The position numbers and the translations under genes are program-made. 64,000 bases of DNA from Zeus faber (taxonomy: Eukaryota > Chordata > Actinopteri > Zeiformes > Zeidae): positions 1,240,001 through 1,304,000 of the forward strand of contig CAUIJY010000068.1 in assembly GCA_960531495.1 (NCBI GenBank), written 5' to 3'. Below the pieces are notes generated by a model. It was not told the origin of the DNA and made no database searches. It worked only from the letters and a program-made list of their open reading frames with translations. Shown piece by piece: positions 1 through 64,000 of the stretch. Within the stretch, counting starts at the first letter, position 1; each line of letters starts with the position of its first letter.

Positions 1-208
1 TGCTCAGATAGTGTAAATACTGTTATGAACTGATTTGTAATGGGAAAGTACTGTTTGCAAAAGAGTTTTTGGCACATCAAACAAGTTTTTCTGAAATTAC
101 GAGCAGTTTCATAAAAACCTGCATGGGGGGCAAACATGGCATTTTCAGGCAATTTAAAGACTGAAAGGATGTTTTGAGTAAAGGTTTCTGTCATGACTCT
201 CTAGGACC
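1..208 (+). repeat. G6-variant monomer, copy 1
   Basis: This monomer has a run of six G (125-130) where others have ggatgg or gggtgg, plus the private variants cacatcaaac, cgagcagtt and caaacatggc. The same combination recurs at 19159, 23113, 28110 and 44764 and nowhere else that I found, so it is a useful landmark for long-range duplication. Each copy is followed by the 206-bp monomer with the gactgtagg tail. Confidence 0.9.
190..197. other. 8-bp palindrome GTCATGAC (first example)
   Basis: GTCATGAC is its own reverse complement and lies at monomer positions 190-197. It is present in most monomers. It is broken in the tail types that read gtcataac, gtcataaa or gtcataca. It contains TCATGA, so a digest at that site should give a ladder near 208 bp with gaps at those types. 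No function can be inferred from the sequence alone. Confidence 0.85.
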
Positions 209-414
209 TGCTCAGATAGTGTAAATACTGTTATGAACTGATTTGTAATGGGAATTTACTGTTTGCAAAACAGTTTTTGGCACATCTAACAAGTTTTTCT
301 GAAATTACAAGCATTTTCATAAAAACCTGCATGGATGGCAAACAAGGCATTTTCAGGAAATTTAAAGACCGAAAGAATGTTTTGAGTAAAGGTTTCTGTC
401 ATGACTGTAGGAAC
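209..414 (+). repeat. 206-bp short-tail monomer (first copy)
   Basis: The tail reads catgactgtagg in place of catgactctgtagg, a loss of 2 bp that shortens the monomer. It also carries aggaaattt and accgaaagaatg, the latter adding a CpG. The short tail recurs near 6441, 12897, 15603, 19558, 23512, 28509, 31630, 38706, 45163, 51831 and 59126, so all copies probably descend from one deletion. The frame change opens a reverse-strand reading frame of 61-64 codons at each site, which I judge to be non-coding. Confidence 0.88.
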
Positions 415-1248
415 TGCTCAGATAGTGTAAATACTGGTATGAACTGATTTGTAATGGGAAAGTACTGTTTGCAAAACAGTTTTTGGCACATCTAACAAGT
501 TTTTCTGAAATTACAAGCATTTTCATAAAAACCTGCATGGATGGCAAACAAGGCATTTTCAGGCAATTTAAAGACTGAAAGGATGCTTTGAGTAAAGGTT
601 TCTGTCATAAATCTGTAGGAACTGCTCAGATAGTGTAAATACTGTTATGAACTCATTTGTAATGGGAAAGTACTGTTTGCAGAACAGTTTTTGGCACATC
701 TAACAATTTTTTTCTGAAATTACGAGCATTTTCATAAAAAAACTGCATGGATGGCAAACAAGGCATTTTCAGGAAATTTAAAGACTGAAAGGATGTTTTG
801 AGTAAAGGTTTCTGTCATGACTCTCTAGGACCTGCTCAGATAGTGTAAATACTGTTATGAACTGATTTGTAATGGGAAAGTACTGTTTGCAAAATAGTTT
901 TTGGCACATCTAACAAGTTTTTCTGAAATTACAAGCATTTTCATAAAAACCTGCATGGATGGCAAACAAGGCATTTTCAGGCAATTTAAAGACTGAAAGA
1001 ATGTTTTGAGTAAAGGTTTCTGTCATGACTCTGTAGGAACTGCTCAGATAGTGTAAATACTGTTATGAACTCATTTGTAATTGGAAAGTACTGTTTGCAA
1101 AATAGTTTTTTGCACATCTAACAAGTTTTTCTGAAATTATGAGCATTTTCATAAAAACCTGCATGGATGGCAAACATGGCATTTTCAGGCAATTTGAAGA
1201 CTGAAAGGATGTTTTGAGTAAAGGTTTCTGTCATGACTCTCTAGGACC

Positions 1249-1456
1249 TGCTCAGATAGTGTAAATACTGTTATGAACTGATTTGTAATGGGAAAGTACT
1301 GTTTGCAAAACAGTTTTTGGCACATCTAACAAGTTTTTCTGAAATTACAAGCATTTTCATAAAAACCTGCATGGATGGCAAACAAGGCATTTTCAGGCAA
1401 TTTAAAGACTGAAAGGATGCTTTGAGTAAAGGTTTCTGTCATAAATCTGTAGGAAC
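1249..1456 (+). repeat. Representative 208-bp monomer
   Basis: A complete monomer of the usual length. In order it holds a tgat box near position 31, an AGTACT hexamer at 47-52, a 17-bp dyad at 50-66 (actgttt, gca, aaacagt), T5 tracts near 66-70 and 86-90, the variable acaagc/acgagc/atgagc site near 99-104, the tgcatggatgg segment near 120-130, three GGCA boxes 9-10 bp apart (near 129, 138 and 148), an aatttaaag stretch near 151, and a tail of the aaatctgtagg type. The length is not a multiple of three, so reading frames shift from one monomer to the next, and stops occur in all frames. It has no features of a gene or RNA. Confidence 0.9.
1298..1314. repeat. Dyad ACTGTTT-GCA-AAACAGT (example copy)
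   Basis: Two perfect 7-bp arms flank a 3-bp spacer. The dyad is intact in gcaaaacag monomers and is weakened by one base in the gcagaacag, gcaaaagag and gcaaaatag classes, which alternate with intact ones along the array. Short dyads are reported to be common in centromeric satellites that lack a CENP-B box. That link is only a suggestion here. Confidence 0.8.
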
Positions 1457-3342
1457 TGCTCAGATAGTGTAAATACTGTTATGAACTGATTTGTAATGGG
1501 AAAGTATTGTTTGCAAAACAGTTTTTGGCACATCTAACAAGTTTTTCTGAAATTACGTGCAGTTTCATAAAAACCTGCATGGGTGGCAAACAAGGCATTT
1601 TCAGGCAATTTAAAGACTGAAAGGATGTTTTGAGTAAAGGTTTCTGTCATAACTCTGTAGGAACTGCTCAGATAGTGTAAATACTGTTATGAACTCATTT
1701 GTAATGGGAAAGTACTGTTTGCAGAACAGTTTTTGGCACATCTAACAACTTTTTTCTGAAATTACGAGCATTTTCATAAAAACCTGCATGGATGGCAAAC
1801 AAGGCATTTTCAGGCAATTTAAAGACTGAAAGGATGTTTTGAGTAAAGGTTTCTGTCATGACTCTCTAGGAACTGCTCAGATAGTGTAAATACTGTTATG
1901 AACTCATTTGTAATGGGAAAGTACTGTTTGCAGAACAGTTTTTGGCACATCTAACAATTTTTTTCTGAAATTACGAGCATTTTCATAAAAACCTGCATGG
2001 ATGGCAAACAAGGCATTTTCAGGCAATTTAAAGACTGAAAGGATGTTTTGAGTAAAGGTTTCTGTCATGACTCTGTAGGAACTGCTCAGATAGTGTAAAT
2101 ACTGTTATGAACTCATTTGTAATGGGAAAGTACTGTTTGCAAAAGAGTTTTTGGCACATCTAACAAGTTTTTCTGAAATTATGAGCATTTTCATAAAAAC
2201 CTGCATGGATGGCAAACAAGGCATTTTCAGGCAATTTGAAGACTGAAAGGATGTTTTGAGTAAAGGTTTCTGTCATGACTCTCTAGGAACTGCTCAGATA
2301 GTGTAAATACTGTTATGAACTCATTTGTAATGGGAAAGTACTGTTTGCAGAACAGTTTTTGGCACATCTAACAACTTTTTTCTGAAATTACGAGCATTTT
2401 CATAAAAACCTGCATGGATGGCAAACAAGGCATTTTCAGGCAATTTAAAGACTGAAAGGATGTTTTGAGTAAAGGTTTCTGTCATGACTTTGTAGGAACT
2501 GCTCAGATAGTGTAAATACTGTTATGAACTCATTTGTAATGGGAAAGTACTGTTTGCAAAAGAGTTTTTGGCACATCTAACAAGTTTTTCTGAAATTATG
2601 AGCATTTTCATAAAAACCTGTATGGATGGCAAACAAGGCATTTTCAGGCAATTTAAAGACTGAAAGGATGCTTTGAGTAAAGGTTTCTGTCATACATCTG
2701 TAGGAACTGCTCAGATAGTGTAAATACTGTTATGAACTGATTTGTAATGGGAAAGTATTGTTTGCAAAACAGTTTTTGGCACATCTAACAAGTTTTTCTG
2801 AAATTACGTGCAGTTTCATAAAAACCTGCATGGGTGGCAAACAAGGCATTTTCAGGCAATTTAAAGACTGAAAGGATGTTTTGAGTAAAGGTTTCTGTCA
2901 TAACTCTGTAGGAACTGCTCAGATAGTGTAAATACTGTTATGAACTCATTTGAAATGGGAAAGTACTGTTTGCAGAACAGTTTTTGGCACATCTAACAAC
3001 TTTTTTCTGAAATTACGAGCATTTTCATAAAAACCTGCATGGATGGCAAACAAGGCATTTTCAGGCAATTTAAAGACTGAAAGGATGTTTTGAGTAAAGG
3101 TTTCTGTCATGACTTTGTAGGAACTGCTCAGATAGTGTAAATACTGTTATGAACTCATTTGTAATGGGAAATTACTGTTTGCAAAAGAGTTTTGGCACAT
3201 CTAACAAGTTTTTCTGAAATTATGAGCATTTTCATAAAAACCTGCATGGATGGCAAACAAGGCATTTTCAGGCAATTTGAAGACTGAAAGGATGTTTTGA
3301 GTAAAGGTTTCTGTCATGACTCTGTAGGAACTGCTCAGATAG

Positions 3343-3350
3343 TATAAATA
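3343..3350 (+). other. TATAAATA variant of the monomer (copy 1)
   Basis: A G-to-A change turns gtgtaaatac into gtataaatac, which creates a perfect match to the TATA-box consensus. Seen four times, always in the second monomer of the 833-bp tetramer. The match may be chance: no initiator or gene follows it. Confidence 0.6.
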
Positions 3351-4175
3351 CTGTTATGAACTCATTTGTAATGGGAAAGTACTGTTTGCAGAACAGTTTT
3401 TGGCACATCTAACAATTTTTTTCTGAAATTACGAGCATTTTCATAAAAACCTGCATGGATGGCAAACAAGGCATTTTCAGGCAATTTAAAGACTGAAAGG
3501 ATGTTTTGAGTAAAGGTTTCTGTCATGACTCTGTAGGAACTGCTCAGATAGTGTAAATACTGTTATGAACTCATTTGTAATGGGAAAGTACTGTTTGCAA
3601 AAGAGTTTTTGGCACATCTAACAAGTTTTTCTGAAATTATGAGCATTTTCATAAAAACCTGCATGGATGGCAAACAAGGCATTTTCAGACAATTTGAAGA
3701 CTGAAAGGATGTTTTGAGTAAAGGTTTCTGTCATGACTCTCTAGGAACTGCTCAGATAGTGTAAATACTGTTATGAACTCATTTGTAATGGGAAAGTACT
3801 GTTTGCAGAACAGTTTTTGGCACATCTAACAACTTTTTTCTGAAATTACGAGCATTTTCATAAAAACCTGCATGGATGGCAAACAAGGCATTTTCAGGCA
3901 ATTTAAAGACTGAAAGGATGTTTTGAGTAAAGGTTTCTGTCATGACTTTGTAGGAACTGCTCAGATAGTGTAAATACTGTTATGAACTCATTTGTAATGG
4001 GAAATTACTGTTTGCAAAAGAGTTTTGGCACATCTAACAAGTTTTTCTGAAATTATGAGCATTTTCATAAAAACCTGCATGGATGGCAAACAAGGCATTT
4101 TCAGGCAATTTGAAGACTGAAAGGATGTTTTGAGTAAAGGTTTCTGTCATGACTCTGTAGGAACTGCTCAGATAG

Positions 4176-4183
4176 TATAAATA
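4176..4183 (+). other. TATAAATA variant (copy 2)
   Basis: Same variant as at 3343, 833 bp downstream, in the second tetramer. Confidence 0.6.
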
Positions 4184-5116
4184 CTGTTATGAACTCATTT
4201 GTAATGGGAAAGTACTGTTTGCAGAACAGTTTTTGGCACATCTAACAATTTTTTTCTGAAATTACGAGCATTTTCATAAAAACCTGCATGGATGGCAAAC
4301 AAGGCATTTTCAGGCAATTTAAAGACTGAAAGGATGTTTTGAGTAAAGGTTTCTGTCATGACTCTGTAGGAACTGCTCAGATAGTGTAAATACTGTTATG
4401 AACTCATTTGTAATGGGAAAGTACTGTTTGCAAAAGAGTTTTTGGCACATCTAACAAGTTTTTCTGAAATTATGAGCATTTTCATAAAAACCTGCATGGA
4501 TGGCAAACAAGGCATTTTCAGACAATTTGAAGACTGAAAGGATGTTTTGAGTAAAGGTTTCTGTCATGACTCTCTAGGAACTGCTCAGATAGTGTAAATA
4601 CTGTTATGAACTCATTTGTAATGGGAAAGTACTGTTTGCAGAACAGTTTTTGGCACATCTAACAACTTTTTTCTGAAATTACGAGCATTTTCATAAAAAC
4701 CTGCATGGATGGCAAACAAGGCATTTTCAGGCAATTTAAAGACTGAAAGGATGTTTTGAGTAAAGGTTTCTGTCATGACTTTGTAGGAACTGCTCAGATA
4801 TTTTAAATACTGTTATGAACTCATTTGTAATGGGAAAGTACTGTTTGCAAAAGAGTTTTTGGCACATCTAACAAGTTTTTCTGAAATTATGAGCATTTTC
4901 ATAAAAACCTGCATGGATGGCAAACAAGGCATTTTCAGGCAATTTGAAGACTGAAAGGATGTTTTGAGTAAAGGTTTCTGTCATGACTCTCTAGGAACTG
5001 CTCAGATAGTGTAAATACTGTTATGAACTCATTTGTAATGGGAAAGTACTGTTTGCAGAACAGTTTTTGGCACATCTAACAATTTTTTTCTGAAATTACG
5101 AGCATTTTCACAAAAA

Positions 5117-5124
5117 CCTGCAGG
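5117..5124. other. CCTGCAGG octamer landmark, copy 1
   Basis: A T-to-G change in cctgcatgg makes an 8-bp palindrome. I saw it only here and at 11573, so it tags the two copies of the 6,456-bp unit. Confidence 0.75.
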
Positions 5125-7265
5125 GATGGCAAACAAGGCATTTTCAGGCAATTTAAAGACTGAAAGGATGTTTTGAGTAAAGGTTTCTGTCATGACTCTG
5201 TAGGAACTGCTCAGATAGTGTAAATACTGTTATGAACTCATTTGTAATCGGAAAGTACTGTTTGCAAAAGAGTTTTTGGCACATCTAACAAGTTTTTCTG
5301 AAATTATGAGCATTTTCATAAAAACCTGCATGGATGGCAAACAAGGCATTTTCAGGCAATTTGAAGACTGAAGGGATGTTTTGAGTAAAGGTTTCTGTCA
5401 TGACTCTCTAGGACCTGCTCAGATAGTGTAAATACTGTTATGAACTCATTTGTAATTGGAAAGTACTGTTTGCAAAATAGTTTTTGGCACATCTAACAAG
5501 TTTTTCTGAAATTACAAGCATTTTCATAAAAACCTGCATGGATGGCAAACAAGGCATTTTCAGGCAATTTAAAGACTGAAAGGATGCTTTGAGTAAAGGT
5601 TTCTGTCATAAATCTGTAGGAACTGCTCAGATAGTGTAAATACTGTTATGAACTCATTTGTAATGGGAAAGTATTGTTTGCAAAACAGTTTTTGGCACAT
5701 CTAACAAGTTTTTCTGAAATTACGTGCAGTTTCATAAAAACCTGCATGGGTGGCAAACAAGGCATTTTCAGGCAATTTAAAGACTGAAAGGATGTTTTGA
5801 GTAAAGGTTTCTGTCATAACTCTGTAGGAACTGCTCAGATAGTGTAAATACTGTTATGAACTCATTTGTAATGGGAAAGTACTGTTTGCAGAACAGTTTT
5901 TGGCACGTCTAACAACTTTTTTCTGAAATTATGAGCATTTTCATAAAAACCTGCATGGATGGCAAACAAGGCATTTTCAGGCAATTTGAAGACTGAAGGG
6001 ATGTTTTGAGTAAAGGTTTCTGTCATGACTCTCTAGGACTTGCTCAGATAGTGTAAATGCTGTTATGAACTGATTTGTAATGGGAAAGTACTGTTTGCAA
6101 AACAGTTTTTGGCATATCTAACAAGTTTTTCCGAAATTACGTGCAGTTTCATAAAAACCTGCATGGGTGGCAAACAAGGCATTTTCAGGCAATTTAAAGA
6201 CTGAAAGGATGTTTTGAGTAAAGGTTTCTGTCATAACTCTGTAGGAACTGCTCAGATAGTGTAAATACTGTTATGAACTCATTTGTAATGGGAAAGTACT
6301 GTTTGCAGAACAGTTTTTGGCACATCTAACAACTTTTTTCTGAAATTACGAGCATTTTCATAAAAACCTGCATGGATGGCAAACAAGGCATTTTCAGGCA
6401 ATTTAAAGACTGAAAGGATGTTTTGAGTAAAGGTTTCTGTCATGACTGTAGGAACTGCTCAGATAGTGTAAATACTGGTATGAACTGATTTGTAATGGGA
6501 AAGTACTGTTTGCAAAACAGTTTTTGGCACATCTAACAAGTTTTTCTGAAATTACAAGCATTTTCATAAAAACCTGCATGGATGGCAAACAAGGCAGTTT
6601 CAGGCAATTTAAAGACTGAAAGGATGCTTTGAGTAAAGGTTTCTGTCATAAATCTGTAGGAACTGCTCAGATAGTGTAAATACTGTTATGAACTGATTTG
6701 TAATGGGAAAGTATTGTTTGCAAAACAGTTTTTGGCACATCTAACAAGTTTTTCTGAAATTATGTGCAGTTTCATAAAAACCTGCATGGGTGGCAAACAA
6801 GGCATTTTCAGGCAATTTAAAGACTGAAAGGATGTTTTGAGTAAAGGTTTCTGTCATAACTCTGTAGGAACTGCTCAGATAGTGTAAATACTGATATGAA
6901 CTCATTTGTAATGGGAAAGTACTGTTTGCAGAACAGTTTTTGGCACATCTAACAATTTTTTTCTGAAATTACGAGCATTTTCACAAAAACCTGCATGGAT
7001 GGCAAACAAGGCATTTTCAGGCAATTTAAAGACTGAAAGGATGTTTTGAGTAAAGGTTTCTGTCATGACTTTGTAGGAACTGCTCAGATAGTGTAAATAC
7101 TGTTATGAACTCATTTGTAATGGGAAAGTACTGTTTGCAAAAGAGTTTTGGCACATCTAACAAGTTTTTCTGAAATTACAAGCATTTTCATAAAAACCTG
7201 CATGGATGGCAAACAAGGCATTTTCAGGAAATTTAAAGACTGAAAGGATGTTTTGAGTAAAGGTT

Positions 7266-9124
7266 TCTGTCATGACTCTCTAGGAACTGCTCAGATAGTG
7301 TAAATACTGTTATGAACTCATTTGTAATGGGAAAGTACTGTTTGCAGAACAGTTTTTGGCACATCTAACAACTTTTTTCTGAAATTACGAGCATTTTCAT
7401 AAAAACCTGCATGGATGGCAAACAAGGCATTATCAGGCAATTTAAAGACTGAAAGGATGTTTTGAGTAAAGGTTTCTGTCATGACTTTGTAGGAACTGCT
7501 CAGATAGTGTAAATACTGTTATGAACTCATTTGTAATGGGAAAGTACTGTTTGCAAAAGAGTTTTTGGCACATCTAACAAGTTTTTCTGAAATTATGAGC
7601 ATTTTCATAAAAACCTGCATGGATGGCAAACAAGGCATTTTCAGGCAATTTGAAGACTGAAAGGATGTTTTGAGTAAAGGTTTCTGTCATGACTCTCTAG
7701 GAACTGCTCAGATAGTGTAAATACTGTTATGAACTCATTTGTAATGGGAAAGTACTGTTTGCAGAACAGTTTTTGGCACATCTAACAATTTTTTTCTGAA
7801 ATTACGAGCATTTTCACAAAAACCTGCATGGATGGCAAACAAGGCATTTTCAGGCAATTTAAAGACTGAAAGGATGTTTTGAGTAAAGGTTTCTGTCATG
7901 ACTCTGTAGGAACTGCTCAGATAGTGTAAATACTGTTATGAACTCATTTGTAATCGGAAAGTACTGTTTGCAAAAGAGTTTTTGGCACATCTAACAAGTT
8001 TTTCTGAAATTATGAGCATTTTCATAAAAACCTGCATGGATGGCAAACAAGGCATTTTCAGGCAATTTGAAGACTGAAGGGATGTTTTGAGTAAAGGTTT
8101 CTGTCATGACTCTCTAGGACCTGCTCAGATAGTGTAAATACTGTTATGAACTCATTTGTAATTGGAAAGTACTGTTTGCAAAATAGTTTTTGGCACATCT
8201 AACAAGTTTTTCTGAAATTACAAGCATTTTCATAAAAACCTGCATGGATGGCAAACAAGGCATTTTCAGGCAATTTAAAGACTGAAAGGATGCTTTGAGT
8301 AAAGGTTTCTGTCATAAATCTGTAGGAACTGCTCAGATAGTGTAAATACTGTTATGAACTGATTTGTAATGGGAAAGTATTGTTTGCAAAACAGTTTTTG
8401 GCACATCTAACAAGTTTTTCTGAAATTACGTGCAGTTTCATAAAAACCTGCATGGGTGGCAAACAAGGCATTTTCAGGCAATTTAAAGACTGAAAGGATG
8501 TTTTGAGTAAAGGTTTCTGTCATAACTCTGTAGGAACTGCTCAGATAGTGTAAATACTGTTATGAACTCATTTGTAATGGGAAAGTACTGTTTGCAGAAC
8601 AGTTTTTGGCACGTCTAACAACTTTTTTCTGAAATTATGAGCATTTTCATAAAAACCTGCATGGATGGCAAACAAGGCATTTTCAGGCAATTTGAAGACT
8701 GAAGGGATGTTTTGAGTAAAGGTTTCTGTCATGACTCTCTAGGACTTGCTCAGATAGTGTAAATGCTGTTATGAACTGATTTGTAATGGGAAAGTACTGT
8801 TTGCAAAACAGTTTTTGGCATATCTAACAAGTTTTTCCGAAATTACGTGCAGTTTCATAAAAACCTGCATGGGTGGCAAACAAGGCATTTTCAGGCAATT
8901 TAAAGACTGAAAGGATGTTTTGAGTAAAGGTTTCTGTCATAACTCTGTAGGAACTGCTCAGATAGTGTAAATACTGTTATGAACTCATTTGTAATGGGAA
9001 AGTACTGTTTGCAGAACAGTTTTTGGCACATCTAACAACTTTTTTCTGAAATTACGAGCATTTTCATAAAAACCTGCATGGATGGCAAACAAGGCATTTT
9101 CAGGCAATTTAAAGACTGAAAGGA
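7266..9124 (+). repeat. Internal repeat at 2,706-bp offset (13 monomers)
   Basis: This stretch matches about 4560-6418, 2,706 bp upstream. Shared variants include taatcggaaag (near 5246 and 7952), taattgg (near 5450 and 8156), cataactctg (5815 and 8521) and gtaaatgc (6053 and 8759). The match fails upstream where acaagc/aggaaattt replaces atgagc/cagacaattt, and downstream where the gactgtagg tail would be expected but catacatctg appears, at the edge of the larger duplication. The pattern is inherited in the second 31-monomer copy (gtaaatgc at 12509 and 15215), so this duplication came first. Confidence 0.82.
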
Positions 9125-9580
9125 TGCTTTGAGTAAAGGTTTCTGTCATACATCTGTAGGAACTGCTCAGATAGTGTAAATACTGTTATGAACTGATTTG
9201 TAATGGGAAAGTATTGTTTGCAAAACAGTTTTTGGCACATCTAACAAGTTTTTCTGAAATTACGTGCAGTTTCATAAAAACCTGCATGGGTGGCAAACAA
9301 GGCATTTTCAGGCAATTTAAAGACTGAAAGGATGTTTTGAGTAAAGGTTTCTGTCATAACTCTGTAGGAACTGCTCAGATAGTGTAAATACTGTTATGAA
9401 CTCATTTGAAATGGGAAAGTACTGTTTGCAGAACAGTTTTTGGCACATCTAACAACTTTTTTCTGAAATTACGAGCATTTTCATAAAAACCTGCATGGAT
9501 GGCAAACAAGGCATTTTCAGGCAATTTAAAGACTGAAAGGATGTTTTGAGTAAAGGTTTCTGTCATGACTTTGTAGGAAC

Positions 9581-11246
9581 TGCTCAGATAGTGTAAATAC
9601 TGTTATGAACTCATTTGTAATGGGAAATTACTGTTTGCAAAAGAGTTTTGGCACATCTAACAAGTTTTTCTGAAATTATGAGCATTTTCATAAAAACCTG
9701 CATGGATGGCAAACAAGGCATTTTCAGGCAATTTGAAGACTGAAAGGATGTTTTGAGTAAAGGTTTCTGTCATGACTCTGTAGGAACTGCTCAGATAGTA
9801 TAAATACTGTTATGAACTCATTTGTAATGGGAAAGTACTGTTTGCAGAACAGTTTTTGGCACATCTAACAATTTTTTTCTGAAATTACGAGCATTTTCAT
9901 AAAAACCTGCATGGATGGCAAACAAGGCATTTTCAGGCAATTTAAAGACTGAAAGGATGTTTTGAGTAAAGGTTTCTGTCATGACTCTGTAGGAACTGCT
10001 CAGATAGTGTAAATACTGTTATGAACTCATTTGTAATGGGAAAGTACTGTTTGCAAAAGAGTTTTTGGCACATCTAACAAGTTTTTCTGAAATTATGAGC
10101 ATTTTCATAAAAACCTGCATGGATGGCAAACAAGGCATTTTCAGACAATTTGAAGACTGAAAGGATGTTTTGAGTAAAGGTTTCTGTCATGACTCTCTAG
10201 GAACTGCTCAGATAGTGTAAATACTGTTATGAACTCATTTGTAATGGGAAAGTACTGTTTGCAGAACAGTTTTTGGCACATCTAACAACTTTTTTCTGAA
10301 ATTACGAGCATTTTCATAAAAACCTGCATGGATGGCAAACAAGGCATTTTCAGGCAATTTAAAGACTGAAAGGATGTTTTGAGTAAAGGTTTCTGTCATG
10401 ACTTTGTAGGAACTGCTCAGATAGTGTAAATACTGTTATGAACTCATTTGTAATGGGAAATTACTGTTTGCAAAAGAGTTTTGGCACATCTAACAAGTTT
10501 TTCTGAAATTATGAGCATTTTCATAAAAACCTGCATGGATGGCAAACAAGGCATTTTCAGGCAATTTGAAGACTGAAAGGATGTTTTGAGTAAAGGTTTC
10601 TGTCATGACTCTGTAGGAACTGCTCAGATAGTATAAATACTGTTATGAACTCATTTGTAATGGGAAAGTACTGTTTGCAGAACAGTTTTTGGCACATCTA
10701 ACAATTTTTTTCTGAAATTACGAGCATTTTCATAAAAACCTGCATGGATGGCAAACAAGGCATTTTCAGGCAATTTAAAGACTGAAAGGATGTTTTGAGT
10801 AAAGGTTTCTGTCATGACTCTGTAGGAACTGCTCAGATAGTGTAAATACTGTTATGAACTCATTTGTAATGGGAAAGTACTGTTTGCAAAAGAGTTTTTG
10901 GCACATCTAACAAGTTTTTCTGAAATTATGAGCATTTTCATAAAAACCTGCATGGATGGCAAACAAGGCATTTTCAGACAATTTGAAGACTGAAAGGATG
11001 TTTTGAGTAAAGGTTTCTGTCATGACTCTCTAGGAACTGCTCAGATAGTGTAAATACTGTTATGAACTCATTTGTAATGGGAAAGTACTGTTTGCAGAAC
11101 AGTTTTTGGCACATCTAACAACTTTTTTCTGAAATTACGAGCATTTTCATAAAAACCTGCATGGATGGCAAACAAGGCATTTTCAGGCAATTTAAAGACT
11201 GAAAGGATGTTTTGAGTAAAGGTTTCTGTCATGACTTTGTAGGAAC
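9581..11246 (+). repeat. 833-bp tetramer pair inside copy 2
   Basis: Units 9581-10413 and 10414-11246, the counterparts of 3125-4790 at the 6,456-bp offset. The TATAAATA variants fall at 9799-9806 and 10632-10639. Confidence 0.88.
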
Positions 11247-11572
11247 TGCTCAGATATTTTAAATACTGTTATGAACTCATTTGTAATGGGAAAGTACTGT
11301 TTGCAAAAGAGTTTTTGGCACATCTAACAAGTTTTTCTGAAATTATGAGCATTTTCATAAAAACCTGCATGGATGGCAAACAAGGCATTTTCAGGCAATT
11401 TGAAGACTGAAAGGATGTTTTGAGTAAAGGTTTCTGTCATGACTCTCTAGGAACTGCTCAGATAGTGTAAATACTGTTATGAACTCATTTGTAATGGGAA
11501 AGTACTGTTTGCAGAACAGTTTTTGGCACATCTAACAATTTTTTTCTGAAATTACGAGCATTTTCACAAAAA

Positions 11573-11580
11573 CCTGCAGG
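11573..11580. other. CCTGCAGG octamer landmark, copy 2
   Basis: Same change as at 5117, exactly 6,456 bp downstream. Confidence 0.75.
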
Positions 11581-14500
11581 GATGGCAAACAAGGCATTTT
11601 CAGGCAATTTAAAGACTGAAAGGATGTTTTGAGTAAAGGTTTCTGTCATGACTCTGTAGGAACTGCTCAGATAGTGTAAATACTGTTATGAACTCATTTG
11701 TAATCGGAAAGTACTGTTTGCAAAAGAGTTTTTGGCACATCTAACAAGTTTTTCTGAAATTATGAGCATTTTCATAAAAACCTGCATGGATGGCAAACAA
11801 GGCATTTTCAGGCAATTTGAAGACTGAAGGGATGTTTTGAGTAAAGGTTTCTGTCATGACTCTCTAGGACCTGCTCAGATAGTGTAAATACTGTTATGAA
11901 CTCATTTGTAATTGGAAAGTACTGTTTGCAAAATAGTTTTTGGCACATCTAACAAGTTTTTCTGAAATTACAAGCATTTTCATAAAAACCTGCATGGATG
12001 GCAAACAAGGCATTTTCAGGCAATTTAAAGACTGAAAGGATGCTTTGAGTAAAGGTTTCTGTCATAAATCTGTAGGAACTGCTCAGATAGTGTAAATACT
12101 GTTATGAACTCATTTGTAATGGGAAAGTATTGTTTGCAAAACAGTTTTTGGCACATCTAACAAGTTTTTCTGAAATTACGTGCAGTTTCATAAAAACCTG
12201 CATGGGTGGCAAACAAGGCATTTTCAGGCAATTTAAAGACTGAAAGGATGTTTTGAGTAAAGGTTTCTGTCATAACTCTGTAGGAACTGCTCAGATAGTG
12301 TAAATACTGTTATGAACTCATTTGTAATGGGAAAGTACTGTTTGCAGAACAGTTTTTGGCACGTCTAACAACTTTTTTCTGAAATTATGAGCATTTTCAT
12401 AAAAACCTGCATGGATGGCAAACAAGGCATTTTCAGGCAATTTGAAGACTGAAGGGATGTTTTGAGTAAAGGTTTCTGTCATGACTCTCTAGGACTTGCT
12501 CAGATAGTGTAAATGCTGTTATGAACTGATTTGTAATGGGAAAGTACTGTTTGCAAAACAGTTTTTGGCATATCTAACAAGTTTTTCCGAAATTACGTGC
12601 AGTTTCATAAAAACCTGCATGGGTGGCAAACAAGGCATTTTCAGGCAATTTAAAGACTGAAAGGATGTTTTGAGTAAAGGTTTCTGTCATAACTCTGTAG
12701 GAACTGCTCAGATAGTGTAAATACTGTTATGAACTCATTTGTAATGGGAAAGTACTGTTTGCAGAACAGTTTTTGGCACATCTAACAACTTTTTTCTGAA
12801 ATTACGAGCATTTTCATAAAAACCTGCATGGATGGCAAACAAGGCATTTTCAGGCAATTTAAAGACTGAAAGGATGTTTTGAGTAAAGGTTTCTGTCATG
12901 ACTGTAGGAACTGCTCAGATAGTGTAAATACTGGTATGAACTGATTTGTAATGGGAAAGTACTGTTTGCAAAACAGTTTTTGGCACATCTAACAAGTTTT
13001 TCTGAAATTACAAGCATTTTCATAAAAACCTGCATGGATGGCAAACAAGGCAGTTTCAGGCAATTTAAAGACTGAAAGGATGCTTTGAGTAAAGGTTTCT
13101 GTCATAAATCTGTAGGAACTGCTCAGATAGTGTAAATACTGTTATGAACTGATTTGTAATGGGAAAGTATTGTTTGCAAAACAGTTTTTGGCACATCTAA
13201 CAAGTTTTTCTGAAATTATGTGCAGTTTCATAAAAACCTGCATGGGTGGCAAACAAGGCATTTTCAGGCAATTTAAAGACTGAAAGGATGTTTTGAGTAA
13301 AGGTTTCTGTCATAACTCTGTAGGAACTGCTCAGATAGTGTAAATACTGATATGAACTCATTTGTAATGGGAAAGTACTGTTTGCAGAACAGTTTTTGGC
13401 ACATCTAACAATTTTTTTCTGAAATTACGAGCATTTTCACAAAAACCTGCATGGATGGCAAACAAGGCATTTTCAGGCAATTTAAAGACTGAAAGGATGT
13501 TTTGAGTAAAGGTTTCTGTCATGACTTTGTAGGAACTGCTCAGATAGTGTAAATACTGTTATGAACTCATTTGTAATGGGAAAGTACTGTTTGCAAAAGA
13601 GTTTTGGCACATCTAACAAGTTTTTCTGAAATTACAAGCATTTTCATAAAAACCTGCATGGATGGCAAACAAGGCATTTTCAGGAAATTTAAAGACTGAA
13701 AGGATGTTTTGAGTAAAGGTTTCTGTCATGACTCTCTAGGAACTGCTCAGATAGTGTAAATACTGTTATGAACTCATTTGTAATGGGAAAGTACTGTTTG
13801 CAGAACAGTTTTTGGCACATCTAACAACTTTTTTCTGAAATTACGAGCATTTTCATAAAAACCTGCATGGATGGCAAACAAGGCATTATCAGGCAATTTA
13901 AAGACTGAAAGGATGTTTTGAGTAAAGGTTTCTGTCATGACTTTGTAGGAACTGCTCAGATAGTGTAAATACTGTTATGAACTCATTTGTAATGGGAAAG
14001 TACTGTTTGCAAAAGAGTTTTTGGCACATCTAACAAGTTTTTCTGAAATTATGAGCATTTTCATAAAAACCTGCATGGATGGCAAACAAGGCATTTTCAG
14101 GCAATTTGAAGACTGAAAGGATGTTTTGAGTAAAGGTTTCTGTCATGACTCTCTAGGAACTGCTCAGATAGTGTAAATACTGTTATGAACTCATTTGTAA
14201 TGGGAAAGTACTGTTTGCAGAACAGTTTTTGGCACATCTAACAATTTTTTTCTGAAATTACGAGCATTTTCACAAAAACCTGCATGGATGGCAAACAAGG
14301 CATTTTCAGGCAATTTAAAGACTGAAAGGATGTTTTGAGTAAAGGTTTCTGTCATGACTCTGTAGGAACTGCTCAGATAGTGTAAATACTGTTATGAACT
14401 CATTTGTAATCGGAAAGTACTGTTTGCAAAAGAGTTTTTGGCACATCTAACAAGTTTTTCTGAAATTATGAGCATTTTCATAAAAACCTGCATGGATGGC

Positions 14501-15511
14501 AAACAAGGCATTTTCAGGCAATTTGAAGACTGAAGGGATGTTTTGAGTAAAGGTTTCTGTCATGACTCTCTAGGACCTGCTCAGATAGTGTAAATACTGT
14601 TATGAACTCATTTGTAATTGGAAAGTACTGTTTGCAAAATAGTTTTTGGCACATCTAACAAGTTTTTCTGAAATTACAAGCATTTTCATAAAAACCTGCA
14701 TGGATGGCAAACAAGGCATTTTCAGGCAATTTAAAGACTGAAAGGATGCTTTGAGTAAAGGTTTCTGTCATAAATCTGTAGGAACTGCTCAGATAGTGTA
14801 AATACTGTTATGAACTGATTTGTAATGGGAAAGTATTGTTTGCAAAACAGTTTTTGGCACATCTAACAAGTTTTTCTGAAATTACGTGCAGTTTCATAAA
14901 AACCTGCATGGGTGGCAAACAAGGCATTTTCAGGCAATTTAAAGACTGAAAGGATGTTTTGAGTAAAGGTTTCTGTCATAACTCTGTAGGAACTGCTCAG
15001 ATAGTGTAAATACTGTTATGAACTCATTTGTAATGGGAAAGTACTGTTTGCAGAACAGTTTTTGGCACGTCTAACAACTTTTTTCTGAAATTATGAGCAT
15101 TTTCATAAAAACCTGCATGGATGGCAAACAAGGCATTTTCAGGCAATTTGAAGACTGAAGGGATGTTTTGAGTAAAGGATTCTGTCATGACTCTCTAGGA
15201 CTTGCTCAGATAGTGTAAATGCTGTTATGAACTGATTTGTAATGGGAAAGTACTGTTTGCAAAACAGTTTTTGGCATATCTAACAAGTTTTTCCGAAATT
15301 ACGTGCAGTTTCATAAAAACCTGCATGGGTGGCAAACAAGGCATTTTCAGGCAATTTAAAGACTGAAAGGATGTTTTGAGTAAAGGTTTCTGTCATAACT
15401 CTGTAGGAACTGCTCAGATAGTGTAAATACTGTTATGAACTCATTTGTAATGGGAAAGTACTGTTTGCAGAACAGTTTTTGGCACATCTAACAACTTTTT
15501 TCTGAAATTAC

Positions 15512-16520
15512 GAGCATTTTCATAAAAACCTGCATGGATGGCAAACAAGGCATTTTCAGGCAATTTAAAGACTGAAAGGATGTTTTGAGTAAAGGTTTCT
15601 GTCATGACTGTAGGAACTGCTCAGATAGTGTAAATACTGGTATGAACTGATTTGTAATGGGAAAGTACTGTTTGCAAAACAGTTTTTGGCACATCTAACA
15701 AGTTTTTCTGAAATTACAAGCATTTTCATAAAAACCTGCATGGATGGCAAACAAGGCAGTTTCAGGCAATTTAAAGACTGAAAGGATGCTTTGAGTAAAG
15801 GTTTCTGTCATAAATCTGTAGGAACTGCTCAGATAGTGTAAATACTGTTATGAACTGATTTGTAATGGGAAAGTATTGTTTGCAAAACAGTTTTTGGCAC
15901 ATCTAACAAGTTTTTCTGAAATTACGTGCAGTTTCATAAAAACCTGCATGGGTGGCAAACAAGGCATTTTCAGGCAATTTAAAGACTGAAAGGATGTTTT
16001 GAGTAAAGGTTTCTGTCATAACTCTGTAGGAACTGCTCAGATAGTGTAAATACTGATATGAACTCATTTGTAATGGGAAAGTACTGTTTGCAGAACAGTT
16101 TTTGGCACATCTAACAATTTTTTTCTGAAATTACGAGCATTTTCACAAAAACCTGCATGGATGGCAAACAAGGCATTTTCAGGCAATTTAAAGACTGAAA
16201 GGATGTTTTGAGTAAAGGTTTCTGTCATGACTTTGTAGGAACTGCTCAGATAGTGTAAATACTGTTATGAACTCATTTGTAATGGGAAAGTACTGTTTGC
16301 AAAAGAGTTTTGGCACATCTAACAAGTTTTTCTGAAATTACAAGCATTTTCATAAAAACCTGCATGGATGGCAAACAAGGCATTTTCAGGAAATTTAAAG
16401 ACTGAAAGGATGTTTTGAGTAAAGGTTTCTGTCATGACTCTCTAGGAACTGCTCAGATAGTGTAAATACTGTTATGAACTCATTTGTAATGGGAAAGTAC
16501 TGTTTGCAGAACAGTTTTTG
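15512..16520 (+). repeat. Third, partial copy of part of the 31-monomer unit
   Basis: Matches 12806-13814 at an offset of 2,706 bp: the gactgtagg tail, tactgatatg, the short gagttttgg and aggaaattt all recur in order. One difference is acgtgcag near 15924 where the other copies read atgtgcag. The match ends near 16520, where aattttttt replaces aactttttt. Confidence 0.8.
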
Positions 16521-18116
16521 GCACATCTAACAATTTTTTTCTGAAATTACGAGCATTTTCATAAAAACCTGCATGGATGGCAAACAAGGCATTTTCAGGC
16601 AATTTAAAAACTGAAAGGATGTTTTGAGTAAAGGTTTCTGTCATGACTCTGTAGGAACTGCTCAGATAGTGTAAATACTGTTATGAACTCATTTGTAATG
16701 GGAAAGTACTGTTTGCAAAAGAGTTTTTGGCACATCTAACAAGTTTTTCTGAATTTATGAGCATTTTCATAAAAACCTGCATGGATGGCAAACAAGGCAT
16801 TTTCAGGCAATTTGAAGACTGAAAGGATGTTTTGAGTAAAGGTTTCTGTCATGACTCTCTAGGAACTGCTCAGATAGTGTAAATACTGTTATGAACTCAT
16901 TTGTAATGGGAAAGTACTGTTTGCAGAACAGTTTTTGGCACATCTAACAACTTTTTTCTGAAATTACGAGCATTTTCATAAAAACCTGCATGGATGGCAA
17001 ACAAGGCATTTTCAGGCAATTTGAAGACTGAAGGGATGTTTTGAGTAAAGGTTTCTGTCATGACTCTCTAGGAACTGCTCAGATAGTGTAAATACTGTTA
17101 TGATCTCATTTGTAATGGGAAAGTACTGTTTGCAAAAGAGTTTTGGCACATCTAACAAGTTTTTCTGAAATTACAAGCATTTTCATAAAAACCTGCATGG
17201 ATGGCAAACAAGGCATTTTCAGGCAATTTAAAAACTGAAAGGATGTTTTGAGTAAAGGTTTCTGTCATGACTCTGTAGGAACTGCTCAGATAGTGTAAAT
17301 ACTGTTATGAACTCATTTGTAATGGGAAAGTACTGTTTGCAAAAGAGTTTTTGGCACATCTAACAATTTTTTTCTGAAATTACGAGCATTTTCATAAAAA
17401 CCTGCATGGATGGCAAACAAGGCATTTTCAGGCAATTTAAAAACTGAAAGGCTGTTTTGAGTAAAGGTTTCTGTCATGACTCTGTAGGAACTGCTCAGAT
17501 AGTGTAAATACTGTTATGAACTCATTTGTAATGGGAAAGTACTGTATGCAAACGAGTTTTTGGCACATCTAACAAGTTTTTCTGAATTTATGAGCATTTT
17601 CATAAAAACCTGCATGGATGGCAAACAAGGCATTTTCAGGCAATTTGAAGACTGAAGGGATGTTTTGAGTAAAGGTTTCTGTCATGACTCTCTAGGACTT
17701 GCTCAGATAGTGTAAATACTGTTATGAACTGATTTGTAATGGGAAAGTACTGTTTGCAAAACAGTTTTTGGCACATCTAACAAGTTTTTCTGAAATTATG
17801 AGCATTTTCATAAAAACCTGCATGGATGGCAAACAAGGCATTTTCAGGCAATTTGAAGACTGAAAGGATGTTTTGAGTAAAGGTTTCTGTCATGACTCTC
17901 TAGGAACTGCTCAGATAGTGTAAATACTGTTATGAACTCATTTGTAATGGGAAAGTACTGTTTGCAGAACAGTTTTTGGCACATCTAACAACTTTTTTCT
18001 GAAATTACGAGCATTTTCATAAAAACCTGCATGGATGGCAAACAAGGCATTTTCAGGCAATTTGAAGACTGAAGGGATGTTTTGAGTAAAGGTTTCTGTC
18101 ATGACTCTCTAGGACT
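16521..18116 (+). repeat. Region A/B transition with private mutations
   Basis: About eight monomers of types later used in regions B and C: a ttaaaaactg type, a gaatttatgagc type, and gcaaaagag with aattttttt. From about 17.29 kb the order resembles 41.43-42.26 kb. Several substitutions were seen only here: tgatctcatt at 17101, ggctgtttt near 17450, and actgtatgc with aacgag near 17541-17555. This is a less homogenised patch than the rest. No inserted element was found. Confidence 0.75.
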
Positions 18117-18213
18117 TGCTCAGATAGTGTAAATACTGTTATGAACTGATTTGTAATGGGAAAGTACTGTTTGCAAAACAGTTTTTGGCACATCTAACAA
18201 GTTTTTCCGAAAT

Positions 18214-18219
18214 CACGTG
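18214..18219. other. CACGTG palindrome, first of about 30 copies
   Basis: In the variant ending ccgaaatcacgtgcag the sequence forms CACGTG, an E-box/G-box hexamer, with two CpGs close together. I saw none before 18.2 kb, where the equivalent monomers read attacgtgc or attatgtgc. After this point it recurs in each higher-order unit (for example near 20918, 22167, 26333, 27167, 30495, 33827 and 46108). Protein binding is not shown. Confidence 0.8.
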
Positions 18220-19158
18220 CAGTTTCATAAAAACCTGCATGGGTGGCAAACAAGGCATTTTCAGGCAATTTAAAGACTGAAAGGATGTTTTGAGTAAAGG
18301 TTTCTGTCATGACTCTCTAGGAACTGCTCAGATAGTGTAAATACTGTTATGAACTCATTTGTAATGGGAAAGTACTGTTTGCAGAACAGTTTTTGGCACA
18401 TCTAACAATTTTTTTCTGAAATTACGAGCATTTTCACAAAAACCTGCATGGATGGCAAACAAGGCATTTTCAGGCAATTTAAAGACTGAAAGGATGTTTT
18501 GAGTAAAGGTTTCTGTCATGACTCTGTAGGAACTGCTCAGATAGTGTAAATACTGTTATGAACTCATTTGTAATGGGAAAGTACTGTTTGCAAAAGAGTT
18601 TTTGGCACATCTAACAAGTTTTTCTGAAATTATGAGCATTTTCATAAAAACCTGCATGGATGGCAAACAAGGCATTTTCAGGCAATTTGAAGACTGAAGG
18701 GATGTTTTGAGTAAAGGTTTCTGTCATGACTCTCTAGGACTTGCTCAGATAGTGTAAATGCTGTTATGAACTGATTTGTAATGGGAAAGTACTGTTTGCA
18801 AAACAGTTTTTGGCATATCTAACAAGTTTTTCCGAAATTACGTGCAGTTTCATAAAAACCTGCATGGGTGGCAAACAAGACATTTTCAGGCAATTTAAAG
18901 ACTGAAAGGATGTTTTGAGTAAAGGTTTCTGTCATAACTCTGTAGGAACTGCTCAGATAGTGTAAATACTGTTATGAACTCATTTGTAATGGGAAAGTAC
19001 TGTTTGCAGAACAGTTTTTGGCACATCTAACAACTTTTTTCTGAAATTACGAGCATTTTCATAAAAACCTGCATGGATGGCAAACAAGGCATTTTCAGGC
19101 AATTTAAAGACTGAAAGGATGTTTTGAGTAAAGGTTTCTGTCATGACTCTCTAGGACC

Positions 19159-19366
19159 TGCTCAGATAGTGTAAATACTGTTATGAACTGATTTGTAATG
19201 GGAAAGTACTGTTTGCAAAAGAGTTTTTGGCACATCAAACAAGTTTTTCTGAAATTACGAGCAGTTTCATAAAAACCTGCATGGGGGGCAAACATGGCAT
19301 TTTCAGGCAATTTAAAGACTGAAAGGATGTTTTGAGTAAAGGTTTCTGTCATGACTCTCTAGGACC
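19159..19366 (+). repeat. G6-variant monomer, copy 2
   Basis: Same diagnostic set as at 1-208. It is followed by a 206-bp monomer (19367-19572) and the cagattgtg monomer. Confidence 0.9.
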
Positions 19367-20404
19367 TGCTCAGATAGTGTAAATACTGTTATGAACTGAT
19401 TTGTAATGGGAATGTACTGTTTGCAAAACAGTTTTTGGCACATCTAACAAGTTTTTCTGAAATTACAAGCATTTTCATAAAAACCTGCATGGATGGCAAA
19501 CAAGGCATTTTCAGGAAATTTAAAGACCGAAAGAATGTTTTGAGTAAAGGTTTCTGTCATGACTGTAGGAACTGCTCAGATTGTGTAAATACTGGTATGA
19601 ACTGATTTGTAATGGGAAAGTACTGTTTGCAAAACAGTTTTTGGCACATCTAACAAGTTTTTCTGAAATTACAAGCATTTTCATAAAAACCTGCATGGAT
19701 GGCAAACAAGGCAGTTTCAGGCAATTTAAAGACTGAAAGGATGCTTTGAGTAAAGGTTTCTGTCATAAATCTGTAGGAACTGCTCAGATAGTGTAAATAC
19801 TGTTATGAACTGATTTGTAATGGGAAAGTATTGTTTGCAAAACAGTTTTTGGCACATCTAACAAGTTTTTCTGAAATTACGTGCAGTTTCATAAAAACCT
19901 GCATGGGTGGCAAACAAGGCATTTTCAGGCAATTTAAAGACTGAAAGGATGTTTTGAGTAAAGGTTTCTGTCATAACTCTGTAGGAACTGCTCAGATAGT
20001 GTAAATACTGATATGAACTCATTTGTAATGGGAAAGTACTGTTTGCAGAACAGTTTTTGGCACATCTAACAATTTTTTTCTGAAATTACGAGCATTTTCA
20101 CAAAAACCTGCATGGATGGCAAACAAGGCATTTTCAGGCAATTTAAAGACTGAAAGGATGTTTTGAGTAAAGGTTTCTGTCATGACTTTGTAGGAACTGC
20201 TCAGATAGTGTAAATACTGTTATGAACTCATTTGTAATGGGAAAGTACTGTTTGCAAAAGAGTTTTGGCACATCTAACAAGTTTTTCTGAAATTACAAGC
20301 ATTTTCATAAAAACCTGCATGGATGGCAAACAAGGCATTTTCAGGAAATTTAAAGACTGAAAGGATGTTTTGAGTAAAGGTTTCTGTCATGACTCTCTAG
20401 GAAC

Positions 20405-22070
20405 TGCTCAGATAGTGTAAATACTGTTATGAACTCATTTGTAATGGGAAAGTACTGTTTGCAGAACAGTTTTTGGCACATCTAACAATTTTTTTCTGAA
20501 ATTACGAGCATTTTCATAAAAACATGCATGGATGGCAAACAAGGCATTTTCAGGCAATTTAAAAACTGAAAGGATGTTTTGAGTAAAGGTTTCTGTCATG
20601 ACTCTGTAGGAACTGCTCAGATAGTGTAAATACTGTTATGAACTCATTTGTAATGGGAAAGTACTGTTTGCAAAAGAGTTTTTGGCACATCTAACAAGTT
20701 TTTCTGAATTTATGAGCATTTTCATAAAAACCTGCATGGATGGCAAACAAGGCATTTTCAGGCAATTTGAAGACTGAAGGGATGTTTTGAGTAAAGGTTT
20801 CTGTCATGACTCTCTAGGACTTGCTCAGATAGTGTAAATACTGTTATGATATGATTTGTAATGGGAAAGTACTGTTTGCAAAACAGTTTTTGGCACATCT
20901 AACAAGTTTTTCCGAAATCACGTGCAGTTTCATAAAAACCTGCATGGGTGGCAAACAAGGCATTTTCAGGCAATTTAAAGACTGAAAGGATGTTTTGAGT
21001 AAAGGTTTCTGTCATGACTCTCTAGGAACTGCTCAGATAGTGTAAATACTGTTATGAACTCATTTGTAATGGGAAAGTACTGTTTGCAAAACAGTTTTTG
21101 GCACATCTAACAAGTTTTTCTGAAATTATGAGCATTTTCATAAAAACCTGCATGGATGGCAAACAAGGCATTTTCAGGCAATTTGAAGACTGAAAGGATG
21201 TTTTGAGTAAAGGTTTCTGTCATGACTCTCTAGGAACTGCTCAGATAGTGTAAATACTGTTATGAACTCATTTGTAATGGGAAAGTACTGTTTGCAGAAC
21301 AGTTTTTGGCACATCTAACAATTTTTTTCTGAAATTACGAGCATTTTCATAAAAACATGCATGGATGGCAAACAAGGCATTTTCAGGCAATTTAAAAACT
21401 GAAAGGATGTTTTGAGTAAAGGTTTCTGTCATGACTCTGTAGGAACTGCTCAGATAGTGTAAATACTGTTATGAACTCATTTGTAATGGGAAAGTACTGT
21501 TTGCAAAAGAGTTTTTGGCACATCTAACAAGTTTTTCTGAATTTATGAGCATTTTCATAAAAACCTGCATGGATGGCAAACAAGGCATTTTCAGGCAATT
21601 TGAAGACTGAAGGGATGTTTTGAGTAAAGGTTTCTGTCATGACTCTCTAGGACTTGCTCAGATAGTGTAAATACTGTTATGATATGATTTGTAATGGGAA
21701 AGTACTGTTTGCAAAACAGTTTTTGGCACATCTAACAAGTTTTTCCGAAATCACGTGCAGTTTCATAAAAACCTGCATGGGTGGCAAACAAGGCATTTTC
21801 AGGCAATTTAAAGACTGAAAGGATGTTTTGAGTAAAGGTTTCTGTCATGACTCTCTAGGAACTGCTCAGATAGTGTAAATACTGTTATGAACTCATTTGT
21901 AATGGGAAAGTACTGTTTGCAAAACAGTTTTTGGCACATCTAACAAGTTTTTCTGAAATTATGAGCATTTTCATAAAAACCTGCATGGATGGCAAACAAG
22001 GCATTTTCAGGCAATTTGAAGACTGAAGGGATGTTTTGAGTAAAGGTTTCTGTCATGACTCTCTAGGACT
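20405..22070 (+). repeat. Tandem tetramer, 2 x 833 bp
   Basis: Units 20405-21237 and 21238-22070. Order: aacatgcatg with ttaaaaactg; gaatttatgagc with gaaggg; ttatgatatgatttg with CACGTG and gggtgg; and gcaaaacag with atgagc. The last monomer of the second unit (21863-22070) is a chimera. Its left part matches the fourth type, and its right part has the gaaggg and gacttg tail of another type. Confidence 0.85.
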
Positions 22071-23112
22071 TGCTCAGATAGTGTAAATACTGTTATGAAC
22101 TGATTTGTAATGGGAAAGTACTGTTTGCAAAACAGTTTTTGGCACATCTAACAAGTTTTTCCGAAATCACGTGCAGTTTCATAAAAACCTGCATGGGTGG
22201 CAAACAAGGCATTTTCAGGCAATTTAAAGACTGAAAGGATGTTTTGAGTAAAGGTTTCTGTCATGACTCTCTAGGAACTGCTCAGATAGTGTAAATACTG
22301 TTATGAACTCATTTGTAATGGGAAAGTACTGTTTGCAGAACAGTTTTTGGCACATCTAACAATTTTTTTCTGAAATTACGAGCATTTTCACAAAAACCTG
22401 CATGGATGGCAAACAAGGCATTTTCAGGCAATTTAAAGACTGAAAGGATGTTTTGAGTAAAGGTTTCTGTCATGACTCTGTAGGAACTGCTCAGATAGTG
22501 TAAATACTGTTATGAACTCATTTGTAATGGGAAAGTACTGTTTGCAAAAGAGTTTTTGGCACATCTAACAAGTTTTTCTGAAATTATGAGCATTTTCATA
22601 AAAACCTGCATGGATGGCAAACAAGGCATTTTCAGGCAATTTGAAGACTGAAGGGATGTTTTGAGTAAAGGTTTCTGTCATGACTCTCTAGGACTTGCTC
22701 AGATAGTGTAAATGCTGTTATGAACTGATTTGTAATGGGAAAGTACTGTTTGCAAAACAGTTTTTGGCATATCTAACAAGTTTTTCCGAAATTACGTGCA
22801 GTTTCATAAAAACCTGCATGGGTGGCAAACAAGACATTTTCATGCAATTTAAAGACTGAAAGGATGTTTTGAGTAAAGGTTTCTGTCATAACTCTGTAGG
22901 AACTGCTCAGATAGTGTAAATACTGTTATGAACTCATTTGTAATGGGAAAGTACTGTTTGCAGAACAGTTTTTGGCACATCTAACAACTTTTTTCTGAAA
23001 TTACGAGCATTTTCATAAAAACCTGCATGGATGGCAAACAAGGCATTTTCAGGCAATTTAAAGACTGAAAGGATGTTTTGAGTAAAGGTTTCTGTCATGA
23101 CTCTCTAGGACC

Positions 23113-23320
23113 TGCTCAGATAGTGTAAATACTGTTATGAACTGATTTGTAATGGGAAAGTACTGTTTGCAAAAGAGTTTTTGGCACATCAAACAAGTTT
23201 TTCTGAAATTACGAGCAGTTTCATAAAAACCTGCATGGGGGGCAAACATGGCATTTTCAGGCAATTTAAAGACTGAAAGGATGTTTTGAGTAAAGGTTTC
23301 TGTCATGACTCTCTAGGACC
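23113..23320 (+). repeat. G6-variant monomer, copy 3
   Basis: Identical diagnostic set, 3,954 bp after copy 2. Confidence 0.9.
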
Positions 23321-23942
23321 TGCTCAGATAGTGTAAATACTGTTATGAACTGATTTGTAATGGGAATGTACTGTTTGCAAAACAGTTTTTGGCACATCTA
23401 ACAAGTTTTTCTGAAATTACAAGCATTTTCATAAAAACCTGCATGGATGGCAAACAAGGCATTTTCAGGAAATTTAAAGACCGAAAGAATGTTTTGAGTA
23501 AAGGTTTCTGTCATGACTGTAGGAACTGCTCAGATTGTGTAAATACTGGTATGAACTGATTTGTAATGGGAAAGTACTGTTTGCAAAACAGTTTTTGGCA
23601 CATCTAACAAGTTTTTCTGAAATTACAAGCATTTTCATAAAAACCTGCATGGATGGCAAACAAGGCAGTTTCAGGCAATTTAAAGACTGAAAGGATGCTT
23701 TGAGTAAAGGTTTCTGTCATAAATCTGTAGGAACTGCTCAGATAGTGTAAATACTGTTATGAACTGATTTGTAATGGGAAAGTATTGTTTGCAAAACAGT
23801 TTTTGGCACATCTAACAAGTTTTTCTGAAATCACGTGCAGTTTCATAAAAACCTGCATGGGTGGCAAACAAGGCATTTTCAGGCAATTTAAAGACTGAAA
23901 GGATGTTTTGAGTAAAGGTTTCTGTCATAACTCTGTAGGAAC

Positions 23943-25192
23943 TGCTCAGATAGTGTAAATACTGATATGAACTCATTTGTAATGGGAAAGTACTGTTTGC
24001 AGAACAGTTTTTGGCACATCTAACAATTTTTTTCTGAAATTACGAGCATTTTCACAAAAACCTGCATGGATGGCAAACAAGGCATTTTCAGGCAATTTAA
24101 AGACTGAAAGGATGTTTTGAGTAAAGGTTTCTGTCATGACTTTGTAGGAACTGCTCAGATAGTGTAAATACTGTTATGAACTCATTTGTAATGGGAAAGT
24201 ACTGTTTGCAAAAGAGTTTTGGCACATCTAACAAGTTTTTCTGAAATTACAAGCATTTTCATAAAAACCTGCATGGATGGCAAACAAGGCATTTTCAGGA
24301 AATTTAAAGACTGAAAGGATGTTTTGAGTAAAGGTTTCTGTCATGACTCTCTAGGAACTGCTCAGATAGTGTAAATACTGTTATGAACTCATTTGTAATG
24401 GGAAAGTACTGTTTGCAGAACAGTTTTTGGCACATCTAACAATTTTTTTCTGAAATTACGAGCATTTTCATAAAAACATGCATGGATGGCAAACAAGGCA
24501 TTTTCAGGCAATTTAAAAACTGAAAGGATGTTTTGAGTAAAGGTTTCTGTCATGACTCTGTAGGAACTGCTCAGATAGTGTAAATACTGTTATGAACTCA
24601 TTTGTAATGGGAAAGTACTGTTTGCAGAACAGTTTTTGGCACATCTAACAATTTTTTTCTGAAATTACGAGCATTTTCACAAAAACCTGCATGGATGGCA
24701 AACAAGGCCTTTTCAGGCAATTTAAAGACTGAAAGGATGTTTTGAGTAAAGGTTTCTGTCATGACTTTGTAGGAACTGCTCAGATAGTGTAAATACTGTT
24801 ATGAACTCATTTGTAATGGGAAAGTACTGTTTGCAAAAGAGTTTTGGCACATCTAACAAGTTTTTCTGAAATTACAAGCATTTTCATAAAAACCTGCATG
24901 GATGGCAAACAAGGCATTTTCAGGAAATTTAAAGACTGAAAGGATGTTTTGAGTAAAGGTTTCTGTCATGACTCTCTAGGAACTGCTCAGATAGTGTAAA
25001 TACTGTTATGAACTCATTTGTAATGGGAAAGTACTGTTTGCAGAACAGTTTTAGGCACATCTAACAATTTTTTTCTGAAATTACGAGCATTTTCATAAAA
25101 ACCTGCATGGATGGCAAACAAGGCATTTTCAGGCAATTTAAAAACTGAAAGGATGTTTTGAGTAAAGGTTTCTGTCATGACTCTGTAGGAAC
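23943..25192 (+). repeat. Tandem trimer, 2 x 625 bp
   Basis: Units 23943-24567 and 24568-25192: a gcagaacag/cacaaa monomer with gactttgtagg tail, a short gagttttgg/aggaaattt monomer, and a gcagaacag/aattttttt/ttaaaaactg monomer. The caggaaattt landmark lies at 24296 and 24921. The first unit begins with actgatatg and the second with actgttatg. Confidence 0.82.
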
Positions 25193-25608
25193 TGCTCAGA
25201 TAGTGTAAATACTGTTATGAACTCATTTGTAATGGGAAAGTACTGTTTGCAAAAGAGTTTTTGGCACATCTAACAAGTTTTTCTGAATTTATGAGCATTT
25301 TCATAAAAACCTGCATGGATGGCAAACAAGGCATTTTCAGGCAATTTGAAGACTGAAGGGATGTTTTGAGTAAAGGTTTCTGTCATGACTCTCTAGGACT
25401 TGCTCAGATAGTGTAAATACTGTTATGAACTGATTTGTAATGGGAAAGTACTGTTTGCAAAACAGTTTTTGGCACATCTAACAAGTTTTTCTGAAATTAT
25501 GAGCATTTTCATAAAAACCTGCATGGATGGCAAACAAGGCATTTTCAGGCAATTTGAAGACTGGAAGGATGTTTTGAGTAAAGGTTTCTGTCATGACTCT
25601 CTAGGAAC

Positions 25609-27276
25609 TGCTCAGATAGTGTAAATACTGTTATGAACTCATTTGTAATGGGAAAGTACTGTTTGCAGAACAGTTTTTGGCACATCTAACAACTTTTTTC
25701 TGAAATTACGAGCATTTTCATAAAAACCTGCATGGATGGCAAACAAGGCATTTTCAGGCAATTTGAAGACTGAAGGGATGTTTTGAGTAAAGGTTTCTGT
25801 CATGACTCTCTAGGAACTGCTCAGATAGTGTAAATACTGTTATGAACTCATTTGTAATGGGAAAGTACTGTTTGCAAAACAGTTTTTGGCACATCTAACA
25901 AGTTTTTCTGAAATTATGAGCATTTTCATAAAAACCTGCATGGATGGCAAACAAGGCATTTTCAGGCAATTTGAAGACTGAAAGGATGTTTTGAGTAAAG
26001 GTTTCTGTCATGACTCTCTAGGAACTGCTCAGATAGTGTAAATACTGTTATGAACTCATTTGTAATGGGAAAGTACTGTTTGCAGAACAGTTTTTGGCAC
26101 ATCTAACAACTTTTTTCTGAAATTACGAGCATTTTCATAAAAACCTGCATGGATGGCAAACAAGGCATTTTCAGGCAATTTGAAGACTGAAGGGATGTTT
26201 TGAGTAAAGGTTTCTGTCATGACTCTCTAGGACTTGCTCAGATAGTGTAAATACTGTTATGAACTGATTTGTAATGGGAAAGTACTGTTTGCAAAACAGT
26301 TTTTGGCACATCTAACAAGTTTTTCCGAAATCACGTGCAGTTTCATAAAAACCTGCATGGGTGGCAAACAAGGCATTTTCAGGCAATTTAAAGACTGAAA
26401 GGATGTTTTGAGTAAAGGTTTCTGTCATGACTCTCTAGGAACTGCTCAGATAGTGTAAATACTGTTATGAACTCATTTGTAATGGGAAAGTACTGTTTGC
26501 AGAACAGTTTTTGGCACATCTAACAACTTTTTTCTGAAATTACGAGCATTTTCATAAAAACCTGCATGGATGGCAAACAAGGCATTTTCAGGCAATTTGA
26601 AGACTGAAGGGATGTTTTGAGTAAAGGTTTCTGTCATGACTCTCTAGGAACTGCTCAGATAGTGTAAATACTGTTATGAACTCATTTGTAATGGGAAAGT
26701 ACTGTTTGCAAAACAGTTTTTGGCACATCTAACAAGTTTTTCTGAAATTATGAGCATTTTCATAAAAACCTGCATGGATGGCAAACAAGGCATTTTCAGG
26801 CAATTTGAAGACTGAAAGGATGTTTTGAGTAAAGGTTTCTGTCATGACTCTCTAGGAACTGCTCAGATAGTGTAAATACTGTTATGAACTCATTTGTAAT
26901 GGGAAAGTACTGTTTGCAGAACAGTTTTTGGCACATCTAACAACTTTTTTCTGAAATTACGAGCATTTTCATAAAAACCTGCATGGATGGCAAACAAGGC
27001 ATTTTCAGGCAATTTGAAGACTGAAGGGATGTTTTGAGTAAAGGTTTCTGTCATGACTCTCTAGGACTTGCTCAGATAGTGTAAATACTGTTATGAACTG
27101 ATTTGTAATGGGAAAGTACTGTTTGCAAAACAGTTTTTGGCACATCTAACAAGTTTTTCCGAAATCACGTGCAGTTTCATAAAAACCTGCATGGGTGGCA
27201 AACAAGGCATTTTCAGGCAATTTAAAGACTGAAAGGATGTTTTGAGTAAAGGTTTCTGTCATGACTCTCTAGGAAC
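25609..27276 (+). repeat. Tandem tetramer, 2 x 834 bp
   Basis: Units 25609-26442 and 26443-27276: two gcagaacag/aactttttt monomers separated by a gcaaaacag/atgagc monomer, then a CACGTG/gggtgg monomer. The CACGTG monomers start at 26235 and 27069. The two units look identical by eye. Confidence 0.85.
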
Positions 27277-30200
27277 TGCTCAGATAGTGTAAATACTGTT
27301 ATGAACTCATTTGTAATGGGAAAGTACTGTTTGCAGAACAGTTTTTGGCACATCTAACAATTTTTTTCTGAAATTACGAGCATTTTCACAAAAACCTGCA
27401 TGGATGGCAAACAAGGCATTTTCAGGCAATTTAAAGACTGAAAGGATGTTTTGAGTAAAGGTTTCTGTCATGACTCTGTAGGAACTGCTCAGATAGTGTA
27501 AATACTGTTATGAACTCATTTGTAATGGGAAAGTACTGTTTGCAAAAGAGTTTTTGGCACATCTAACAAGTTTTTCTGAAATTATGAGCATTTTCATAAA
27601 AACCTGCATGGATGGCAAACAAGGCATTTTCAGGCAATTTGAAGACTGAAGGGATGTTTTGAGTAAAGGTTTCTGTCATGACTCTCTAGGACTTGCTCAG
27701 ATAGTGTAAATGCTGTTATGAACTGATTTGTAATGGGAAAGTACTGTTTGCAAAACAGTTTTTGGCATATCTAACAAGTTTTTCCGAAATTACGTGCAGT
27801 TTCATAAAAACCTGCATGGGTGGCAAACAAGACATTTTCAGGCAATTTAAAGACTGAAAGGATGTTTTGAGTAAAGGTTTCTGTCATAACTCTGTAGGAA
27901 CTGCTCAGATAGTGTAAATACTGTTATGAACTCATTTGTAATGGGAAAGTACTGTTTGCAGAACAGTTTTTGGCACATCTAACAACTTTTTTCTGAAATT
28001 ACGAGCATTTTCATAAAAACCTGCATGGATGGCAAACAAGGCATTTTCAGGCAATTTAAAGACTGAAAGGATGTTTTGAGTAAAGGTTTCTGTCATACTC
28101 TCTAGGACCTGCTCAGATAGTGTAAATACTGTTATGAACTGATTTGTAATGGGAAAGTACTGTTTGCAAAAGAGTTTTTGGCACATCAAACAAGTTTTTC
28201 TGAAATTACGAGCAGTTTCATAAAAACCTGCATGGGGGGCAAACATGGCATTTTCAGGCAATTTAAAGACTGAAAGGATGTTTTGAGTAAAGGTTTCTGT
28301 CATGACTCTCTAGGACCTGCTCAGATAGTGTAAATACTGTTATGAACTGATTTGTAATGGGAATGTACTGTTTGCAAAACAGTTTTTGGCACATCTAACA
28401 AGTTTTTCTGAAATTACAAGCATTTTCATAAAAACCTGCATGGATGGCAAACAAGGCATTTTCAGGAAATTTAAAGACCGAAAGAATGTTTTGAGTAAAG
28501 GTTTCTGTCATGACTGTAGGAACTGCTCAGATTGTGTAAATACTGGTATGAACTGATTTGTAATGGGAAAGTACTGTTTGCAAAACAGTTTTTGGCACAT
28601 CTAACAAGTTTTTCTGAAATTACAAGCATTTTCATAAAAACCTGCATGGATGGCAAACAAGGCAGTTTCAGGCAATTTAAAGACTGAAAGGATGCTTTGA
28701 GTAAAGGTTTCTGTCATAAATCTGTAGGAACTGCTCAGATAGTGTAAATACTGTTATGAACTGATTTGTAATGGGAAAGTATTGTTTGCAAAACAGTTTT
28801 TGGCACATCTAACAAGTTTTTCTGAAATTACGTGCAGTTTCATAAAAACCTGCATGGGTGGCAAACAAGGCATTTTCAGGCAATTTAAAGACTGAAAGGA
28901 TGTTTTGAGTAAAGGTTTCTGTCATAACTCTGTAGGAACTGCTCAGATAGTGTAAATACTGATATGAACTCATTTGTAATGGGAAAGTACTGTTTGCAGA
29001 ACAGTTTTTGGCACATCTAACAATTTTTTTCTGAAATTACGAGCATTTTCACAAAAACCTGCATGGATGGCAAACAAGGCATTTTCAGGCAATTTAAAGA
29101 CTGAAAGGATGTTTTGAGTAAAGGTTTCTGTCATGACTTTGTAGGAACTGCTCAGATAGTGTAAATACTGTTATGAACTCATTTGTAATGGGAAAGTACT
29201 GTTTGCAAAAGAGTTTTGGCACATCTAACAAGTTTTTCTGAAATTACAAGCATTTTCATAAAAACCTGCATGGATGGCAAACAAGGCATTTTCAGGAAAT
29301 TTAAAGACTGAAAGGATGTTTTGAGTAAAGGTTTCTGTCATGACTCTCTAGGAACTGCTCAGATAGTGTAAATACTGTTATGAACTCATTTGTAATGGGA
29401 AAGTACTGTTTGCAGAACAGTTTTTGGCACATCTAACAATTTTTTTCTGAAATTACGAGCATTTTCATAAAAACATGCATGGATGGCAAACAAGGCATTT
29501 TCAGGCAATTTAAAAACTGAAAGGATGTTTTGAGTAAAGGTTTCTGTCATGACTCTGTAGGAACTGCTCAGATAGTGTAAATACTGTTATGAACTCATTT
29601 GTAATGGGAAAGTACTGTTTGCAAAAGAGTTTTTGGCACATCTAACAAGTTTTTCTGAATTTATGAGCATTTTCATAAAAACCTGCATGGATGGCAAACA
29701 AGGCATTTTCAGGCAATTTGAAGACTGAAGGGATGTTTTGAGTAAAGGTTTCTGTCATGACTCTCTAGGACTTGCTCAGATAGTGTAAATACTGTTATGA
29801 TATGATTTGTAATGGGAAAGTACTGTTTGCAAAACAGTTTTTGGCACATCTAACAAGTTTTTCCGAAATCACGTGCAGTTTCATAAAAACCTGCATGGGT
29901 GGCAAACAAGGCATTTTCAGGCAATTTAAAGACTGAAAGGATGTTTTGAGTAAAGGTTTCTGTCATGACTCTCTAGGAACTGCTCAGATAGTGTAAATAC
30001 TGTTATGAACTCATTTGTAATGGGAAAGTACTGTTTGCAAAAGAGTTTTTGGCACATCTAACAAGTTTTTCTGAAATTATGAGCATTTTCATAAAAACCT
30101 GCATGGATGGCAAACAAGGCATTTTCAGGCAATTTGAAGACTGAAAGGATGTTTTGAGTAAAGGTTTCTGTCATGACTCTCTAGGAACTGCTCAGATAGT

Positions 30201-30397
30201 GTAAATACTGTTATGAACTCATTTGTAATGGGAAAGTACTGTTTGCAGAACAGTTTTTGGCACATCTAACAACTTTTTTCTGAAATTACGAGCATTTTCA
30301 TAAAAACCTGCATGGATGGCAAACAAGGCATTTTCAGGCAATTTGAAGACTGAAGGGATGTTTTGAGTAAAGGTTTCTGTCATGACTCTCTAGGACT
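27069..30397 (+). repeat. Region B HOR unit 3 (16 monomers, 3,329 bp)
   Basis: The plain 16-monomer form, with G6 monomer and one copy of each tail-end type. A single base is missing near 28094 (gtcatactctc for gtcatgactctc). This puts two monomers in one reverse-strand frame and yields the longest open frame in the window (123 codons), which I treat as an artefact of the indel. Most of the unit recurs about 3,329 bp downstream. Confidence 0.87.
28110..28317 (+). repeat. G6-variant monomer, copy 4
   Basis: Same set as the earlier copies. This monomer is absent from the next two complete units (30398 and 37474), where the flanking monomers are joined directly. Confidence 0.9.
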
Positions 30398-33300
30398 TGC
30401 TCAGATAGTGTAAATACTGTTATGAACTGATTTGTAATGGGAAAGTACTGTTTGCAAAACAGTTTTGGCACATCTAACAAGTTTTTCCGAAATCACGTGC
30501 AGTTTCATAAAAACCTGCATGGGTGGCAAACAAGGCATTTTCAGGCAATTTAAAGACTGAAAGGATGTTTTGAGTAAAGGTTTCTGTCATGACTCTCTAG
30601 GAACTGCTCAGATAGTGTAAATACTGTTATGAACTCATTTGTAATGGGAAAGTACTGTTTGCAGAACAGTTTTTGGCACATCTAACAATTTTTTTCTGAA
30701 ATTACGAGCATTTTCACAAAAACCTGCATGGATGGCAAACAAGGCATTTTCAGGCAATTTAAAGACTGAAAGGATGTTTTGAGTAAAGGTTTCTGTCATG
30801 ACTCTGTAGGAACTGCTCAGATAGTGTAAATACTGTTATGAACTCATTTGTAATGGGAAAGTACTGTTTGCAAAAGAGTTTTTGGCACATCTAACAAGTT
30901 TTTCTGAAATTATGAGCATTTTCATAAAAACCTGCATGGATGGCAAACAAGGCATTTTCAGGCAATTTGAAGACTGAAGGGATGTTTTGAGTAAAGGTAT
31001 CTGTCATGACTCTCTAGGACTTGCTCAGATAGTGTAAATGCTGTTATGAACTGATTTGTAATGGGAAAGTACTGTTTGCAAAACAGTTTTTGGCATATCT
31101 AACAAGTTTTTCCGAAATTACGTGCAGTTTCATAAAAACCTGCATGGGTGGCAAACAAGGCATTTTCAGGCAATTTAAAGACTGAAAGGATGTTTTGAGT
31201 AAAGGTTTCTGTCATAACTCTGTAGGAACTGCTCAGATAGTGTAAATACTGTTATGAACTCATTTGTAATGGGAAAGTACTGTTTGCAGAACAGTTTTTG
31301 GCACATCTAACAACTTTTTTCTGAAATTACGAGCATTTTCATAAAAACCTGCATGGATGGCAAACAAGGCATTTTCAGGCAATTTAAAGACTGAAAGGAT
31401 GTTTTGAGTAAAGGTTTCTGTCATGACTCTCTAGGACCTGCTCAGATAGTGTAAATACTGTTATGAACTGATTTGTAATGGGAATGTACTGTTTGCAAAA
31501 CAGTTTTTGGCACATCTAACAAGTTTTTCTGAAATTACAAGCATTTTCATAAAAACCTGCATGGATGGCAAACAAGGCATTTTCAGGAAATTTAAAGACC
31601 GAAAGAATGTTTTGAGTAAAGGTTTCTGTCATGACTGTAGGAACTGCTCAGATAGTGTAAATACTGGTATGAACTGATTTGTAATGGGAAAGTACTGTTT
31701 GCAAAACAGTTTTTGGCACATCTAACAAGTTTTTCTGAAATTACAAGCATTTTCATAAAAACCTGCATGGATGGCAAACAAGGCAGTTTCAGGCAATTTA
31801 AAGACTGAAAGGATGCTTTGAGTAAAGGTTTCTGTCATAAATCTGTAGGAACTGCTCAGATAGTGTAAATACTGTTATGAACTGATTTGTAATGGGAAAG
31901 TATTGTTTGCAAAACAGTTTTTGGCACATCTAACAAGTTTTTCTGAAATTACGTGCAGTTTCATAAAAACCTGCATGGGTGGCAAACAAGGCATTTTCAG
32001 GCAATTTAAAGACTGAAAGGATGTTTTGAGTAAAGGTTTCTGTCATAACTCTGTAGGAACTGCTCAGATAGTGTAAATACTGATATGAACTCATTTGTAA
32101 TGGGAAAGTACTGTTTGCAGAACAGTTTTTGGCACATCTAACAATTTTTTTCTGAAATTACGAGCATTTTCACAAAAACCTGCATGGATGGCAAACAAGG
32201 CATTTTCAGGCAATTTAAAGACTGAAAGGATGTTTTGAGTAAAGGTTTCTGTCATGACTTTGTAGGAACTGCTCAGATAGTGTAAATACTGTTATGAACT
32301 CATTTGTAATGGGAAAGTACTGTTTGCAAAAGAGTTTTGGCACATCTAACAAGTTTTTCTGAAATTACAAGCATTTTCATAAAAACCTGCATGGATGGCA
32401 AACAAGGCATTTTCAGGAAATTTAAAGACTGAAAGGATGTTTTGAGTAAAGGTTTCTGTCATGACTCTCTAGGAACTGCTCAGATAGTGTAAATACTGTT
32501 ATGAACTCATTTGTAATGGGAAAGTACTGTTTGCAGAACAGTTTTTGGCACATCTAACAATTTTTTTCTGAAATTACGAGCATTTTCATAAAAACCTGCA
32601 TGGATGGCAAACAAGGCATTTTCAGGCAATTTAAAAACTGAAAGGATGTTTTGAGTAAAGGTTTCTGTCATGACTCTGTAGGAACTGCTCAGATAGTGTA
32701 AATACTGTTATGAACTCATTTGTAATGGGAAAGTACTGTTTGCAAAAGAGTTTTTGGCACATCTAACAAGTTTTTCTGAATTTATGAGCATTTTCATAAA
32801 AACCTGCATGGATGGCAAACAAGGCATTTTCAGGCAATTTGAAGACTGAAGGGATGTTTTGAGTAAAGGTTTCTGTCATGACTCTCTAGGACTTGCTCAG
32901 ATAGTGTAAATACTGTTATGATATGATTTGTAATGGGAAAGTACTGTTTGCAAAACAGTTTTTGGCACATCTAACAAGTTTTTCCGAAATCACGTGCAGT
33001 TTCATAAAAACCTGCATGGGTGGCAAACAAGGCATTTTCAGGCAATTTAAAGACTGAAAGGATGTTTTGAGTAAAGGTTTCTGTCATGACTCTCTAGGAA
33101 CTGCTCAGATAGTGTAAATACTGTTATGAACTCATTTGTAATGGGAAAGTACTGTTTGCAAAACAGTTTTTGGCACATCTAACAAGTTTTTCTGAAATTA
33201 TGAGCATTTTCATAAAAACCTGCATGGATGGCAAACAAGGCATTTTCAGGCAATTTGAAGACTGAAAGGATGTTTTGAGTAAAGGTTTCTGTCATGACTC

Positions 33301-33727
33301 TCTAGGAACTGCTCAGATAGTGTAAATACTGTTATGAACTCATTTGTAATGGGAAAGTACTGTTTGCAGAACAGTTTTTGGCACATCTAACAACTTTTTT
33401 CTGAAATTACGAGCATTTTCATAAAAACCTGCATGGATGGCAAACAAGGCATTTTCAGGCAATTTGAAGACTGAAAGGATGTTTTGAGTAAAGGTTTCTG
33501 TCATGACTCTCTAGGAACTGCTCAGATAGTGTAAATACTGTTATGAACTCATTTGTAATGGGAAAGTACTGTTTGCAGAACAGTTTTTGGCACATCTAAC
33601 AACTTTTTTCTGAAATTACGAGCATTTTCATAAAAACCTGCATGGATGGCAAACAAGGCATTTTCAGGCAATTTGAAGACTGAAGGGATGTTTTGAGTAA
33701 AGGTTTCTGTCATGACTCTCTAGGACT
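30398..33727 (+). repeat. Region B HOR unit 4 (16 monomers, 3,330 bp)
   Basis: Same order as unit 3 but without the G6 monomer and with one more gcagaacag/aactttttt monomer near the end, so the count stays at 16. Its first monomer has the shortened cagttttggc (near 30461). The variant gtaaaggtatc at 30991 recurs at 38067, 7,076 bp away. Confidence 0.85.
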
Positions 33728-36700
33728 TGCTCAGATAGTGTAAATACTGTTATGAACTGATTTGTAATGGGAAAGTACTGTTTGCAAAACAGTTTTTGGC
33801 ACATCTAACAAGTTTTTCCGAAATCACGTGCAGTTTCATAAAAACCTGCATGGGTGGCAAACAAGGCATTTTCAGGCAATTTAAAGACTGAAAGGATGTT
33901 TTGAGTAAAGGTTTCTGTCATGACTCTCTAGGAACTGCTCAGATAGTGTAAATACTGTTATGAACTCATTTGTAATGGGAAAGTACTGTTTGCAGAGCAG
34001 TTTTTAGCACATCTAACAATTTTTTTCTGAAATTACGAGCATTTTCACAAAAACCTGCATGGATGGCAAACAAGGCATTTTCAGGCAATTTAAAGACTGA
34101 AAGGATGTTTTGAGTAAAGGTTTCTGTCATGACTCTGTAGGAACTGCTCAGATAGTGTAAATACTGTTATGAACTCATTTGTAATGGGAAAGTACTGTTT
34201 GCAAAAGAGTTTTTGGCACATCTAACAAGTTTTTCTGAAATTATGAGCATTTTCATAAAAACCTGCATGGATGGCAAACAAGGCATTTTCAGGCAATTTG
34301 AAGACTGAAGGGATGTTTTGAGTAAAGGTTTCTGTCATGACTCTCTAGGACTTGCTCAGATAGTGTAAATACTGTTATGAACTGATTTGTAATGGGAAAG
34401 TACTGTTTGCAAAACAGTTTTGGCACATCTAACAAGTTTTTCTGAAATTACAAGCATTTTCATAAAAACCTGCATGGATGGCAAACAAGGCAGTTTCAGG
34501 CAATTTAAAGACTGAAAGGATGCTTTGAGTAAAGGTTTCTGTCATAAATCTGTAGGAACTGCTCAGATAGTGTAAATACTGTTATGAACTGATTTGTAAT
34601 GGGAAAGTATTGTTTGCAAAACAGTTTTTGGCACATCTAACAAGTTTTTCTGAAATTACGTGCAGTTTCATAAAAACCTGCATGGGTGGCAAACAAGGCA
34701 TTTTCAGGCAATTTAAAGACTGAAAGGATGTTTTGAGTAAAGGTTTCTGTCATAACTCTGTAGGAACTGCTCAGATAGTGTAAATACTGATATGAACTCA
34801 TTTGTAATGGGAAAGTACTGTTTGCAGAACAGTTTTTGGCACATCTAACAATTTTTTTCTGAAATTACGAGCATTTTCACAAAAACCTGCATGGATGGCA
34901 AACAAGGCATTTTCAGGCAATTTAAAGACTGAAAGGATGTTTTGAGTAAAGGTTTCTGTCATGACTTTGTAGGAACTGCTCAGATAGTGTAAATACTGTT
35001 ATGAACTCATTTGTAATGGGAAAGTACTGTTTGCAAAAGAGTTTTGGCACATCTAACAAGTTTTTCTGAAATTACAAGCATTTTCATAAAAACCTGCATG
35101 GATGGCAAACAAGGCATTTTCAGGAAATTTAAAGACTGAAAGGATGTTTTGAGTAAAGGTTTCTGTCATGACTCTCTAGGAACTGCTCAGATAGTGTAAA
35201 TACTGTTATGAACTCATTTGTAATGGGAAAGTACTGTTTGCAGAACAGTTTTTGGCACATCTAACAATTTTTTTCTGAAATTACGAGCATTTTCATAAAA
35301 ACATGCATGGATGGCAAACAAGGCATTTTCAGGCAATTTAAAAACTGAAAGGATGTTTTGAGTAAAGGTTTCTGTCATGACTCTGTAGGAACTGCTCAGA
35401 TAGTGTAAATACTGTTATGAACTCATTTGTAATGGGAAAGTACTGTTTGCAAAAGAGTTTTTGGCACATCTAACAAGTTTTTCTGAATTTATGAGCATTT
35501 TCATAAAAACCTGCATGGATGGCAAACAAGGCATTTTCAGGCAATTTGAAGACTGAAGGGATGTTTTGAGTAAAGGTTTCTGTCATGACTCTCTAGGACT
35601 TGCTCAGATAGTGTAAATACTGTTATGAACTGATTTGTAATGGGAAAGTACTGTTTGCAAAACAGTTTTGGCACATCTAACAAGTTTTTCTGAAATTACA
35701 AGCATTTTCATAAAAACCTGCATGGATGGCAAACAAGGCAGTTTCAGGCAATTTAAAGACTGAAAGGATGCTTTGAGTAAAGGTTTCTGTCATAAATCTG
35801 TAGGAACTGCTCAGATAGTGTAAATACTGTTATGAACTGATTTGTAATGGGAAAGTATTGTTTGCAAAACAGTTTTTGGCACATCTAACAAGTTTTTCTG
35901 AAATTACGTGCAGTTTCATAAAAACCTGCATGGGTGGCAAACAAGGCATTTTCAGGCAATTTAAAGACTGAAAGGATGTTTTGAGTAAAGGTTTCTGTCA
36001 TAACTCTGTAGGAACTGCTCAGATAGTGTAAATACTGATATGAACTCATTTGTAATGGGAAAGTACTGTTTGCAGAACAGTTTTTGGCACATCTAACAAT
36101 TTTTTTCTGAAATTACGAGCATTTTCACAAAAACCTGCATGGATGGCAAACAAGGCATTTTCAGGCAATTTAAAGACTGAAAGGATGTTTTGAGTAAAGG
36201 TTTCTGTCATGACTTTGTAGGAACTGCTCAGATAGTGTAAATACTGTTATGAACTCATTTGTAATGGGAAAGTACTGTTTGCAAAAGAGTTTTGGCACAT
36301 CTAACAAGTTTTTCTGAAATTACAAGCATTTTCATAAAAACCTGCATGGATGGCAAACAAGGCATTTTCAGGAAATTTAAAGACTGAAAGGATGTTTTGA
36401 GTAAAGGTTTCTGTCATGACTCTCTAGGAACTGCTCAGATAGTGTAAATACTGTTATGAACTCATTTGTAATGGGAAAGTACTGTTTGCAGAACAGTTTT
36501 TGGCACATCTAACAATTTTTTTCTGAAATTACGAGCATTTTCATAAAAACATGCATGGATGGCAAACAAGGCATTTTCAGGCAATTTAAAAACTGAAAGG
36601 ATGTTTTGAGTAAAGGTTTCTGTCATGACTCTGTAGGAACTGCTCAGATAGTGTAAATACTGTTATGAACTCATTTGTAATGGGAAAGTACTGTTTGCAA

Positions 36701-37473
36701 AAGAGTTTTTGGCACATCTAACAAGTTTTTCTGAATTTATGAGCATTTTCATAAAAACCTGCATGGATGGCAAACAAGGCATTTTCAGGCAATTTGAAGA
36801 CTGAAGGGATGTTTTGAGTAAAGGTTTCTGTCATGACTCTCTAGGACTTGCTCAGATAGTGTAAATACTGTTATGATATGATTTGTAATGGGAAAGTACT
36901 GTTTGCAAAACAGTTTTTGGCACATCTAACAAGTTTTTCCGAAATCACGTGCAGTTTCATAAAAACCTGCATGGGTGGCAAACAAGGCATTTTCAGGCAA
37001 TTTAAAGACTGAAAGGATGTTTTGAGTAAAGGTTTCTGTCATGACTCTCTAGGAACTGCTCAGATAGTGTAAATACTGTTATGAACTCATTTGTAATGGG
37101 AAAGTACTGTTTGCAAAAGAGTTTTTGGCACATCTAACAAGTTTTTCTGAAATTATGAGCATTTTCATAAAAACCTGCATGGATGGCAAACAAGGCATTT
37201 TCAGGCAATTTGAAGACTGAAAGGATGTTTTGAGTAAAGGTTTCTGTCATGACTCTCTAGGAACTGCTCAGATAGTGTAAATACTGTTATGAACTCATTT
37301 GTAATGGGAAAGTACTGTTTGCAGAACAGTTTTTGGCACATCTAACAACTTTTTTCTGAAATTACGAGCATTTTCATAAAAACCTGCATGGATGGCAAAC
37401 AAGGCATTTTCAGGCAATTTGAAGACTGAAGGGATGTTTTGAGTAAAGGTTTCTGTCATGACTCTCTAGGACT
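33728..37473 (+). repeat. Region B HOR unit 5 (18 monomers, 3,746 bp)
   Basis: Begins normally with tgcagagcag and tttttagcac in its second monomer (33991; the same pair recurs at 40859). It then jumps near 34353 from the third monomer to the ggcagtttc monomer, losing the gtaaatgc, aactttttt, G6 and 206-bp types. A six-monomer, 1,248-bp block follows twice. Confidence 0.82.
34353..36848 (+). repeat. Tandem hexamer, 2 x 1,248 bp
   Basis: Units 34353-35600 and 35601-36848, exactly six 208-bp equivalents. Both start with a chimeric monomer (cagttttggc joined to acaagc and ggcagtttc; landmark at 34411 and 35659) and end with the gaatttatgagc type. Because the chimeric joint is in both copies, it formed before the duplication. 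Confidence 0.85.
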
Positions 37474-40400
37474 TGCTCAGATAGTGTAAATACTGTTATG
37501 AACTGATTTGTAATGGGAAAGTACTGTTTGCAAAACAGTTTTGGCACATCTAACAAGTTTTTCCGAAATCACGTGCAGTTTCATAAAAACCTGCATGGGT
37601 GGCAAACAAGGCATTTTCAGGCAATTTAAAGACTGAAAGGATGTTTTGAGTAAAGGTTTCTGTCATGACTCTCTAGGAACTGCTCAGATAGTGTAAATAC
37701 TGTTATGAACTCATTTGTAATGGGAAAGTACTGTTTGCAGAACAGTTTTTGGCACATCTAACAATTTTTTTCTGAAATTACGAGCATTTTCACAAAAACC
37801 TGCATGGATGGCAAACAAGGCATTTTCAGGCAATTTAAAGACTGAAAGGATGTTTTGAGTAAAGGTTTCTGTCATGACTCTGTAGGAACTGCTCAGATAG
37901 TGTAAATACTGTTATGAACTCATTTGTAATGGGAAAGTACTGTTTGCAAAAGAGTTTTTGGCACATCTAACAAGTTTTTCTGAAATTATGAGCATTTTCA
38001 TAAAAACCTGCATGGATGGCAAACAAGGCATTTTCAGGCAATTTGAAGACTGAAGGGATGTTTTGAGTAAAGGTATCTGTCATGACTCTCTAGGACTTGC
38101 TCAGATAGTGTAAATGCTGTTATGAACTGATTTGTAATGGGAAAGTACTGTTTGCAAAACAGTTTTTGGCATATCTAACAAGTTTTTCCGAAATTACGTG
38201 CAGTTTCATAAAAACCTGCATGGGTGGCAAACAAGGCATTTTCAGGCAATTTAAAGACTGAAAGGATGTTTTGAGTAAAGGTTTCTGTCATAACTCTGTA
38301 GGAACTGCTCAGATAGTGTAAATACTGTTATGAACTCATTTGTAATGGGAAAGTACTGTTTGCAGAACAGTTTTTGGCACATCTAACAACTTTTTTCTGA
38401 AATTACGAGCATTTTCATAAAAACCTGCATGGATGGCAAACAAGGCATTTTCAGGCAATTTAAAGACTGAAAGGATGTTTTGAGTAAAGGTTTCTGTCAT
38501 GACTCTCTAGGACCTGCTCAGATAGTGTAAATACTGTTATGAACTGATTTGTAATGGGAATGTACTGTTTGCAAAACAGTTTTTGGCACATCTAACAAGT
38601 TTTTCTGAAATTACAAGCATTTTCATAAAAACCTGCATGGATGGCAAACAAGGCATTTTCAGGAAATTTAAAGACCGAAAGAATGTTTTGAGTAAAGGTT
38701 TCTGTCATGACTGTAGGAACTGCTCAGATAGTGTAAATACTGGTATGAACTGATTTGTAATGGGAAAGTACTGTTTGCAAAACAGTTTTTGGCACATCTA
38801 ACAAGTTTTTCTGAAATTACAAGCATTTTCATAAAAACCTGCATGGATGGCAAACAAGGCAGTTTCAGGCAATTTAAAGACTGAAAGGATGCTTTGAGTA
38901 AAGGTTTCTGTCATAAATCTGTAGGAACTGCTCAGATAGTGTAAATACTGTTATGAACTGATTTGTAATGGGAAAGTATTGTTTGCAAAACAGTTTTTGG
39001 CACATCTAACAAGTTTTTCTGAAATTACGTGCAGTTTCATAAAAACCTGCATGGGTGGCAAACAAGGCATTTTCAGGCAATTTAAAGACTGAAAGGATGT
39101 TTTGAGTAAAGGTTTCTGTCATAACTCTGTAGGAACTGCTCAGATAGTGTAAATACTGATATGAACTCATTTGTAATGGGAAAGTACTGTTTGCAGAACA
39201 GTTTTTGGCACATCTAACAATTTTTTTCTGAAATTACGAGCATTTTCACAAAAACCTGCATGGATGGCAAACAAGGCATTTTCAGGCAATTTAAAGACTG
39301 AAAGGATGTTTTGAGTAAAGGTTTCTGTCATGACTTTGTAGGAACTGCTCAGATAGTGTAAATACTGTTATGAACTCATTTGTAATGGGAAAGTACTGTT
39401 TGCAAAAGAGTTTTGGCACATCTAACAAGTTTTTCTGAAATTACAAGCATTTTCATAAAAACCTGCATGGATGGCAAACAAGGCATTTTCAGGAAATTTA
39501 AAGACTGAAAGGATGTTTTGAGTAAAGGTTTCTGTCATGACTCTCTAGGAACTGCTCAGATAGTGTAAATACTGTTATGAACTCATTTGTAATGGGAAAG
39601 TACTGTTTGCAGAACAGTTTTTGGCACATCTAACAATTTTTTTCTGAAATTACGAGCATTTTCATAAAAACCTGCATGGATGGCAAACAAGGCATTTTCA
39701 GGCAATTTAAAAACTGAAAGGATGTTTTGAGTAAAGGTTTCTGTCATGACTCTGTAGGAACTGCTCAGATAGTGTAAATACTGTTATGAACTCATTTGTA
39801 ATGGGAAAGTACTGTTTGCAAAAGAGTTTTTGGCACATCTAACAAGTTTTTCTGAATTTATGAGCATTTTCATAAAAACCTGCATGGATGGCAAACAAGG
39901 CATTTTCAGGCAATTTGAAGACTGAAGGGATGTTTTGAGTAAAGGTTTCTGTCATGACTCTCTAGGACTTGCTCAGATAGTGTAAATACTGTTATGATAT
40001 GATTTGTAATGGGAAAGTACTGTTTGCAAAACAGTTTTTGGCACATCTAACAAGTTTTTCCGAAATCACGTGCAGTTTCATAAAAACCTGCATGGGTGGC
40101 AAACAAGGCATTTTCAGGCAATTTAAAGACTGAAAGGATGTTTTGAGTAAAGGTTTCTGTCATGACTCTCTAGGAACTGCTCAGATAGTGTAAATACTGT
40201 TATGAACTCATTTGTAATGGGAAAGTACTGTTTGCAGAACAGTTTTTGGCACATCTAACAACTTTTTTCTGAAATTACGAGCATTTTCATAAAAACCTGC
40301 ATGGATGGCAAACAAGGCATTTTCAGGCAATTTGAAGACTGAAAGGATGTTTTGAGTAAAGGTTTCTGTCATGACTCTCTAGGAACTGCTCAGATAGTGT

Positions 40401-40595
40401 AAATACTGTTATGAACTCATTTGTAATGGGAAAGTACTGTTTGCAGAACAGTTTTTGGCACATCTAACAACTTTTTTCTGAAATTACGAGCATTTTCATA
40501 AAAACCTGCATGGATGGCAAACAAGGCATTTTCAGGCAATTTGAAGACTGAAGGGATGTTTTGAGTAAAGGTTTCTGTCATGACTCTCTAGGACT
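37474..40595 (+). repeat. Region B HOR unit 6 (15 monomers, 3,122 bp)
   Basis: Copy of unit 4 at 7,076 bp up to about 40.2 kb; from there the offset is 6,868 bp, so exactly one gcaaaacag/atgagc monomer (present near 33.1-33.3 kb) is missing. No G6 monomer. Confidence 0.85.
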
Positions 40596-43500
40596 TGCTC
40601 AGATAGTGTAAATACTGTTATGAACTGATTTGTAATGGGAAAGTACTGTTTGCAAAACAGTTTTTGGCACATCTAACAAGTTTTTCCGAAATCACGTGCA
40701 GTTTCATAAAAACCTGCATGGGTGGCAAACAAGGCATTTTCAGGCAATTTAAAGACTGAAAGGATGTTTTGAGTAAAGGTTTCTGTCATGACTCTCTAGG
40801 AACTGCTCAGATAGTGTAAATACTGTTATGAACTCATTTGTAATGGGAAAGTACTGTTTGCAGAGCAGTTTTTAGCACATCTAACAATTTTTTTCTGAAA
40901 TTACGAGCATTTTCACAAAAACCTGCATGGATGGCAAACAAGGCATTTTCAGGCAATTTAAAGACTGAAAGGATGTTTTGAGTAAAGGTTTCTGTCATGA
41001 CTCTGTAGGAACTGCTCAGATAGTGTAAATACTGTTATGAACTCATTTGTAATGGGAAAGTACTGTTTGCAAAAGAGTTTTTGGCACATCTAACAAGTTT
41101 TTCTGAAATTATGAGCATTTTCATAAAAACCTGCATGGATGGCAAACAAGGCATTTTCAGGCAATTTGAAGACTGAAGGGATGTTTTGAGTAAAGGTTTC
41201 TGTCATGACTCTCTAGGACTTGCTCAGATAGTGTAAATACTGTTATGAACTGATTTGTAATGGGAAAGTACTGTTTGCAAAACAGTTTTGGCACATCTAA
41301 CAAGTTTTTCTGAAATTACAAGCATTTTCATAAAAACCTGCATGGATGGCAAACAAGGCATTTTCAGGCAATTTAAAAACTGAAAGGATGTTTTGAGTAA
41401 AGGTTTCTGTCATGACTCTGTAGGAACTGCTCAGATAGTGTAAATACTGTTATGAACTCATTTGTAATGGGAAAGTACTGTTTGCAAAAGAGTTTTTGGC
41501 ACATCTAACAATTTTTTTCTGAAATTACGAGCATTTTCATAAAAACCTGCATGGATGGCAAACAAGGCATTTTCAGGCAATTTAAAAACTGAAAGGATGT
41601 TTTGAGTAAAGGTTTCTGTCATGACTCTGTAGGAACTGCTCAGATAGTGTAAATACTGTTATGAACTCATTTGTAATGGGAAAGTACTGTTTGCAAAAGA
41701 GTTTTTGGCACATCTAACAAGTTTTTCTGAATTTATGAGCATTTTCATAAAAACCTGCATGGATGGCAAACAAGGCATTTTCAGGCAATTTGAAGACTGA
41801 AGGGATGTTTTGAGTAAAGGTTTCTGTCATGACTCTCTAGGACTTGCTCAGATAGTGTAAATACTGTTATGAACTGATTTGTAATGGGAAAGTACTGTTT
41901 GCAAAACAGTTTTTGGCACATCTAACAAGTTTTTCTGAAATTATGAGCATTTTCATAAAAACCTGCATGGATGGCAAACAAGGCATTTTCAGGCAATTTG
42001 AAGACTGAAAGGATGTTTTGAGTAAAGGTTTCTGTCATGACTCTCTAGGAACTGCTCAGATAGTGTAAATACTGTTATGAACTCATTTGTAATGGGAAAG
42101 TACTGTTTGCAGAACAGTTTTTGGCACATCTAACAACTTTTTTCTGAAATTACGAGCATTTTCATAAAAACCTGCATGGATGGCAAACAAGGCATTTTCA
42201 GGCAATTTGAAGACTGAAGGGATGTTTTGAGTAAAGGTTTCTGTCATGACTCTCTAGGACTTGCTCAGATAGTGTAAATACTGTTATGAACTGATTTGTA
42301 ATGGGAAAGTACTGTTTGCAAAACAGTTTTTGGCACATCTAACAAGTTTTTCCGAAATCACGTGCAGTTTCATAAAAACCTGCATGGGTGGCAAACAAGG
42401 CATTTTCAGGCAATTTAAAGACTGAAAGGATGTTTTGAGTAAAGGTTTCTGTCATGACTCTCTAGGAACTGCTCAGATAGTGTAAATACTGTTATGAACT
42501 CATTTGTAATGGGAAAGTACTGTTTGCAGAACAGTTTTTGGCACATCTAACAATTTTTTTCTGAAATTACGAGCATTTTCACAAAAACCTGCATGGATGG
42601 CAAACAAGGCATTTTCAGGCAATTTAAAGACTGAAAGGATGTTTTGAGTAAAGGTTTCTGTCATGACTCTGTAGGAACTGCTCAGATAGTGTAAATACTG
42701 TTATGAACTCATTTGTAATGGGAAAGTACTGTTTGCAAAAGAGTTTTTGGCACATCTAACAAGTTTTTCCGAAATTACGTGCAGTTTCATAAAAACCTGC
42801 ATGGGTGGCAAACAAGGCATTTTCAGGCAATTTAAAGACTGAAAGGATGTTTTGAGTAAAGGTTTCTGTCATAACTCTGTAGGAACTGCTCAGATAGTGT
42901 AAATACTGTTATGAACTCATTTGTAATGGGAAAGTACTGTTTGCAGAACAGTTTTTGGCACATCTAACAACTTTTTTCTGAAATTACGAGCATTTTCATA
43001 AAAACCTGCATGGATGGCAAACAAGGCATTTTCAGGCAATTTAAAGACTGAAAGGATGTTTTGAGTAAAGGTTTCTGTCATGACTCTCTAGGAACTGCTC
43101 AGATAGTGTAAATACTGTTATGAACTCATTTGTAATGGGAAAGTACTGTTTGCAGAACAGTTTTTAGCACATCTAACAAGTTTTTCTGAAATTACAAGCA
43201 TTTTCATAAAAACCTGCATGGATGGCAAACAAGGCATTTTCAGGCAATTTAAAAACTGAAAGGATGTTTTGAGTAAAGGTTTCTGTCATGACTCTGTAGG
43301 AACTGCTCAGATAGTGTAAATACTGTTATGAACTCATTTGTAATGGGAAAGTACTGTTTGCAAAAGAGTTTTTGGCACATCTAACAATTTTTTTCTGAAA
43401 TTACGAGCATTTTCATAAAAACCTGCATGGATGGCAAACAAGGCATTTTCAGGCAATTTAAAAACTGAAAGGATGTTTTGAGTAAAGGTTTCTGTCATGA

Positions 43501-44137
43501 CTCTGTAGGAACTGCTCAGATAGTGTAAATACTGTTATGAACTCATTTGTAATGGGAAAGTACTGTTTGCAAAAGAGTTTTTGGCACATCTAACAAGTTT
43601 TTCTGAATTTATGAGCATTTTCATAAAAACCTGCATGGATGGCAAACAAGGCATTTTCAGGCAATTTGAAGACTGAAGGGATGTTTTGAGTAAAGGTTTC
43701 TGTCATGACTCTCTAGGACTTGCTCAGATAGTGTAAATACTGTTATGAACTGATTTGTAATGGGAAAGTACTGTTTGCAAAACAGTTTTTGGCACATCTA
43801 ACAAGTTTTTCTGAAATTATGAGCATTTTCATAAAAACCTGCATGGATGGCAAACAAGGCATTTTCAGGCAATTTGAAGACTGAAAGGATGTTTTGAGTA
43901 AAGGTTTCTGTCATGACTCTCTAGGAACTGCTCAGATAGTGTAAATACTGTTATGAACTCATTTGTAATGGGAAAGTACTGTTTGCAGAACAGTTTTTGG
44001 CACATCTAACAACTTTTTTCTGAAATTACGAGCATTTTCATAAAAACCTGCATGGATGGCAAACAAGGCATTTTCAGGCAATTTGAAGACTGAAGGGATG
44101 TTTTGAGTAAAGGTTTCTGTCATGACTCTCTAGGACT
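40596..44137 (+). repeat. Region B shortened units 7 and 8 (8 and 9 monomers)
   Basis: Unit 7 is 40596-42261 (1,666 bp) and unit 8 is 42262-44137 (1,876 bp). After the first three monomers, unit 7 goes directly to ttaaaaactg, gcaaaagag/aattttttt and gaatttatgagc monomers. Unit 8 contains a chimeric monomer (42679-42886) whose left half is the gcaaaagag type and right half the ccgaaattacgtgc/gggtgg type. A stretch of about 1.2 kb near 43.3-44.5 kb matches one near 41.4-42.7 kb. Confidence 0.78.
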
Positions 44138-46010
44138 TGCTCAGATAGTGTAAATACTGTTATGAACTGATTTGTAATGGGAAAGTACTGTTTGCAAAAC
44201 AGTTTTTGGCACATCTAACAAGTTTTTCCGAAATCACGTGCAGTTTCATAAAAACCTGCATGGGTGGCAAACAAGGCATTTTCAGGCAATTTAAAGACTG
44301 AAAGGATGTTTTGAGTAAAGGTTTCTGTCATGACTCTCTAGGAACTGCTCAGATAGTGTAAATACTGTTATGAACTCATTTGTAATGGGAAAGTACTGTT
44401 TGCAGAACAGTTTTTGGCACATCTAACAATTTTTTTCTGAAATTACGAGCATTTTCACAAAAACCTGCATGGATGGCAAACAAGGCATTTTCAGGCAATT
44501 TAAAGACTGAAAGGATGTTTTGAGTAAAGGTTTCTGTCATGACTCTGTAGGAACTGCTCAGATAGTGTAAATACTGTTATGAACTCATTTGTAATGGGAA
44601 AGTACTGTTTGCAGAACAGTTTTTGGCACATCTAACAACTTTTTTCTGAAATTACGAGCATTTTCATAAAAACCTGCATGGATGGCAAACAAGGCATTTT
44701 CAGGCAATTTAAAGACTGAAAGGATGTTTTGAGTAAAGGTTTCTGTCATGACTCTCTAGGACCTGCTCAGATAGTGTAAATACTGTTATGAACTGATTTG
44801 TAATGGGAAAGTACTGTTTGCAAAAGAGTTTTTGGCACATCAAACAAGTTTTTCTGAAATTACGAGCAGTTTCATAAAAACCTGCATGGGGGGCAAACAT
44901 GGCATTTTCAGGCAATTTAAAGACTGAAAGGATGTTTTGAGTAAAGGTTTCTGTCATGACTCTCTAGGACCTGCTCAGATAGTGTAAATACTGTTATGAA
45001 CTGATTTGTAATGGGAATGTACTGTTTGCAAAACAGTTTTTGGCACATCTAACAAGTTTTTCTGAAATTACAAGCATTTTCATAAAAACCTGCATGGATG
45101 GCAAACAAGGCATTTTCAGGAAATTTAAAGACCGAAAGAATGTTTTGAGTAAAGGTTTCTGTCATGACTGTAGGAACTGCTCAGATAGTGTAAATACTGG
45201 TATGAACTGATTTGTAATGGGAAAGTACTGTTTGCAAAACAGTTTTTGGCACATCTAACAAGTTTTTCTGAAATTACAAGCATTTTCATAAAAACCTGCA
45301 TGGATGGCAAACAAGGCAGTTTCAGGCAATTTAAAGACTGAAAGGATGCTTTGAGTAAAGGTTTCTGTCATAAATCTGTAGGAACTGCTCAGATAGTGTA
45401 AATACTGTTATGAACTGATTTGTAATGGGAAAGTATTGTTTGCAAAACAGTTTTTGGCACATCTAACAAGTTTTTCTGAAATTACGTGCAGTTTCATAAA
45501 AACCTGCATGGGTGGCAAACAAGGCATTTTCAGGCAATTTAAAGACTGAAAGGATGTTTTGAGTAAAGGTTTCTGTCATAACTCTGTAGGAACTGCTCAG
45601 ATAGTGTAAATACTGATATGATATGATTTGTAATGGGAAAGTACTGTTTGCAAAACAGTTTTTGGCACATCTAACAAGTTTTTCTGAAATTATGAGCATT
45701 TTCATAAAAACCTGCATGGATGGCAAACAAGGCATTTTCAGGCAATTTGAAGACTGAAAGGATGTTTTGAGTAAAGGTTTCTGTCATGACTCTCTAGGAA
45801 CTGCTCAGATAGTGTAAATACTGTTATGAACTCATTTGTAATGGGAAAGTACTGTTTGCAGAACAGTTTTTGGCACATCTAACAACTTTTTTCTGAAATT
45901 ACGAGCATTTTCATAAAAACCTGCATGGATGGCAAACAAGGCATTTTCAGGCAATTTGAAGACTGAAGGGATGTTTTGAGTAAAGGTTTCTGTCATGACT
46001 CTCTAGGACT
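44138..46010 (+). repeat. Region B/C junction unit (9 monomers, 1,873 bp)
   Basis: Order: CACGTG monomer, cacaaa monomer, aactttttt monomer, G6 monomer (44764-44971), 206-bp monomer, ggcagtttc monomer, agtattg monomer, then a chimera with actgatatgatatg (45594-45801) and an aactttttt monomer. The chimera joins the start of one region B type to the end of another and is carried into region C at 47678 and 54973. Confidence 0.8.
44764..44971 (+). repeat. G6-variant monomer, copy 5
   Basis: Same diagnostic set as at 1, 19159, 23113 and 28110. This is the last copy in the window. Confidence 0.9.
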
Positions 46011-47677
46011 TGCTCAGATAGTGTAAATACTGTTATGAACTGATTTGTAATGGGAAAGTACTGTTTGCAAAACAGTTTTTGGCACATCTAACAAGTTTTT
46101 CCGAAATCACGTGCAGTTTCATAAAAACCTGCATGGGTGGCAAACAAGGCATTTTCAGGCAATTTAAAGACTGAAAGGATGTTTTGAGTAAAGGTTTCTG
46201 TCATGACTCTCTAGGAACTGCTCAGATAGTGTAAATACTGTTATGAACTCATTTGTAATGGGAAAGTACTGTTTGCAGAACAGTTTTTGGCACATCTAAC
46301 AATTTTTTTCTGAAATTACGAGCATTTTCACAAAAACCTGCATGGATGGCAAACAAGGCATTTTCAGGCAATTTAAAGACTGAAAGGATGTTTTGAGTAA
46401 AGGTTTCTGTCATGACTCTGTAGGAACTGCTCAGATAGTGTAAATACTGTTATGAACTCATTTGTAATGGGAAAGTACTGTTTGCAAAAGAGTTTTTGGC
46501 ACATCTAACAAGTTTTTCTGAAATTATGAGCATTTTCATAAAAACCTGCATGGATTGCAAACAAGGCATTTTCAGGCAATTTGAAGACTGAAGGGATGTT
46601 TTGAGTAAAGGTTTCTGTCATGACTCTCTAGGACTTGCTCAGATAGTGTAAATACTGTTATGAACTGATTTGTAATGGGAAAGTACTGTTTGCAAAACAG
46701 TTTTTGGCACATCTAACAAGTTTTTCCGAAATCACGTGCAGTTTCATAAAAACCTGCATGGGTGGCAAACAAGGCATTTTCAGGCAATTTTAAAGACTGA
46801 AAGGATGTTTTGAGTAAAGGTTTCTGTCATAACTCTGTAGGAACTGCTCAGATAGTGTAAATACTGTTATGAACTCATTTGTAATGGGAAAGTACTGTTT
46901 GCAGAACAGTTTTTGGCACATCTAACAAATTTTTTCTGAAATTACGAGCATTTTCATAAAAACCTGCATGGATGGCAAACAAGGCATTTTCAGGCAATTT
47001 AAAGACTGAAAGGATGTTTTGAGTAAAGGTTTCTGTCATGACTGTGTAGGACCTGCTCAGATAGTGTAAATACTGTTATGAACTGATTTGTAATGGGAAA
47101 GTACTGTTTGCAAAAGAGTTTTTGGCACATCTAACAAGTTTTTCTGAATTTATGAGCATTTTCATAAAAACCTGCATGGATGGCAAACAAGGCATTTTCA
47201 GGCAATTTGAAGACTGAAGGGATGTTTTGAGTAAAGGTTTCTGTCATGACTCTCTAGGACTTGCTCAGATAGTGTAAATACTGTTATGAACTGATTTGTA
47301 ATGGGAAAGTACTGTTTGCAAAACAGTTTTTGGCACATCTAACAAGTTTTTCTGAAATTACAAGCATTTTCATAAAAACCTGCATGGATGGCAAACAAGG
47401 CAGTTTCAGGCAATTTAAAGACTGAAAGGATGCTTTGAGTAAAGGTTTCTGTCATAAATCTGTAGGAACTGCTCAGATAGTGTAAATACTGTTATGAACT
47501 GATTTGTAATGGGAAAGTATTGTTTGCAAAACAGTTTTTGGCACATCTAACAAGTTTTTCTGAAATTACGTGCAGTTTCATAAAAACCTGCATGGGTGGC
47601 AAACAAGGCATTTTCAGGCAATTTAAAGACTGAAAGGATGTTTTGAGTAAAGGTTTCTGTCATAACTCTGTAGGAAC
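45594..47677 (+). repeat. 10-monomer unit (2,084 bp), repeated directly downstream
   Basis: Landmarks recur at +2,084 bp: the actgatatgatatg chimera (45594 and 47678), tggattgcaa (46551 and 48635) and the CACGTG monomer start (46011 and 48095). The unit also holds the first attttaaag (+1 T) monomer and a gactgtgtaggacctg tail, which mark region C. Confidence 0.87.
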
Positions 47678-50600
47678 TGCTCAGATAGTGTAAATACTGA
47701 TATGATATGATTTGTAATGGGAAAGTACTGTTTGCAAAACAGTTTTTGGCACATCTAACAAGTTTTTCTGAAATTATGAGCATTTTCATAAAAACCTGCA
47801 TGGATGGCAAACAAGGCATTTTCAGGCAATTTGAAGACTGAAAGGATGTTTTGAGTAAAGGTTTCTGTCATGACTCTCTAGGAACTGCTCAGATAGTGTA
47901 AATACTGTTATGAACTCATTTGTAATGGGAAAGTACTGTTTGCAGAACAGTTTTTGGCACATCTAACAACTTTTTTCTGAAATTACGAGCATTTTCATAA
48001 AAACCTGCATGGATGGCAAACAAGGCATTTTCAGGCAATTTGAAGACTGAAGGGATGTTTTGAGTAAAGGTTTCTGTCATGACTCTCTAGGACTTGCTCA
48101 GATAGTGTAAATACTGTTATGAACTGATTTGTAATGGGAAAGTACTGTTTGCAAAACAGTTTTTGGCACATCTAACAAGTTTTTCCGAAATCACGTGCAG
48201 TTTCATAAAAACCTGCATGGGTGGCAAACAAGGCATTTTCAGGCAATTTAAAGACTGAAAGGATGTTTTGAGTAAAGGTTTCTGTCATGACTCTCTAGGA
48301 ACTGCTCAGATAGTGTAAATACTGTTATGAACTCATTTGTAATGGGAAAGTACTGTTTGCAGAACAGTTTTTGGCACATCTAACAATTTTTTTCTGAAAT
48401 TACGAGCATTTTCACAAAAACCTGCATGGATGGCAAACAAGGCATTTTCAGGCAATTTAAAGACTGAAAGGATGTTTTGAGTAAAGGTTTCTGTCATGAC
48501 TCTGTAGGAACTGCTCAGATAGTGTAAATACTGTTATGAACTCATTTGTAATGGGAAAGTACTGTTTGCAAAAGAGTTTTTGGCACATCTAACAAGTTTT
48601 TCTGAAATTATGAGCATTTTCATAAAAACCTGCATGGATTGCAAACAAGGCATTTTCAGGCAATTTGAAGACTGAAGGGATGTTTTGAGTAAAGGTTTCT
48701 GTCATGACTCTCTAGGACTTGCTCAGATAGTGTAAATACTGTTATGAACTGATTTGTAATGGGAAAGTACTGTTTGCAAAACAGTTTTTGGCACATCTAA
48801 CAAGTTTTTCCGAAATCACGTGCAGTTTCATAAAAACCTGCATGGGTGGCAAACAAGGCATTTTCAGGCAATTTTAAAGACTGAAAGGATGTTTTGAGTA
48901 AAGGTTTCTGTCATAACTCTGTAGGAACTGCTCAGATAGTGTAAATACTGTTATGAACTCATTTGTAATGGGAAAGTACTGTTTGCAGAACAGTTTTTGG
49001 CACATCTAACAAATTTTTTCTGAAATTACGAGCATTTTCATAAAAACCTGCATGGATGGCAAACAAGGCATTTTCAGGCAATTTAAAGACTGAAAGGATG
49101 TTTTGAGTAAAGGTTTCTGTCATGACTGTGTAGGACCTGCTCAGATAGTGTAAATACTGTTATGAACTGATTTGTAATGGGAAAGTACTGTTTGCAAAAG
49201 AGTTTTTGGCACATCTAACAAGTTTTTCTGAATTTATGAGCATTTTCATAAAAACCTGCATGGATGGCAAACAAGGCATTTTCAGGCAATTTGAAGACTG
49301 AAGGGATGTTTTGAGTAAAGGTTTCTGTCATGACTCTCTAGGACTTGCTCAGATAGTGTAAATACTGTTATGAACTGATTTGTAATGGGAAAGTACTGTT
49401 TGCAAAACAGTTTTTGGCACATCTAACAAGTTTTTCTGAAATTATGAGCATTTTCATAAAAACCTGCATGGATGGCAAACAAGGCATTTTCAGGCAATTT
49501 GAAGACTGAAAGGATGTTTTGAGTAAAGGTTTCTGTCATGACTCTCTAGGAACTGCTCAGATAGTGTAAATACTGTTATGAACTCATTTGTAATGGGAAA
49601 GTACTGTTTGCAGAACAGTTTTTGGCACATCTAACAACTTTTTTCTGAAATTACGAGCATTTTCATAAAAACCTGCATGGATGGCAAACAAGGCATTTTG
49701 AGGCAATTTAAAGACTGAAAGGATGTTTTGAGTAAAGGTTTCTGTCATGACTTTGTAGGAACTGCTCAGATAGTGTAAATACTGTTATGAACTCATTTGT
49801 AATAGGAAAGTACTGTTTGCAAAAGAGTTTTTGGCACATCTAACAAGTTTTTCTGAAATTATGAGCATTTTCATAAAAACCTGCATGGATGGCAAACAAG
49901 GCATTTTCAGGCAATTTGAAGACTGAAAGGATGTTTTGAGTAAAGGTTTCTGTCATGACTCTGTAGGAACTGCTCAGATAGTGTAAATACTGTTATGAAC
50001 TCATTTGTAATGGGAAAGTACTGTTTGCAGAACAGTTTTTGGCACATCTAACAATTTTTTTCTGAAATTACGAGCATTTTCCTAAAAACCTGCATGGATG
50101 GCAAACAAGGCATTTTCAGGCAATTTAAAGACTGAAAGGATGTTTTGAGTAAAGGTTTCTGTCATGACTGTGTAGGACCTGCTCAGATAGTGTAAATACT
50201 GTTATGAACTGATTTGTAATGGGAAAGTACTGTTTGCAAAACAGTTTTTGGCACATCTAACAAGTTTTTCTGAAATTATGAGCATTTTCATAAAAACCTG
50301 CATGGATGGCAAACAAGGCATTTTCAGGCAATTTGAAGACTGAAAGGATGTTTTGAGTAAAGGTTTCTGTCATGACTCTCTAGGAACTGCTCAGATAGTG
50401 TAAATACTGTTATGAACTCATTTGTAATGGGAAAGTACTGTTTGCAGAACAGTTTTTGGCACATCTAACAACTTTTTTCTGAAATTACGAGCATTTTCAT
50501 AAAAACCTGCATGGATGGCAAACAAGGCATTTTGAGGCAATTTAAAAACTGAAAGGATGTTTTGAGTAAAGGTTTCTGTCATGACTCTGTAGGAACTGCT

Positions 50601-53600
50601 CAGATAGTGTAAATACTGTTATGAACTCATTTGTAATGGGAAAGTACTGTTTGCAAAAGAGTTTTTGGCACATCTAACAATTTTTTTCTGAAATTACGAG
50701 CATTTTCATAAAAACCTGCATGGATGGCAAACAAGGCATTTTCAGGCAATTTAAAAACTGAAAGGATGTTTTGAGTAAAGGTTTCTGTCATGACTCTGTA
50801 GGAACTGCTCAGATAGTGTAAATACTGTTATGAACTCATTTGTAATGGGAAAGTACTGTTTGCAAAAGAGTTTTTGGCACATCTAACAAGTTTTTCTGAA
50901 TTTATGAGCATTTTCATAAAAACCTGCATGGATGGCAAACAAGGCATTTTCAGGCAATTTGAAGACTGAAGGGATGTTTTGAGTAAAGGTTTCTGTCATG
51001 ACTCTCTAGGACTTGCTCAGATAGTGTAAATACTGTTATGAACTGATTTGTAATGGGAAAGTACTGTTTGCAAAACAGTTTTTGGCACATCTAACAAGTT
51101 TTTCTGAAATTATGAGCATTTTCATAAAAACCTGCATGGATGGCAAACAAGGCATTTTCAGGCAATTTGAAGACTGAAAGGATGTTTTGAGTAAAGGTTT
51201 CTGTCATGACTCTCTAGGAACTGCTCAGATAGTGTAAATACTGTTATGAACTCATTTGTAATGGGAAAGTACTGTTTGCAGAACAGTTTTTGGCACATCT
51301 AACAACTTTTTTCTGAAATTACGAGCATTTTCATAAAAACCTGCATGGATGGCAAACAAGGCATTTTCAGGCAATTTGAAGACTGAAGGGATGTTTTGAG
51401 TAAAGGTTTCTGTCATGACTCTCTAGGACTTGCTCAGATAGTGTAAATACTGTTATGAACTGATTTGTAATGGGAAAGTACTGTTTGCAAAACAGTTTTT
51501 GGCACATCTAACAAGTTTTTCCGAAATCACGTGCAGTTTCATAAAAACCTGCATGGGTGGCAAACAAGGCATTTTCAGGCAATTTAAAGACTGAAAGGAT
51601 GTTTTGAGTAAAGGTTTCTGTCATGACTCTCTAGGAACTGCTCAGATAGTGTAAATACTGTTATGAACTCATTTGTAATGGGAAAGTACTGTTTGCAGAA
51701 CAGTTTTTGGCACATCTAACAATTTTTTTCTGAAATTACGAGCATTTTCACAAAAACCTGCATGGATGGCAAACAAGGCATTTTCAGGAAATTTAAAGAC
51801 CGAAAGAATGTTTTGAGTAAAGGTTTCTGTCATGACTGTAGGAACTGCTCAGATAGTGTAAATACTGGTATGAACTCATTTGTAATTGGAAAGTACTGTT
51901 TGCAAAATAGTTTTTGGCACATCTAACAAGTTTTTCCGAAATCACGTGCAGTTTCATAAAAACCTGCATGGGTGGCAAACAAGGCATTTTCAGGCAATTT
52001 AAAGACTGAAAGGATGTTTTGAGTAAAGGTTTCTGTCATGACTCTCTAGGAACTGCTCAGATAGTGTAAATACTGTTATGAACTCATTTGTAATGGGAAA
52101 GTACTGTTTGCAGAACAGTTTTTGGCACATCTAACAATTTTTTTCTGAAATTACGAGCATTTTCACAAAAACCTGCATGGATGGCAAACAAGGCATTTTC
52201 AGGCAATTTAAAGACTGAAAGGATGTTTTGAGTAAAGGTTTCTGTCATGACTCTGTAGGAACTGCTCAGATAGTGTAAATACTGTTATGAACTCATTTGT
52301 AATGGGAAAGTACTGTTTGCAAAAGAGTTTTTGGCACATCTAACAAGTTTTTCTGAAATTATGAGCATTTTCATAAAAACCTGCATGGATTGCAAACAAG
52401 GCATTTTCAGGCAATTTGAAGACTGAAGGGATGTTTTGAGTAAAGGTTTCTGTCATGACTCTCTAGGACTTGCTCAGATAGTGTAAATACTGTTATGAAC
52501 TGATTTGTAATGGGAAAGTACTGTTTGCAAAACAGTTTTTGGCACATCTAACAAGTTTTTCCGAAATCACGTGCAGTTTCATAAAAACCTGCATGGGTGG
52601 CAAACAAGGCATTTTCAGGCAATTTTAAAGACTGAAAGGATGTTTTGAGTAAAGGTTTCTGTCATAACTCTGTAGGAACTGCTCAGATAGTGTAAATACT
52701 GTTATGAACTCATTTGTAATGGGAAAGTACTGTTTGCAGAACAGTTTTTGGCACATCTAACAAATTTTTTCTGAAATTACGAGCATTTTCATAAAAACCT
52801 GCATGGATGGCAAACAAGGCATTTTCAGGCAATTTAAAGACTGAAAGGATGTTTTGAGTAAAGGTTTCTGTCATGACTGTGTAGGACCTGCTCAGATAGT
52901 GTAAATACTGTTATGAACTGATTTGTAATGGGAAAGTACTGTTTGCAAAAGAGTTTTTGGCACATCTAACAAGTTTTTCTGAATTTATGAGCATTTTCAT
53001 AAAAACCTGCATGGATGGCAAACAAGGCATTTTCAGGCAATTTGAAGACTGAAGGGATGTTTTGAGTAAAGGTTTCTGTCATGACTCTCTAGGACTTGCT
53101 CAGATAGTGTAAATACTGTTATGAACTGATTTGTAATGGGAAAGTACTGTTTGCAAAACAGTTTTTGGCACATCTAACAAGTTTTTCTGAAATTATGAGC
53201 ATTTTCATAAAAACCTGCATGGATGGCAAACAAGGCATTTTCAGGCAATTTGAAGACTGAAAGGATGTTTTGAGTAAAGGTTTCTGTCATGACTCTCTAG
53301 GAACTGCTCAGATAGTGTAAATACTGTTATGAACTCATTTGTAATGGGAAAGTACTGTTTGCAGAACAGTTTTTGGCACATCTAACAACTTTTTTCTGAA
53401 ATTACGAGCATTTTCATAAAAACCTGCATGGATGGCAAACAAGGCATTTTGAGGCAATTTAAAGACTGAAAGGATGTTTTGAGTAAAGGTTTCTGTCATG
53501 ACTTTGTAGGAACTGCTCAGATAGTGTAAATACTGTTATGAACTCATTTGTAATAGGAAAGTACTGTTTGCAAAAGAGTTTTTGGCACATCTAACAAGTT

Positions 53601-54299
53601 TTTCTGAAATTATGAGCATTTTCATAAAAACCTGCATGGATGGCAAACAAGGCATTTTCAGGCAATTTGAAGACTGAAAGGATGTTTTGAGTAAAGGTTT
53701 CTGTCATGACTCTGTAGGAACTGCTCAGATAGTGTAAATACTGTTATGAACTCATTTGTAATGGGAAAGTACTGTTTGCAGAACAGTTTTTGGCACATCT
53801 AACAATTTTTTTCTGAAATTACGAGCATTTTCCTAAAAACCTGCATGGATGGCAAACAAGGCATTTTCAGGCAATTTAAAGACTGAAAGGATGTTTTGAG
53901 TAAAGGTTTCTGTCATGACTGTGTAGGACCTGCTCAGATAGTGTAAATACTGTTATGAACTGATTTGTAATGGGAAAGTACTGTTTGCAAAACAGTTTTT
54001 GGCACATCTAACAAGTTTTTCTGAAATTATGAGCATTTTCATAAAAACCTGCATGGATGGCAAACAAGGCATTTTCAGGCAATTTGAAGACTGAAAGGAT
54101 GTTTTGAGTAAAGGTTTCTGTCATGACTCTCTAGGAACTGCTCAGATAGTGTAAATACTGTTATGAACTCATTTGTAATGGGAAAGTACTGTTTGCGGAA
54201 CAGTTTTTGGCACATCTAACAACTTTTTTCTGAAATTACGAGCATTTTCATAAAAACCTGCATGGGTGGCAAACAAGGCATTTTCAGGCAATTTTAAAG
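47005..54299 (+). repeat. 35-monomer duplication (7,295 bp), copy 1
   Basis: Everything from about 47005 to 54262 recurs 7,295 bp downstream: gactgtgtagg (47040 and 54335), tggattgc (48635 and 55930; 52386 and 59681), ttcctaaa (50079 and 57374; 53830 and 61125), tttgagg (50531 and 57826) and the fused-monomer reverse frame (47547 and 54842). Inside it an 18-monomer, 3,751-bp step is visible (48635 to 52386; 50079 to 53830). The remaining 3,544 bp to the next landmark are the same step with one monomer fewer. Confidence 0.9.
51639..52053 (+). repeat. Two chimeric monomers in series
   Basis: 51639-51845 begins as a gcagaacag/cacaaa monomer and ends as the 206-bp type (aggaaattt, accgaaagaatg, gactgtagg). 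51846-52053 begins actggtatg with taattgg and gcaaaatag, a combination otherwise known from region A, and ends as a CACGTG/gggtgg monomer. The pair is repeated at 58934-59348. Confidence 0.82.
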
Positions 54300-54348
54300 A
54301 CTGAAAGGATGTTTTGAGTAAAGGTTTCTGTCATGACTGTGTAGGACC
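54139..54348 (+). repeat. Chimeric 210-bp monomer at the 7,295-bp duplication joint
   Basis: The left part is a gcagaacag/aactttttt type, here with a private gcggaac. After cctgcat it switches to gggtgg and attttaaag of another type, and then to the gactgtgtaggacctg tail of a third. It lies where copy 1 passes into copy 2 and has no match at the equivalent place near 61557, so it marks the recombination joint. Confidence 0.82.
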
Positions 54349-57300
54349 TGCTCAGATAGTGTAAATACTGTTATGAACTGATTTGTAATGGGAAAGTACT
54401 GTTTGCAAAAGAGTTTTTGGCACATCTAACAAGTTTTTCTGAATTTATGAGCATTTTCATAAAAACCTGCATGGATGGCAAACAAGGCATTTTCAGGCAA
54501 TTTGAAGACTGAAGGGATGTTTTGAGTAAAGGTTTCTGTCATGACTCTCTAGGACTTGCTCAGATAGTGTAAATACTGTTATGAACTGATTTGTAATGGG
54601 AAAGTACTGTTTGCAAAACAGTTTTTGGCACATCTAACAAGTTTTTCTGAAATTACAAGCATTTTCATAAAAACCTGCATGGATGGCAAACAAGGCAGTT
54701 TCAGGCAATTTAAAGACTGAAAGGATGCTTTGAGTAAAGGTTTCTGTCATAAATCTGTAGGAACTGCTCAGATAGTGTAAATACTGTTATGAACTGATTT
54801 GTAATGGGAAAGTATTGTTTGCAAAACAGTTTTTGGCACATCTAACAAGTTTTTCTGAAATTACGTGCAGTTTCATAAAAACCTGCATGGGTGGCAAACA
54901 AGGCATTTTCAGGCAATTTAAAGACTGAAAGGATGTTTTGAGTAAAGGTTTCTGTCATAACTCTGTAGGAACTGCTCAGATAGTGTAAATACTGATATGA
55001 TATGATTTGTAATGGGAAAGTACTGTTTGCAAAACAGTTTTTGGCACATCTAACAAGTTTTTCTGAAATTATGAGCATTTTCATAAAAACCTGCATGGAT
55101 GGCAAACAAGGCATTTTCAGGCAATTTGAAGACTGAAAGGATGTTTTGAGTAAAGGTTTCTGTCATGACTCTCTAGGAACTGCTCAGATAGTGTAAATAC
55201 TGTTATGAACTCATTTGTAATGGGAAAGTACTGTTTGCAGAACAGTTTTTGGCACATCTAACAACTTTTTTCTGAAATTACGAGCATTTTCATAAAAACC
55301 TGCATGGATGGCAAACAAGGCATTTTCAGGCAATTTGAAGACTGAAGGGATGTTTTGAGTAAAGGTTTCTGTCATGACTCTCTAGGACTTGCTCAGATAG
55401 TGTAAATACTGTTATGAACTGATTTGTAATGGGAAAGTACTGTTTGCAAAACAGTTTTTGGCACATCTAACAAGTTTTTCCGAAATCACGTGCAGTTTCA
55501 TAAAAACCTGCATGGGTGGCAAACAAGGCATTTTCAGGCAATTTAAAGACTGAAAGGATGTTTTGAGTAAAGGTTTCTGTCATGACTCTCTAGGAACTGC
55601 TCAGATAGTGTAAATACTGTTATGAACTCATTTGTAATGGGAAAGTACTGTTTGCAGAACAGTTTTTGGCACATCTAACAATTTTTTTCTGAAATTACGA
55701 GCATTTTCACAAAAACCTGCATGGATGGCAAACAAGGCATTTTCAGGCAATTTAAAGACTGAAAGGATGTTTTGAGTAAAGGTTTCTGTCATGACTCTGT
55801 AGGAACTGCTCAGATAGTGTAAATACTGTTATGAACTCATTTGTAATGGGAAAGTACTGTTTGCAAAAGAGTTTTTGGCACATCTAACAAGTTTTTCTGA
55901 AATTATGAGCATTTTCATAAAAACCTGCATGGATTGCAAACAAGGCATTTTCAGGCAATTTGAAGACTGAAGGGATGTTTTGAGTAAAGGTTTCTGTCAT
56001 GACTCTCTAGGACTTGCTCAGATAGTGTAAATACTGTTATGAACTGATTTGTAATGGGAAAGTACTGTTTGCAAAACAGTTTTTGGCACATCTAACAAGT
56101 TTTTCCGAAATCACGTGCAGTTTCATAAAAACCTGCATGGGTGGCAAACAAGGCATTTTCAGGCAATTTTAAAGACTGAAAGGATGTTTTGAGTAAAGGT
56201 TTCTGTCATAACTCTGTAGGAACTGCTCAGATAGTGTAAATACTGTTATGAACTCATTTGTAATGGGAAAGTACTGTTTGCAGAACAGTTTTTGGCACAT
56301 CTAACAAATTTTTTCTGAAATTACGAGCATTTTCATAAAAACCTGCATGGATGGCAAACAAGGCATTTTCAGGCAATTTAAAGACTGAAAGGATGTTTTG
56401 AGTAAAGGTTTCTGTCATGACTGTGTAGGACCTGCTCAGATAGTGTAAATACTGTTATGAACTGATTTGTAATGGGAAAGTACTGTTTGCAAAAGAGTTT
56501 TTGGCACATCTAACAAGTTTTTCTGAATTTATGAGCATTTTCATAAAAACCTGCATGGATGGCAAACAAGGCATTTTCAGGCAATTTGAAGACTGAAGGG
56601 ATGTTTTGAGTAAAGGTTTCTGTCATGACTCTCTAGGACTTGCTCAGATAGTGTAAATACTGTTATGAACTGATTTGTAATGGGAAAGTACTGTTTGCAA
56701 AACAGTTTTTGGCACATCTAACAAGTTTTTCTGAAATTATGAGCATTTTCATAAAAACCTGCATGGATGGCAAACAAGGCATTTTCAGGCAATTTGAAGA
56801 CTGAAAGGATGTTTTGAGTAAAGGTTTCTGTCATGACTCTCTAGGAACTGCTCAGATAGTGTAAATACTGTTATGAACTCATTTGTAATGGGAAAGTACT
56901 GTTTGCAGAACAGTTTTTGGCACATCTAACAACTTTTTTCTGAAATTACGAGCATTTTCATAAAAACCTGCATGGATGGCAAACAAGGCATTTTGAGGCA
57001 ATTTAAAGACTGAAAGGATGTTTTGAGTAAAGGTTTCTGTCATGACTTTGTAGGAACTGCTCAGATAGTGTAAATACTGTTATGAACTCATTTGTAATAG
57101 GAAAGTACTGTTTGCAAAAGAGTTTTTGGCACATCTAACAAGTTTTTCTGAAATTATGAGCATTTTCATAAAAACCTGCATGGATGGCAAACAAGGCATT
57201 TTCAGGCAATTTGAAGACTGAAAGGATGTTTTGAGTAAAGGTTTCTGTCATGACTCTGTAGGAACTGCTCAGATAGTGTAAATACTGTTATGAACTCATT

Positions 57301-60300
57301 TGTAATGGGAAAGTACTGTTTGCAGAACAGTTTTTGGCACATCTAACAATTTTTTTCTGAAATTACGAGCATTTTCCTAAAAACCTGCATGGATGGCAAA
57401 CAAGGCATTTTCAGGCAATTTAAAGACTGAAAGGATGTTTTGAGTAAAGGTTTCTGTCATGACTGTGTAGGACCTGCTCAGATAGTGTAAATACTGTTAT
57501 GAACTGATTTGTAATGGGAAAGTACTGTTTGCAAAACAGTTTTTGGCACATCTAACAAGTTTTTCTGAAATTATGAGCATTTTCATAAAAACCTGCATGG
57601 ATGGCAAACAAGGCATTTTCAGGCAATTTGAAGACTGAAAGGATGTTTTGAGTAAAGGTTTCTGTCATGACTCTCTAGGAACTGCTCAGATAGTGTAAAT
57701 ACTGTTATGAACTCATTTGTAATGGGAAAGTACTGTTTGCAGAACAGTTTTTGGCACATCTAACAACTTTTTTCTGAAATTACGAGCATTTTCATAAAAA
57801 CCTGCATGGATGGCAAACAAGGCATTTTGAGGCAATTTAAAAACTGAAAGGATGTTTTGAGTAAAGGTTTCTGTCATGACTCTGTAGGAACTGCTCAGAT
57901 AGTGTAAATACTGTTATGAACTCATTTGTAATGGGAAAGTACTGTTTGCAAAAGAGTTTTTGGCACATCTAACAATTTTTTTCTGAAATTACGAGCATTT
58001 TCATAAAAACCTGCATGGATGGCAAACAAGGCATTTTCAGGCAATTTAAAAACTGAAAGGATGTTTTGAGTAAAGGTTTCTGTCATGACTCTGTAGGAAC
58101 TGCTCAGATAGTGTAAATACTGTTATGAACTCATTTGTAATGGGAAAGTACTGTTTGCAAAAGAGTTTTTGGCACATCTAACAAGTTTTTCTGAATTTAT
58201 GAGCATTTTCATAAAAACCTGCATGGATGGCAAACAAGGCATTTTCAGGCAATTTGAAGACTGAAGGGATGTTTTGAGTAAAGGTTTCTGTCATGACTCT
58301 CTAGGACTTGCTCAGATAGTGTAAATACTGTTATGAACTGATTTGTAATGGGAAAGTACTGTTTGCAAAACAGTTTTTGGCACATCTAACAAGTTTTTCT
58401 GAAATTATGAGCATTTTCATAAAAACCTGCATGGATGGCAAACAAGGCATTTTCAGGCAATTTGAAGACTGAAAGGATGTTTTGAGTAAAGGTTTCTGTC
58501 ATGACTCTCTAGGAACTGCTCAGATAGTGTAAATACTGTTATGAACTCATTTGTAATGGGAAAGTACTGTTTGCAGAACAGTTTTTGGCACATCTAACAA
58601 CTTTTTTCTGAAATTACGAGCATTTTCATAAAAACCTGCATGGATGGCAAACAAGGCATTTTCAGGCAATTTGAAGACTGAAGGGATGTTTTGAGTAAAG
58701 GTTTCTGTCATGACTCTCTAGGACTTGCTCAGATAGTGTAAATACTGTTATGAACTGATTTGTAATGGGAAAGTACTGTTTGCAAAACAGTTTTTGGCAC
58801 ATCTAACAAGTTTTTCCGAAATCACGTGCAGTTTCATAAAAACCTGCATGGGTGGCAAACAAGGCATTTTCAGGCAATTTAAAGACTGAAAGGATGTTTT
58901 GAGTAAAGGTTTCTGTCATGACTCTCTAGGAACTGCTCAGATAGTGTAAATACTGTTATGAACTCATTTGTAATGGGAAAGTACTGTTTGCAGAACAGTT
59001 TTTGGCACATCTAACAATTTTTTTCTGAAATTACGAGCATTTTCACAAAAACCTGCATGGATGGCAAACAAGGCATTTTCAGGAAATTTAAAGACCGAAA
59101 GAATGTTTTGAGTAAAGGTTTCTGTCATGACTGTAGGAACTGCTCAGATAGTGTAAATACTGGTATGAACTCATTTGTAATTGGAAAGTACTGTTTGCAA
59201 AATAGTTTTTGGCACATCTAACAAGTTTTTCCGAAATCACGTGCAGTTTCATAAAAACCTGCATGGGTGGCAAACAAGGCATTTTCAGGCAATTTAAAGA
59301 CTGAAAGGATGTTTTGAGTAAAGGTTTCTGTCATGACTCTCTAGGAACTGCTCAGATAGTGTAAATACTGTTATGAACTCATTTGTAATGGGAAAGTACT
59401 GTTTGCAGAACAGTTTTTGGCACATCTAACAATTTTTTTCTGAAATTACGAGCATTTTCACAAAAACCTGCATGGATGGCAAACAAGGCATTTTCAGGCA
59501 ATTTAAAGACTGAAAGGATGTTTTGAGTAAAGGTTTCTGTCATGACTCTGTAGGAACTGCTCAGATAGTGTAAATACTGTTATGAACTCATTTGTAATGG
59601 GAAAGTACTGTTTGCAAAAGAGTTTTTGGCACATCTAACAAGTTTTTCTGAAATTATGAGCATTTTCATAAAAACCTGCATGGATTGCAAACAAGGCATT
59701 TTCAGGCAATTTGAAGACTGAAGGGATGTTTTGAGTAAAGGTTTCTGTCATGACTCTCTAGGACTTGCTCAGATAGTGTAAATACTGTTATGAACTGATT
59801 TGTAATGGGAAAGTACTGTTTGCAAAACAGTTTTTGGCACATCTAACAAGTTTTTCCGAAATCACGTGCAGTTTCATAAAAACCTGCATGGGTGGCAAAC
59901 AAGGCATTTTCAGGCAATTTTAAAGACTGAAAGGATGTTTTGAGTAAAGGTTTCTGTCATAACTCTGTAGGAACTGCTCAGATAGTGTAAATACTGTTAT
60001 GAACTCATTTGTAATGGGAAAGTACTGTTTGCAGAACAGTTTTTGGCACATCTAACAAATTTTTTCTGAAATTACGAGCATTTTCATAAAAACCTGCATG
60101 GATGGCAAACAAGGCATTTTCAGGCAATTTAAAGACTGAAAGGATGTTTTGAGTAAAGGTTTCTGTCATGACTGTGTAGGACCTGCTCAGATAGTGTAAA
60201 TACTGTTATGAACTGATTTGTAATGGGAAAGTACTGTTTGCAAAAGAGTTTTTGGCACATCTAACAAGTTTTTCTGAATTTATGAGCATTTTCATAAAAA

Positions 60301-61557
60301 CCTGCATGGATGGCAAACAAGGCATTTTCAGGCAATTTGAAGACTGAAGGGATGTTTTGAGTAAAGGTTTCTGTCATGACTCTCTAGGACTTGCTCAGAT
60401 AGTGTAAATACTGTTATGAACTGATTTGTAATGGGAAAGTACTGTTTGCAAAACAGTTTTTGGCACATCTAACAAGTTTTTCTGAAATTATGAGCATTTT
60501 CATAAAAACCTGCATGGATGGCAAACAAGGCATTTTCAGGCAATTTGAAGACTGAAAGGATGTTTTGAGTAAAGGTTTCTGTCATGACTCTCTAGGAACT
60601 GCTCAGATAGTGTAAATACTGTTATGAACTCATTTGTAATGGGAAAGTACTGTTTGCAGAACAGTTTTTGGCACATCTAACAACTTTTTTCTGAAATTAC
60701 GAGCATTTTCATAAAAACCTGCATGGATGGCAAACAAGGCATTTTGAGGCAATTTAAAGACTGAAAGGATGTTTTGAGTAAAGGTTTCTGTCATGACTTT
60801 GTAGGAACTGCTCAGATAGTGTAAATACTGTTATGAACTCATTTGTAATAGGAAAGTACTGTTTGCAAAAGAGTTTTTGGCACATCTAACAAGTTTTTCT
60901 GAAATTATGAGCATTTTCATAAAAACCTGCATGGATGGCAAACAAGGCATTTTCAGGCAATTTGAAGACTGAAAGGATGTTTTGAGTAAAGGTTTCTGTC
61001 ATGACTCTGTAGGAACTGCTCAGATAGTGTAAATACTGTTATGAACTCATTTGTAATGGGAAAGTACTGTTTGCAGAACAGTTTTTGGCACATCTAACAA
61101 TTTTTTTCTGAAATTACGAGCATTTTCCTAAAAACCTGCATGGATGGCAAACAAGGCATTTTCAGGCAATTTAAAGACTGAAAGGATGTTTTGAGTAAAG
61201 GTTTCTGTCATGACTGTGTAGGACCTGCTCAGATAGTGTAAATACTGTTATGAACTGATTTGTAATGGGAAAGTACTGTTTGCAAAACAGTTTTTGGCAC
61301 ATCTAACAAGTTTTTCTGAAATTATGAGCATTTTCATAAAAACCTGCATGGATGGCAAACAAGGCATTTTCAGGCAATTTGAAGACTGAAAGGATGTTTT
61401 GAGTAAAGGTTTCTGTCATGACTCTCTAGGAACTGCTCAGATAGTGTAAATACTGTTATGAACTCATTTGTAATGGGAAAGTACTGTTTGCAGAACAGTT
61501 TTTGGCACATCTAACAACTTTTTTCTGAAATTACGAGCATTTTCATAAAAACCTGCA
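54300..61557 (+). repeat. 35-monomer duplication, copy 2
   Basis: Tandem copy of 47005-54262. I saw no consistent differences over about 7.2 kb when comparing landmarks, apart from the edges. The end is placed where copy 1 enters its chimeric joint monomer and this copy continues as an ordinary aactttttt/gaaggg monomer. Confidence 0.88.
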
Positions 61558-64000
61558 TGGATGGCAAACAAGGCATTTTCAGGCAATTTGAAGACTGAAG
61601 GGATGTTTTGAGTAAAGGTTTCTGTCATGACTCTCTAGGACTTGCTCAGATAGTGTAAATACTGTTATGAACTGATTTGTAATGGGAAAGTACTGTTTGC
61701 AAAACAGTTTTTGGCACATCTAACAAGTTTTTCCGAAATCACGTGCAGTTTCATAAAAACCTGCATGGGTGGCAAACAAGGCATTTTCAGGCAATTTAAA
61801 GACTGAAAGGATGTTTTGAGTAAAGGTTTCTGTCATGACTCTCTAGGAACTGCTCAGATAGTGTAAATACTGTTATGAACTCATTTGTAATGGGAAAGTA
61901 CTGTTTGCAGAACAGTTTTTGGCACATCTAACAATTTTTTTCTGAAATTACGAGCATTTTCACAAAAACCTGCATGGATGGCAAACAAGGCATTTTCAGG
62001 CAATTTAAAGACTGAAAGGATGTTTTGAGTAAAGGTTTCTGTCATGACTCTGTAGGAACTGCTCAGATAGTGTAAATACTGTTATGAACTCATTTGTAAT
62101 GGGAAAGTACTGTTTGCAAAAGAGTTTTTGGCACATCTAACAAGTTTTTCTGAAATTATGAGCATTTTCATAAAAACCTGCATGGATGGCAAACAAGGCA
62201 TTTTCAGGCAATTTGAAGACTGAAGGGATGTTTTGAGTAAAGGTTTCTGTCATGACTCTCTAGGACTTGCTCAGATAGTGTAAATGCTGTTATGAACTGA
62301 TTTGTAATGGGAAAGTACTGTTTGCAAAACAGTTTTTGGCATATCTAACAAGTTTTTCCGAAATTACGTGCAGTTTCATAAAAACCTGCATGGGTGGCAA
62401 ACAAGGCATTTTCAGGCAATTTAAAGACTGAAAGGATGTTTTGAGTAAAGGTTTCTGTCATAACTCTGTAGGAACTGCTCAGATAGTGTAAATACTGTTA
62501 TGAACTCATTTGTAATGGGAAAGTACTGTTTGCAGAACAGTTTTTGGCACATCTAACAACTTTTTTCTGAAATTACGAGCATTTTCATAAAAACCTGCAT
62601 GGATGGCAAACAAGGCATTTTCAGGCAATTTAAAGACTGAAAGGATGTTTTGAGTAAAGGTTTCTGTCATGACTCTCTAGGACCTGCTCAGATAGTGTAA
62701 ATACTGTTATGAACTGATTTGTAATGGGAAAGTACTGTTTGCAAAAGAGTTTTTGGCACATCTAACAAGTTTTTCTGAAATTATGAGCATTTTCATAAAA
62801 ACCTGCATGGATGGCAAACAAGGCATTTTCAGGCAATTTGAAGACTGAAAGGATGTTTTGAGTAAAGGTTTCTGTCATGACTCTGTAGGAACTGCTCAGA
62901 TAGTGTAAATACTGTTATGAACTCATTTGTAATGGGAAAGTACTGTTTGCAGAACAGTTTTTGGCACATCTAACAATTTTTTTCTGAAATTACGAGCATT
63001 TTCCTAAAAACCTGCATGGATGGCAAACAAGGCATTTTCAGGCAATTTAAAGACTGAAAGGATGTTTTGAGTAAAGGTTTCTGTCATGACTGTGTAGGAC
63101 CTGCTCAGATAGTGTAAATACTGTTATGAACTGATTTGTAATGGGAAAGTACTGTTTGCAAAACAGTTTTTGGCACATCTAACAAGTTTTTCTGAAATTA
63201 TGAGCATTTTCATAAAAACCTGCATGGATGGCAAACAAGGCATTTTCAGGCAATTTGAAGACTGAAAGGATGTTTTGAGTAAAGGTTTCTGTCATGACTC
63301 TCTAGGAACTGCTCAGATAGTGTAAATACTGTTATGAACTCATTTGTAATGGGAAAGTACTGTTTGCAGAACAGTTTTTGGCACATCTAACAACTTTTTT
63401 CTGAAATTACGAGCATTTTCATAAAAACCTGCATGGATGGCAAACAAGGCATTTTGAGGCAATTTAAAAACTGAAAGGATGTTTTGAGTAAAGGTTTCTG
63501 TCATGACTCTGTAGGAACTGCTCAGATAGTGTAAATACTGTTATGAACTCATTTGTAATGGGAAAGTACTGTTTGCAAAAGAGTTTTTGGCACATCTAAC
63601 AATTTTTTTCTGAAATTACGAGCATTTTCATAAAAACCTGCATGGATGGCAAACAAGGCATTTTCAGGCAATTTAAAAACTGAAAGGATGTTTTGAGTAA
63701 AGGTTTCTGTCATGACTCTGTAGGAACTGCTCAGATAGTGTAAATACTGTTATGAACTCATTTGTAATGGGAAAGTACTGTTTGCAAAAGAGTTTTTGGC
63801 ACATCTAACAAGTTTTTCTGAATTTATGAGCATTTTCATAAAAACCTGCATGGATGGCAAACAAGGCATTTTCAGGCAATTTGAAGACTGAAGGGATGTT
63901 TTGAGTAAAGGTTTCTGTCATGACTCTCTAGGACTTGCTCAGATAGTGTAAATACTGTTATGAACTGATTTGTAATGGGAAAGTACTGTTTGCAAAACAG
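61558..64000 (+). repeat. Region D: mixed B-type and C-type monomers to window end
   Basis: After the CACGTG monomer at 61643 the order returns to the region B start (cacaaa type, gaaggg type, gtaaatgc type at 62280, aactttttt type). It then switches near 62.7 kb to the C-type run with ttcctaaa (63001) and tttgagg (63453). That last run matches 50079-50531 at an offset of 12,922 bp. The array continues past the end of the window. Confidence 0.8.

What the first reader, a model, noticed from the sequence alone, without database searches (positions are those of the whole stretch)
1..64000. Entire window is a single 208-bp satellite with nested higher-order repeats
Over 300 same-strand monomers, no interruption, and at least three distinct higher-order periods (31-mer, about 16-mer, about 18-mer). 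Such organisation is best known from primate alpha satellite and a few other centromeres. I do not recognise this monomer, so it may be an undescribed satellite and a candidate centromere core.
Basis: partly seen in the sequence, partly recalled or inferred. Interest (0 to 1): 0.75.

Follow-up and report, generated by a model that had tools for sequence, protein, structure and literature searches.

The report
Locally duplicating 208-bp satellite DNA array
The whole window is one stretch of host satellite DNA, a 208-base unit repeated about 307 times, and its 'higher-order repeats' turn out to be recent local duplications, mostly in two copies, rather than a true alpha-satellite-like hierarchy; it may lie in a centromere, but sequence alone cannot show that.

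Summary
All 64 kb is one head-to-tail, single-strand array of 307 complete monomers of 206-210 bp (consensus 208 bp, mean 97.3% identity to consensus, 95.6% pairwise), without interruption. Long-period order is far beyond chance: the longest run of near-identical monomers is 34, against at most 4 in 100 permutations. But 'nested higher-order repeats' overstates it. No unit of 2-59 monomers has three consecutive near-identical copies; six units have two. The 31-mer is real (two copies, one difference). The '18-mer' is a ten-monomer block at lags 18 and 17. The '16-mer' is only a seven-monomer block. A 35-mer duplication identical over 7,199 bp and a 34-monomer-lag one were missed. Junction monomers of the 31-mer and 10-mer are perfect in-register recombinants, pointing to unequal exchange or break-induced replication. 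Three monomer classes avoid their own kind as neighbour (36 of 306 against 108 expected). There is no CENP-B box. A centromere is plausible and untested. Organism unknown; cichlid SATA (209 bp) and the Xenopus tropicalis 205-bp satellite are leads by length only.

The parts
1..64000 (+). Satellite array, 208-bp consensus monomer, 307 complete copies in one orientation
   Evidence: TRF; monomer cutting; anchor 0 times on the minus strand
2708..15410 (+). 31-monomer (6,456-bp) tandem duplication, two copies: 2708-8954 and 9164-15410, 30 monomers with 1 difference; 6,101 bp exact (2622-8722 = 9078-15178)
8955..9163 (+). Junction monomer of the 31-mer duplication (monomer 43): 5' part as monomer 74, 3' part as monomer 12, breakpoint between monomer positions 122 and 171, no private difference
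   Evidence: coordinates; control: perfect hybrids in 16 of 17,057 random triples in which both parents differ at 4 or more positions
17700..30188 (+). Mosaic duplications: lag 43 (17700-21237 and 26652-30188, 17 monomers, 3 differences), lag 19 (12 monomers, 2 differences) and lag 24 (12 monomers, 3 differences)
28590..40236 (+). 34-monomer-lag duplication, 4,571 bp exact (28590-33160 = 35666-40236), with a nested exact 6-monomer tandem duplication (34353-35600 = 35601-36848)
45178..49345 (+). 10-monomer tandem duplication (45178-47261 and 47262-49345, 1 difference); junction monomer 227 (47262-47469) is a perfect recombinant of its two flanking partners
46998..61491 (+). 35-monomer (7,295-bp) tandem duplication, two copies exact over 7,199 bp (46998-54196 = 54293-61491)
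54139..54348 (+). Junction monomer of the 35-mer duplication (monomer 260): recombinant pattern plus 3 differences shared with neither partner
   Evidence: coordinates
48303..61433 (+).

Best explanation
This is a young, homogeneous stretch of a host tandem satellite in a eukaryote with heavy CpG methylation (probably a vertebrate; a plant is possible), most likely in centromeric or pericentromeric heterochromatin. It renews itself by repeated local, in-register copying of blocks of 4 to 35 monomers: a break or exchange pairs one monomer with another a few kilobases away at the same monomer position, and the block between them is duplicated. Shown: the array, its uniformity, the duplicated blocks, and recombinant junction monomers at the same monomer position for two of them. 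Inferred: that the event is unequal sister exchange or break-induced replication. Also inferred: exchange prefers monomers of the same class, which would keep the old neighbour order (A-B, B-C, C-A and so on, rarely same-to-same) in place. If the array is centromeric, it would serve as the bed on which CENP-A nucleosomes are deposited, with no CENP-B-type sequence signal. That step is inference only.
For: 307 full monomers, one strand, no insert. Only 81 distinct monomer sequences, 26 of them seen once. 82.5% of the window lies in exact repeats of 1 kb or more. 7,199-bp and 6,101-bp exact copies, which bound divergence at about 4-5 in 10,000. Perfect in-register hybrid junctions for the 31-mer and the 10-mer duplications, a hybrid with 3 extra differences for the 35-mer. 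The first differing monomer pair at the end of a repeated run is of the same class at 55 of 76 run ends against 0.356 for random pairs. Same-class neighbours 36 of 306 against 108.3 (sd 8.0, minimum 76 in 5,000 permutations); counting each distinct neighbour pair once, 19 of 132 against 46.9 (sd 5.3). CpG observed/expected 0.12, TG 1.37, CA 1.62. No Rfam family at gathering score, no tRNA, one ORF of 100 aa or more.
Against: Only 3 of 7 junctions examined show a hybrid (two perfect, one with 3 private changes). Three (lags 6, 4a, 4b) are uninformative, 4b being the copy of 4a inside the 31-mer; the middle monomer of 4c is identical to one partner, so no breakpoint is visible. The 13-mer and the mosaic blocks (lags 9, 17-19, 24, 34, 43) were not examined for hybrids. 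Run ends are not independent of one another. Centromeric position is unsupported by direct data. Features sometimes used as centromere hints are absent: no CENP-B box, no excess of short dyads in the consensus (stem 6: 3 against 2.3 expected, P 0.40), no conserved block among the 81 distinct monomers (longest invariant run 12, P 0.47). A subtelomeric or other heterochromatic satellite could look the same. An assembly error could produce exact tandem copies; this cannot be checked here.
Confidence: 0.7

Rival explanations
1. A true higher-order repeat array of the alpha-satellite kind, of which the window holds only an edge or a transition zone; many-copy HORs would lie outside it.
For: Three interleaved monomer classes; multi-monomer copies of near 100% identity.
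Against: No unit of 2-59 monomers reaches three consecutive near-identical copies in 64 kb; monomers are already 95.6% alike on average.
Confidence: 0.15
2. A member of the cichlid SATA (ONSATA) centromeric satellite family, hence already described.
For: Length only: ONSATA is a 209-bp unit found almost solely in centromeres by FISH (PMC5414186, passages). Malawi cichlids carry a 237-bp form and tilapia a 206-bp form, with an indel given as 29 bp (PMC4053949, passages); 237 minus 29 is 208, though 237 minus 206 is 31. CpG depletion suits a vertebrate.
Against: No SATA sequence was available to compare; many unrelated satellites are near this length; none of six 17-18-mers and six 12-mers of the monomer (each set three places on both strands) led to a satellite paper (listings).
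Confidence: 0.2
3. A non-centromeric (subtelomeric, interstitial or B/sex-chromosome) heterochromatic satellite evolving by the same neutral unequal exchange.
For: Nothing found in the sequence is specific to centromeres: no CENP-B box, no dyad excess and no conserved block.
Against: Long arrays of nucleosome-scale monomers without transposon inserts are most often centromeric or pericentromeric (general knowledge, recalled).
Confidence: 0.25
4. The long exact tandem copies are assembly artefacts (duplicated graph paths), and the real array is less ordered.
For: Zero differences over 7,199 bp is also what a duplicated path would give.
Against: Two junction monomers are recombinants rather than simple repeats, the 31-mer pair carries 1 difference, and the 35-mer junction carries 3 private differences; shorter copies with 1-5 differences form a graded series.
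Confidence: 0.1

Closest known systems
Cichlid SATA / ONSATA satellite (209 bp; 237-bp long form; PMC5414186 and PMC4053949, passages)
   Same: Monomer length within 1 bp of 209; long tandem arrays; vertebrate-like CpG depletion is consistent
   Different: Sequence could not be compared; organism of the window unknown
Xenopus tropicalis CENP-A-bound 205-bp satellite (PMC10794172, passages)
   Same: Similar length; monomers over 95% identical on average, as here (95.6%)
   Different: Length differs by 3 bp; sequence could not be compared
Primate alpha satellite with A/B monomers and HORs (PMC8997354 passages; PMC11062924 passages)
   Same: Interleaved monomer classes that rarely neighbour their own kind; multi-monomer units copied with near identity; growth explained by exchange or break-induced replication
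   Different: 208 not 171 bp; monomers about 95% alike rather than 50-70% within a unit; each tandem unit in two copies only within 64 kb; no CENP-B box
Aye-aye centromere repeat Dm209 (PMC13228423, passages and Table 2)
   Same: 209 bp, tandem
   Different: GC 40.67% in the paper's Table 2 against 34.5-36.0% here; occurs beside a 267-bp form, not seen here; sequence not compared
Arabidopsis CEN178 arrays with local, irregular, low-copy HORs (recalled; paper not held)
   Same: Mostly homogeneous monomers with local low-copy block duplications
   Different: Monomer length and sequence; the comparison rests on recall

Membership tests
Satellite DNA (tandem array) | Head-to-tail monomers, one orientation, high identity, long array | tested here: met
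   307 complete monomers, + strand only, 95.6% mean pairwise identity
Higher-order repeat array (alpha-satellite type) | Multi-monomer unit repeated many times in tandem | tested here: not met
   No unit of 2-59 monomers with three or more consecutive near-identical copies in the window; units 4, 6, 10, 13, 31 and 35 have two
Higher-order repeat array (alpha-satellite type) | Copies of the unit far more alike than the monomers within it | tested here: met
   Copies 0-1 difference over 30-34 monomers against 9.6 differences per random monomer pair; but monomers are about 95% alike, so the contrast is weaker than in alpha satellite
CENP-B-box satellite | CENP-B box (core residues recalled, TTCGNNNNANNCGGG) | tested here: not met
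   0 matches with up to 2 mismatches on both strands; 25.4 expected by chance
Centromeric satellite | CENP-A / CENP-C occupancy, position at primary constriction | not testable with these tools
   No chromatin, FISH or assembly-position data; no genome held for the window
Centromeric satellite with non-B DNA | Excess of short dyad symmetries | tested here: not met
   Consensus monomer, loops up to 20 bases, 1,000 dinucleotide shuffles: stem 5, 8 against 8.1 expected; stem 6, 3 against 2.3; stem 7, 1 against 0.6
Cichlid SATA | Monomer length 206-209 bp (or 237 bp) | tested here: met
   Consensus 208 bp against 209 bp and 206 bp
Cichlid SATA | Sequence similarity to ONSATA | not testable with these tools
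   No SATA sequence in the passages read or in the collections held
Xenopus tropicalis 205-bp centromere repeat | Sequence similarity | not testable with these tools
   Sequence not printed in the passages seen

The most novel reading that the evidence does not exclude
An undescribed vertebrate centromere satellite with three monomer classes whose neighbour order is almost never same-to-same, kept in place without any CENP-B box because exchange pairs like class with like class; the array thus holds an A/B-style alternation by recombination alone and not by selection for a protein site.
Probability: 0.25. Interest if true: 0.45.

Novelty: new member of a known kind. Interest (0 to 1): 0.25.

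Why it matters
Arrays with block copies so recent that junction monomers can still be read give a direct record of how satellites grow. Here the readable junctions lie at the same position in both parent monomers, which is what unequal exchange and break-induced replication predict. The avoidance of same-class neighbours in an array with no CENP-B box offers a test of whether the A/B alternation of alpha satellite needs selection on that box. Otherwise this is an ordinary, very uniform satellite array.

Tried and rejected
Identity of the satellite: no match to the first 2,000 bases in plasmids, phages or E. coli genomes by distant blastn. No exact match of three patterns in viral contigs or of two in genome contigs. 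These collections are not expected to hold eukaryote satellites, so the misses say little. The window's own genome is not held.

Paper searches (ten in all). Monomer 17-18-mers gave 0 papers. 12-mers gave 4 papers whose titles have nothing to do with satellites (listing only). '208 bp' or '208-bp' with satellite or centromere terms gave 0, 0, 2 and 1 papers, and 2,879 papers with 3 of 4 terms, of which 40 were listed and 8 of these hold '208 bp'. Of the papers holding '208 bp' or '208-bp' I opened passages of five. One concerns a 208-bp repeat: Cannabis delCS-237, about 2.5 monomers in the ribosomal intergenic spacer, 89% alike (PMC9183113), a poor fit by setting and copy number, sequence not compared. 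The others use 208 bp for a contig length, a digit string, a spacer and a concatenated fragment. Satellite-style names such as Sat01-208 gave 1 paper, unrelated by its title (listing). Neighbouring lengths gave 104 papers, 40 listed, and led to the tilapia and lemur papers; the '207 bp' of PMC2543021 is a trimer of another repeat. The cichlid search listed 9, of which I saw passages of three. The aye-aye Dm209 repeat is disfavoured by its GC of 40.67%.

Protein-binding motif: no conserved block beyond chance and no dyad excess. A WW dinucleotide spectrum of the consensus gave its highest of the eight periods printed at 9.9 bp, 7.4 times the mean; the same measure on 12,480 bases of raw array gave 0.5 at 9.9, 1.1 at 10.4 and 2.6 at 9.04, smeared by the 206-210-bp length drift. 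I draw nothing from either. RNA, tRNA or gene origin: no Rfam match at gathering score, no tRNA, one ORF of 123 aa on the minus strand, taken as chance and not searched further. Age: zero differences in 7,199 bp gives an upper 95% bound of about 21,000 generations at 1e-8 or 60,000 at 3.5e-9 per site per generation (both rates recalled), valid only if gene conversion has not reset the copies.
Full report
What is there. The window is one tandem array from end to end. TRF gives period 208 with 307.3 copies over 1-64000. Cutting by alignment to an iterated consensus gives 307 complete monomers of 206-210 bp, with a 65-bp remainder at the end. A 22-base anchor from the monomer, with up to 5 substitutions, is found 289 times on the plus strand and never on the minus strand. 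GC is 34.5-36.0% in 2-kb steps with a positive GC skew throughout. Mean identity to the consensus is 97.3%, mean pairwise identity 95.6%, range 90.4-100%. There are 81 distinct monomer sequences, of which 26 occur once. CpG is at 0.12 of expectation, with TG at 1.37 and CA at 1.62, as in DNA long methylated in the germ line. That suits a vertebrate or a plant.

Long-period order. Writing each monomer as a letter and looking for runs that recur, 39 runs of 4 or more exact monomers are found, the longest 34; in 200 shuffles of monomer order the longest run is at most 4. With one difference allowed per monomer the longest is again 34, against at most 4 in 100 permutations over all lags. At base level, 46998-54196 equals 54293-61491 over 7,199 bp, 2622-8722 equals 9078-15178 over 6,101 bp, and 28590-33160 equals 35666-40236 over 4,571 bp; 82.5% of the window is in exact repeats of 1 kb or more.

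What the long-period order is not. For every unit of 2 to 59 monomers I asked for consecutive tandem copies with at most one difference on at least 80% of monomers. Units 4, 6, 10, 13, 31 and 35 pass, each with two copies and none with three. The global lag means are correspondingly flat: the best lag (35) reaches 0.9614, while the largest mean over lags 1-120 in 300 permutations was 0.9610. Shorter blocks do recur more than twice at uneven spacing, such as a ten-monomer block four times. So this is a patchwork of local block duplications and not a higher-order array in the alpha-satellite sense. 18 is the ten-monomer block at lags 18, 17, 18, two of its copies belonging to the 35-mer duplication. 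16 is a seven-monomer block with 5 differences. The largest ones, 35 and 34, were not named.

How the blocks arise. If a block is duplicated by exchange between two monomers X (before the block) and Y (after it) at the same monomer position, the monomer between the two copies should be Y at its 5' end and X at its 3' end. I examined seven tandem junctions; the 13-mer and the mosaic blocks (lags 9, 17-19, 24, 34, 43) were not examined. The 31-mer junction (monomer 43, 8955-9163) fits with no misfit: its 6 differences from X all lie at or before position 122, its 4 from Y at or after 172. X is class C and Y class B. The 10-mer junction (monomer 227) also fits with none, though it differs from X at one position only. 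The 35-mer junction (monomer 260) fits apart from 3 differences shared with neither parent: one unique in the window, one (an inserted T) shared with monomers 224, 234, 252, 269 and 287, and one common in class A. Three junctions (lag 6, and the two lag-4 copies at monomers 14-22 and 45-53, which are one event copied) are uninformative because X and Y differ at one site. At the lag-4 junction of monomers 122-130 the middle monomer is identical to Y, so no breakpoint is visible. Among 17,057 random triples in which both parents differ from the middle monomer at 4 or more positions, 16 are perfect hybrids; by that criterion only the 31-mer junction qualifies. Unequal exchange and break-induced replication both predict in-register hybrids. 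The review PMC8997354 (passages) sets out both and notes that the latter is error-prone; the three private changes at one junction beside 7,199 unchanged bases would fit that, but it is a single case, and conversion from another monomer explains at least the inserted T equally well.

Neighbour rule. Clustering on 19 variable features (18 columns where the consensus base is below 90%, and one insertion) gives three classes: A (65), B (118), C (124), with 97.8, 97.7 and 96.6% identity within and 94.1-95.2% between. Neighbours are of the same class in 36 of 306 pairs (A-A 0, B-B 8, C-C 28), where 5,000 permutations give 108.3 (sd 8.0, minimum 76). Because block copies inflate this, I counted each distinct pair of neighbouring monomer sequences once: 19 of 132 same-class against 46.9 (sd 5.3, minimum 30). 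Independently of the classes, mean identity at lag 1 is 0.9498, lower than at every lag from 2 to 12 and lower than the 0.956 of random pairs. Alpha satellite shows a comparable A/B alternation, with CENP-B boxes rarely in adjacent monomers (PMC8997354, passages). Here there is no CENP-B box, even with two mismatches. A simple reading is that exchange prefers like class with like, which leaves neighbour order unchanged: at 55 of 76 run ends the first differing pair is of the same class, against 0.356 by chance. These ends are not independent of one another, the classes were defined on the same sequences, and the one strongly informative junction joins a B to a C monomer, which goes against the preference being strict.

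Centromere or not. Nothing in hand tests it. For: a uniform array of nucleosome-scale monomers with no inserted transposon and very recent turnover. Neutral or against: no CENP-B box, no dyad excess in the consensus, no conserved block among distinct monomers. PMC11062924 (passages) describes rapid saltatory growth of human centromeric HORs, and the review notes that on human chromosome 8 CENP-A lies in a region of mixed HOR types and not in the most uniform one. Recent turnover is therefore compatible with a core but does not prove one.

Identity. No eukaryote genome or repeat library could be searched. By length the nearest described satellites met in the papers are ONSATA of Nile tilapia (209 bp, almost solely centromeric by FISH; PMC5414186, passages), with related 206-bp and 237-bp forms set apart by an indel given as 29 bp (PMC4053949, passages), and the CENP-A-bound 205-bp monomer of X. 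tropicalis with over 95% identity (PMC10794172, passages). The aye-aye Dm209 repeat is of like length but has 40.67% GC (PMC13228423). These are leads by length and not membership. Ten paper searches, told in Tried and rejected, showed no paper naming a 208-bp centromeric satellite in the titles, abstract openings and passages that I saw, in a library that lacks most subscription journals and from listings that were capped.

Verdict. A real, very uniform, recently churned satellite array. The novelty of its sequence is undecided and its function is unproven; its mode of growth is legible and ordinary in kind.

Noticed in passing
54139-54348: Junction monomer of the 35-mer duplication carries three differences from both partners while the flanking 7,199 bp of each copy are identical; possible error-prone repair or conversion.
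   Followed up: partly
17700-19158 and 61226-62684: A seven-monomer block recurs 43.5 kb away with one difference, so copying is not only between neighbours.
   Followed up: no
1-64000 (monomer position 84/85): Class B monomers carry a one-base insertion (T in 59 or C in 54 of 118) next to a G-to-T change; class B has mean length 208.9 bp against 208.0 and 207.7 for A and C.
   Followed up: partly
27932-28303: One 123-aa open frame on the minus strand, taken as chance within the satellite.
   Followed up: no
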